From the NCBI RefSeq assembly GCF_000189635.1, contig NW_002476481.1:496001-560000 (forward strand): a stretch of 64,000 bases of DNA. Reading direction: 5' to 3'. This document shows, piece by piece, positions 1 through 64,000 of this stretch. The notes under the pieces are model-generated. The model was not told where the DNA came from, made no database searches, and was given only the letters and a program-made list of their open reading frames with translations. The DNA is from Tetrahymena thermophila SB210. Taxonomy: Eukaryota > Ciliophora > Oligohymenophorea > Hymenostomatida > Tetrahymenidae. Made by a program: the position numbers and the translations under genes. Each line of letters begins with the position of its first letter. Positions within the stretch are counted from its first letter, which is position 1.

Positions 1-1930
1 ATATTTTCTTGGAAATAAAAAGTATCAAAATGCAAGTTAATCTAAAGGTAAAAAATAATTTTTAATCATTAATTTTAAAAGGAGAGTATGTTAAGAGGTG
101 ATTGGTTGATATCAAAATCTAATTGAAAGAAAATTGAGCATGAGAGATTAAAAAATAGTTATAGTAATTAATAATACTATTTATTTTTAGTTGATGATTT
201 ATTAGTTAGTTTTTTATCATTTTTAATTACGTTTAATTTTTAAATATTTTTATTAATATTTGATAATAAATCTTATCCTCTCCCAGTTAATTTATTCAAA
301 ATAAATCAAGAAACATAAAAAAACAATAGATTTTAATGGTAAAAATATTACTTAAAAGAAAATATAGTTGTAGATAAAGAATGCATATCTTTATGTTTGT
401 AGGATAAAACAACAATCAATATTACTTAAAAGAAAAAAAGATATTATTTTTAACTAAAATCTTAACTATTTTATCAAACCTAGGAATTGTGAGACCAAAA
501 GCTATCCCCAAAGTATATATATATAGATAAATATTAGCTAGTTTTTTGATTGATTTAAAAATGAAAAAATTAAACTTGTGTTTTGTCCATTTTAATGAGT
601 GCTCAGTTTTTTAGAGTGCGGCCTGTCTCAGGTTGATATTTTTTTGTGTATTAGGACTATTTATTATTTTTTTTAAATAATAAAATTTATAATTTCTAAA
701 TATTAATTTATAATGAATTTTTTAAATAAAATAATTATTTAATTTAAATATTAGAATATAATATTATTAAAATAAATATTATTTTTAAGAAACTATTTAA
801 TAAAATTGTAAATTTGTAATAAATCTTTAATTTTAAAAGTTTATTATTTGGCTTAACTTAACTTTTTGTTTGATTTTATGTATGATGCAAATATAAGTTC
901 TACTTAGCTTTTATTTATTAAATCAAAAAATTGATATTTTTAATGCAATTCTAATTCTATATTAATTTTCTTTTACATTTCAAATATGTAAACAAAAATC
1001 AAATATGAAGTAAGCAAACAATTTGTTTTCAGTTTTTGAATTTTAAATTATAAAACTAAAAAAATAAAAAAAATATTGATTGATAAGTGAATAAGATCAG
1101 ATTTTTTTTTTTAAATTTCTTATGAAGTAACTAATATAGATTTAAAAAATTATCATTCGTAGTAATGAATTAATCTTTATTTGTTTGGGAGATAATTTAA
1201 AATAAAGGAAAAATACTGAAATTTTCTTGTTTTTTAAGAAACTTCTAAGTTATTCTTTAATCAAATGCGTGTTGATTTAATTTCAGATGTATAAAATTTT
1301 CCAAATAGTTGTTTTTTGAGTTTCTTTTGTTGCTAGATTATATAAAATCGACTCTTTCTATTCAATGCCAGGTATTTTAGAGATCAGAAAGCTCTAAAAA
1401 ATTAATTTTGTTGTCTTCCTGCAAATATAATTGTTAAAAACCTTTGCTATTAAAGGGTTAGGATTCTAAATAGATTTCAAGCATTTAAAGTATTTTTAAT
1501 ATTTATTTATCTATTTTTTAAGATCACGATAAACACTTGAGTCTTTCTTTCTTTCACATACATACACATGCTTGCATACATGCATACATACATGACTGAA
1601 CAATATTGAATTATATTCTTGCCAAACGTATTCTTTTATCGAATAGTCCGTCTTATAAATCAAGAAGAAATCTGGAAAAATCATAGTAGGTAGAAACATC
1701 AAAAGCTCATAATACTTTAAAAACAAGAGATTATTTAAATTTAGAAAATAAAAGAAAAGCTAAGAAAATTACTAGTAATTAAAATAGCGAGCAACTAACT
1801 CTAAGCACACAAACAAAAGACGATAAAAAACAAACAAACAAATTAAGTTTATTAAAAAAGGGCACTTCCAACAAGCTAATTCCTAATAGACATCAAGACA
1901 ACTCTTCATAATATTATAATAGGCTGAACA
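1..1930. other. Intergenic region upstream of the Lon gene
   Basis: AT-rich DNA with no reading frame of coding character on either strand under the ciliate code. The only distinct local feature is a short CATA/CATG-type tract at about 1555-1595, embedded in ordinary low-complexity sequence. The Lon promoter and 5' UTR must lie in its last few hundred bases, but no recognisable element can be pointed to. Confidence 0.7.
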
Positions 1931-4900
1931 ATGATTTCTAGATTAAGACATATCAACAAATTTTTTGCCAACAATTTTAATAGCTTCAAAACAATTAAGC
2001 CCGTCACTGTCTCATTCCATACAAATATAGACAACGTGTCTCTCAACAAGAGCGTGAGCTACCAGATAAGTTAAATTTAAGGACAGTAGTTAAGCTAAAG
2101 CAAATAAAGTTTCGAAAATTTCCAAAGAGTAGCTATTATTCACAACAAAAATATTTTAAAATTGTCTGAAGATGATAGCTCTGAGAATGTATCAAACAAT
2201 AATCCCAACAACAACAACAGTAACAATGGCTAAAGTGGGAATCAAAATCCAAATAATAATGGGAATAATAACAATGATGAAAATACTCATGGAAACAAAA
2301 AAGGTGTTACTTTGAAGACAATTCCTATGAGAAACTGGAAAGCCACTGATTTGACTGAAGAGGAACTAAAGTTGACACCTTAAACTCACATCATCTTCTC
2401 TTCTTAATAACCTATTCTACCTTACTCAAAGGTTCCCTGTTAAATGAAAACTGGTAACTTAACAGAGATTAATCATGAGCTTGCCTACTTTATTTTAAAT
2501 GAAGCTGGCGATGTTTATCAAATAGGTCTAGAGCTAGAAAAGAATGTTGGTAAATAGCTATCTAAATCCTTTAAAGGTAAAACCGCAGAAGTCTCTTCTA
2601 CATAGCAAAATTTCGGTCAAGTAAACGTAGACTTAGCTCCTAAAAAGCTAAGCCATCGTGTCAAGATTATTGAAATATAAGTGAATTCAAATGGCATTTT
2701 TGCAAAAACTATTCCATACAAGGATGATAAGAATTTGAGCAAAGTTATTGATAAATTTAATTTAGAAAGAGAACTCTACTTGCTTCGTAGTTTAGTGCAA
2801 AATATTAAAAAATCTGTATCATATGAGAAAATAGAAGTCATAGGACCTCAGGAAATAGAAACAGCAAACCTTTCTGAAGCCAATACTGAAATGATTGATC
2901 GCATGATATTTTAGGTAAGTATTAAGAGGAAATTAAATTTATAATAGATTCATTTGCAGTATCAAAAAGAAAAATAAGATAATCAATTAATGAGTGAATC
3001 ATTTATTATTTAAAACAATATAAAAAGCAGCATAAGATAAATAGCTCTTTATTTAAAAATAAATCTATTACTCTTTTATAATTTTTTCAATTTAGTGTTA
3101 AAATAAGATTTTGCTAATTATAATGCTTCCAATCGAATCATACATAATTACTTTTTTCGCACCATTGTTTTAAGAAACGTGGTTTTAATTAATTTAAAAA
3201 ACATAATCTTTTATTATATAATTACAAAAAAGAGCTGTTGGTTGAATAAAAAGTTTTTATAAACAATTAGTTTTAAATTTCATTTAATCACTCATTCATT
3301 TTATATTGGAGTGTCTTTCTTAAATTATTTAATTTAGCTTAAAAATGAAATCATGCTTTAAATTTTAAATAAATAAATAAAATAGATTATTGGAGGAATT
3401 GCAAAATTGTACTAACGCTACATGAAAGAAAACATAAATTTGTTAATCTAGACTACTTTGGAGAGCAAGAATGTTGTGGAAAGAGTATTATTTTTGAGAC
3501 AGAACTTGGAATCTCTTAATGATGTTATGGAGATTGTTAATAGAAACTTCAAGTTAGCTGATGATAATTTGATTAGAATGTAGACTTAAACCAGAGCAAA
3601 GCTATCAATGGAATACATTAGATAAGCTTATTTGGCTAATGACAAGCAAGGATAATAAAATATTTTTGGTGTAGGTCCTGGATTCGGTGGCTAAGGTGCA
3701 GGTGGTTAAACATAAAAGTTAGTTTAATAGTATATGTCTAAATTGCACTTGATTGAAGATGAGCCTTCTAAGGAAAGAGTAAGATAAGAAATTGAGAGAT
3801 TTAGCTAAATCGATAAACACTCCAGCGAATTCAATAAAATTAATACTTATCTCGACGAAGTCTTCAGTATTCCTTGGAACAAATATACTCCTGCTAACTG
3901 GGATATTGGATATGCTAAGAAAGTTTTAGATGATGAAATTTACGGATTAGAGAAGGTTAAGGAAAGAATTATTGAAATGATTGCAGTAAATCAAATGAAA
4001 AACACCCACTCCAAGAGCAAAGGTTTTATTCTTTTATTGTAGGGTCCTCCTGGTACAGGCAAAACATCTATTGCCAAAGCTGTAGCTAAAGCTTTGTAAA
4101 AAGAAAATAGATTCATCAGCTTTGCAGGTATATCTGATCCTTCCTTCTTTAAAGGTCATCGTAGAACCTACGTTGATTCTCAGCCAGGTAAAATTTACAT
4201 AAGAAATTACCAATTATCTTACTATTTTTTTGACTTAAAAATTAGGTGTTTTCATTAAGGAATTAATTAAGGCTTAGACAATGAATCCCGTATTTATTTT
4301 AGATGAAATAGATAAAATTTCTAAATCAAGGTAAAATTTATTTTACATAATTTATAATTCAAAAACTAACTTTTTAATTATCAAAGTATGGGAGCTGATC
4401 CTTATTACAGTTTGATGGAAATATTAAATCCTGAAGAAAATAACAATTTCACTGATCACTACATGGACATCAAGGTCGATTTCTCTAATACTATTTTCAT
4501 TTTAACAGCAAACAATATTATGAATATGCTCGAGCCTTTGAAAAATAGATTAGAAATTATTGACGTTCCTGCATATATTGAAGAAGAAAAGCTATAAATT
4601 AGCAAGAAATTTATTATTCCAAAGGCAATTAAGAGTAATGGTATTAACGAAAACCTTTTTAAATACAACGACCAAACCATTTCTTAAGTCATAAAGAGTA
4701 ATTTCTATTTTATTTAAAAAATATTTCTAACTGAAAAAATTAATTCATAGATTGGTGCTATGACGAAGCTGGTGTTAGAAGCTTGAAGAGGTGCTTTGAA
4801 ACAATATCAAGAAAGTATGCAGTTGAACTCCTAACAAATAACCCTGAACTTGTTTAGCTCTAACAACAATCATAATAAGCAGCAAATCAAAAAGAAAAAG

Positions 4901-6102
4901 AATAATACGAAGAATAACAAAGAAAGCTTAAAGAATAACAAACATAAACTCGTTAAACTACTTAGACAAACGCCAACAATAATAGCGAGACTGTTCAAGG
5001 TAAATAATACACTTATTTTAACAGCTTAAAACTAAAATTTATAATTGAAATATTATCAAAAGTAAACACAACAGCTCCTCAAAATGAAGAAACATAGAGC
5101 AATAACGCTGTCAAAAAAGAAATTAGTTAGGAAGTTTCTTATCCTACAATTCTCAGTGACTAAACAGTGTAATAGTTAAAATTACCTGTCTTAGATCTCA
5201 CATAATCTACAAATTAAATGGATATTCTTAAAAAATACTTGGGTGTTCCAAGATTTGATGCTGAATTAGATTCTCGTTAATCAGTCGTCTTTGGTCCAGG
5301 TAGAGAATTTAAATATTAATTAAAATTTAATAATTTTCTACATTTAAATTAGGTATTGTAAATATCATGAGTGTTGGTGGTTTTGTTGGTCATATAATGA
5401 AAATTGAATGTGTATTTGATAGCACTCAATTGGAAAAAAAAGGAACATTCTCTTCAAGCGGTAATTTGCAATAAGTTTTGTAAGAATCTTTGACTATTGC
5501 AAAAATTAATGCCTTCAATTTCTTGAAGGAAGATAAAAAGAAGCTCCTATCTGAAAAGAATGTTCATATTCACTTTATGTCTGGAGCCATTCCCAAAGAT
5601 GGTCCTTCTGCTGGTATTGCCATCTGTACAGCTTATTTGTCTCTCGCTATGGGTAAATCAGTTCCTGCTAATATTGCCATGACTGGTGAATTATCATTGA
5701 CTGGAGAAGTATGCAAGATTGGTAAATACTCAAAAATAATCATTCATATTGTTTCTAATTTTGTTTAATATTATTAATTAATAAGGTGGTCTTCAAGCTA
5801 AGATTATAGCTGCTAAAACATTAAACATAGATCAAATTATTTGTCCTTACAGTAACTTGAGCGATGTCCATGATTTCCCTAGACTTCTCTTAGATGGATT
5901 GACAATCTACTTCGTTAAAGAATATAAATAGGTTTATGACATCGTTTTTGAAGATAAAAGAGGTAGTCTCGTCCCTAAGGGTGTAGTAGTATTGAAGAAT
6001 GGCAACTTCATAAATAATCCAATGGATGTCTAAATAAATAATTAAAATAACACAGAAATGCCATTTAACTCTAACGTTATTATGAAAGAAAATAACTAAT
6101 GA
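1931..6102 (+). CDS. ATP-dependent Lon protease, mitochondrial type
   Basis: AAA+ serine protease that degrades misfolded and oxidised proteins, probably in the mitochondrial matrix. Eight exons are inferred: 1931-2914, 3386-4187, 4246-4330, 4387-4697, 4751-4999, 5063-5299, 5353-5721 and 5786-6102. All junction phases agree and give 1117 aa, against about 960 in human Lon. The ATG at 1931 opens a basic, Ser/Asn-rich presequence (MISRLRHINKFF), then an Asn-rich linker and the LON substrate domain. Walker A GPPGTGKT lies at about 548-555 and Walker B FILDEID near 612-618. The catalytic Ser is in DGPSAG (S975) and the catalytic Lys in GGLQAK (K1018), the same 43-residue spacing as E. coli S679/K722. 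Oddities are a Gln/Asn-rich insert of roughly 90 residues between the AAA+ lid and the protease domain, and a 471-nt first intron that is open in frame. The exon 5/6 junction is the least certain. Confidence 0.93.
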
Positions 6103-6260
6103 ATGAACAAAGCACAAGGACTCTAATAATATTCTTTTATGAATAAATTTTGATTTTAATAAAGAAACCCTTGCTTGATATTCTTCCTTTTTATAAAATA
6201 AACAAGCACTTACCTAATATCTCTGAAACTAGAGCATGCACACAGAAAAAATATTTAATT

Positions 6261-6858
6261 AATTCACAATATCTATTTTCTGGTGATTTCCTAAATATAC
6301 TTCATATATTAAAAATTACTAACAATTTAAGTTATATATTTTATTTCTTCTATAATTTTTTATAAATAAATTTAGCTTTTTTATTCAATCTACTTTTCTT
6401 TTCTGTTTGTTTTGTTTACTTCAATTTAAAAGAGAGTTACATACACCATACATCATATATAAAAATGATTTAAGTGCATTTGTATTTACACTTTATTTGT
6501 TTCAAATTTTTAATTATCAATATGCATGCAGAACCAATATTAAATTATCAATATGTATGCAGAACCAATATTTAATTATCAATATGCATTCAGAAGCAAT
6601 ATTTAATTCTCAATATCTATTTTCTGGCGATTTCCTAAATATACTTCATACGTTAAATATTACTAACATTTTAAGTAATCTATTTTATTTCTATTATAAT
6701 ATTTTATAAATAAATTTAGCTTTTTTATTCAATCCATATTACATTTCTGTTCGTTTTGTTTACTGATATTTAAATGAGTGTTACATATATTATACCTCAT
6801 ATATAAAAATTATTTAAGTGCATTCGTATTTACACTTTTTTTCAATTTTTAATTATCA
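6261..6858. repeat. Direct repeat of ~250 bp with a ~31-bp minisatellite
   Basis: Two copies of a roughly 250-bp segment (about 6261-6519 and 6607-6858) share long identical stretches such as TTTCCTAAATATACTTCATA and ATAAATTTAGCTTTTTTATT. Between them, about 6511-6606, are three tandem copies of a 30-31-bp unit containing ATCAATATGCATGCAGAACC, plus a partial fourth. It is non-coding and lies 160 bp past the Lon stop codon. The short frames inside it are products of the repeat. Confidence 0.85.
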
Positions 6859-8030
6859 CAAAAAGCTTATCAAACAAACTAAAATAGATAAATTATTTAC
6901 TTATTTATTTGTTTGATTATTTTTGTTTTACTTAATTTTTTACTTTGTTTATTATGAATAATCAATTATTTGGTGAATTTTTTTAAATCCTAAAATATTC
7001 TCTCCAAATTTTTTTTTGAAAATTGTGTAATGTTTTTAAATAAAATATAATTTAAGTTAATTTTTTTACATCACCGCCGTTCTAATATATAATTATTCGA
7101 TATTTTACTACTAAAAGTGATTTTAATCTAAAATTTTCTTTTTTTTTAAACTGATATTACAACTTGCATAAATAACACAATTTTAGTAAAAATGAAATTT
7201 TAGTGGAAGTATTTTTCAAAAAAGTTTCATATTTAAAAGACAAAATTAATTTATATCACTTCAGACGAATTCTTAAGATGAAAAAATTTCTAATTCTAAC
7301 AGTAAATATATTTATTTACTGATGTAAAAAATAATAGCTATCTTTATAAACGATTAAATAATATTTAAAAATAATCAAATTCAAAATATCAAAAAATCCT
7401 TAAAAATTATAAAATAATTATTGTTATTTTTGGACTTTAATATAAATCGGTTTTAGGAATTAACTCAACTTATCTTTAGATACTGAGTAATCTTTGTTCC
7501 AGATTTTTTCCTTTTTACTAGGCAATTCTTTTATTTATTTATTTAAAAATGTAGGAAGACAAATAAAATTTACAGATAAATAAACAATATTATTAAAAAA
7601 TGAATATTTTCCTAAAAGTTAAATTCAAATTAATTAATGTGTATTTTATTTTTATCTATATAGAAAATTTATGAATTGTATGTGAATAAAAGCAAATAAT
7701 TGTAAGAGTTAGTATTATGACGCCATAAATATCTTATAATTCGATAGGAATAGTAGGTTCTATAAAAAAATTCACTCAATATGCTTTAATGTTTACTAAA
7801 TCTATAAAATTAATTCTTTTTAATACAACATAGGTATTTTAAGAAGTAAATTAAATTAAGATTCAAGATATCAAAACAAGTATCGTTTATATTGTAGGTA
7901 TCAAAATACTACTAAACGAATTTTATAATTAATTAATAAGTAAACAAATAATACAAATTCTTAAAAGGTAGCAGATTATTTTAAACAAAAACCATAATTT
8001 ATAATAGCTTGTAGATAAAACTAACATAGT
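6859..8030. other. Intergenic region upstream of the first MFS gene
   Basis: AT-rich sequence with homopolymer runs. No coding frame, structured RNA or repeat was recognised beyond the tail of the preceding repeat. Confidence 0.6.
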
Positions 8031-9644
8031 ATGAATTATATAGCAGAATTTAAGAGTTTAAAAAACTTTGAAAAGGCGAAAGTCATTAAGTTCGTATTAA
8101 TTGTCATTTGTTATGGACTGCAATGCGTTTAATATACAGGTGTTCCTGTTATTTTTTATAGACCTAAAAAGATTATTAATCCTGATCCAAATGGACCTCC
8201 TCTTTTTGATAATGAATTCCCTAACATTTATAGTATTCCTATGGAGTATGACTTGTATGGCGATGATGAAATATGGGAAGTTTATATGCTTACAGCTGGC
8301 TACATTGCTAAATATATAGCTTATGCAATTTTAATTTTATATCCAATTAAAAAGAGTTAATCTCACAAGTTTTTCTTTGCTCCAATATTAATTATAGGAG
8401 TGTCTTTGACCTTGCTTTAGATCTATTCATCACCTTTAATGCTTGTATTTTCATTCTTCTTTTATTTTGGAGCATCATCTTACTTCTTTGGTTAAGTTTT
8501 CTCGTATGTGCCTTCTCATTTTACTGGAAAAATAGTAGATAATCATGTCATATTCCTGAACACTTTTTGGTCTATAATTATGCTTTTACACATTTTTTAT
8601 GAATCAATCTTTGGAGGGTGGAGAGAAAATCTAATCTATTTTGCAGGATTTCTCTATTTATCAATAGGAATAATTTTCATTTACTTATAAAAGTACATCG
8701 ATACAAATGAAAATATGTATTAAAGATAAATTTAGGAAGTGTCAAATTAGTAGAGCTAGATTAACAAATTTGAACAATCTTAATAATAAATAGGTAATAC
8801 TAGTAATGATTAAAATTAATCTTAGACAGTAAATTCCAACCAAGAAAATTAAGCAAATCATAATAAATAAGAATTGAATGAGAAATAAAAGCAATAATAA
8901 AAAGAAGATTAGGAAAATGAAGAAAGCTCATTTTAAATGTTAAAGAAGCTTTATTCAGAAATATATTAAAATAAAGATATTAGAAATAACATCATGATTT
9001 GGGGTTTATGTTGGAGTGCTTGCGGTGTCAGTTACATAGGATGTGTCTTAGCATTAAACAGATTGAAAGGAAATATCTTCTTCAATATGTTTATTTCTAC
9101 CTTATTTGAATTAGCAGGAAATATTATTTCAATTTACTGCATTAAGAACTTCAGAATTAAAAATATTATAGTCAATAATCTCTATATTATTGGTATATCA
9201 TATGTATCTTTTCTCTTTTTCAACACAGGTTCCTTTAAAAATAATGAGGAAGACACTTTACTAGATATTATAATTTCTATCTTTCCAGTTATTGTAGCAA
9301 AGGCTACTCATGAAACTATGTGGAACTTGCTCCTAGAAGTTCAAAAGTAAATTATGGATATTAAATACCATTAATTTAGTTTCTCATTCGGAAATGTATT
9401 TGATATTATCATTCACAGTAGTTTACCTTATTATCAATACACTATGGAAAAAATAGGATTTAACCAATTCATAGGATATGGATTCTATTCTCTACTTGCT
9501 GGTTTTTGCAGTAGTAAATTTAAAATTCTTCCAGAATATGAGGAATAAGAATCGAAAAAAGATTTAGCAAAAGAAATAGAAAAAAATATTAATGAAGATG
9601 TAGAGTTATAAACTTTAACTAAACAGCTAATTGAAAAAATCTGA
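8031..9644 (+). CDS. Multi-pass membrane transporter, SLC22-like MFS
   Basis: Probable secondary transporter of the major facilitator superfamily; the substrate is unknown. A single exon encodes 537 aa from ATG at 8031 to TGA at 9642-9644. The N-half has about six hydrophobic segments, the first at residues ~19-35. A hydrophilic Gln/Asn/Glu-rich loop follows at ~222-305, then a second hydrophobic half and a charged C-tail. The start of the C-half carries the pattern ALNRLKGNIFFN followed by S and E, which matches the TM7-TM8 signature of SLC22 carriers (Y-G-x-L-N/D, G-N-x-Y-x-N/D, S, E). The canonical MFS loop motif (DRxGRR) is not evident, so the superfamily call rests on topology and this one signature. 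The gene at 12563 is a clear paralog with the same layout. The chosen ATG gives a short cytosolic N-terminus. Confidence 0.72.
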
Positions 9645-11937
9645 ATATTAAATTTTAATTTATCCTGTTAATTAATTACATTAAAATCTTTAAAAATAAT
9701 TTTATATTATTTGTTTTTTCAATTAATTAATTTTAATGAATTATAAATCTCAAACATATATTTTAGTTACGTTTTATCCAATTAATTTTTTTAACAAAAA
9801 TTTCATAAAGAAAGATAATATTTCAATTTAAAAAATAAAAACATCTAAAAGAGCTCTTTTCCAAATGTTTAAATGTATTGTTGAAAAAAAGTAAATAATT
9901 AAACTATTAAAAAAATAAATGCCAAATATTTTCTAAAAGTAAGTCAAAAAATAAATACTTCAAATTTAAAAAATTTTGAAAATATATATTAAATCAAGGA
10001 ATAAAAGTGTTTTTCAAAATTATTAATTAATGAGAATACAAGGTATTTATTTAATTAAATTATTTGATTTTATGGGTTTTAAAATTTATTGATTAAAAAA
10101 TGATCTTCCTTTTATTTCTTTTCAAAATCGATAGACAATTAGCAAAAACTCATAAAAATATTTTTTAAAACTGTTTTTTATATTATAAAAATACAATAAG
10201 AACATATTAAAGCATTAAAGAAGTAAAGATTTATAAATGGAGGGGCAGATAGTATTTATATGAATTCCTATCATAATATGAATTTTTAACATAATTATAT
10301 TTGTAAAGTATTTTAAATTCAAAATGATTTTTAAATAAAAAAAATGATGTAATTAAGATTTTTTTATTTTAAAAATAAATTATAACTTACTTTTACATTA
10401 TTTCAATAAAATAAATATTAAATATTTTAGCGGATTTTAAATAATCAATGCAACATCATAACCTTCTTTAAGCAAGTTCTAAAATAAGTCTAATTCAAAC
10501 TATTTTTGGAAAAAGAGGGCAAGAAAATCAAAATCTAATTATTTTTATGAGAATAAGATATTAAAATCTAAAAAGAAAATAATTAACTAAATTTGAATAA
10601 ATAAAAATAATTTTAAATGTATAGTTAATTAGTTATATGAAAATAGTGTAGATAATTTCTATTTTGAAAAAGAAACAAAAATATTTAAAAAGATACTTAA
10701 GTGATTTAAACTGTAAGAGATATTGATTATTAATTTTATATGTACAAAAATAATTTGAAATTTTAGAATTTTGTCCTAGGGCAAAAGCAAGCAAGTTTTT
10801 GAAAAAAAGTAAATTAATTTTTTTCAACGCAAATAAAAATTAGTCATTAAACATTTTCAAGACATTATAAGTAAATGAATGATTTGATCTTAAATTAGGA
10901 AGTAATTTTAAAATATGTTTACTTTTTAGAATGAGTTGAAGAGAAAATTAAAACTTAATGTAAAGGGTTAAAATAAAAATTTATTTTATACTTTGGATAT
11001 ATGTTGAAATTAAAATTTAAAAATTTTTAATTACATTAAAAATATTGATTGAAAAAAACACTTACTAAAATTAATTAAGTATAACTTCATGGTAATAAAT
11101 TGAAAACAGAAAGAAATTAAAGTTTAATAGGAAGTAACACGTTTAAAAAAAGAGTTTTTCCATGATTTTTACATTTGAAAAGAATTTGAATTTATTTAGC
11201 TAATTATTAATTTTATTCTCCTAGAACACAGTCAAGTGCTATATTTTCTTACTGTAAATTTAGATAAGTAATATAAGAAAGAGTAATAGCTTTTGTAAAA
11301 ATGTATATTGATTGATTGGGTAAAATAAAATGAGATCTTCATTTAAATAATATTATAATAAAAAAGGATCTATATAACATATAAAATAGCTTTTGATTAA
11401 AGCAATAAGCTGTCAATAGTTATCATAATAAATAATTTTTTATGACAATGATGTATTTGTTAAGTCACTATATTAAGTCACAAATATATGAGATATTAAA
11501 TTTAAGTACGCTATGCATTACTACAAAATTAATATAGATTGAAAATAATGTTTTGTCTAATCAATAAAAAATAGACCCTCACATATTTTACTTAGATTTA
11601 CAGTCAATTAAATCAAGAGAACTGATGTTTAAATACATAATGCTCTTGCATTTCTATATATAGCACAAAATCAAAAAACAAAAACAAAATGATTCAAATA
11701 AAGAAAATAACTCTTAAATATATCTAAGTTATTTTAAGAAGGAACAAAAAAAAATTATTTTAATTTAATTTGATAAGCTTACAAAAATAAATTATCTAAA
11801 AATTATAACTTGGTTTATTTTTTAAAATATTTTACAAGTTAAGAAAAAGTTTAAAATAAATAGAAAACTAGCTTGTTTGTTTTCGTAGGACTTTAAGATT
11901 TAAAGGAGATGTTAGCTTAAGTTAAGCTTTGTTTGTT
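9645..11937. other. Long intergenic region between the MFS paralogs
   Basis: About 2.3 kb of strongly AT-rich DNA. No convincing frame was found under the ciliate code, and no repeat of the neighbouring genes. Confidence 0.6.
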
Positions 11938-12450
11938 ATGAGAAATTTTACTTTTTATTATCAAAGGGGATATTTAATTACAAAAAGAATAAACAGCGAA
12001 TGTTTTTGGAAATTCAAATGCTTAAGAAAGGTGGATTTAATTAATCTTTTTACCTTGAAAGCTTTTAATTTCGTCGAGATTATTCTTTTAATTTTCCTTT
12101 TTTCCAGATCAATTGATTATAAAAGTAAAATAATCAAGGCAAATTTAATTTTGAAAGGGTAAAGAAAAACTGCAACAGCGTTCGTTGCTTACTTCGTCTT
12201 ATCAATCAATCAAAACATACACATTTAATAGATTAAGCAGGTCAGTCCAGCTTATTAAAATAAATTAAAAAATAATAAATTGATAAAAAAATATTTGAGG
12301 CAACTTCAATATCTGAATAAAAATCAAATAAATTGTTTTTATCTTGTTGGATTAACCTTAAGACTCTAATTAATAAACTACTAGATATCTTAAAAGTTAT
12401 CTTTGTATTCATCAAAAATAGATTTAAACTTATTTTAAGATTATATCTGA
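11938..12450 (+). CDS. Doubtful small ORF upstream of the second MFS gene
   Basis: Under the ciliate code an ATG at 11938 (MRNFTFYYQRGYLITKRINS...) stays open to TGA at 12448-12450, 170 codons. The first 250 bases are less AT-rich than the surrounding intergenic DNA, with several Cys, Trp and Val codons. The second half becomes Ile/Leu/Asn/Lys-rich, as random AT-rich frames do. No domain is recognised. It ends 112 bp before the MFS start, so the segment may simply be that gene's promoter or 5' UTR. Confidence 0.2.
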
Positions 12451-12562
12451 TTGAATATCCTAACTAACTAACTATTTGTTCTAAATTGATAATAAATAAA
12501 AAGAAAGTATTTGATATTTTTTATAATTTATTCAGATAAAAATAATTAAAAATTAAGACTAA

Positions 12563-14323
12563 ATGATCAAAAATCTTGAATTGGCAATTCTAATTAAATA
12601 TATCCTCCTTTTAGCTGCTTACGGCATGGGAGGAACCTAGTTCACTAATGTCCCTATCCTCTTCTATCGTCCCTAAAAGATAATACCAGATATGAGCAAT
12701 CCATCTGAGTATTACTTCTCTGACGAATATCCATAAATTACAAGTATTCCTATGGTTCTCGACCTCTATGGGGATCGTGAGTTCTATGAAGTTATTATTA
12801 TGACTAGTGGTTATGTTGGTAAGTTTGTTGCATATATTTTGCTTGTTGCCTTCCCTATTAAAGAGCAATACGAACATTATGCTGTATACACTCCTATCTT
12901 AGTTATTGGTATTGTCACAAGCATAACTGCATTTTATTAGCATGTTGTCCTTTTGACTATCTCCTTTTTCCTTTGGTTTGGTTCTTTTTCTTTCTTAATC
13001 GGTCTTATTTTTTCTTACACATATAAGCACTTCAAAGGCAAAATGAGTGAAAACTCTGTTATTTACCTCAATCTAACTTGGCCAGTTGTCATGCTTACTC
13101 ATATCTTATTTGGATACTTTGATGGTCACTGGCGCAGTAATATGGTTTACTTTACTGGATTTACTAACCTCATATTGGGTATTTCCCTATTCGCCATTCA
13201 CAGAGTGATATAAAAATTAGAAATATAATAGGAGCAACTCCATCTTGAGACTGCCCTCTTAGAAAATTATCAAGATACTATGAATTATCAAACACAATAA
13301 TAAGGAAAAGACAACACTAATAATGATTTCGCTCATTAAGTTTTAATGCTACATAATGAAGACCAATTAGTGTCAAATCCTTATTAAAATCATACAAAGA
13401 AAGGCAGTGATGTAGAAAAAAATTCTAAAAAGAACAATAACAATTAACACCACCAAACACCTTAATTAAATCCTGACACTTTAATAAGTAAAGAAGACCA
13501 AGATAAGACTTCATTTGAAATTTTAAAGGATAACATCATGATGTTCAAGAGAGATGTCACTCAGCGCAACAATATTATGATCTGGTCTCTTGTTTGGAAT
13601 GTAGTAGGAGTAAGTTTTGTTGGATGTGTTATTGCTATGAACAGATTAGAAGGTAACTTGTATCTCAACTTAGCAGTTTCTACTGTTTTTGAATTGTTGG
13701 GAAATATTGCTGCTGTCTGGCTTATGAGCAGATTTTCTTTGAAAAACACTATCATGGCCTGCCTTTATGTGATGGGTTTCTCTTACATTTTGAGTGTTGC
13801 TCTTGACGCCTGGGTTAGTGATAACTCTCCCATATTAAAAACTTTAGCATCTCTTCTTCCAGTCCTTGTAGCTAAGGGAACTCATGAAACTATGTGGAAC
13901 ATTGTTATTGAGTTCTAGAGATAGGTAATCAGAGTAAAATATCATCAATTTTCTTTTGCTGTAGCTAATTTGTTTGATATGTCCATAACTTCTACTTTGC
14001 CTACTTATTAGTATTTTATGGAAAAGAATGGATTGAACTAATTCTTAGGTTATGGAATTTATGCATTAGTAGCTGCCAGAGCAAGTGTAAACTTTAAATT
14101 ATTTAATAAAAACTCCACTGCAACTGTTATTTCTATGCGTCGCTCTTCAGTAAGCAAGCACTCAAATTAAGCAATCCCTATTTCAAAGCTTAAAAAATAA
14201 TCTGCTGATTTAAACTAGCACTTTGAAGAAATTGAGGAAGATAACTGCAAAAACTGTATTGAAATGGACGATCTCTCAAAAAATAACACAAATAACCAAT
14301 TATAAAAGTTAATTGCCCTCTGA
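12563..14323 (+). CDS. Multi-pass membrane transporter, SLC22-like MFS (paralog)
   Basis: A single exon encodes 586 aa from ATG at 12563 to TGA at 14321-14323. It matches the protein at 8031 through both halves: PxLFYRPxKII after the first helix, YSIP/TSIPM before the second, and AMNRLEGNLYLN then S-x-x-F-E at the start of the C-half. AKGTHETMWN also matches AKATHETMWN in the other copy. A long His/Asn/Gln-rich loop separates the halves (about 220-325), and the C-tail is Ser- and acid-rich. Codon choice is less AT-biased than in the first paralog (more CTT, GTC, TCC), which in ciliates tends to mark better-expressed genes. It is probably a plasma-membrane or organelle carrier; the substrate cannot be read from sequence. 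Confidence 0.75.
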
Positions 14324-15321
14324 AAAAATAATTTTCATAAATGAATTTTCTATTTAAAAAGGAAATTCTAATAAATTACAAACAACAAAAACTACCAAAA
14401 TAAATATAATTTATCAAATTCTTCTTGTAAATAAATAAATATCTTTCTTTTGCTTTTATACTTCTATGTAAAAAACATAATATATAAATAATTATTTCAA
14501 ATTAAAGCTAAATTTAATATTTAAATTTCTCATTTTATTTACACATTAGCAAACAGATTTTTATCTTAAATATAAAAGTGTAAATATTCTTTTTACCCAA
14601 AAAAAGAATCAAATGTTATTTAATATTTACAGATAAACAAACAAATACATTTTCAACCAAATAATCAAAATATTAAAATTTCATAATTAATTTTTAAATA
14701 GATATTATGATTTCATTTATTTATAAAAAAATTTACTGAGGATTTGTGTACTTTGTTTGTAAATATAAAAATTCTTTTCTTTTTATTAATTGATATTAAA
14801 TTTTTTGATTAGCAATTAAATCATAATTAATTTTATTTTATTATAAATTTTTTATATTATTTATTTACTATTCTTTAAAATGCTACAAATTATTAAATAT
14901 TTGGTGGGGTTTTTATCAATTAGAGGTTAAAATTTATAATTTTTAAGTGAACCACAATCAATAAAGCAATATTAGATTCATAAATTAAAAAATACTTAAA
15001 TATTTAAAAGAATTAGCTTAATTGATGTGTTATTAATGAAATTATAATTGAAATATTATCAAGAACTATAGATATTTAATTAATTATCAATAAATACTTA
15101 AATTAAACAAATGTTAATGTAAGTACCTTTGTTATTTGCATTGAAATATAATTGAGAAGAAAATAAATTTCCAACTCAAAAATTAAATACTTATTTATTT
15201 TTTAATCTGTTTTACTATTGATTTAAATAGTCTTTAATCTTTTGTTTTTAAAATTAAATTTTTTTTCTTGAAAACTTAGAGAATTAGTTGCAATTAAAGA
15301 TTAAATAAGGTTTTAGTCTTT
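14324..15321. other. Convergent intergenic region
   Basis: This stretch separates the last plus-strand gene from the first minus-strand gene, so it holds two 3' ends. It is AT-rich and nothing further is recognised. One GGTGGGGTTTTT near 14902 is isolated and not a telomere repeat. Confidence 0.6.
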
Positions 15322-18300
15322 TCACTAATTGCCTTATTACTATTCAAAGCTAAAGCTTTTTGATAAATTATTTTTATTCATTTTTATAGCTAATGAGCTG
15401 ATATTAGATAATTAGATTTATCTGGTTGTGATTAGCAAATCTAACTTTTCAGATGTATTAGATGCTGTTTGATTCTTATTTTTTAAATAATCTACTATTT
15501 AGTGGTATATATTTATTATAGTTATTATAGTTCTGACTATAAAAAGAAATGTACTTAGCAATAAACAAAGCTGAAATAACAAAATAGTGATAAAACAGTA
15601 TAAATCTAATTTATTTAAGTCATTTTCATTAATAGTTTCCTCATTTATGATACTATCATAATAGTTTAAGCTTATGTAAAATATAATAAATGCCATGCAT
15701 ATAAAGAGCTCTTAAATGGGTTTATATATTGTAAAAAATCTGTTTACAAAGAATCTAAAGTAAATTAGATAAATTGAGAAGCAAAAAAATATGACAGATA
15801 AAGCAACAATTATCAGTTTTGGATTATTTTTAAACATTAATATGATCAAAATACAAGCATATTTTTTTAAATAGCTTAATACAATATATGTTCGCCATCC
15901 TTTCATTTATATTTAGACATTAAGAACTAAATTAGGAATTCTAGTTAAAACATATTTCCCATCCTTCAAAAATACTCTTATGGAAATTTGGATTATGAAA
16001 ATTATGTTAAATATCAATTAATTTATAGAAAAACCTTTCTCAGTTGAATAAATCATTGAATAATAAATGCTAAACAAAGTTATAGTTATAAAACCTTATT
16101 AAAAAGAAGACATTTGATTGGTCAAAAAATCGACAATTTAAATTGTGTACTATTTTCCTTTCATCATATTTCTAGCTAAAGCACAAAGAGAACATATTAT
16201 AATTGTCAACAATATCATTACATGAGTCATAGCACATGTTTTAAAAATATTAAGGTTAAGATTAAGACTTTAAAATATTTATTCGTTTTGATCAATTTTA
16301 CTTGAGTTAATTTAAAATATAGGTATATCTTCAGATGATGGAACTTTTTCAAATATAAAAGAAGCCCCATAAATGAAGCAGTCTTAGAGTTAGGTAGGTA
16401 GATATTATTTAACAACAATCAATGCACCAAATATTTAAATGAAATTTGACATAAAGCAAAATAATTAGAAGTTTTTCAAAATAAATAACAAAGCCTTTTA
16501 AGAGTCATCCTTTGGAGCTAGTGTCTAACTAAATAAATTCATTTATTAGCTAAAGCCATCAGTGTATTTTGAGCTTTAGTTGTAGGTTTTAGTAGTTAGA
16601 ATTATGTTGCTCACTTTAAATGAAAAATTTAGCTCATTCGAAGATATATTGATATTGGATATTTATCTATTTTTTGGCACTTATACATTAAATACTACTT
16701 AATCATTTTAGATTTAATATGATTCAATGGTATAATCATTTCCTTTAACTAGCTTTTATTGATCTATAGTTAAGTTTAGGTTTTACAATTCAGATTACAT
16801 TGGAACTCTATTTAGCTAAAATATCAAATTATTATATATATCTGATTTTTTCTTGATAGAAACTACTTGTAAAGTTTAAATGCATTGTTGAGCTTAAGTA
16901 CTATAAAAATATCCTTGCTCACAAGCACACATTTTTAAATTACCTGATGAATCAACTGTCTCGGTCATATTATTAGGACATTATTCTAAACACTAATTTT
17001 ACCAGAGAAAATAATTTTAGTTGCATTAGATGCAAGTTCTACTATCTGAACATTAAAGGCAGTTTTTATTACACTCATAACATATATTATTTGAATTACA
17101 ATAATATCCATTAACTATAAACTATGAGCAAAATATTTTGTCTTAGTTGTTCACATGCAAATAAGGATAAGTATTTTAGCAAACGCATGTATTTTTATTG
17201 TAATCAAATACAAATTTGTCTCCTAAATCTTCACAAGTATTAACACATTAATTATTAGATAAAATAAATTACTCTTGGCAGTTCTCACAGATTGCAGTAT
17301 TTTCATGTAAACCACTTTTAGGATTTATTTAGCATTTGTAAATTAATTTTTAGCATCTTAATGTTAGTAAATCAATTTAAGATTTGTTTATTGTAGTACT
17401 ATTGCAGGGTTAACAAGAATTAGTGTTATCTTTATAATAACCCTAATTACAAGCTAAGCAATTTTAATTTGTAGCTCCATTACATCCTAAACATGAGTTA
17501 TCACATTTTATACAGTAATTTCCTTAAATATAGTTTTTTTAAGTATCACATATTACACAAATTTTAGAAATTGTATCAATGTACTTAGAATTAGTACATT
17601 AAATGCAATCTTTGTTTGTATTTCCATTACAAGAGTAGCAATCTGAATTACAAGCTTAGCAATCATATATTTTTTATGCATTTAAGTTTTAAAAATAAAA
17701 CTGCATGCATTAAGTACAGCTACCTTTTTAATCACACGTTAAACAGTTATTCGGACATTTTATGCATGTTTATGTTATTACTTGCTTATAGTACCCCAAT
17801 CCATTACAAGTAACACAAGTATTAATACCATTCATAGATAATAAATAGTATCCTGTAATACATGAGGTACAGCTATTTGTTGAATCACAGGTTTAACAAT
17901 AATTAGAACATTATATACATTTTTGTGAGCTAGGATCTCCATAATAGCCTGGTCCAGAGCAATCAACACACTAATTTGAATTACTTGATGTTAATAAAAA
18001 ATATCCATTAATGCATGAAATACAGCTATTGGATGAATCGCATGCTTAGCAATTATTTTAGCATTTAATACATAATTTACTGGTAGTATCTCCATAATAA
18101 CCTGGTCCAGAACAGCTAACACATGAATTTGTATTACTTATTGTTAATAAAAAATATCCTGAATTACATGAAGTACAGTTATTTGTTGAATCGCAAGTTG
18201 AGCAATTATTATCACATTAAATGCACTTGTTATTGATAGAGTCAGCGTAATAACCTGATTCAGAACAGAGAACACATTAATTTGTATTTGAACTTATACC

Positions 18301-19796
18301 TAGTAAATAATAACCAGAATCACACAAAACACATTTATTTATTGATTTACAAGTTGTACAGTTGCTTTAGCAAGTTATACATTATAAATTAATTGGATCA
18401 TAGTTGGATGGGTTACATGTTACACATGTATTTCCTTCATTTGTTGACTATAAGAAATAGCCTTCTTAACATGATTTACAACTGCTAGTCTAGTCGCAGT
18501 TGCAATTTTAGCCACATTATTAACAAACATCAGTCGCAAGAAAAAATCCTTCTTAGCATTATACACAGCCACTGGAAGTGCAAGAATAGCATCCATCTGG
18601 ACAAGGTATACATTAAGAAGTTTATGATTTAAAATAATAAGATGAAAAGCATTCTGAGCATAAAATAGGGAATTGAAGGTTTCTTTGATTCTATAAGAGG
18701 AAACGAGTAATATATTATTAAACACATTTTGAGCAACCTATATTACTTTCAGTGCATTAAACAGACATTTGAGGTAAAAATCTTTTAATAAAGGGGTTTG
18801 ATATTTTTTATTATTAAATTTATCTTTCATCCTCAACTGTTTATTCTTTTAATTACTCGCAATATTAGCGGCACTATAAGCATTCATTGTTTTAATTAAA
18901 TTTTTTACAGTCACAATAAATACAATCAGGCTTTATTTAATCTTATCTTTTTTAGCTAATTAATTCTGAAGATGAGCATAAATTATTTACCATAGAAAAG
19001 TTTGGCATGCAAGATAAACATTCATAATTGTTATTACAATAATAGCAGTTATCGGGGCATTAATAGCATTGCTTTTTATGAATTTCAAAATATTTTCCTG
19101 CCTGAATTTCACATATAAAACACTCATAACTCAACACAGAAACATCATATGAATAAATTAAGCTGGATTTTTATTCAAATAGTCTGCACTAAGAAAATAT
19201 CTTATTTCTAGAAATTGAAATTTATTCTTTAAAATTTTAAACAACCATCTAAATACTTTTTAACTAAATTTCTTGAAGAATTAGTATACTTGAATCCATT
19301 TTTAAACATCTAAATTTTAAAATAAAAATTAATTTGTGCATATTATTTTTAATTCTAAAATAAATATAAATAAAAAATTTAGAAATGAAAACTATTGAAT
19401 TTATGTATTCGTTTATTTTGATATTCTGTTAATGTAAGCAATATGTAAGATGTTTAAGATTTTATATTTGTTCAAATAATTATCAAAAATTAAAAAAAAA
19501 ATTTACATTAATTATTACTACATATCTTATTTAAATACAATGCTTTGAAGTATATCATCTTTTAGACTAAACAACTCAATTAAAATACAAGAGTAATAGT
19601 CAGCTAACAAAAAGGTTTAGTCATTCTCTTCTATATTTTTAGCTTCTTTCTCAGAAAAAAGTATATGGTTTGATTGTAAAGACTAGCTACTAAATTTGTC
19701 CTACTCGTATTAAGAAAGTAATATAAATATATTCAAACTCTTTCCATTAGCACTAATTAATAAAATGATCAAAGTGAATAAGAGTAAATTTATCAT
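15322..19796 (-). CDS. Cysteine-rich (furin/GFR-like) multi-TM surface protein
   Basis: A two-exon model gives 1420 aa. Exon 1 (19522-19796) starts MINLLLFTLIILLISANG, a clear signal peptide. A 212-nt intron (19310-19521, phase 2) follows, then exon 2 runs from 19309 to TGA at 15322-15324. Residues ~150-880 are tandem CxxC repeats of the furin/growth-factor-receptor type, e.g. CDSSNSCISCINGYFLL, with a recurring GYY/GYF after the cysteine pairs. A repeat-free ectodomain of ~150 residues follows, then several hydrophobic helices (~1035-1360) and a cytosolic tail. It is probably a cell-surface protein with an extracellular Cys-rich stalk. The same architecture occurs in the three genes at 51-64 kb, which are shorter. 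Tetrahymena mating-type proteins also combine GFR-like Cys repeats with multiple TM helices, but nothing here identifies this gene as one. All TGAs in frame are absent until the stop. Confidence 0.8.
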
Positions 19797-20737
19797 TTAT
19801 TTTAAAAAGATTTATTTTTCTTTTGAATTTTTTTACTTCTTTTTATTTGTTTAATCTAGCTAAATAAATATATCTTACTTGTTTGATAAGATAATTTATT
19901 TTTTATGACTTCACCTCAAAAGCAATTTTAAATATAATTTAGCTTATATTTTTAATAAATTTTGTTTTATCTTCAAACTAGAATGTTAATACTAATAACA
20001 ACTACTTACGCTTTAAAATTAGTGGTTTCCTATAATAATTTATATTTATTATTTGTCGTTCATAATTTGTGGCTAGTAAAAGATAGAAATCAACCATTAA
20101 AAATCATAAAAATTAGTTTATAGAAAGTTTCAAATGAAATAAGTTAATAAATTATAAATATAATTTATGTAAGCTAATTCAAAAGTGAGTATAATTTCTA
20201 TTATTTTTTTTAAATATATTTTTAAAAGTTGAAAACATATTAATGAATATTTATAAAAATTAAAATCATTTAATTATTAATTATATTTTTTATTTATTTT
20301 TTAAAAGCGTTATATCTTAAAATATTTCTACCATAAAAAAGGCAATCGATGGATAATAGAAAAAAAGAATTATTATTATTAGTTTAAACACAAGACATAA
20401 AGCTATACAATAACATTATATATATATTTATTAATTATTTATTCAATATACTTAAAGATTAACAAAATTATAAATCATTGTATTGATCTATCTAATTCTT
20501 AGACAAAAAGAATTAATTTTCTGAATTTAAATTGATATAATAGAAAAATAAAAACTTAAACTAATATACTTTCATTAGGTCACTCACTAATAACCTACCC
20601 CGTACAAATATTTTATAATTTATGGATTTATTTTTTTAATTAATTTTATTTAATATTCTAAATATTTAATAAATAATAAATATAAATTAAAAAAATACTG
20701 AAAAAATATAAGTTAAATGGCTTTTTTATTCCAATAT
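19797..20737. other. Intergenic region between Cys-rich gene and two-TM array
   Basis: The promoter side of the cysteine-rich gene and the 3' side of the first array member. AT-rich, with no further structure recognised. Confidence 0.6.
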
Positions 20738-22680
20738 TCAATAAATAGATGATAATATTCTTTTGTCAATTTCATTGATGTATTTTTCTGACTGACATTT
20801 TTAGAAAAATGATTAAATATGTTAGTATTGAAGTTCTTCTGAGATGTAAATAGCATATTATTCATCAAAATAACTCATTTTGTTCTGATTTGCTGCTTGT
20901 TATTAGAATTATTTTTATAAATTAAAATAAATATTATTTTATGAAATTTTACTTTGAAAACTTAAAGTGTTGCCTATTCCTTCCTTTTAAATATCAAAGA
21001 AATTCTAAGAACATCCAACTAGTTTTAGAGCTGAGAGTTATTATTTATCTAATAAAATCATTATCGCCTTCTTTAAAAATAATATATCTTTATACAGCTA
21101 AAAAATGTTCAAATCTTTTATCATTTAATCTTCTATAAACTTTTGTGACTGCTTGTTGAGTCCTTGGCTTTACAAATATTCCTCTTTTCTGCGAAACCTT
21201 TTATATTCATTATTAAAAACAGTAATTTAGATATATTAAAATACCTCTCTTAAAATTACCTTTTTTTGAAGATATTTTAAGAAATAATTTATGAAAATTT
21301 TTGGTTGCATATTGCCTTAAATTTTTCTAAACTTTTATCAAACTTAAATTTTTCATTAGTACGAATAGTTGATTGTGGTGAAATAAGACTAGAACTTCTT
21401 ATGTTTTGATAGCTGAGTCTCTCTTTTAAACTTTATTTCATTTATTATTGCAAATCTATCTGTAACTTTGTCTTAACAATCCTGGATTAGTAATGTTTAT
21501 TTTTAAAGTAATCACCCTCTTCTTTTTATTCACTAAGATCTAGCTTCTCCTATTTTATGCTAACGTTATTATTTTCTATATTCTCATTTACCTTTATAAC
21601 ATTTTTTTGCTTCTTCAAAATGTTCATAAAGTTATCTTAAAACATATTTTGCATGATTAACATAAAAAAATCCTTTCTTATTGAATCAAAGGAATACAAT
21701 CTTCCTAAAAATCCAAACAACATTAAAAGCGTTAAGATACTATTGCCAACAGCTAATATTTCAGGTATTGTCTGATATTAAACTTTTATTTCCTAAACAA
21801 TCTCATCCAAATTTATTTGAACAAAGCTATACCCAGAGCAATTTATATTTGTAATGCTATACTGCCTGTCATAACTTTACAAGAAAATATTATATTAGAT
21901 AGGAGAAGAATAATTTGTTGATTATAAGAATAGCATTCCTTATTTTACTGTAGTGACTTGTTTTTATGTCTTTAAATTTGTTTAAAGTAGCTGATTAGCT
22001 GTTGTAAAAATGAATTAATTTCTATATGAAACCTCCATTTTATTTGTCGCTATATTAAATTATGATGTAAATAATTTCAATCTCACACCAGAGTTAATTC
22101 CGTTTATAACTTAATCTATTTCTTATTAAGTAGCGCAGTCACTGGGAACTGTAGTTTTATAAACATCCAAATCTAAGCAACCATAAGTCATTATTCCTAT
22201 ATAGGAGTATATACTATCAATAGTACTAATAGTCAAAGCTAAATTTTGAAGTTTTGAAAAATCTATACAGTAAAAACCAATTAAGTTAGGATCAGTGCAT
22301 TTAATTATATCCAAAGTTATTTATGAATTATTTTAGCTGTCAGAATAATAAAAAAAGGCATAATTAACTATGTATGTCTTATTATTCTATTTTTGCAATT
22401 AGTCTATGCTTCTGTTATAATCATATTCATACCTAAACCCAACTATATTTGAGTCTAAGTTAATATCTACTCTTTCTTAAGTAATCACATTCTAAGATCT
22501 ATATATCGGATCTATTGAATTGTTTAGATATAAATCCAGTAGATATAAATAGTAAGAAGCTGCAGCTATTAAAACTACCAAAGTAGAAATTGTTCCTATT
22601 AAGGTTCCCTTCTTAATCTACTTTTTGTCAATATTAAAGTAGAAATGTTATGAAAATATATCTAGATTTTAAAAACCCAT
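20738..22680 (-). CDS. Two-TM protein with four-Cys ectodomain, array copy 1
   Basis: Family of unknown function. Three exons (introns 21198-21259, 62 nt, and 20893-20952, 60 nt) give 606 aa; the start MGFQNLDIFSQHFYF is conserved through the array. TM1 is at ~27-48 with no cleavable signal. A ~260-residue ectodomain carries cysteines C128 (KCTDPN), C138 (YCIDFS), C168 (YGCLDL) and C182 (DCAT). TM2 is at ~307-328 (ILAVGNSILTLLMLFGFLG). A ~275-residue cytosolic tail is Gln/Lys-rich and ends KRILSSIY. Both introns fall in the tail and are shared by the family. The short N-tail, TM, Cys ectodomain and TM layout recalls P2X channels and ERGIC/Erv proteins, but no diagnostic motif of either is seen. 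Closest to the copies at 44658 and 47891 (subgroup 1). Confidence 0.82.
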
Positions 22681-23896
22681 CAATAAGCCAAGCCAACTGT
22701 ATGTAATAAGGATATAAGTTTGAAAATATTGTTTATTATTTTTTTAATTACTTCTACTATTTAATTAAGTATAATAAAAATTAATAACAAAAAAAATATT
22801 ATTTACTTTAAGTCAAATAGATGATAGTCACAAAAGATTTATTTTTTAAAGATTAGTTAATCTCAAACTAGTCTTAAATATAAAGCCAGTAAAGCGGTTA
22901 TTAACATGAAAGCATCTTTATTTAATAAATAAAAAATAAAGAGTACATTAAATAGTTATAGAATTTACATTTTCAAGATAAAAATAAACCCATTTATCTA
23001 TCTTGCATTTCAATTATGTAATTTTGAAATTTTTATTAAGTAAGATACAAGTGAAAAAATATTCATTAATACTTGTCAAAAAAGGATGAATTAGATATTT
23101 AATATTAATGCTAAATATAAATAAATTAAATATGTGAATTTCATCATTAATATTACAAATTTATTTAATACAATTAAAATTGAAAAATATTCAGATTTAA
23201 AAACTTGCTGAATTAAATTTATGAACATATGTATGCTTGTTCATTAGTTTATGGTCTCAAAAAGATAGATAGTAAGAAATTTCAAAATACTTTAATTAAT
23301 TTTGCTCTAAATTTTTTAGAGTATCTAATAAACTAATTCTAATAATTTCACTTTTGCAATATTTTTATAGATTACAAAAGCACTTAAACTAATTAAAGAT
23401 TTTTACACTTATAATAATAACAAAAAGTACAAGAAATTTTCTAAATTTTTATGTGGTGAAAAATAATTAATAGTTAATTATTATATTTATTTGATTTTAT
23501 TATTGTAATAGTAAAATTTATAAATAAAAGAGAGAAAAATACAAATAATAATTATAAACTACTAGTTACATTTTATGTATAGCAATATGCCAAAGAAAAA
23601 TCTAGTGAATTGGATTCAATTAGAAATTTTATTTGTAATATTTTAAAAATAATAAATATATTATAAAAAAATTTTTATGGATTTAAATAGAGTTAAATGT
23701 CATTTCGATTTACAATAAGCGAAATTTAATGTTTTGATTTAATTAAGAAAATCACTAACAAAAAGAATAAAAATTCTTAAAAATAAAAATGTTTTTTTTA
23801 TTTGAAATATCTTTCTTATTGTAAATTAATAAGGAATTAAAATTGTTATTACAAAAAACAAAAAGAAGTAAATTTTAAGTTTTTATTAAAAGAAAT
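22681..23896. other. Array spacer
   Basis: About 1.2 kb of AT-rich DNA, the longest spacer before the LRR gene. No gene or gene relic was seen. Confidence 0.55.
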
Positions 23897-25851
23897 TCAA
23901 TAAATTGAAGATAGTATTCTTTTATCTACTTCATTCATATCAGACTCATTTTAACATTTTTAGAAGAATTTTTAAATATTCTAATATTACAATTCTTCAT
24001 TCATTAAAAGAGTAAGTTACTCTTCAAAGTGACTCCTTTTTTTTTCATTTTCTTTTTATAATATAAAAATTTTATTAAATTTGAAGAGCTAATATTCAAC
24101 TCTTTTAATATTTTTTTTAATTTACACGAAGATGTTATTATGCTTTGTAGGCTCTAATTTTAGAAATTTAAGAAATTCTATGAGCAACCTATAAGCTTTA
24201 TAGCTGCGAGTTACTGATTATCTAATAAAATCATAATTGATTTTTTTAAAAATAAAATATCTTTATAGATCTAGAAAATGTTCAAATCTTTAACCAATAG
24301 TTCCTCTATAAATTTTTTTGTATATTTGTCTAGTCCTTAGTTAAGTAAGTATTCTGACTTTTTGAGGCACCTTTTTTAAAAATCAATAATTATCAATCAA
24401 TAAGGAAAATAAAAATTAACTTACTTAATTTTGAATAAATTTTTATAAATAACCTATGAAAACTTTTCATTAAAAATAGCCTTAAAATTATATGATACTT
24501 TTTTCAAATTAGGTGACTATTTTTATTCTTTAATTTATTATGGTGAACTCTCATTTGAAATTACTAAATTCTGATAAGCAAATTTATTTTTTATTTCTAA
24601 TTTATTTTTCTATTAATCAATTTATAGCTTCGTTTTTATTCTCTGAGATTCGTACTTTTGATTTACAAAGTTTTGATTATCTTCTTTATATTCGCTATCC
24701 TCTAGCTATTCTTTTTTAATATTAAAATTTTTTTTATTGAAGATTTATTTTTTTTCTTAGTTGTCTTCAACAAGCTTGTTAACTTTTAAAATGTGCATAT
24801 AATTTTCTTAAAATAAATTCTACATTAAAAGCATAAAAAAATCATTTCTTATATTTTTAAAAGAAGAAAATCTTCCAAATATTCCAATGAACATTAAAAC
24901 AGTCAAAATACTATTTCCAAGAGCTAATATTTCAGGAATAGTAGGAAATTTAATCTTAATTTATTGAATAATTTCATCCATTTCTAATTTAACAAAGATA
25001 TAACCAGACTAAATATTATTTTGAATACTATATTTCCTATCAAGAGTTTAATAAAAGGAATTATATTCAATTGGTGAAGAAAAATTTGACTGTTACTATA
25101 TAAGAATTCCTTAATTTACTGCAGTTTCTTATTTCTATATTTTTAAGGTTGTAAAAGCAATTTGGTTTCCTTATGTGAATGAATAAGAATTTCTGTATTT
25201 GACTTATTCATTCTTTGTACTGGTATTAAATTGAGATGTAAATAATTTAAGTCTAATTCCTGAATTATAACCATTTATAACTTAATCAATTTCACTTTAA
25301 GTTGCGCAGTCATTTGGGATAGAAGTTTTGATAGTATCAAGGTCTAAGCATCCATAAGTAACAATTGCTATATAAGAGTAAAGATTATCAACTACACTAA
25401 GAGCCAAAGTTAGATTCTGCAGTTTAGAAAAGTCTAAACAATAAAAATCAATTAAATTAGTATCTGTACATTTTATTATATCAAGATTTATAAATGTACT
25501 ATTTTAGTTATCAAAGTAATAAAAAAAAGCATAGTTAACCAAGTATGTTTTATTACTCTTAGATTGTAATAAATCTAAGCTTTTGTTGATATCGTATTCA
25601 TATCTGAACCCAAATAAATTAGAGTTCAAGCTTATTTCTGTTCTTTCTTAAGTGATGATGCTCTGAGATCTGTAAATGGGATCTATTTAATTGTTGATGT
25701 ATAAATTAAGAAGATATATATAATAGGAAGAAGCGGCAATGATGACTATAAAAGTAGAAACAGTTCCAATCCATGTACTTTTTTTAATGTTCTATTTATC
25801 TACATTAAAGTAGAAATGCTATGAAAATATATCTAAATTACTAAAGCCCAT
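23897..25851 (-). CDS. Two-TM protein with four-Cys ectodomain, array copy 2
   Basis: The full translation is uninterrupted: start MGFSNLDIFSQHFYFNVDKQ, introns 24371-24424 (54 nt) and 24052-24125 (74 nt), 608 aa, ending KRILSSIY. All four ectodomain cysteines are present (KCTDTN, YCLDFS, YGCLDLD, NDCAT). TM1 is followed by YYIYLLNLYINNQIDPIYRS, the strongest family signature. TM2 is ILALGNSILTVLMFIGIFG. It belongs to subgroup 2 with the copies at 26240, 28709 and 36444, which share LVNYAFF and SIITQER/SQER after TM1. No function is recognised. Confidence 0.8.
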
Positions 25852-26239
25852 TAATAAATTAAAATAAAATACACTTTTTAAATTTCTATAGCTTTAAATA
25901 TTACTTCTACTAATTTATCTATTTATTATTTACTTATACAAAAAAAAAAAAATTTAGATAACATAAAATCAATGAAAAAGTATAAAAAAATTCATCTAAT
26001 TTTTTTTTAATGATTTCTATTTGTTGAATTATTTTAAAATAAAATAGTAACTTTAAGAAAGATTGCATATGTATAAATAAAAATAATTAATTATTTTATT
26101 ATTTTTAAGGAAAAATTTACTATTTTAATAAAAATAAAAATATCTTTTTTATTTAAAATATCTGTTTTTTTTAAAATAATATGTAATTTAAATTTTTAAA
26201 ATAAAAAGATATAAATTTTAAGTTTTTATTATAAGATAT
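25852..26239. other. Array spacer
   Basis: 388 bp of AT-rich sequence with poly-A/T runs. It probably holds the promoter of copy 3's downstream neighbour (copy 2) and the 3' end of copy 3. Confidence 0.5.
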
Positions 26240-28196
26240 TCAATAAATTGAAGATAATATTCTTTTATCTACTTCATTCATATCCTCTTCATTTTAACAT
26301 TTTTAGAAGAATTTTTATATATTCTAATATTGCAATTCTTCATTCATTAAAAGTGCAAACTACTCTTCAAAGTGGCTTGTTTTTTTTTCATTTTATTTTT
26401 TAATATAAGTCATTTCAATAAATTTAAATAGATAATAAATTGAACTTTTTGATCATTTTTTAAAATTTACATGGGGATGTTATCAAAGTTTGTATGCTCT
26501 AATTTTAGAAATTTAAGAAACTCTATGAGCTACCTATAAGCTTTATAGCTGCAAGCTACTGATTATCTAATAAAATCATAATTGCTTTTTTTAAAAATAA
26601 AACATCTTTAAAGATCTAGAAAATGTTCAAATCTTTAACTAATAGTTCCTCTATGAAATTTTTAGTATATTTGTCTAGTCCTTAGTTAAATAAATATTCT
26701 GATTTTTTGAGACACCTTTTTTAAAAACCAATAATTATCAATCAATAAGGAAAATAAAAATTAACTTACTTGATTTTGAATAAATTTTTATAAATAACCT
26801 ATGAAAACTTTTCATTAAAAATAGCCTTAAAATTATATGATCCTTTTTTAAAATTAGGTGATTCTTTTTATTCTTTGATTTATTTTGGTGAACTCACATT
26901 TGAAATTACTAAATTCTGATAAGCAAATTTATTTTTTAATTCCTATCTAATTTTCTATTGATCAATTTATTGCTTCGTTTTTATTCTCTGAGACTTATAC
27001 TTATGATTTACAAAGTTTTAATTATCATCTTTATATTCGCTATCCTCTAGTTATTCTTTTTGAATATTAAGATTTTTTTTATTGAAGATTTATTTATTTT
27101 CTTAGTTATCTTCTACAAGCTTGTTAGCTTTTAAAATGTGCATATAATTTTCTTAAAATAAATTCTACATTAAAAGCATAAAAAAATCATTTCTTATATT
27201 TTCAAAAGAAGAAAATCTTCCAAATATTCCAATGAACATTAAAACAGTCAAAATGCTATTTCCAAGAGCTAATATTTCAGGGATAGTTGGATATTTAATT
27301 TTAATTTATTGAATAATTTCATCCATTTCTATTTTAACAAAGGAATAGCCAGATTATATGTTATTTTGAATACTATATTACCTATCAAAATTTTATTAAT
27401 GTAAATTATATTGGATAGGAGAAGAAAAATTTGACTGTTATTATATTAGAAAACCTTAATTTACTACAGTTTATTATTTTTATATCCTAAATGTTGAAAA
27501 ACTAATTTGATTTCCTTAACTAATTGTGTAAGAATTCCTGTATTAGACTTATTCATTCTTAGTTTAGGTATTAAATTGAGAAGTAAACAATTTGAATCTC
27601 ATTCCAGCATTATACCCATTCATAACTTAATCGATTTCACTTTAAGTTGCACAGTTATTTGGAATAGAAGTTTTGATAGTGTCAAGGTCTAAGCATCCAT
27701 AAGTAGCAATTGCTATATAAGAGTAAATGTTATCAACTATACTATAAGCCAAAGTAAGATTCTGCAGTTAAGAAAAGTCTAAACAATAATAATCACTTAA
27801 ATTAGGATCTGTACATTTTATGATATCAAGATTGATATATGTATTATTTTAGTTATCAGTCTAAAAAAAATATGCATAGTTAACCAAATATGTTTTATTA
27901 TTTTGAGATTGTAATTAATCTAAGCTTATATTGATATCGTATTGAAATTTGAATGCAAACAAATTAGAATTTAAGTTTACTTCTATTCTTTCTTAAGAGA
28001 TGATGCTTTGAGATCTGTATATGGGATCTATTTAATTATTGATGTATAAATAGAGAAGGTATATATAATAGGAAGAAGCAGCAATAATGACTATTAGAGT
28101 AGTAGCAGTTCCAATCCATGTACTTTTTTTAATATTCTATTTATCAACATTAAAGTAAAAATGCTGTGAAAATAAATCTAAGCTACTAAAACCCAT
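26240..28196 (-). CDS. Two-TM protein, array copy 3, damaged last splice site?
   Basis: Start MGFSSLDLFSQHFYFNVDKQ. The frame is open through TM1, the four-Cys ectodomain (KCTDPN, YCLDFS, YGCLDLD, NNCAT), TM2 and most of the tail, with intron 1 at 26716-26769. The expected second intron begins normally (GTAAATTTT, near 26469). The acceptor found in sister copies as AAAAAG before AAAATG reads AAAAAAT here, and no usable in-frame AG replaces it. Retention would stop at a TGA at 26415-26417 and remove the conserved KRILSSIY end, although that end is still encoded in frame downstream. So it is either a functional gene with a shorter tail, a young pseudogene, or a sequence error. Subgroup 2. Confidence 0.7.
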
Positions 28197-28708
28197 CAAT
28201 AATTTAAAATAAAATAAACTTTTTAAAATTTTTTTGTTTTAATATTACTTCTACTAATTGATTTATAACTGATTTATGCATAATAAATTAAAATTTAAAT
28301 ACAATTAAAGGAATAAATGAAAAAAAAAAAATAATATCAGCAAATTCATCTAATTTTTCTTTAAAATTTCTATTTTTATAATAAAATAGTAACTTTAAAC
28401 AACATTACAAGCTCTTAATAATAAAAATTTATTATTTTATATTATAATTTATTACATAATTATTGAGTATAAAAAATGCTATTCTAATACATTTTATATT
28501 TTAATATACTTTCAATCCTCATTAATTAAAGCTAGATTTAATTAATACTATAATAAATTTTTGCATTAATAAAAATTATAAAATTTCTTAAAAAAAAAAA
28601 TGTTTTTTGAATTGAATTATCTGTTTTACAATAAATTAATATGAAATTATTTATTTTATTACAAGAAAAATAAAAAGAAATAAATTTTAAGTTTATATTA
28701 AAATATTT
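28197..28708. other. Array spacer
   Basis: About 510 bp of AT-rich DNA. Nothing recognised. Confidence 0.5.
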
Positions 28709-30697
28709 TCAATAAATTGAAGATAATATTCTTTTATCTATTTNNNNNNNNNNNNNNNNNNNNNNNNNNNNNNNNNNNNNNNNNNNNNNNNNNNNNNNNN
28801 NNNNNNNNNNNNNNNNNNNNNNNNNNNNNNNNNNNNNNNNNNNGAGCAAACTACTTTTCAAGTGACTTGTTTTATTGTCATTTTCTTTTTATAAAAAAAA
28901 ATTTCGATAAATTTAAAATGATAGTAAATTTAACTCTTTAATCCTTTTTAAAAATTTACATGAAGATGTCGTTATGCTTTATATACTCTCATTTTAGAAA
29001 TTTAAGAAACTCTATGAGCAACCTATAAGCCGTATAGCTGCAAGTTATTGATTATCTAATAAAATCATTATTGCTTTTTTTAAAAATAAAATATCTTTAT
29101 AGACCTAGAAAATATTCAAATCTTTAACTAACAGTTCCTCTATGAAATTTTTAGTATATTTGTCTAGTCCTTAGCTAAGTAAATATTCTGACTTTTTCAG
29201 GCACCTTTTTTTAAATTCGATTAATATCAATCAATTAAGGAAAATAAAGTTAATTTACTTGGTTTTGAATAAATTTTTATAAATAGCCTATGAAAACTTT
29301 TGGTTAATAATAGCCTTAAAATTATATGATTCTTTTTTCAAATTAGGTTTTTCTTATTATAATTTGATTTATTATTGTGAACTCTAATTTGAAATTACTA
29401 AATTCTGATAAGCAAAATTGCTTTTTATTTCTGATATTGTTTTCTATTAATCAATTTATAGCTTTGTTTTTATTCTCTGAGACTTGTAATTTTGATTTAC
29501 AAAGTTTCTATCATCGTCATCTTAATATTCTCTATTCTCTAGCTATTCTTTTTAAATAATATGATTTTTTTTATCTAAGATTTATTTTTTTTCTTAATTA
29601 ATAAATTTATTATCAACAAGCTTGTTAATTTTTAAAATGTGCAAATAATTTTCTTAAAATAAATTCTACATTAAAAGCATAAAAAAATCATTCCTTATTT
29701 TTTTAAAAGAAGAAAATCTTCCAAATATTCCAATGAACATTAAAACAGTTAAAATACTATTTCCAAGAGCTAATATTTCAGGGATAGTTGGAAATTTAAT
29801 CTTAATCTATTAAATAATTTCATCCATTTCTATTTTAACAAAGATATAACCAGACTAAATGTTATTTTGAATACTATATTGCCTATCAAAATTTTAGTAA
29901 AAGGAATTATACTGAATAGGCGAAGAAAATTGTGACTGTTATTATATTAAAATTCCTTAATTTACTACAGTTTCTTATTTTTATATTTTAAATGTTGTAA
30001 AAGAGATTTGATTTGCTTAAGTAAATGAATAAGAATTTCTGTATTTGACTTATTCACTCTTTGTACTAGTATTAAATTGAGATGTAAACAATTTAAATCT
30101 AATTCCAGAACTATATCCATTTATAACTTAATCGATTTCACTTTAAGTAGCACAGTTATTTGGAATAGAAGTTTTTTTAGCATCAATATCTAAGCATCCA
30201 TAAGTAACAATTGCTATATAAGAGTAAATATTATCAACTACACTAAGAGCCAAAGTATTATTTTACAGTTTAGAAAAGTCTAAACAATAATAATCAATTA
30301 AAATAGGATCTGTGCATTTTATTATATCAAGATTTATATATGTATAATTTTAATCATTAGAATAATAGAAAAATGCATAGTTAACTAAGTATGTTTTATT
30401 ATTTTTAGACTGTAATTAATCTAAGCTTATATTGCCATCTAATACATATTTGAATCCAAACAAATTAGAGTTTAATTTTAATTCTGTTTTTTCTTAAGTG
30501 ATGATGCTCTGAGATCTGTAAATGGGATCTATTTAATTATTGACATATAAATTGAGAAGATATATATAATAAGATGAAGCAGTAACAATGACTATAAAAG
30601 TAGAAACAGCTCCAATCCATGTACTTTTTTTAATATTCTATTTTTCTACATTAAAGTAAAAATGCTGTGAAAAGATATCTAAACAACTAAAACCCAT
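28709..30697 (-). CDS. Two-TM protein, array copy 4, interrupted by assembly gap
   Basis: Start MGFSCLDIFSQHFYFNVEKQ. The frame is open through both TMs, the four ectodomain cysteines (KCTDPI, YCLDFS, YGCLDID, NNCAT) and the tail. Intron 1 is near 29211-29264. The last exon contains the 100-N gap (28744-28843). Just before the gap (28854-28863 in plus coordinates) the sequence is one base shorter than in copy 2 (ACTTTTCAAGTGAC against ACTCTTCAAAGTGAC), which shifts the frame. Because it abuts the gap, an assembly or base-call error is the simplest reading. The end of the gene beyond the gap again encodes KRILSSIY. Subgroup 2. Confidence 0.7.
28744..28843. other. Assembly gap (100 Ns)
   Basis: Exactly 100 Ns, a conventional gap of unspecified true length, inside the last exon of array copy 4. 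Highly similar neighbouring copies make a collapse or misjoin here likely, so the count of array members could be an underestimate. Confidence 0.99.
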
Positions 30698-31321
30698 CAA
30701 TAATTTAAGTAAAATACACTTTTAAAAATCTTTTGCTTTAATATTACTTCTACTAATTTATCTATAATTAGTTAATGTATAATAAATTTAATAAAATAAA
30801 ATGAATTATAAAATATCAACAAATTCATCTAATTTTTATTTTGTACTATCTATTTGTTAAATTATTTTAAAATAAAATAGAAATTTGAACAAGAATACAA
30901 GTATATAAATAATAATTTTGTAAATTGAATTATTGTTAAGTATAAAAATATTATTCGAATACATTATATTTTTTAATATTCTTTCAATTCTCTTTAATTA
31001 GCTCTATTTAGTTATTACCATAAGAAATTTTTGCATTAATAATTTAATGACAACCAAAATGATCAAAAATTAGGGTTTGGATTTTCTTGATGATAGTCTT
31101 TTAATTAACAAATTTTTAAGCAACGGTGGGTTTTTCTTAAATCACAAAAAAATTCATAGCATTAATTTTTTATTATTTAAAATTTCAAGATATTCATTTT
31201 TTTTATAAAATAAAAATAAGGATAAATATTTCAAAAAATTAATATTATTATAAAATAAATACAAATTAATCAAACAAAAACAAATAAGCATTTATTTTAT
31301 AATTTTGCAACCAAAACTTAT
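30698..31321. other. Array spacer
   Basis: About 620 bp. It contains AATAAGGATAAATATTTCAA near 31214, a stretch that recurs about 100 bp beyond the 3' ends of the copies at 33823 and 38627, so it travelled with subgroup 3 duplications. Otherwise AT-rich. Confidence 0.55.
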
Positions 31322-33277
31322 TCAATAAAAAGAAGTTAATATTCTTTTATCTATTTCATTGATATTACTTTAATTTTAACACTTTTAAAGAAATAACTAT
31401 ATGTTCTAGTATTAAAGCACTTCAGAAATAGAATTTGCAAATTACTCTTCAAAATGGCTCATTTTTTTTTCATTTACTTTTTTTGATATGTAAAGTTAGT
31501 TTAATTTTAAGTAATTTATAGAATAAAATATAATAATTTTTTATAATTTACTTTGAAATTATTATAATGTGTTCACAGTATGGTTTTAGATACCTAAAAA
31601 ACCTTAAGAAAATCCTACGAGCTTAATGGCAGCAAGTTATTGTTTATCCAATAAGATCATTATTGCCTTTTTCAAAAATATGATATCTTTATAAATTTCG
31701 AATATGTTCAAATCTTTGTTTATTTAGTCTTCAATAAATTTTTTAGTGTATTAATCTAGTCCTTTACTTAACAAATAATCTTTTTTTTTATAACACCTTT
31801 TTTTATAAAAAAAAATTATTTATTTCAATAGGAATTTTAATTTACTTGGTTTTGAAAATGTTCATATGAATTATTTTTGAAAATTTTTGATTGAATATAT
31901 CTTTAAAGTTCTATAAATTTTTACTCAAATTCAATCTTTCTTGCAAACTTTTTATTGGAGAATTAACGGTTGAAATTCTTAAATTTTGATAGGCAAATTG
32001 ATTTTTTAAATCTTATTTTAGATTTTATGAATCAACAAACTATTTTGTTTTTATCATTTAAGGTCTATAGTTATTAGTCTAAATGGTTTCATTTTCTTCT
32101 TTATATTCACTTAGATGAAATTCAACTTTTTAAGTAAAATTAATTCTTTGACTTTTTATTTATTCTTCATTAAATGTATTTTATTTGTTTTGTATTAATT
32201 TGTTAATTTTCAAGATTTACAAGTAACTCTCTTAAAATAGATTCTGCAGTAGTAGTACAAAAAAATTATTTTTTATTGAATTAGCAGAACAAACCTTTCC
32301 TAAAACTCCAACGAACATTAAAAGTGTCAAAATACTATTTCCAAGAGCTAATATTTAAGGAATTGTAGGGTATTATATTTTGATTACTTCCATAATTTCA
32401 TCCATTTAGATTTAAACGTAACTGTAACCTGAATAGTTTAAATTTGTAATGCTATACTATCTATCGTATGTCTATTAAAATGGATTATATTGGATCGGTG
32501 AAGAAAATTCTATTGAATTTTATATCAAAAATCCTTACTTAACTGATGTTACTTACTTTTATGCCTTAAGAATTGTCTAAACAAGTTGATCTGCTGAAGT
32601 GTAAATTAATTAATTTCTGTATTTCACCTATGCTTGTTTTGTCGTAGTATTAAACTAAGATGTAAATAGTTTTAGTCTGACTCCAGAATTGAAGTTATTA
32701 ATGACTTAATCAATTTCGCTTTGACTTGCACAGTTATTTGGAATAGTAGTTTTGTATATATCAAGATCTAAGCATCCGTAAATATTTATTTCAACATAAG
32801 ATAAAATATTTTAAGCAGTGCTTAAAGTCAAAGTCTAATTTTAAATGCTAGAAAAGTCTATGCAATAATAGCCAATTAAATTATAATCTGTGCATTTTAC
32901 AATATCTAGAACTACCTAAAAGCTATTTTATTCATCAGCATAATAAAACTAAGCAATTTAAACAATATAAGTTTTATTATTCTAAGCTTACAATAAGTCT
33001 ATGCTCTTATTAGTATCATACTCATATCTAAATCCTACAAGATTTGAGTTTAGGGTGATATCTATTATTTCATCACTGATAATGTTCTGAGATCTATATA
33101 AATGGGATCTATTTAATTTGAGAAATATAAATCAAGTAGATAAATATAATAGGAAGCAGCAATTGTTAAAACTATTAGACTTGAAATAATTCCAATAGAT
33201 GTACTCTATTTAATCTTGTTTTTATGAATATTGAAGAAAAAATTTTGTGAAAATATATCAAACTAAGAAAAGCCCAT
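31322..33277 (-). CDS. Two-TM protein, array copy 5, with a 2-bp insertion
   Basis: Start MGFSQFDIFSQNFFFNI. Subgroup 3 with the copies at 33823 and 38627. Just after the first TM, near 33103, this copy reads GATCTATATAAATGGG where sisters read GATCTATAAATGGG. The extra two bases shift the frame and lead to an early TGA in the ectodomain. Everything downstream is otherwise open in the original frame, with the four Cys motifs (KCTDYN, YCIDFS, YGCLDLD, NNCAS), TM2, the tail with both introns, and an ending KRILTSFY. Such an isolated lesion points either to a very recent pseudogene or to a sequence error. Confidence 0.7.
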
Positions 33278-33822
33278 CAAATAGCTAAAAAAATTTTTAA
33301 TTTATTTGTCTGCTCAAGTTTTTAATTTTTAGAATTACTTCTACTAACTTAATAATTACTAAATTTAATCATAAAAAAATATATTAACTTTTGTTTTTGC
33401 TTTATTTTCAAATAAAAATGATAAAAAATAATTCAGATGACAAAAGCTAATTTACTTTATTTAAATTTTTGGCAATTTATAGTTATATTCAGAAACCAAA
33501 ATTTGTAATCAAGAAAATAAATAATTTCAAATACTTTATAAAATTATTTAAAAAAGTATATATATGTAATAAAAAATTTGCAAAAATGTAAGAAATTAAT
33601 ACCAACCAAAATCATAAAAATCAGGGTTTTTGTTTACTTTTATTATCTAGAAATTACATTATACCATTTTTTTAAATTATTTAAATTCACAAGATATTCA
33701 TGTCTTCTTATAAATTAAAAATAAGGATAAATATTTTAAAGAAAGAGATTGTTTTAAAAGGAATACAAACTTAACAATAAAATAAAAATTAATTTTATAG
33801 TTTATTAATCAAAAAATTTTAT
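33278..33822. other. Array spacer
   Basis: About 545 bp with the shared AATAAGGATAAATATTT stretch near 33720. No coding content seen. Confidence 0.55.
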
Positions 33823-35782
33823 TCAATATAAAGAAGATAATATTCTTTTATCTAATTCATTCATATTCTGTTCATTTTGACATTTTAATAGAAATAGCTT
33901 TATGTTCTAGTATTAAAGCTCTTCAGAAATAGAATTTGCAAATTACTCTTCAAAATGACTCATTTTTTAATCATTAGCTTTTTTTAATATGTAATGTTAG
34001 TTTGATTATAAATAGCTAAAATAATAATATAAAATAATTTTTTATAATTTACTTTCAAATTGTTATAATGTGTTCATATTATGCTTTTAGATACCTAAAA
34101 AACTTTAAGAACAACCTACAAGCTTAATGGCAGCAAGTTATTGTTTATCCAACAAGATCATTATTGCCTTTTTCAAAAATATGATATCTTTATAAATTTC
34201 GAATATGTTCAAATCTTTGTTTATTTAGTCTTCAATAAATTTTTTAGTGTATTAATCTAGTCCTTTACTTAATAAATAATCATTTTTTTTACAACACCTT
34301 TTTTTAGAAAAATTATTAATTTTATAAATAAGAATTTTAAATTTACTTGGTTTTGAAAATGTTCTAATGAATTGTTTTTGAAAATTTTTGATTGAATATA
34401 TCTTTAAAGTTCTATAAAAGTTTTCTCAAATTCAATTTTTCTTGCAAAATTTTTATTTCTTTTGGAGAATTAATGGTTGAACATCTTAAATTTAGATAGG
34501 TATTTTGATTTTTTAAATCTAATTTTAGATTTTAAGGGTCAAAAAGCTACTTTGTTTTTCTTCTTTAAGGTCTATTTTTATTACTCTGAATGGTTTCATT
34601 TTCCTCTTTATATTCACTTAACTCAAATTCAACTTTTTAAGTAAAATTACTTTTTTTACTTTTTATTTATTCTTCATTAGATGTATTTTATTTGTTTTGT
34701 ATTAATTTATTAATTTTCAAGATTTACATGTAGCTCTCTTAAAATAGATTTTGCATTAGAAGTACAAAAAAGTTATTTTTTATCGAATTAGTAGAATAAG
34801 TTTTTCCTAGAATTCCAGCAAACATTAAAAGTGTCAAAATACTATTTCCAAGAGCTAAAATTTAAGGAATTGTAGGGTATTATATTTTGATTACATCCAT
34901 AATTTCATCCATTTTTATCTAAACATAACTATAACCTGAATAATTTAAACTTCTAATGCTATACTACCTATCGTATGTCTATTAAAATGGATTATATTGA
35001 ATTGGTGAAGAAAATTCTGTTGAATTTTATATCAAAAATCCTTATTTAACTGATGTCACTTACTTTTATGCCTTAAGAATTGTCTAAACAAGTTGATCTG
35101 CTGAAGTATAAATAAATTAATTTCTGTATTTTACTTATGCTTGTTTTGTCGTAGTATTAAACTAAGATGTAAATAGTTTTAGTCTGACTCCAGAATTGAA
35201 GCAATTCATGATATAATCAATTTCACTTTGACTTGCACAGTTATTTGGAATAGTAGTCTTGTACATATCAAGATCTAAGCATCCGTAAATATTTATTGCT
35301 ATATGAGATAAAATATTTTCAGAGGTGCTTAGAATTAAAGTCTAATTCTAAATGCTAGAAAAGTCTATGCAATAATAGCCAATTAAATTAGGATCTGTGC
35401 ATTTAACAATATCTAGATCTACCTAAAAGCTATTTTATTCATCAGCATAATAAAACTAAGCAATTTAAACAATATAAGTTTTATTATTCTAAGCTTACAA
35501 TAAGTCTATGCTCTTATTAGTATCATACTCATATCTAAATCCTACAAGATTTGAATCCAAGGTGATATCTACTATTTCATCATTGATAATGCTCTGAGAT
35601 CTATAAATTGGATCTATTTAATTGGTGAAATATAAATCAAGTAGATAAACATAATAGGAAGCAGCAATTGTTAAAACTATTAGACTTGAAATAATTCCAA
35701 TAGATGTGCTCTATCTTACCTAGTTTTTATCAATATTGAAGGAGAAACTTTGAGAAAATATATCAAACTAAGAAAAACCCAT
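33823..35782 (-). CDS. Two-TM protein with four-Cys ectodomain, array copy 6
   Basis: An open frame from MGFSQFDIFSQSFSFNIDKN through TM1 (then YYVYLLDLYFTNQIDPIYRS), the ectodomain with KCTDPN, YCIDFS, YGCLDLD and NNCAS, and TM2 (ILALGNSILTLLMFAGILG). The Gln/Lys-rich tail follows, with two introns at the family positions, ending KRILSSLY. The ectodomain has one additional cysteine shortly after the fourth conserved one (MNCFNSG where sisters have NNFNSG or NSFNSG), unique to this copy. Subgroup 3. Looks intact. Confidence 0.8.
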
Positions 35783-36443
35783 CAAATAGCTAAAAAATTT
35801 TTAATCTCTTTGTCTGTCTGCTCAAGTTTTTAATTTTTAGAATTACTTCTACTAAATTAATAATTACTAAATTTAATCGTAAAATAATTAAAAAAATTTT
35901 ATTTTTGCTTTATTTTCAATATAAAAATGATAAGAAAGTAATTCATAAAAATGCTCATTTACTTTATTTAAATTTTAGCGAATTTATAGCTGTATTTAAA
36001 TAGTGAAATTATTAATTACAAATATAAGTAATTTCATATAGATTTAAAAAATTATTTATGTAATTTTTAAAAATGTTATGTAATAACATTTCTCTATCAT
36101 TAAAAAATTTGAATAAAGTAAAAAATACAACAACAAAAATATAAATATATCTCTAGCATTACTTTTTATCTGTCTGTCAAATTAAAAAAACGTTAAATAC
36201 TTGTATTAAAATGTAGGATATGTAATTTTTATTTTTCATTATTGCCCAAGACTTATCAAAATTAATATAATAATTTCTAAAATAAAATTTTTTTTACAAA
36301 TTAAAAATAAATTATAAAAAAATTCTTTTAAAAAAAATGTTTTATTATTTGAAATTACTTACTTATTATTAATTAATATGTAATTTAAATTTTTATTTTA
36401 AGATATTAAAAGAAATAAATTTTAACTTTTAATTATAAGATAC
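35783..36443. other. Array spacer
   Basis: About 660 bp of AT-rich DNA. Nothing recognised. Confidence 0.5.
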
Positions 36444-38025
36444 TCAATAAATTGAAGATAATATTATTTTATCTACTTCATTCATGTCCGACTCATTTTA
36501 ACATTTTTAAAGAATTTTAAATATTCTAATATCTCCTTTTTTTACCTTTTTTAAAAGCCAATAATTATTAATAAGGAAAATAAAAGTTAACTTACTTGAT
36601 TTTGAATAAATTTTTATAAATGACCTATGAAAACTTTTGGTTAAAATAGCCTTAAAATTATATGATTCTTTTTTCAAATTAGGTTTTTCTTTTTATTATT
36701 TGATTTATTATGATGATTTTTTATTAGAAATTACTAAATTCTAATTAGCAAAATTATTTTTTATTTCTGATTTAGTTTTTTATTGCTCAATTTCTTTGTT
36801 TTTATTCTCGAAGACTTATACCTTTAATTTACAAAGTTGTCAATATCATCTTTATATTAGTAATCATCTAACCATTGTTTTTAAATATTAGGATTTTTTT
36901 TATTGAAGATTTATTTTTTTCTTAATTAATAACTTTTTTATCAATAAGTTTGTTAATTTTTAAAATGTACATATAATTTTCTTAAAATAAATTGTTCATT
37001 AAAAGTATAAAAAAATCATTTCTTATTTTTTTAAAAGAAGAAAATCTTACGAACATTCCAATGAATATTAAAACAGTCAAAATACTGTTTCCAAGAGCTA
37101 ATATTTCAGAGATAGTTGGAAAGTTAATCTATATCTATTAAATAATTTCATCCATTTCTATTTTAACAAATATATAACCAGACTAAATGTTATTTTGAAT
37201 ACTATATTACCTATCAAAATTTTAGTAAAAGGAATTATATTGGATAGGCGAAGTAAATTGTGACTGTTATTATATTAAAATTCCTTAATTTACTATAGTA
37301 TCTTATTTTTATATCCTAAATGTTGTAAAAGCAATTTGATTTGCCTAAGTGAATGAATAATAATTTCTGTATTTGACTTATTCACTCTTTGTACTGGAAT
37401 AAAATTCAGATGTAAATAATTTAAGTCTAATTCCTGAATTATAACCATTTCTAACTTAATCAATTTCACTTTAAGTTGCACAGTCATTTGGGATAGAAAT
37501 TTTGATAGTATCAAGGTCTAAGCATCCATAAGTAATAGTTGCTATATAAGAGTAAATATTATCAACTACACTAAGAGCCAAAGTATTATTTTGCAGTTTG
37601 GTAAAGTCTAAACAATAATAATCACTTAAATTAGGATCTGTATATTTTATTATATCAAGATTTATATATGTATTATTTTAGTTATCAGAATAATAGAATA
37701 ATGCATAGTTAAATAAGTAAGTTTTATTATTTTGAGATTTTAATTAATCTAAGCTTATATTGGCATTTAATAAATATCTGAATCCAAATAAATTAGAATT
37801 TAAGTTTATCTCTATTCTTTCCTAAGTTATGATGCTCTGAGATCTGTAAATGGGATCTATTTAATTATTGATGTATAAATTAAGAATATTTATATAGTAG
37901 GAAGAAGCAGTAACAATGACAATAAAAGTAGAAACCGTTCCAATCTATGTACTTTTTTAAATATTCTATTTATCAACATTAAAGTAGAAATGTTGTGAAA
38001 AGATATCTAAACAACTAAAACCTGT
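36444..38025 (-). pseudogene. Pseudogene of the two-TM family, array copy 7
   Basis: A subgroup 2 relative with several independent defects. The codon aligned with the family ATG reads ACA (TTGACAGGTTTTAGT against TTGATGGGTTTTAGT) and no nearby in-frame ATG replaces it. The first conserved ectodomain cysteine is Tyr (KYTDPN). A run of A in the tail near 36915 has seven bases where sister copy 4 has eight, shifting the frame. Roughly 400 bp around exons 2-3 is deleted, so the sequence jumps from just after intron 1 to the final KCQNESDMNE segment. The last codons read KIILSSIY. Intron 1 and flanks are still recognisable. Confidence 0.85.
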
Positions 38026-38626
38026 CAATAATTTAAAGTAAAATACACTTTTTAAAATATTTTTGCTTTAATATTACTTCTATAATTTATCAAAAACTAA
38101 CTTATGAATAATAAATTTAAATAACATAAAATGAATAATAAAATATCAACAAACTCATCTAATTTTTTCTTAGTAATATTGATTTGTCAAATTATTTAAA
38201 AGTAAAATAATAAATTTAAACAAGAATAAAAGTGTAAAAATAATAAAAATTGATTATTTTGTAAGCTTCATAATTGTTAAATATAAATTACTATTCTAAA
38301 ACATTATATTTTTTAATATTCTTTCAATCTCCATTAAAAAAATATCTATTTAATTAATACAATAAGAAATTTTTGCATTTTCTTGATGATGGCTTTTTAA
38401 TTGACAAATTATTTTGTTAAAGTGGGTTTTTATTAATTTTAGTAAATCTACATTTTATCATTTTTTTAAATTATTTAAAATTTTAAGATATTCATATCTT
38501 CTTATAAAATAAAAATAAGGATAAATATTTCAAAAAAGAAATGTTTTTATTAATATTATTATAAAATAAATACAAATTAATCACTAAAATTAATATTAAT
38601 TTTATAGTTTTGTAATCAAAACTTAT
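38026..38626. other. Array spacer
   Basis: About 600 bp. The AATAAGGATAAATATTTCAA stretch shared with the other subgroup 3 copies lies near 38514. Confidence 0.55.
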
Positions 38627-40587
38627 TCAATAAAAAGAAGATAATATTCTTTTATCTATTTCATTGATATTATTTTAATTTTAACATTTTAATAGAAATA
38701 ACTATATGTTCTAGTATTAAAGCTCTTCAGAAATAGAATTTGCAAATTACTCTTCAAAATGGCTCATTTTTTTTTCATTTACTTTTTTTGATATTTAATG
38801 TTAGTTTAAATATAAGTAATTAATAGAATAAAATAAAATAATATTTTTTTTTTTTACTTTAAAATTATTATAATGCGTTCACAGCATGCTTTTAGATACC
38901 TAAAAAATCTTAAGAACATCCTACAAGCTTAATGGCAGCAAGTTATTGTTTATCCAATAAGATCATTATTGCCTTTTTCAAAAATATGATATCTTTATAA
39001 ATTTCGAATATGTTCAAATCTTTGTTTATTTAGTCTTCAATAAATTTTTTAGTGTATTAATCTAGTCCTTTACTTAACAAATAATCTTTTTTTTTATAAC
39101 ACCTTTTTTTATTAAAAAAAATTATTTATTTCAATAGGAATTTTAATTTACTTGGTTTTGAAAATGTTCATATGAATTATTTTTGAAAATTTTTGATTGA
39201 ATATATATTTAAAGTTCTATAAATGTTTACTCAAATTCAATCTTTCTTGAAAACTTTTTATTTCTCTTGGAGAATTGATAGTTGATCTTCTTAAATTTTG
39301 ATAGGCAAATTGATTTTTTAAATCTTATTTTAGATTTTATGAATCAACAAACTATTTTGTTTTTATCATTTAAGGTCTGTATTTATTACTCTAGATGGTT
39401 TCATTTTCCTCTTTATATTCACTTAACTCAAATTCAACTTTTTAAGTAAAATTATTTCTTAGACTTTTTATTTATTCTTCATTAAATGTATTTTATTTGT
39501 TTTGTATTAATTTGTTAATTTTCAAGATTTACATGTAACTCTCTTAAAATAGATTTTGCATTAGAAGTACAAAAAAATTATTTTTTATTGAATTAGCAGA
39601 ACAAACCTTTCCTAAAACTCCAACAAACATTAAAAGTGTCAAAATACTATTTCCAAGAGCTAAAATTTAAGGAATTGTAGGGTATTATATTTTGATTACT
39701 TCCATAATTTCATCCATTTAGATTTAAACATAACTGTAACCTGAATAATTTAAATTTTTAATGCTATACTACCTATCGTATGTCTATTAAAATGGATTAT
39801 ATTGAATCGGTGAAGAAAATTCTGTTGAATTTTATATCAAAAGTCCTTATTTAACTGATGTTACTTACTTTTATGCCTTAAGAATTGTCTAAACAAGTTG
39901 ATCTGCTGAAGTATAAATAAATTAATTTCTGTATTTCACCTATGCTTGCCTTGTCACCGTATTAAACTAAGATGTAAATAGTTTTAGTCTGACTCCAGAA
40001 CTAAAGCTATTCATGACTTAATCAATTTCACTTTGACTTGCACAATTATTTGGAATAGTAGTCTTGTACATATCAAGATCTAAGCATCCATAAAAAATTA
40101 TTGCTACATAAGATAAAATATCTTAAGCAGTGCTTAGAGTCAAAGTCTAATTCTAAATACTAGAAAAGTCTATGCAATAATAGCCAATAAAATTAGGATT
40201 TGTGCATTTTACAATATCTAGAACTACCTATGAGTTATTTTAGCCATCAGCATAATAAAACTAAGCAATTTAAACAATATAAGTTTTATTATTCTAAGCT
40301 TACAATAAGTCTATGCTCTTATTAGTATCATACTCATATCTAAATCCTACAAGATTTGAGTCTAAACTGATATCTATCATTTCTTCAGTGATAATGTTCT
40401 GAGATCTATAAATGGGATCTATTTAATTTGTGAAATATAAATTAAGTAGATAAATATAATAGGAAGCAGCAATTGTTAAAACTATCAGGCTTGAAATAAT
40501 TCCAATAGATGTACTCTATTTAATCTAGTTTTTATCAATATTGAAGAAGAAATTTTGTGAAAATATATCAAACTAAGAAAAGCCCAT
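38627..40587 (-). CDS. Two-TM protein with four-Cys ectodomain, array copy 8
   Basis: Subgroup 3 copy that looks intact: MGFSQFDIFSQNFFFNIDKN, TM1 followed by YYIYLLNLYFTNQIDPIYRS, ectodomain with KCTNPN, YCIDFS, YGCLDLD and NNCAS, TM2, and a tail ending KRILSSFY. Intron positions are as in the rest of the family. It lies directly upstream (in chromosome coordinates) of the LRR gene, which interrupts the array, and is separated from its closest relative (33823) by a subgroup 2 pseudogene. Confidence 0.8.
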
Positions 40588-41126
40588 AATAATTGCTAAA
40601 AAAATTTAGAATCCCTTTGTTTTCTCAAGTTTTTAATTTTTAGTATTACTTCTACTAACTTAATAATTACTAAATTTAATGATAAAATAATCAACTAATT
40701 TTTTTTTTTGCTTTATTTTCAAATAAAAATGATTTGAAACTAATTCAGAACAAAAGCTGATTTACTTTATTTAAAATTTTGCCAATTTATCGCTAAATTC
40801 AGAAATCAAAATTTGTAATCATGATAATAAATAATTTCAAATAGGTTTATATAATTATTTAAAGTAATTTTAAAAAATAAATATATATATGTAATAACAT
40901 AGATTTTATACTATTAAAAAACTTGCATAAATGTAAGAAATTTTGAATAAATATCTCTTACCATATTATTAATTAAAAAATAGTAAATTTTTGTATTAAA
41001 AGGTAAGATATGTTATCTTTTACAATATTTTATTGCAAAATATGAAATTATAAAATAAAATATATTATATCTAATTATTAAAATATATCTTTAATTTACT
41101 TATTCTATTTCATCATTTATTAAGAA
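40588..41126. other. Spacer between array copy 8 and the LRR gene
   Basis: About 540 bp of AT-rich DNA with no coding content. It holds the 3' end of the LRR gene and the promoter of copy 8. Confidence 0.5.
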
Positions 41127-44100
41127 TCATTAATTTTCAAAGACAACTAATCTTTTAGATTTAATACATCTTTTATTAACTTTCATTTATTTGGATTCAT
41201 TGATTTAGTTGTATCTATTAATAGAAATTAAATTTTTTAAAAGTGAAATTTATAAAAAAATTTAAAAAAATAAAAAATCATAATAAAAATAAATAACTCA
41301 AAGAATAAACTATTAAGTAAATTAAAAGAGTTTTATTAATTTAAATTCATTTTTATATGTAATAATATCATAACCCAAAATAAAAAACTGCTTTTACCCA
41401 AGACTAAGTGTCAAATTTAAGAGATTAGTGCACTTTGATAAAGCAAAACCTAAATTTGATGCACCTTCATCACCAATTTTATTCTAACTTTATATATGTT
41501 GAAGATAATAAAAACAATTATATAGATGGAATTATTGAAGAATAATTACGAATATTTATGATGTAATAATAAAAGCATATGTTCAAGATTTAAAAATGAG
41601 TTAAATTAATAGAGATAGAAAAAATATAAAAAACTAATAAATAAGTAAAAATAGTTTTATTTTTTAATTCCTTTTTATATTAAATAATGTCACAATCTAA
41701 AATAAATAAACTCTTTTTACCTAAGATAAAGTGTTAAATTTTAGAGATTAGCGAAGGTTACTAAAGCAAAACCTAAGTCTGATGCACCTTTCGAACCAAT
41801 TCTATTTGAACTTTTTAAAGATTGTAGAAAATATAATTAAGCAAAAGTTAAAATTTAAAGAGAAAATTGCACAACCAAATAAAATAAATAATCAATTAAA
41901 AAAAGAATAAAAAAATTTAAAAAGTTTTATTATATTTAATTCATTATATTTTAAAACACATCAATATTATATTCAAACAAATAAAAAGTATTTACCTAAG
42001 ATAAAGTGTTAAATTTGAAAGATTTGTGCATTTTGCTAAAACAAAACTTAATCCTGATGAACCTTCATCACAAATTTAATTTCCACTTTTAAATATTTAA
42101 CAAAAAATAATTACTTAATTGAAAAAAAGTAGAAAACATATCAAGCAATAAAAATTTAAAACTGATTCTATATATAAAGCTGTATTCCCATTTAAGAAAA
42201 CATAAAAATAAGTAAAAAATGAAACTAGGAAGAGGGGTTAGCTAATCGATACTTCTTTAAACCTTGTAGAGGTCATTAATTAATTTAGATTGGTTTTAGA
42301 AAAAATATTTAAAACTTATTATTTCTTTCTACCTCCTAAATCACAAAGGTTATCAAAAACAGGCATATTTATTCTAAATTCTTTAATTTTTGCTAATCGC
42401 AAGTTACAATGTAAGAGAATATAACAATAATCAAAGAAAAAATTGAAAATTAAAAAGTAAATAAAATTAAGAGAACAAAAGGCAAAATCAATAAAATAAA
42501 AAAAAGCTAATAAATAAATAAATTAAATTAGCTTTAATGTTATAAATTAATTTTTATATTAAAAAATATCTAAATTTATTATAATAATGTTTTTTACCAA
42601 AGATCAAGTGTCAAGTTTGAGAGATTAGTGCACTTTGCTATAGCATGACTTAAACCTAATGCACCTTTTGCACTGATGTAATTATCACTTTTTAAATATA
42701 GAATAAAATTTAATTAGCTAGTTAGAACTAATTAAGAGAAAAAATGAGCAATCAAAATAAAAAAGCAATTAAATTTAATAAAAAATTTAAAATATTTTTG
42801 CAATTTTAAATTTATTTTTTTATTAAAAGAATCACAATCTAAAACAAATAAAACTATTTTTACCCAAAACTAAGTGCCAAACTTGAAATATTAGGGAAAT
42901 TTGCTATATCAAAAGAAAAGCTTGACACACCTTCATCACTTATTTTGTTGGAACTATTTAATTATTGAAGAAAATATAATTAGTTAATGAGAAAGAAAAA
43001 AACACATAAAGATATGAAACAACAAAGAATTAAATAATTACTTAAGTAAAAAATCAAATAATGAGCTAAATTAAAAGAAAATATAATCACAACCAATTAA
43101 AAAAGCAAGTAAAATAAATAATAAATAAATAAAATAATATAAAATAAAATATTTTTACTGTAGATAAAGTGCGAGATTTGAGATATTAGAGCACTTTGCT
43201 AGAGCAAAACCTAAGTTAGATGCATCTTCATCCTAGATTCTATTCCAACTTTTTTAGAAATTGAAGAAAATAAAACAAGTTTGAAGTATAAAATGAAATA
43301 AATATTTGAAATGATAGTAAATAATTTAATAATCAAATAAAAATCAGAAAGTTAAAAAATGAGCAAAATTAAGAAAAACAAAATATATATTTATAATCCA
43401 ATAATAAAAGTAAAAATTAAACAAAAAGTTAATAAATAATCAAATCAAATAAATGAGTTTTATTATTTTAATTTCATTTTTATATTAAAAAAATCACATG
43501 AAAATAAATAAACTATTTTTACCCAAGATAAATTGTCAAATTAGATAGCTAAGTACACTGTTCTAAAGCAGAACATATGCTTAATGTGCCTTGATAGCCA
43601 ATTTAATTTCCACTTTTCAAATATTTAAGAAAATATTATTAGTTAGTTAATTTGTTTGTTTGTTTGTAAAAAGAAAAATTTAACAAAATAAGAAATATTT
43701 CTAACTAAAGTTAAATATTTAGAAATTAATTAAAATTATCACAAATAAAGGAAAATAATAATAATAGTAAAGTAAATAAATAAAATAAAAGCTAATAAAT
43801 AAATAAATAAATTAAAATAGTTTTTTTTTAAATTCTATTTTTTATTAAAAAATATCATAATCTAAAATAAATAAACTGTTTTTACTTAAGACTAAGTGTC
43901 AAATTTGAGAGATTATCACATTTTTATAATGCAGAGCCTAAGCTTGATACTCCATCATCGCCAATTTTATTGGAACTTTAAAAATATTAAAGACAATCAT
44001 ATTAATTAATTTATGAATATAAAATAGTTAATAAAATATATTCACTTTAATAAATAAGAATGTAGACCAGCCAGAATATTAATTCCAAAAAAAATATTTT

Positions 44101-44263
44101 AAATTTGATAAATAAAGATGAATAAATTAAGATTTATAGTAATAAATTTAAATTACTTTAGATCGATATGGAGAATAGAATGAGTATAAAGAGAAGAGTT
44201 TAAAAACTTTTTTATTTATTAAAATAAATTAAAGGATTATTGCTAAAAAATAAAATATTACAT
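41127..44263 (-). CDS. Leucine-rich repeat protein, one repeat per exon
   Basis: Ten exons, 304 aa: 44157-44263; eight exons of exactly 90 nt (43886-43975, 43523-43612, 43159-43248, 42864-42953, 42598-42687, 41996-42085, 41721-41810, 41398-41487); and 41127-41214. All junctions are phase 2. Each 90-nt exon encodes one 30-residue repeat of the ribonuclease-inhibitor-like type. Examples are GQNKIGDEGASNLGFALSKC followed by TNLLNLTLSL, and SNRIGSKGASDLGFALVTFA. Exon 1 starts MQYFIFQQQSFNLF and ends SILHIDLN; the last exon ends KSKRLVVFENQ. Such proteins form a curved protein-binding solenoid; there is no signal peptide or TM, so it is probably cytosolic. Exon 1 is the least certain, chosen because its frame, phase and LxLN ending all fit. 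Confidence 0.85.
42320..42420 (-). other. Possible decayed LRR exon inside an intron
   Basis: The 512-nt intron 42086-42597 is about twice the size of the others in the LRR gene. In its middle the minus strand can be read as CNLRLAKIKEFRINM, which has the spacing of the second half of a repeat (AxC-x-L-x-x-L-x-I). No 90-nt frame with proper splice sites remains. It could be a dead ninth repeat or chance. Confidence 0.25.
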
Positions 44264-44657
44264 TTTAAAGGTTATCATAATATTTATTCTACAATATCAT
44301 TTTTTTTTTTTTAAGGCTATTTAAAAGTAATTTATCAAAATTTAATTAATTAGAATCAAATTATTAATTAAAGTTTTTAAATAATAATTTTAATTAAAAA
44401 ATTTACTTTTTAAGGTGATTAAATATATATAGTTCATAAAAAATTTTTATAAAAATTATTTTTGATAAATATTCAAAAAATAAATAAATTATAAAGAGTT
44501 AAATTTTAAAAAATTAAAAAACAAACAAAGAAAAGTAATAATTTTTAGATTATATTCAGAAATATTCACCAAAAAGTTAATATTAAAGTAAGACTCATAA
44601 AAAAATTATCATAAAATTAAAATAACTGAATAAACATTAAATATTTTTATTTGATAA
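44264..44657. other. Spacer upstream of the LRR gene
   Basis: About 390 bp of AT-rich DNA, probably the LRR promoter and the 3' UTR of array copy 9. From about 44411 it belongs to the tandem duplication described below. Confidence 0.5.
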
Positions 44658-46618
44658 TCAAGATATCGAAGATAGTATTCTTTTATCAATCTCATTTATA
44701 CACTTTTCAGATTGGCACTTTTAGATAAATTATTAAATATTCTATAATTAAAGATCTTCAGATATTAGAATAGCATATTACTCCTCAAAATGACTCAATT
44801 TGTTTTCGTTTGCTTTTTTATAACCAAAATAATTAAAAAGAGGAAGTTAAAATTTATTGAATTTTGTTTTATTTACATTGAAAGCTTAAACCGCTATCTA
44901 TATTATCCTTTTAAGCTTCTAAAAAATTTTATGAGCATCCAACAAGTTTTAGTGCGGCTAATTACTATTTATCCAGTAGGATCATAATAGCCTTTTTTAA
45001 AAATAAAATGTCCTTATAGAACTAAAAAATATTCAAGTCTTTAACTAATTAGTCTTCTATAAATTTCTGAGACTACTTACTAAGTCCTTGACTTTAAAGG
45101 TATTCTTCCTTTTTACGGAACCTTTTTTATTTGATCAATAAATTAATTATTTTTAATTGTAAACGAATTAATTTACCTTGTCTTGAAAATATTTTTGTAA
45201 ATTATTTATGAATATTTTTAGCTGCATATTGCCTTAAAATTCTGCATATGTTTATCTAATTTATACCTACCTACAGCAGTGTTTGCTTCTCTTGATGTAG
45301 AAACATTTGAGTTTCTTATTTTATTATAAAAATAATTTTCTCTTAAACTTTATTTTATTTATTGAAAATCTATTTGTAACTTTGTCTTAATTGTTCTGGA
45401 TTATTAGTATTGTGTACTTTTAAAATAATCAGATTCTCCTTTTTATTCATTCATATCTAATTTCTCTTATTCAGTGCCATTATTGTTATTAGCTTTGATC
45501 TCAGGTGTTTTATTATTTTCTTATTTCTCTTCAACTTGTATTTTCAAAGACTTTAAAATTTTCATGTAATTTTGTTAAAATAAATTTTGCATGATTAGCA
45601 TAAAAAAATCTTTTCTTATAGAATCAAAAGAATAAAACTTTCCTAAAACTCCTATGAACATTAAAAGGGTTAAAATACTATTTCCTAGAACCATAATTTC
45701 TGGAATAGTCTGAAACTGAACAATGGTTTATTAGACAATTTCATCTACATTTATTAGGACAAAGCTATATCCAGAAAAATCAATATTTGAAATGCTATAT
45801 TGTCTATCATAGCTTTACAAGAAGACATTATATTAGATAGGTGAAGAATAGTTTGTAGATTATAAAATGAGCATTCCTTCCTTTACTGTAGTTACCTATT
45901 TCTAAGTCTTTACGTTTGTTTAAATAAGTTGATTAGCTGATGTAAAAGTGAATTAGTTTCTGTAGGTAACTTACATTTGCTTCTTAGAAGTGTTAAACTA
46001 GGATGAAAGCAATTTCAACCTCATACCTGAATTCATAGAATTTATTATTTAATCAATTTCTTATTAAGAAGCGCAATTTGTAGGAATTGTAGTTTTATAA
46101 CTGTCTAAGTCTAAACATCCATAAGTAATAATTCCTATATAAGAGTAAATGCTTTCAATAGTACTTAGAGTTAAAGTGTAATTCTTAAGATTTGAAAAAT
46201 CAATGCAGTGAAACCCAATTAAGTTAGCATCTGTGCATTCAATTACATCCAAAGTTACTTGCTAATTACCAAAACTATCAGAGTAGTAGAAAAAGGCATA
46301 ATTTACCAAGTATGTCTTATTGTTTTAAGCTTCCAATAAATCTATGCCTTTGTTATAGTCGTATTCATATCTAAATGCTACAAGATTATCATCAAGGTTA
46401 ATATCTATTCTTTCTGAAGTTATGACATTCTGAGATCTATAGATAGGATCTATTTCGTTTTTTATGTATAAATTCAACAAATATATATAGTAGGCTGCTG
46501 CAGTAACCAAAACGACTACAGTGGAAATTAATCCAATTAGCGTGCTCTTCTTTATCTTTTTTTTTTCAACATTAAAGTAGAAATGCTATGAAAAAATGTC
46601 AAGATTATCAAAACCCAT
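44658..46618 (-). CDS. Two-TM protein with four-Cys ectodomain, array copy 9
   Basis: Translates cleanly from MGFDNLDIFSQHFYFNVEKK to KRILSSIS. Introns 45122-45176 (55 nt) and 44813-44876 (64 nt) leave 613 aa. TM1 is TLIGLISTVVVLVTAAAYYI. The ectodomain has IECTDAN, HCIDFS, YGCLDLD and TNCAS, and TM2 is IMVLGNSILTLLMFIGVLG. The tail starts with a KDFFMLIMQNLFQQ amphipathic stretch after TM2, is Glu/Asn/Gln-rich in its middle, and is conserved again around the third exon (LDKQQLAALKLVGCSQNFL). Subgroup 1 with 20738 and 47891. Codons are slightly less AT-biased than in subgroup 2. Confidence 0.83.
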
Positions 46619-47890
46619 TAATTAAATTAGCTTGTATATTTAAGATCAATTAATTATATCTCTTTTTATTTTATTTTCTTAATTATTGAACTTCTACTAA
46701 TTAATTAATTTATTATAAAAGAAAAATTTATCATTAACAAATTTTTTTTTTTTTAATAATTCAAGTACAATAAGGAATTTAAATAAATAATTTATTGAAT
46801 TTATAAATGCCTAAAGAAATTTAAATTTAAAATCAGTAAAGCTGCATGTATAATAAAAAAATAAAAGAGTCATCATCGTACCATCAAAACAATTTACTAA
46901 ATTATATGTTTCATTTATTAAAGAAATATATTTTTTATCTCTCCCTCCATACAATCTTTCATAGTTAAATTCATTAAATTTAAATAATTTACAAAGAGAA
47001 TTAATTACTCATTTATTTATTTTTAAGCAATTATGAAAGAGAGAATTGATCATTGAAGGAGTTATTATAGTTTAGATAAATTTATTTAGGAAGTAAACAA
47101 TATTTGCAATAATTTTCTTAATATTTATAGAAAAATAATTAATCAAGTAAGTTCATAATAAAATACATATTTTTTTATAAATAAACTAATGATGATAGTT
47201 GTATTATTAATAATAAGGTTTGCAATTACTAGAATGAAATTAGTAAAAAGAACTTATTTAAAAACAATTCTGAATTTATTTTGTAAAATAATCGTTATTA
47301 TTACTGAAAGAATTCTTTAGCATTTAAGGCTGGTTGTGCGTATTTTAGCATAAGGTTTTATTTATACAAAGGAATTTACTTAAATTAATTATTTCGTGGT
47401 AAAAATAATTTACACTCACTTAATATAACTTAATATATTAATATAAAATATTAATTTTTATTCAAAAATACAACTTTAATACAATAGAAAAAGAAAATGA
47501 AAGATTTGAAAATCATTTTGGATTTTTTATTTAATTAAAAATTTTTTATTATATTTTTAATTTACTTAACTTGTAAAATGTAAAATTTATCTTAAAAACT
47601 AACAATGATAATTTGCTTAATTAATAAATAAAAAAAGTATTAAAATTATTTTTTAAAGAATTGATACTGTTTTTTTTCATAACTAATTTCTATGAATAAA
47701 AAATCAGGGTTTAATATTTTTTATTTATTTAAAGGAACCAAAATATTAATTAATTATTCAAATAACAATTTGAAAATAAAATTTTTAAGGTGATTAAATA
47801 TAATTCATAAAAAAATTATAATATAAACATAAAAAAATTATCATAAAAATTAAAAAAACTGAATAAATATTAAATATTTTTATTTGATAA
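46619..47890. other. Spacer between duplicated copies 9 and 10
   Basis: About 1.27 kb, mostly the upstream flank of copy 9, matched by 49852-50905 upstream of copy 10. Conservation is patchy. A block around 47033-47170 and one around 47280-47380 (AATAATCGTTATTA, then GGCTGGTTGTG) are the best preserved. No gene seen. Confidence 0.55.
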
Positions 47891-49851
47891 TCAAGATATC
47901 GAAGATAATATTCTTTTATCAATCTCATTTATATACTTTTCAGATTTGCACTTTTAGATGAATTGTTAGATACTCTATAATTAAAGATCTTCAGATATTA
48001 GAACAGCATATTACTCCTCGAAATGGCTCAATTTACAATCGTTTGCTTTTTAAAAATCAAAATAGTTTATAAAAGGAAGTTAAAATTTATTGAATTTTGT
48101 TTTATTTACATTGAAAGCTTATACCGCTATCTATATTATCCTTTTAAGTTTCTAAAAATTTTTATGAGCATCCAACAAGTTTTAGTGCGGCTAATTACTA
48201 TTTATCCAGTAGGATCATAATAGCCTTTTTTAAAAATAAAATGTCCTTATAGAGCTAAAAAATATTCAAGTCTTTAACTAATTAGTCTTCTATAAATTTC
48301 TGAGACTACTTACTAAGTCCTTGACTTTAAAGGTATTCTTCCTTTTTACGGAACCTTTTTTATTTGATCAGTAAATAAATTATTTTTAATTGTAAAGGAA
48401 TTAATTTACCTTGTCTTGAAAATATTTTAGTAAATCATTTATGAATATTTTTGGCTGCATAATTCCTTAAAATTCTGCATATACTTATCTAGTTTATACC
48501 TACCTATAGGAGTGTTTGCTTCTCTTGGTGTAGAAACATTTGAGTTTCTCAACTTTTCATAAAAATTTCTTTCTTTAAAACTTTGTTTTATTTATTGAAA
48601 ATCTATTTCTATCTTTGTCTTAGTTGTTCTGGAATATTAGTAGTTTCTATTTTTAAAATAATCAGCTTCTCCTTTTTATTCACTTATATCTAATTTCTCT
48701 TTTTAAATGCTAGTATCGTTATTAGCTTTGACTTAAGGCACTTTAAAATTTTCTTACTTCTCTTCAACTTGTGGTTTCGAAGACTTTAAAATTTTCATGT
48801 AATTTTGTTAAAATAAATTTTGCATGATTAGCATAAAAAAATCTTTTCTTATAGAGTCGAAAGAATAAAACTTTCCTAAAACTCCTATGAACATTAAAAG
48901 TGTTAAGATACTATTTCCTAGAGCCATAATTTCTGGAATAGTCTGAAACTGAACAATGATCTCCTAGACAATTTCATCAACATTTATTAGAACAAAGCTA
49001 TATCCAGAGCAATTGATATTTGTAATGCTATACTACCTATCATAGCTTTGCAAGAAGACATCGTATTAGATGGGTGAAGAATAATTTGTAGATTATAAAA
49101 TGAGCATTCCTTCCTTTACTGTAGTTACCTATTTCTAAGTCTTTATGTTTGTTTAAATAAGTTGATTAGCTGCGGTATAAATGAATTAGTTTCTGTAGGT
49201 AACTTACATTTGCTTCTTAGAAGTGTTAAACTAGGATGATAGTAATTTTAACCTCAAACCTGAATTCATACCATTTATTATTTAATCAATTTCTTATTAA
49301 GAAGCGCAATTTGAAGGAATTGTAGTTTTAACACTGTCTAAGTCTAAGCATCCATAAGTCATAATTCCTATATAAGAGTAAATACTTTCAATATTACTTA
49401 GAGTTAAAGTGTAATTCTTAAGATTTGAAAAATCAATGCAGTGAAACCCAATTAAGTTAGAGTCTGTGCATTCAATTACATCCAAAGTTACTTGCTAATT
49501 ACTAAATCTATCAGAGTAGTAGAAATAAGCATAATTTACCAAGTATGTCTTATTGTTTTAAGCTTCCAATAAATCTATGCCTTTGTTGTAGTCATATTCA
49601 TATCTAAATGCTATAAGGTTATCTTCTAGATTGATATCTATTCTTTCTGAAGTTATGACATTCTGAGATCTATAGATAGGATCTATTTCATTATTTATGT
49701 ATAAATCGAGCAAATATATATAGTAGGTTGCTGCAGCAATTAAAACGACTACAGTGGAAATTAATCCAATTAGCGTGCTCTTCTTTATCTGTTTTTTTTC
49801 AATATTAAAGTAGAAATGTTATGAAAAAATGTCAAGATTAGCAAAACCCAT
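47891..49851 (-). CDS. Two-TM protein with four-Cys ectodomain, array copy 10
   Basis: Nearly identical to copy 9 and exactly the same genomic length (1,961 bp), with equivalent introns. Start MGFANLDIFSQHFYFNIEKK; ectodomain IECTDSN, HCIDFS, YGCLDLD, SNCAS; end KRILSSIS. Differences are scattered substitutions, several of them amino-acid replacements in the ectodomain and in the variable part of the tail. Looks intact. Confidence 0.83.
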
Positions 49852-51389
49852 CAATTATAATAGTTTGTATATTTAAAGTCAATTAATAATATCTCTTTTT
49901 ATTTTATTTTCTAAAATTTTAACTTCTACTTATTAATTAAATTATTATAAAAGGAAAATTTATCATTTACGAATTTATTTTTAATAATTCAAGTAGAAAA
50001 AGTAATTCAAGAAAATGATTGAATTTATCAGCGCAATAAAGAATTTTTAATTCAAAACCAGTAAGCTGCTAGTATAATAAAAATTTTTATTAGAAACAAG
50101 CTTCTTCATACCATCAAAAGAATTTACTTAATTATATAATTTATTTTTTAAAGGAATATATTTTTATCTCTCCATCCATACAATCTTTCATACTCTTAAA
50201 TTCATTAAATTTTAAAAATTTACAAAAATAATTAATTATTTGCTCATTTATTTATTTTTTAAGCAATTATGAAAGAGATAATTTTTTTTAAGGAGTTATT
50301 ATAGTTTAGATAAATTTAGGAAGTAAATTATACTTGCAATAATTATCTTTAGATTTATAGAAAAATAATTTATCAAGTAAGTTCTTAATAAAATATATAT
50401 TTTTCTATAATAAAATAAATAAATTAATGATGAAAAGCTGTATTATTTAATAAACTTTGTAATAACTGGAATGAAATTAGTAAAAATAACCTATTTTAAA
50501 ATAATTCTGAATTTGTTTTCTAAAATAATCGTTATTAATACTGAAATAATTATTTAGCGTATAAGGCAGCTGGTTGTGATTATTTTAGAATAAGCTTTTA
50601 TATCTATAAAGGAGTTTACTTAAATTAATTTATATTCAAACATACAACTTTAATACAATAAAAAAAGAATATGAAAGATTTGAAAAATCATTTTGGATTT
50701 TTTATTTAATTAATATATTCTTATTATATGTTTAATTTAAGTAGGTTCTAAAATGTAAAATTTATCTTTAAAAAATGGTAATTTCTTTTAATTAGTAAAT
50801 AAAAAAAGTATTGAAATTATTTTTTAAATAATTGATGCTGTTCTTTTTCATAATCTAAAATTAATTTCTGTGAATTAAAAACAAGGGTTTAAAATTTTTT
50901 TAATAAAAATTCAATATTTTTCCTAAAATTAATTCGAATTTATTTCACAAAAATGATATGATGTGAAAGATATTAATTAAAGAGGATTACTATTATATAA
51001 AAAAATAATTTATAAATTTTTGAATTTATTTTAATTTTAACAACTTTAGTAAGCTTTTAAAAAATTAAATGAATAAAATGTGATTAATAATATAAATTAA
51101 TTTTTTAATCTGCAAAATTAATTAAAAAGTAAAATTATAACACCCTTACTTAATATTCATTTCAAATTTATTAAATTATATTTTATTTAAATTTTTTATT
51201 ACTAATATCCTAAACTTACATTTTAATACATATTTTTATTTGTTAATAAAAGTTAATTTTATAAAGTAGCTTTGTTAAATTTTTTAATGCTTTTTTATAT
51301 AGAAAGTAATAAATTTTTTAAATTGGTAAATTTTTATAAAGAAATTATTTTAAATTTATTGTTTGTATCTAAATTTAGGAATCATCGTT
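49852..51389. other. Spacer between two-TM array and the Cys-rich cluster
   Basis: Up to about 50905 it is the duplicated upstream flank of copy 10. The rest is AT-rich DNA leading to the 3' end of the next cysteine-rich gene. No gene seen. Confidence 0.55.
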
Positions 51390-54300
51390 TCATTATTCTA
51401 AATCTATTTTTTAGGGTTGCTCTTTTTAGTTCAAACTTTCTCTTCTTACTTTTGTTTTGTTATAAAAAACTAAATTTTATTTAGATGAGTTAAATTATTC
51501 CAAGATTTAATCAAATGACTCAGTTAGCTATTCTTTTTCATTTTTTTTTGTCAAATAATTTTTTAGTTTTTAAAAAATTTCTACAAGTTAGATTACCAAT
51601 CTAATTAAGAATAAGAAGAAACTCATCATTAAACAGATTGCAAGCATAATTATTACTATTAAGCTAAATTAATCTACTTTCTTCAAGTCATCATCAGATA
51701 TTGTATCTTAGTTTAAAATATCTTATTACTTCTTTATGCAAACCATAAACAGAATTACTGTAACAGAGATGAAAAACTCTTAAATTATTTTGTAAATATT
51801 GATAAATTTACTGTTAAAAAATCTAAAATATAAAATGTATAATCCAAAGCACCCAAAAGTAATTGATATGACTATGCAACAAACGTAAGGATGGCTGGGA
51901 ATCATTAAAATAAGTAAAATGATAGTATACTTTTTTATGTAGCTTGCAAATAAATAAGTACTCCATCCCTTTGCCTTTGTGTTAATATTTAAAGCAAAAT
52001 TGGGTAAATAACTTTCAATATAATTTACATCTTTTTTAAAAGAAAAACAGTAAATTAAAACAAAAAAGGCTGCATGGATAAGCAATTAAATAACAGCAAA
52101 ATATTTCTCTTATGTATATGCTAGGCAGTAATAAATGCTAAATAGAGAGGGAGTAATAAAGCCTTATTGAACAGATGATGCTACATTGATTAAAAAGTTT
52201 ACTATTTCCATAGTATACTGCTTTCCTTTCATAACCCATCTAGCAAAGCAGCAAAGAAGGACTATTACAACTGATGTTATTAAAGATATATTTGGTATGG
52301 GAAGAGCATAGTATAAATTTGCTTACAATCCTAAGTCTTACAAAAGCTACTGCTCAGATGAAGTTGAGCCTTAACTTGTGCTATCACTTTAACTATTTGC
52401 ATCTAATTAACTAGCATCAGGGATAGAAGTAAATATAAATGAAGATGCTAGAATTGTTCCTACATAAACTATTTGAGGTAGATAGTTTTTAAATAAAACT
52501 AATGGTCCAAAAAATTAAATAAAATTTGAAAGGAAACACAAAATTTAGAATTTTTTGAGTATGAGAATTATGCTATAGCCATTTCCTTAACCAGAAGTAA
52601 GAGCCTTGCTAGCGCTTGAAGCACTATCAATTTTTCCCTAAACACTTTGCTGAGAATTGTTATAAGTACTTGTAGTGAGAATAGCATTTTATAATTAGAA
52701 TGTAGTTTGTTGATTATTGTAAGAGACTACTATTTAATTAACTCTTCTATTTTATTCGACAGATATATTAAAAACAACTGTGTTACTAATCAGTTGTTAT
52801 GATACAATTCGATAATCTGTATTCAAAATTAATTTGCCAGGATCTAATTGTATACTAATCCCATTTGTTTCATTTGGATAAGGTACTCTATTAAAAATAA
52901 CTGTTATCACATTGTATTGAGAATCTTTAGAGAGATTAATTGAAGTTATACTCAACTTAATAACACAAATATTGTCTGGGGTGATAAGAATATAATTTTA
53001 AGCACATTCACACTGTGATTAAGAGCTAGAAATTTGCAAATTTTGAGAGGAAGAACATGACTAAAGGCACTGATTTAGCCAGAGATAATATCCATTATTA
53101 CATAATGTACAAGTATTTTAGTCAGGGCATGTTTAACAATTTAGTTATTTGCACACATTACAGATTTAATCGGTATCACAATAATATCCTGGTTACTATT
53201 GATTACTACAAAATACAGAATTGTCTTTTCTTATGTGCTTGTACAAATAGCTAGAAGAACATTTACATTAATTAGTACTTAAATGATAATAGTAATTCTA
53301 GGTAATTAGAGAGCAGCTATCTATGCAAATATTGTTACTTAAAGTGTATCCTTAGTTGCAAACAGAACATACATTAGTTAATTCATATTTTTTTGTTTGG
53401 TTATTAAGGAGGCATTGCAATGAAGAGCTTTGGCAATTGCTTAGTACAGTTTAAGTAGAATTAGGTGGGCATGTTTTACAAAGATTATCTGCACCGTATT
53501 TGTAATATCCAGTTGCACAAGTAATGCATTGAGTACTAGAAGATCCGTTACAAGTAGCACAAGTTTAATCACATGGGGAGCATGTATTTTAATTTATGAA
53601 ATAGCCTCCTGCTGTATTACAAGTAGGTTAACATGTTGAATTATTTGTGTATAAATAGAGTCCACTATTACAAGAAAGGCAATTATTTTAATTTGGTCCA
53701 TTGCAAGTCAGACACTAGTTATTACATTGAGAGCATTAATTGGAGTTAGGATAGTATCCAGGTTTACATAATTGACAATTTGATGAGTTGGTACATTATA
53801 AACAATTTAAAAAACAATTGGTGCATTTTTTAGCAGAAGAATCATAATATTAGCCTTAACTTATTTAACAAGCTTAACAAGTATTATTTGAAGCATTTAC
53901 TTAATAATTAGCTTAACATTCAGTACAATTTGTAGGGCTAGTACATTTTAAGCACTAAGAAGAACATTGACCGCATGTTTAATTACTGGGATCAATAAAC
54001 TAACCTTAATTTGTTTAACAAATTTAGCAACCATTTTTTTAAGAGTTTAACGAATAGCCTGGTTAACATACAGAACAATTTGAAGAACTGCTGCATTATT
54101 AGCAATAAGTAGGACAACTACCACATTTCTTCTATTTAGAATCATAGTACTCTCCATTAGTAAGTTTGCAAGGCTGACAGTTTTTAGAAGAATCTAATTA
54201 ATAGTTAGGATTGCATTCAGTGCAAGTAGAAGAGTTATTGCAAGTAGTGCAATAAAAAGGACATTAAATACAAGGTTAAGAAGTAGATTAAAATTATTAA

Positions 54301-55594
54301 CCAGATCCGCATTTTGAACAGCTTGAAGTAGAGACTAAAGCAAAATCTTTTTTGCAATCAGAACATGTGTTTTTCTAACCAGGAGCACATTTAGAACAAT
54401 TATTTACATCACATTAAGGAAGTATTCTAATTTTATTTTTTTTAATAAAGTAATTTAAGTTCCTAAAGTAATTATTATTATTTGAAGAAATCTAACATTA
54501 TAAATATTCTATCACTTTTTAAAGAGCTAACATTAATTCATTTTAATCAACAAAGTCAAAAATGCTAATCAGCTCAATTTAAATTCTTTTTATAGTTTAA
54601 ATATTTATTAATTAAGAAAAAAGAAAATATTTTATATTTATTTTACTTGTTTTGCTCTAAGCCTTTGTTTTAAATTAAATTATAGTTTTCAGATACCATC
54701 ATTATGTTAATTGTACAATTTTTAAACAAAGTTTAAATAAAATTGCTCTCATCTTTTTATGGATTTTTAAACACAACAATAAAAAATCCCTTATAACAAT
54801 AGATTTATTGTTCTTGGTTTTAATAGATACCAATAAAACTAGATTAACTTTCATTGCTAATTAAAAATAAAAAAAGTTAAAATTAAAATTAATTTTAAAA
54901 TTAATAAATTAAATTTAGCATCTTAAAAACTTTATTTTTTTATTTTGGAAAATAATTTTTATTGAAAAAAAATTAAGGATTTTAGATTAAATAAATTAAT
55001 ATTTATTAGTAGAAAGAATTTTATGTTATTATCAACTAAAAACTTAAAAACATTTCTAAAGTTTTTCTATAATTAGCTTGTTAGTAATTAATATTGTTTT
55101 TATTATTAATTTTCAACTGATTATAAGATTGAGAAAAACCTTTCGGATGGATTAGAAAGTAATTAATATAGATAAAATAAGAAAAAAGGAATAATAAAAA
55201 TTCACTTCTTATGTATATAAATAAAATAAATACTTCTTCTAAATAATTTTAAAATAGAACTTATTCATTATTCCATTATTAAAGTATAAAAAAATAATAT
55301 TTACCTACAGTTTTAGCTTTAATCTTCAAAATATAAAATATTTAGTTGATTTTTTTCAGTAAAACCTAAAATTTTTTAGAGAATTTCAACCTAATAAGCT
55401 ACCATGTTTTCTAATTGCTCCTAATGGATATATAAATCTAAGGTTTATTTAGCTATTTTCGAGTTATTACTAATAAATTCATGCAGTTAATTCATTTATG
55501 AGAAATCGCATGCATAACTAGCATATAATTATGCATATATGACAATTTAAAGAGATATGCACCATGAGTAAATTCTCAATTTACTCTGTAACAT
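51390..55594 (-). CDS. Cysteine-rich (furin/GFR-like) multi-TM surface protein
   Basis: Three exons: 55305-55594, 54647-54856 and 51390-54585, with introns of 448 and 61 nt; 1231 aa. The start at 55594 gives MLQSKLRIYSWCISLQIVIY, a signal peptide ending near YASYAC. It is supported because similarity to the paralog at 57678 extends upstream of the next ATG (55495). A ~140-residue N-domain precedes many CxxC furin/GFR-like repeats (e.g. CSQCNNQCLTCNGPNQNNC). A Cys-poor domain of about 150 residues follows, then about eight hydrophobic helices from ~840, and a charged cytosolic tail of about 70 residues. It has about 100 more residues of Cys repeats than its neighbour. It is probably a cell-surface sensor or adhesion protein; the ligand is unknown. 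Confidence 0.83.
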
Positions 55595-57677
55595 TTTTAA
55601 TGATAAATAGCGAATTAATTGTTTAATAATATTTGATATTTTGATTTAATTTATTTCAAATATAACTTAATTCATCAATGAACTATCCATAAAAGTTTTT
55701 GTTTTGTAAATTAGTAGAAAAATTCCATACATTTTATATTCAGATTAAAAAAACAATCTTATTTAATTACTAGTAAAAAATATATTTGTAAGTGAGAAGT
55801 TATGGTGAAATATATTTACAAAAGTTGAATTTCGATTAAACTAAATATTTAATTATAATTATTCAATAAAGCATTACCTTATTTATATTTTTAAGGACTT
55901 ATTGCTTTTTTATATTTGTAAACAAAAAAATATGGTAAAAAGTAAATAGATTTTTCTCTGTAAGTTAAGGAAAACAATAAAAAGGTTGATTTACATACGA
56001 AAATATTAATTTATTTTGTATTTTTTATAAAAAAATTAATTAAATGAATGATTAAAAATCTAAATAATCTGCAAGCTGGCTCTATTTTAGTAATAAATTA
56101 ATAATTAATAACAATAATAAATTTTTTCTGAAAGTAGCAAATGACAACCATAATCGGTGATACATAAAAAAAAATTTTTTATAATATTATAATACTAAAG
56201 GTTTCATTAAAAAATTACATATATTAAAAAAAATAAATTTTTAAATCAAGTTAAAGGATATTTCAGTTATTGAAAGGAATTATTTTCATAAAAAAGTATA
56301 AACTGTAACATAAGATTTTCAAAAACATATATATTATGTGATAAAGAAATAGTAAATGAATATTAATTTATTATTTAAATTAAAGTCATACACATCAAAT
56401 ATACATCTACCATGATTCTATGAATTGATAAAGAAGATAAATTTCTAATTTATCAATTAAAATAAGAATTAATTTGATTATTCTTTAATATTTTGTAAGT
56501 TTATATTCTATTTTACTTACTAAACTATAAATAGATATTTGAAATAAGTTTACAAGATACTCAGCTAATAATAATTGAGTTTGAATTTTATTTTGTTAAT
56601 TTATTAACATCCAATTATTGAATTATTTAATTATTTTTTTATAAATCAAAATCTACCTGAAATTAAATAATTCACTGCAAGCTCTTGAATGAATAAATAA
56701 AAGATCCCAAATATTTTCGAATTTTATTAGTTATAAACTAAAGATTTTTTTCTTTTAATTATTATTATCTTATTTAAATAAATCAAGTTGAGAATAAAAA
56801 CAAGATTCAAATATTCAATCATTTTTTATAAACTAGTTATAAGGTATATATGTTTACACCATGTAAAATTTAAAAAAATTATTTTAAAATTATATTTTCA
56901 ACTCTCTATTTTTTTTACTGTATTTTTCAAAAACCAAAACCGATAACCCTACACGTCACCTATAAAAACACTCAAAAACCCTCCAGAAGAGTATACTAAA
57001 CTAAAAAAATAAATCTTTATTAATTTATTCCTTACAGATAATTAAATTCTAGGTCAATATATCCATTTAATAAAGGATTAATATGAACAAAATATTTTTA
57101 CAAAATTATTGTATTTATCAATCAAAATATTGATAATCGTCATTTTTGACATTCAAGTATGCACATTAAGCTATTTATTAATAGTAAATTTAAGAAAGAT
57201 AATAAATTAAAAAATATATTGGATATTCAGACAAAATATATCTTGTTATCAAATCAAAATATTTAAAGAAAAATATCTTTTTGATTAAATAAGCTTAATT
57301 TAGAGGACATTTAGTCAATAAAAGATAAAAAATAAAAATTATTAATCTAAAATACTATTAAGTTATTTTTTTGTGCTATATTGAGTAAAAATTAAAAATC
57401 AAATTTTTAGATGTCTAAATTCTAATAAATAAAAATTTCCTTTATTATAATCATTTCATTAAATTTTATTTTAAATTTCTAATTATAAAAAAAACTTTAG
57501 AATTACTAAGGAAATATATTTATATTATCTACTTTTTTCTAATTTATGAATTATATTTATAATAATTTTTAAAGCTATAAATTTGTTAAATTATTAATAT
57601 AATAATAAAAATATTATATTTGAATATTTAAATTCCGAATATTATTTCATTATTCGAAATCAATTTTTTTATGGTTG
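55595..57677. other. Intergenic region between Cys-rich genes
   Basis: About 2.1 kb. A C-rich, G-poor block at about 56931-57003 (ACCGATAACCCTACACGTCA and CTCAAAAACCCTCCAGAAGA) stands out from the surrounding A/T-only DNA. The part next to the downstream gene (about 57525-57677) resembles 62620-62765, so the 3' flanks were duplicated with the genes. Confidence 0.6.
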
Positions 57678-60600
57678 TCATTTTATGTTTAAATTTTTTT
57701 TCCTTACTTGAACTTTGTTAAATAGCTCTTATTTTTATTAAAATGAGTTAACTTATTCTAATATTTAATCAAGCGATTCAGTACTTTACTCTTATTCGTT
57801 TCTTTTTGTCAAATATTATTTTAGTTTATATAAAATTTCTACTATTGAGATTATTAATCTTATTAAGAACAAGATAAAGCTCATCATTAAACAAACTACT
57901 AGCATTATTATTACTATCAAACTAAATTGATCTACACTTTTTAGATCCTTATCAGATATTGCATCTTAATTTAAAATATCCTATTACTTCTTAAAGCATA
58001 TTATAAGCAGAATTATTGTAACGAAGATTAAAAACTCTTAAATTATTTTGTATAAATTGATAAATTTACTGTTAAAAAATCTAAAATATAAGATGTATAA
58101 TCCAAAGCATCCAAAAATAAGTGATAGAATTATGCAACAAACAAAAGGATGAGTGGGAATAGTTAAAATTAGCAAAACAATAGCATATTTTTTTATGTAG
58201 CTTGCAAATAAATAAGTATTCCATCCCTTTGCCTTTGTGTTAATATTTATAGCAAAATTGGGTAAATAGCTTTCGATATAATTTGCAGTTCTTTTAAAAG
58301 AAAAACAGTAAATTAAAACAAAAAAGCTTGCATGGATAATCAGTTAAATAACAGCAGAATATTTCTCTTATGTGTATGCTAGGCAGTAATAAATGCTAAA
58401 TAGAGAGGGAGTAATAAAGCCTTATTGAACAGATGATGCTAAATTTATTAAAAAGTTTACTATTTCCATAGTATATTGCTTTCCTTTCATAACCCATCTA
58501 GCAAAGCAACAAAGAAGGACTATAACAACTGATATTATTAAAGATATATTTGGTATGGGAAGAGCATAGTATAAATTTGCTTACAATCCTAAGTCTTATA
58601 AAAGCTACTGCTCAGATGAAGCTGAGCCTTAACTTATATTATCAGTTTAGCTATTTACATCTAATTAATTAGCATCGGGAATAGAAGTAAATATAAATGA
58701 AGATGCTAGAATTGTTCCGACATAAACTATTTGAGGTAGGTAGTTTTTAAATAAAATTAAGGGTCCAAAAACCTAAATAAAATTTGAAAGGAAACACAAA
58801 ATTTAGAATTTTTTGAGAATGAGAATTATGCTGTAACCATTTCCTTAGCCAGAAGTAAGATCCTTGCTAATGCTCATAGCGCTATTAATTTTTCCCTAAA
58901 CACTTTGCTAAGAATTGTTATAAGTACTTGTAGTGAAAATAGTATTTTATAATTAGAATGTAGTTTATTGATTGCTGTAAGAAACAACTATTTGATTAAC
59001 TCTTCTATTTTATTCTACAGATATATTAAAAACAACACTGTTGCTGATTAGTTGTTATGATATAATTTAATAGTCTGTATTTAAAATTAATTTACCAGGG
59101 TCTAACTCTATGTTAATCCCATTTGTTTCGTTTGGATAAGGTACTCTATTAAAAATAACTGTTATCACATTGTATTGAGAATCTTTAGTGATATTAATAG
59201 AAGTTATACTCAACTTAATAATACAAATATTGTCTGGGATGATAAGAATATAATTTTAAATACATTCACACTATGTTTAAGAGCTAGAAATCTGTAAATT
59301 TTGTTAGGATGGACATTATTAAAAACACTTATTCAACCAGAGATAGTAACCACTATTACATAATGTACAAGTTTTTTAGTTAGGGCATGTCTAACAGTTA
59401 GATTAATTACATGTATAACAAATTTAGTTAATATCACAATAAAATCCTGGCTACTATTAGTTACTGCAAAAAATAGAATTATCTTTTGTTATATGCTTAT
59501 ATGGAAAGCTAGGAGAACATTAACATTAACTAGAACTTGCATTTTAATATTAATTCTGAGTAGTCAAAGGACAAATTTATACACAAGTATTGTTACTTAA
59601 AGTGTATCCTTGATTGCAAATAGAGCATACATCAGTTAACTCATAATTTTTTGTTTAGTTGTTATATAGGCATTGTTATTTAGAGCTTTGACAATTACTT
59701 ACTTTACCTTGATTTGAATTAGTTGGGCATACCTTACAAAGATTATCTCCACCATATTTATAAAGTCCAGTTGCACAAGTAATACATTGAGTATTAGATA
59801 ATCCATTACAGGTACTACATGTTTTATTACAAGGAGAGCAAGTATTTTAAGTAGCAAAATAACCTCCTTGTATGTTGCAAGTTTATGAACAAGTTGTGGT
59901 ATCTGTGTAAAAGTAATACCCGTCTTTGCAAGAAAGACAATTGTTTGAACTCGATCCTTTACAAGTGAGACACGAGTTATCACATTGGGAGCACTAATTA
60001 GAACTAGGGAAGTATCCTGTATTACAAACTTGACAACTTGATTAGTTGGTACATTAGAGACAATTTTAAAAGCATTTTATACATGTTTTTGTAGATGAGT
60101 CATAATAATAACCTTAGCTTACTAAACAAGGTTGGCAATTATTTGATGAGTCTAATTCATAGTTTTCATCGCATTCTTAGCAGCTAGAAGAGCTAATACA
60201 AGTCTTACAATTAGCAGAGCATTAACCACATGGACTAGAAATAGATTAAAAAAATAGCCCATCTCCACATGTTTAACAACTTGTGCTTGTTTATAAAGCA
60301 AAATTTGAATCGCAATTTATGCAAATAGTATTTGGAACATGTCCAGAGCATTAAGCACAATTGCTTATACTGCATTCAGACATTGGTCCAGGTGGTACAA
60401 GGAGCATTCTAAATTTTATTTCTTAATTATTATTTTAAGTACCACTATAATTTGAACTGTAAATAGAAATTAAACATTATAAATATTTTTTGATTTTTTG
60501 ATGAGCTAATATTTATTCTATTTAATTTGTTTAATCAAAAATACTAATTAGTTCAGTTTCTATACTATTAATTATTTGATATATAAAATTTAAAGTAATT

Positions 60601-61565
60601 AACAGAAATATATTACATTTTTTCTTCTAATATTTTGTTAGGATATTAAATTTGGCTGACAAATAATTTAAAATTTAATGTATAGTTATTAAACAAAGCT
60701 TATTCAATGCTAACTTCTTGATGTTGACGAAATACTAAAATTAAAAATCCTTTAAGACAATAAATTTATGGGCTTTGATATTTTTCTAAGTATCTAACAT
60801 CAAATAGATTTAAATCTTCTTTCCTAATAAAAATAAAATTAATTATTAAAATAAACTTTCAAATAAGCAAAGTAGAAAACGTTTTGTGTTTAATTTTATT
60901 ATAAAAAAAAGAAAAACATTTTTTATTATGTTTTAAATTCAAATTAATAAATAATTTTAAATCCAAATAATCATATTTTTACCAAAAATTTGTTTCATTA
61001 CACATTTATTTAAAGTTTGAAATGAAGATATATTTTTACTTTCCTTTTGGAAGAAGAAAAATAAAAAATATTTTTATCAAAGAATATCCTTTAGGTATTA
61101 TTAAGTCAATTTAAGTTTTAGTTTTAGTTTTTTGATCAAAAAGTTGTTATTTTAAGCAAATTATAAAAGATAAACATTTTTCATTAGAGTTTGAAAAAAT
61201 GAATATTATTGATTAATATAATTTTTTTAATTAATAAAATATTAATTATGGATTGTTTAAAATAATAATACTTACTCACAAATTTAGCTTTAGTCTTTGA
61301 AATATAAAACATTTAGTTAGTTTCCTTCTTTAAAAACTTCTATTGGTTTGAGAATTTCAACTTAGTAGGTAACTATATTTTCAGATTATTTCAAATGGAT
61401 TTGCAAATTTAAAGTTTATTTGGCCAATATAGTCTGATTATTAATAAACTCGTTCATTTTTTGTATCTATTCAAATTCGCATAGTTAAGTTAGACTCAAT
61501 TCTATATACAACAAAGCTTATAAAATTATGTACCATAAATAAGTTTTATATTTAATCTGCGGCAT
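57678..61565 (-). CDS. Cysteine-rich (furin/GFR-like) multi-TM surface protein
   Basis: Three exons: 61276-61565, 60617-60823 and 57678-60564, with introns of 452 and 52 nt; 1127 aa. Exon 1 is exactly as long (290 nt) as in the paralog at 51390. It starts MPQIKYKTYLWYIILQALLY, a signal peptide. The Cys-rich region, from about residue 235 to 600, holds CxxC repeats such as CNKTCSTCNGLSNTQC followed by GLYKYGG. A Cys-poor segment and then TM helices from ~750 to 1060 are strongly conserved with 51390 and 62766; KAKGWNTYLFASYIKKY in the loop before the last helix pair is a good family mark. The C-tail ends KKNLNIK. The frame is uninterrupted. Confidence 0.83.
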
Positions 61566-62447
61566 TTGCAAATAGTCCGAATCAAATATGTTTTATTGCT
61601 TTTTAATTGTATTGTTTTTGCAAAAAAAATTAATTATACTTATTTATTCAATAAAAGAAACATTCAATTATTAATAATATTTTTTACAGTTTAAAAAAGC
61701 AGAATGTATTAAATAGATCTAGTAAAAATTGACCCATTAAAAGAACACTCAAAAAAAATTATTAATTCAATTAAGGTTAGAAAATTTCTTTTTCATTTAC
61801 TTTTATAAAAGATAAATTTCAAAAATTAGAATACCAATTTAATGATTTGTAATCTAAATCAAGAAAAACTAATTATTTTTGACTGTAAGTTAAAAATATA
61901 ATTATATAATGACAAAACATTATCAGGATATTATAAAGTTATGATGAATCATTAATAAATCGAACTAATTATTAATTGGATAACAGACTGAATTTTAATT
62001 ACAACTTACAGATATTTAAATCAAATCATTTTTTTTCTCTTTAATACTTTTTGAGAAGAAAAATTATGCTATGTATATTTTAAATTTTAAGTTATATATT
62101 TTTTAAATTATTTTCCCAATAATAAATGATTTGTCCCAAATTATTTTTCCATATATTTATTACCAAATTTCTTTGCAAAAAGCGTAATGTTTTTTCTTTT
62201 GAATACAAATACCTTACAATTACATAATTCGTGTGTTATTATTAAAAGAGTGTAACCAATACTTTTTATTAAATTTTAAGAATGTAATTAATAATTTGAA
62301 ATTGAAATTTAATTACTCATTATTAAATTATAATGATATATTTAAGCGCTTAAAAAATTATATTATATATACTATACTCTTGTTTTGATAACTAATATGA
62401 AAAAGCTATATTAAAAGCTTAAAGTCTATTTTTTAAAAACAAATCGC
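61566..62447. other. Intergenic region upstream of the middle Cys-rich gene
   Basis: About 880 bp of AT-rich DNA. No coding content until the orphan exon fragment at 62448. Confidence 0.55.
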
Positions 62448-62532
62448 ATGCATAACTAGTATATAATTCAGCAAATATGTCACTTTAAAGAAGTATATAC
62501 CATGAAAAAATTTTCAATTTACTAAGTAGCAT
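62448..62532 (-). pseudogene. Orphan signal-peptide exon fragment of the Cys-rich family
   Basis: Reads ATG then LLSKLKIFSWYILLQ and ends SYACD, matching the signal-peptide start of the gene at 51390 (MLQSKLRIYSWCISLQ ... SYACD) at both base and residue level. Similarity stops just after ACD. The remaining exon 1 sequence, exons 2 and 3 are absent, and the next gene start lies about 880 bp further on. It sits about 230 bp past the stop of the upstream gene (62766). It is best explained as the remnant of a deleted family member. Confidence 0.72.
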
Positions 62533-62765
62533 TTCTATAGATATATATATAGTTAATTAAAATTAGTTATTTGATAAATTTTATTTTAAAATTCCAATTT
62601 TAGAAAACATTTAGATTACAAAGTAAATAAATTTATTTTTATGATATTTTTTTTATAATTTATGAATTAAATTTATTCATAATTTTTAAAGTTATAAATT
62701 TGTTAAATTATTTAATATTTATATACAAAAAATGATCTTTGAATATTTAAATTCTAAATATCATT

Positions 62766-64000
62766 TCATTATTCGAAATCAATTTTTTATGATTATTCTT
62801 TAAAGTTTAAACTTTCTTTTTTTACTAGAACTTTGTTAAAAACCACTTTTTTTTACTGAAATGAGTTAAATTAGTCCAATATTTAATCAAGCGATTCAGT
62901 AAGCTGCTCTTATTCATTTTTTTTGGTTAAATACTTTTTTAGTTTTTAAAAAATTTCTACTAGTTAGATTGTTAATCTTACTAAGAACAAGATGAAACTC
63001 ATCATTAAACAAATTACTAGCATTATTATTACTATAAAGCTAAATTCATCTATACTTTTTAGATCATTATCAGATATTGCATCTTAGTTTAAAATATCCT
63101 ATTGTTTCTTAATGCATATCATAAACAGAATTACTGAAACAGAGATTAAAAACTCTTAAATTATTTTGTATATATTGATAAATTTACTGTTAAAAAATCT
63201 AAAATATAAAATGTATAATCCAAAGCATCCAAAAATAATTGATAGAATTATACAACAAGCAATAGGGTGAGTGGGAATAGTTAAAATTAGTAAAATGATA
63301 ACATATTTTTTTATGTAGCTAGCAAATAAATATGTATTCCATCCCTTTGCCTTTGTGTTAATATTTAAAGCAAAATTGGGTAAATAACTTTCGATATAAT
63401 TTACATCTCTTTTAAAAGAAAAATAGTAAATTAAAACAAAAAAGGATGCATGGATAAGCAATTAAATAATAGCAATATATTTCTCTTATGTAAATGCTAG
63501 GCAGTAATAAATGCTAAATAGAGAAGGAGTGATAAAGCCTTATTGAACAGATGATGCTAAATTGATTAAAAAGTTTACTATTTCCATAGTATATTGCTTT
63601 CCTTTCATAACCCATCTAGCAAAGCAGCAAAGAAGGACTATAATTACTGATATTATTAAAGATATATTTGGTATCGGAAGAGCATAGTATAAATTTGCTT
63701 GTAATCCTAAGTCTTATAAAAGCTACTGCTCAGAGGAAGCTGAGCCTTAACTTGTGCTATCACTTTAACTATTTGTATTTAATTAACTAGCATCAGGAAT
63801 AGAAGTAAATATAAATGAAGATGCTAGAATTGTTCCGACATAAACTATTTGAGGTAGGTAGTTTTTAAATAAAATTAAGGGTCCAAAAAATTAAATAAAA
63901 TTTGAAAGGAAACACAAAATTTAGAATTTTTTGAGAACGAGAATTATGCTATAGCCATTTCCTTAACCAGAAGTAAGAGCCTTGCTAGCGCTTGTAGCGC
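62766..64000 (-). CDS. Cysteine-rich multi-TM surface protein, C-terminal part
   Basis: Partial: the gene continues beyond the end of the window. About 410 codons are visible, ending at TGA 62766-62768. They cover the end of the Cys-poor ectodomain, the TM block and the cytosolic tail, all closely matching 51390 and 57678 (LLIHASFFVLIYYFSFKRDV, then KGWNTYLFASYIKKYVIILL). The frame is uninterrupted. The Cys-rich repeats and signal peptide are expected outside the window. Confidence 0.82.

Follow-up and report, generated by a model that had tools for sequence, protein, structure and literature searches.

The ten-copy array on the minus strand of the window (the whole stretch of 64,000 nucleotides analysed here) is a small part of a far larger family, predicted to cross the membrane twice with a four-cysteine ectodomain between the two transmembrane segments (TM1 and TM2). 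The nearest known family is weakly indicated to be that of the ERGIC/Erv41-Erv46 ER-Golgi cargo receptors. A tentative explanation, which we favour while rating it just short of probable, is that a family of ciliate two-TM glycoproteins, distantly related to these receptors, has been expanded in tandem.

Organization of the array

The initial annotation had described ten copies on one strand, and sequence patterns together with a family profile applied to the window recovered exactly this, an array of 10 copies within positions 20738-49851 (Table 1). The window, with a GC content of 19-25%, is ciliate nuclear DNA; together with the genetic code and the genome size, this composition is suggestive of Tetrahymena. 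Reading TAA and TAG as glutamine, as in the ciliate code, gave long frames in the copies, and under the standard code just two open reading frames of at least 100 amino acids overlapped positions 18000-52000. The copy-to-copy identity of 300-nt windows was 66-97% (among the 20 repeat families listed). Seven copies are apparently intact; of the other three, the first is interrupted by an assembly gap, another is frame-broken and the last is degenerate.

Table 1. Array copies, with positions counted from the first letter of the window.
Copy	Position	Strand	State	Modelled introns
1	47891..49851	-	apparently intact	48409-48355, 48109-48046
2	44658..46618	-	apparently intact	45176-45122, 44876-44813
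3	38627..40587	-	apparently intact; exon 1, tail core and last exon present	
4	36444..38025	-	degenerate; no ATG, Y at C128, no tail core	
5	33823..35782	-	apparently intact	34346-34298, 34052-33978
6	31322..33277	-	frame break directly after DPIY; remainder in two stretches	
7	28709..30697	-	N-run 28744-28843 covers part of last exon	
8	26240..28196	-	apparently intact	first tail intron, 26769-26716
9	23897..25851	-	apparently intact; genome-search seed	24424-24371, 24125-24052
10	20738..22680	-	apparently intact	21259-21198, 20952-20896

Of the features that had been described as common to all copies, the opening motif MGFxx(L/F)DIFSQ occurs unaltered in eight of the ten, copy 8 carrying DLFSQ and copy 4 TGF. 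DPIYRS occurs in nine, the frame-broken copy 6 being the exception. The four cysteines (C128, C138, C168 and C182) were found in all eight window copies of one alignment and are incomplete in the degenerate copy. The ending KRILSSIY holds for only four copies, the other six having variants of it: KRILSSIS in two, and KRILSSLY, KRILSSFY, KRILTSFY and KIILSSIY in one each. Two-intron tail models were obtained with a splice script for 7 of the 10 copies. Its end pattern did not fit the remaining three copies, of which two are damaged, and the sole model for copy 8 omits part of the last exon.

The copies are under purifying selection, the whole-region dN/dS being 0.10-0.38 in 36 of 36 pairs among nine copies, although many of these pairs have a saturated dS. 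Positive selection was not seen in the same comparison.

The otherwise regular spacing of the copies is broken by 4 kb at approximately 40600-44650, where the family profile had no match. Next to the array, a frame of about 1100 residues (51393-54698, minus strand) gave a VSP-type cysteine-rich match of 48.9 bits, and a second frame of about that length (57681-60938, minus strand) one of 39.4 bits, both over the Pfam cut-off. The other flank holds an open frame of 1386 residues (15325-19482, minus strand), for which Pfam gave nothing at E ≤ 0.01, and an open frame at 1931-4306 on the plus strand has an AAA ATPase match close to its C-terminal end (5.7e-7). Rfam and tRNA scans gave no matches.

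Size of the family in the genome

Searches of the genome (101 Mb, 445 contigs) with three seeds returned at least 114, at least 102 and at least 112 matches. Merging these by script left at least 181 loci with a first exon, spread over 53 contigs and arranged in 68 clusters of which the largest holds 15 loci; all these counts are lower bounds, because the best candidates alone were scored. This is a large family for any genome, and its scanned window members carry no Pfam annotation. Further members beyond the 181 are L097, L098, L099 and, on contig C399, a frame that neighbours the ERGIC gene. One seed gave 104 matches outside the window, 60 of which were fetched; L016 was left out of the resulting alignment A1 since the start rule had picked a wrong start. 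Pattern searches gave 351 matches in viral contigs and 17 in those of prokaryotes, but no confirmed member; the patterns presuppose the standard code. A literature search found no publication on the two-TM family, and the available parts of PMC3341644 and PMC4729789 do not mention it.

A sister family was reached via the locus L096 (C186:293186-294214) and comprises at least 120 stretches, these 120 corresponding to at most 118 loci. It shares the whole layout and the N-terminus with the array family, and has both TMs in register with it; L096 aligned over its full length with A3, the alignment that includes five divergent members discussed below, at a score of 39.3 (maximum in shuffles 25.5). 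The sister family differs in having an ERGIC-like TM2, that of L096 being identical to the ERGIC TM2 at 12 of 29 positions (pairwise E 0.022), and its 120 stretches share no coordinate with the 181 loci in a by-eye comparison.

Protein layout and topology

The protein models free of gaps, six in number, span 598-613 residues, and the shortest of them omits part of the last exon. Each begins with a short N-terminus, followed by TM1 (residues ~26-50), an ectodomain (about 240-250 residues) in which four cysteines are invariant and N-glycosylation sequons are conserved, TM2 (~305-327) and a long tail, the TM positions having been assigned by eye. The four cysteines are invariant across 67 aligned members, and C128 is present in 67 of 68 once the degenerate copy is added; almost no variation occurs at Asn 313, which lies in TM2 or close to it. 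In counts that are not independent, the members being related (which applies to the hit counts as well), ectodomain positions 64-303 hold 335 sequons compared to 225 ± 13 in shuffles, the N-terminus 11 compared to 17.7 ± 3.5, and the first part of the tail 23 compared to 35.5 ± 5.3. Sequons occur at N146 in 60 of the 67 members, at N100 in 53 and at N209 in 45. Their enrichment in the ectodomain and scarcity on both cytosolic sides support an N-in/C-in topology. Together with the invariant cysteines, this distribution supports the predicted two-TM, four-cysteine layout, as the initial annotation had proposed. AlphaFold2, run with 8 and 9 window sequences, reached a mean pLDDT of just 31.1 and 31.9, respectively.

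A constant tail combined with a variable ectodomain was considered and is unsupported, as the mean pairwise identity was 0.41-0.54 in parts of the ectodomain and 0.43-0.44 in the tail. The tail includes a core and a last exon, and the profile of each recovered 59 of the 60 fetched loci outside the window, counted on full-sequence E-values of 1e-3 in one search and 0.1 in the other, with 21 of the 59 rows in the search at E 0.1 showing a weak stretch. Neither part had a meaningful match in Pfam or PDB, and the tail gave zero matches to PDB sequences. In the genome, the tail core profile had at least 150 matches, of which 101 lie within 2.6 kb of merged loci and 49 elsewhere, the latter being candidate matches.

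Similarity to ERGIC/Erv41-Erv46

The initial annotation's statement that no known family motif is visible goes too far. Three window copies compared singly with Pfam gave no meaningful match (best DUF4340, E 0.3), and NCBIfam had no match to the window copies. PDB sequences likewise yielded nothing meaningful, with best E-values of 0.52 for a single copy and 1.5 for each of the alignments A1 and A3. The wider family, however, lends weak support to a relationship, as 33 of 67 members matched ERGIC_N (PF13850) at E ≤ 1 (best 0.00055), and any other Pfam family was matched by at most 4 of the 67 (among the 25 families listed out of 48). Five divergent members reached 33.4, 28.5, 25.5, 25.0 and 23.5 bits against ERGIC_N, so that two of the five pass the Pfam cut-off of 27; these five and L096 had been fetched as ERGIC_N matches and are thus a favourable choice. 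Throughout the genome, ERGIC_N gave 44 rows, 5 on true ERGIC genes and 29 on the family or the sister family. The remaining 10 rows, on neither true ERGIC genes nor known loci of the family, lie on C17, C162, C251, C5, C122 (C122:1298064) and C130.

The comparison was extended to a true ERGIC gene on C314, which has both ERGIC Pfam domains and matches Erv41 in PDB at 1.1e-8. Using hhalign, A3 aligned with it at a score of 27.9 with TM1 in register, and the maximum in 100 block shuffles was 20.9; the hhalign probability against the genome's ERGIC was 6.6% with A3 and 2.3% with A1. Of ten block-shuffled N-termini, one gave an ERGIC_N match of 17.5 bits and a second a match of 18.2 bits to an unrelated transporter family, so that isolated weak matches carry little weight. 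COPIIcoated_ERV (PF07970) gave 5 rows genome-wide, all on true ERGIC genes (C314, C399 and C81), and was absent from the Pfam scans of the three window copies and the five divergent members. The absence of this domain outside true ERGIC genes marks the family as ERGIC-like, not ERGIC. ERGIC/Erv41-46 had been among the candidates of the initial annotation, and the similarity to the genome's own ERGIC, which exceeds 100 of 100 block shuffles, though weakly, tentatively places ERGIC/Erv41-Erv46 as the nearest known family.

On C399 (locus L075), the true ERGIC gene (ERGIC_N at 16126-16398, minus strand) has a family frame about 1 kb away in divergent orientation, running from ~17350 on the plus strand, with a family tail-core match nearby (C399:19249).

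Possible function and alternative explanations

In the favoured explanation, the N-terminus and long tail of these proteins would be cytosolic and the four-cysteine, sequon-bearing domain would lie in the lumen or outside the cell. The luminal domain may bind cargo or ligand, and the conserved tail module may engage a common partner, for example a coat or an adaptor, the many paralogues possibly serving many ligands. Cargo binding and a tail partner are proposed by analogy with yeast, where the Erv41-Erv46 complex aids ER exit of the enzyme Ktr4 through the Ktr4 lumenal domain and, when Erv41 lacks its C-terminal tail, is trapped in the ER (PMC4001239).

Hundreds of paralogues in tandem clusters, an ectodomain glycosylated at predicted sequons, a conserved tail module and VSP-like, cysteine-rich array neighbours would also suit receptors or adhesion proteins of the cell surface, which may have an ERGIC-like ancestry, with an ectodomain that senses environment, food or other cells and a tail that signals. 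This main rival is possible but on the whole doubtful, as no diversification specific to the ectodomain is seen, dN/dS being well below 1 and the ectodomain about as conserved as the tail. It is unlikely that the two-TM family is unrelated to ERGIC and that its N-terminus and TM1 resemble ERGIC_N by chance: relatives exceed the Pfam cut-off, the real hhalign score was reached by none of the 100 shuffles and the TM2 of the sister family is ERGIC-like, although the missing COPIIcoated_ERV, the weak profile probabilities and the occasional weak matches of shuffled N-termini to ERGIC_N and other membrane families would be expected of a chance resemblance.

P2X and ASC/ENaC channels also have two TMs and a large ectodomain. 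Ligand-gated channel subunits of either type, P2X having been named in the initial annotation, would be compatible with the topology and ectodomain size of the family and with the near invariance of Asn 313. Such an identity is nevertheless highly improbable and was rejected, since neither the family nor any other sequence of the genome matched PF00864 (P2X) or PF00858 (ASC) at E ≤ 1, in addition to which the PDB sequences offered no meaningful match. A further proposal, which we consider quite unlikely, is that in a ciliate lineage the scaffold of a cargo receptor became a main recognition repertoire. Its two-TM proteins, about 300 in number (181 or more loci of the array family and at most 118 of the sister family), would carry diversified, glycosylated ectodomains on the cell surface or on feeding membranes and report via the cytosolic tail module.

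Comparison with the ERGIC family

The ERGIC family is small in other eukaryotes. Were the distant relationship to the cargo receptors true, a family small elsewhere would have been expanded to hundreds here, and ligand recognition by its scaffold could be studied across natural variants; were it false, the loci would form a very large membrane-protein family without assigned relatives. The likeness to ERGIC/Erv41-Erv46 lies in the N-terminus and TM1, which resemble ERGIC_N, in the TM2 of the sister family, and in a predicted architecture of two TMs (placed by eye), cytosolic ends and a large luminal or outer domain, as suggested by sequons and cysteines. In contrast, the family lacks a COPIIcoated_ERV match, has another cysteine pattern and carries a conserved tail far longer than that of ERGIC, and its 181 or more loci stand against three to four separate ERGIC genes in the same genome.
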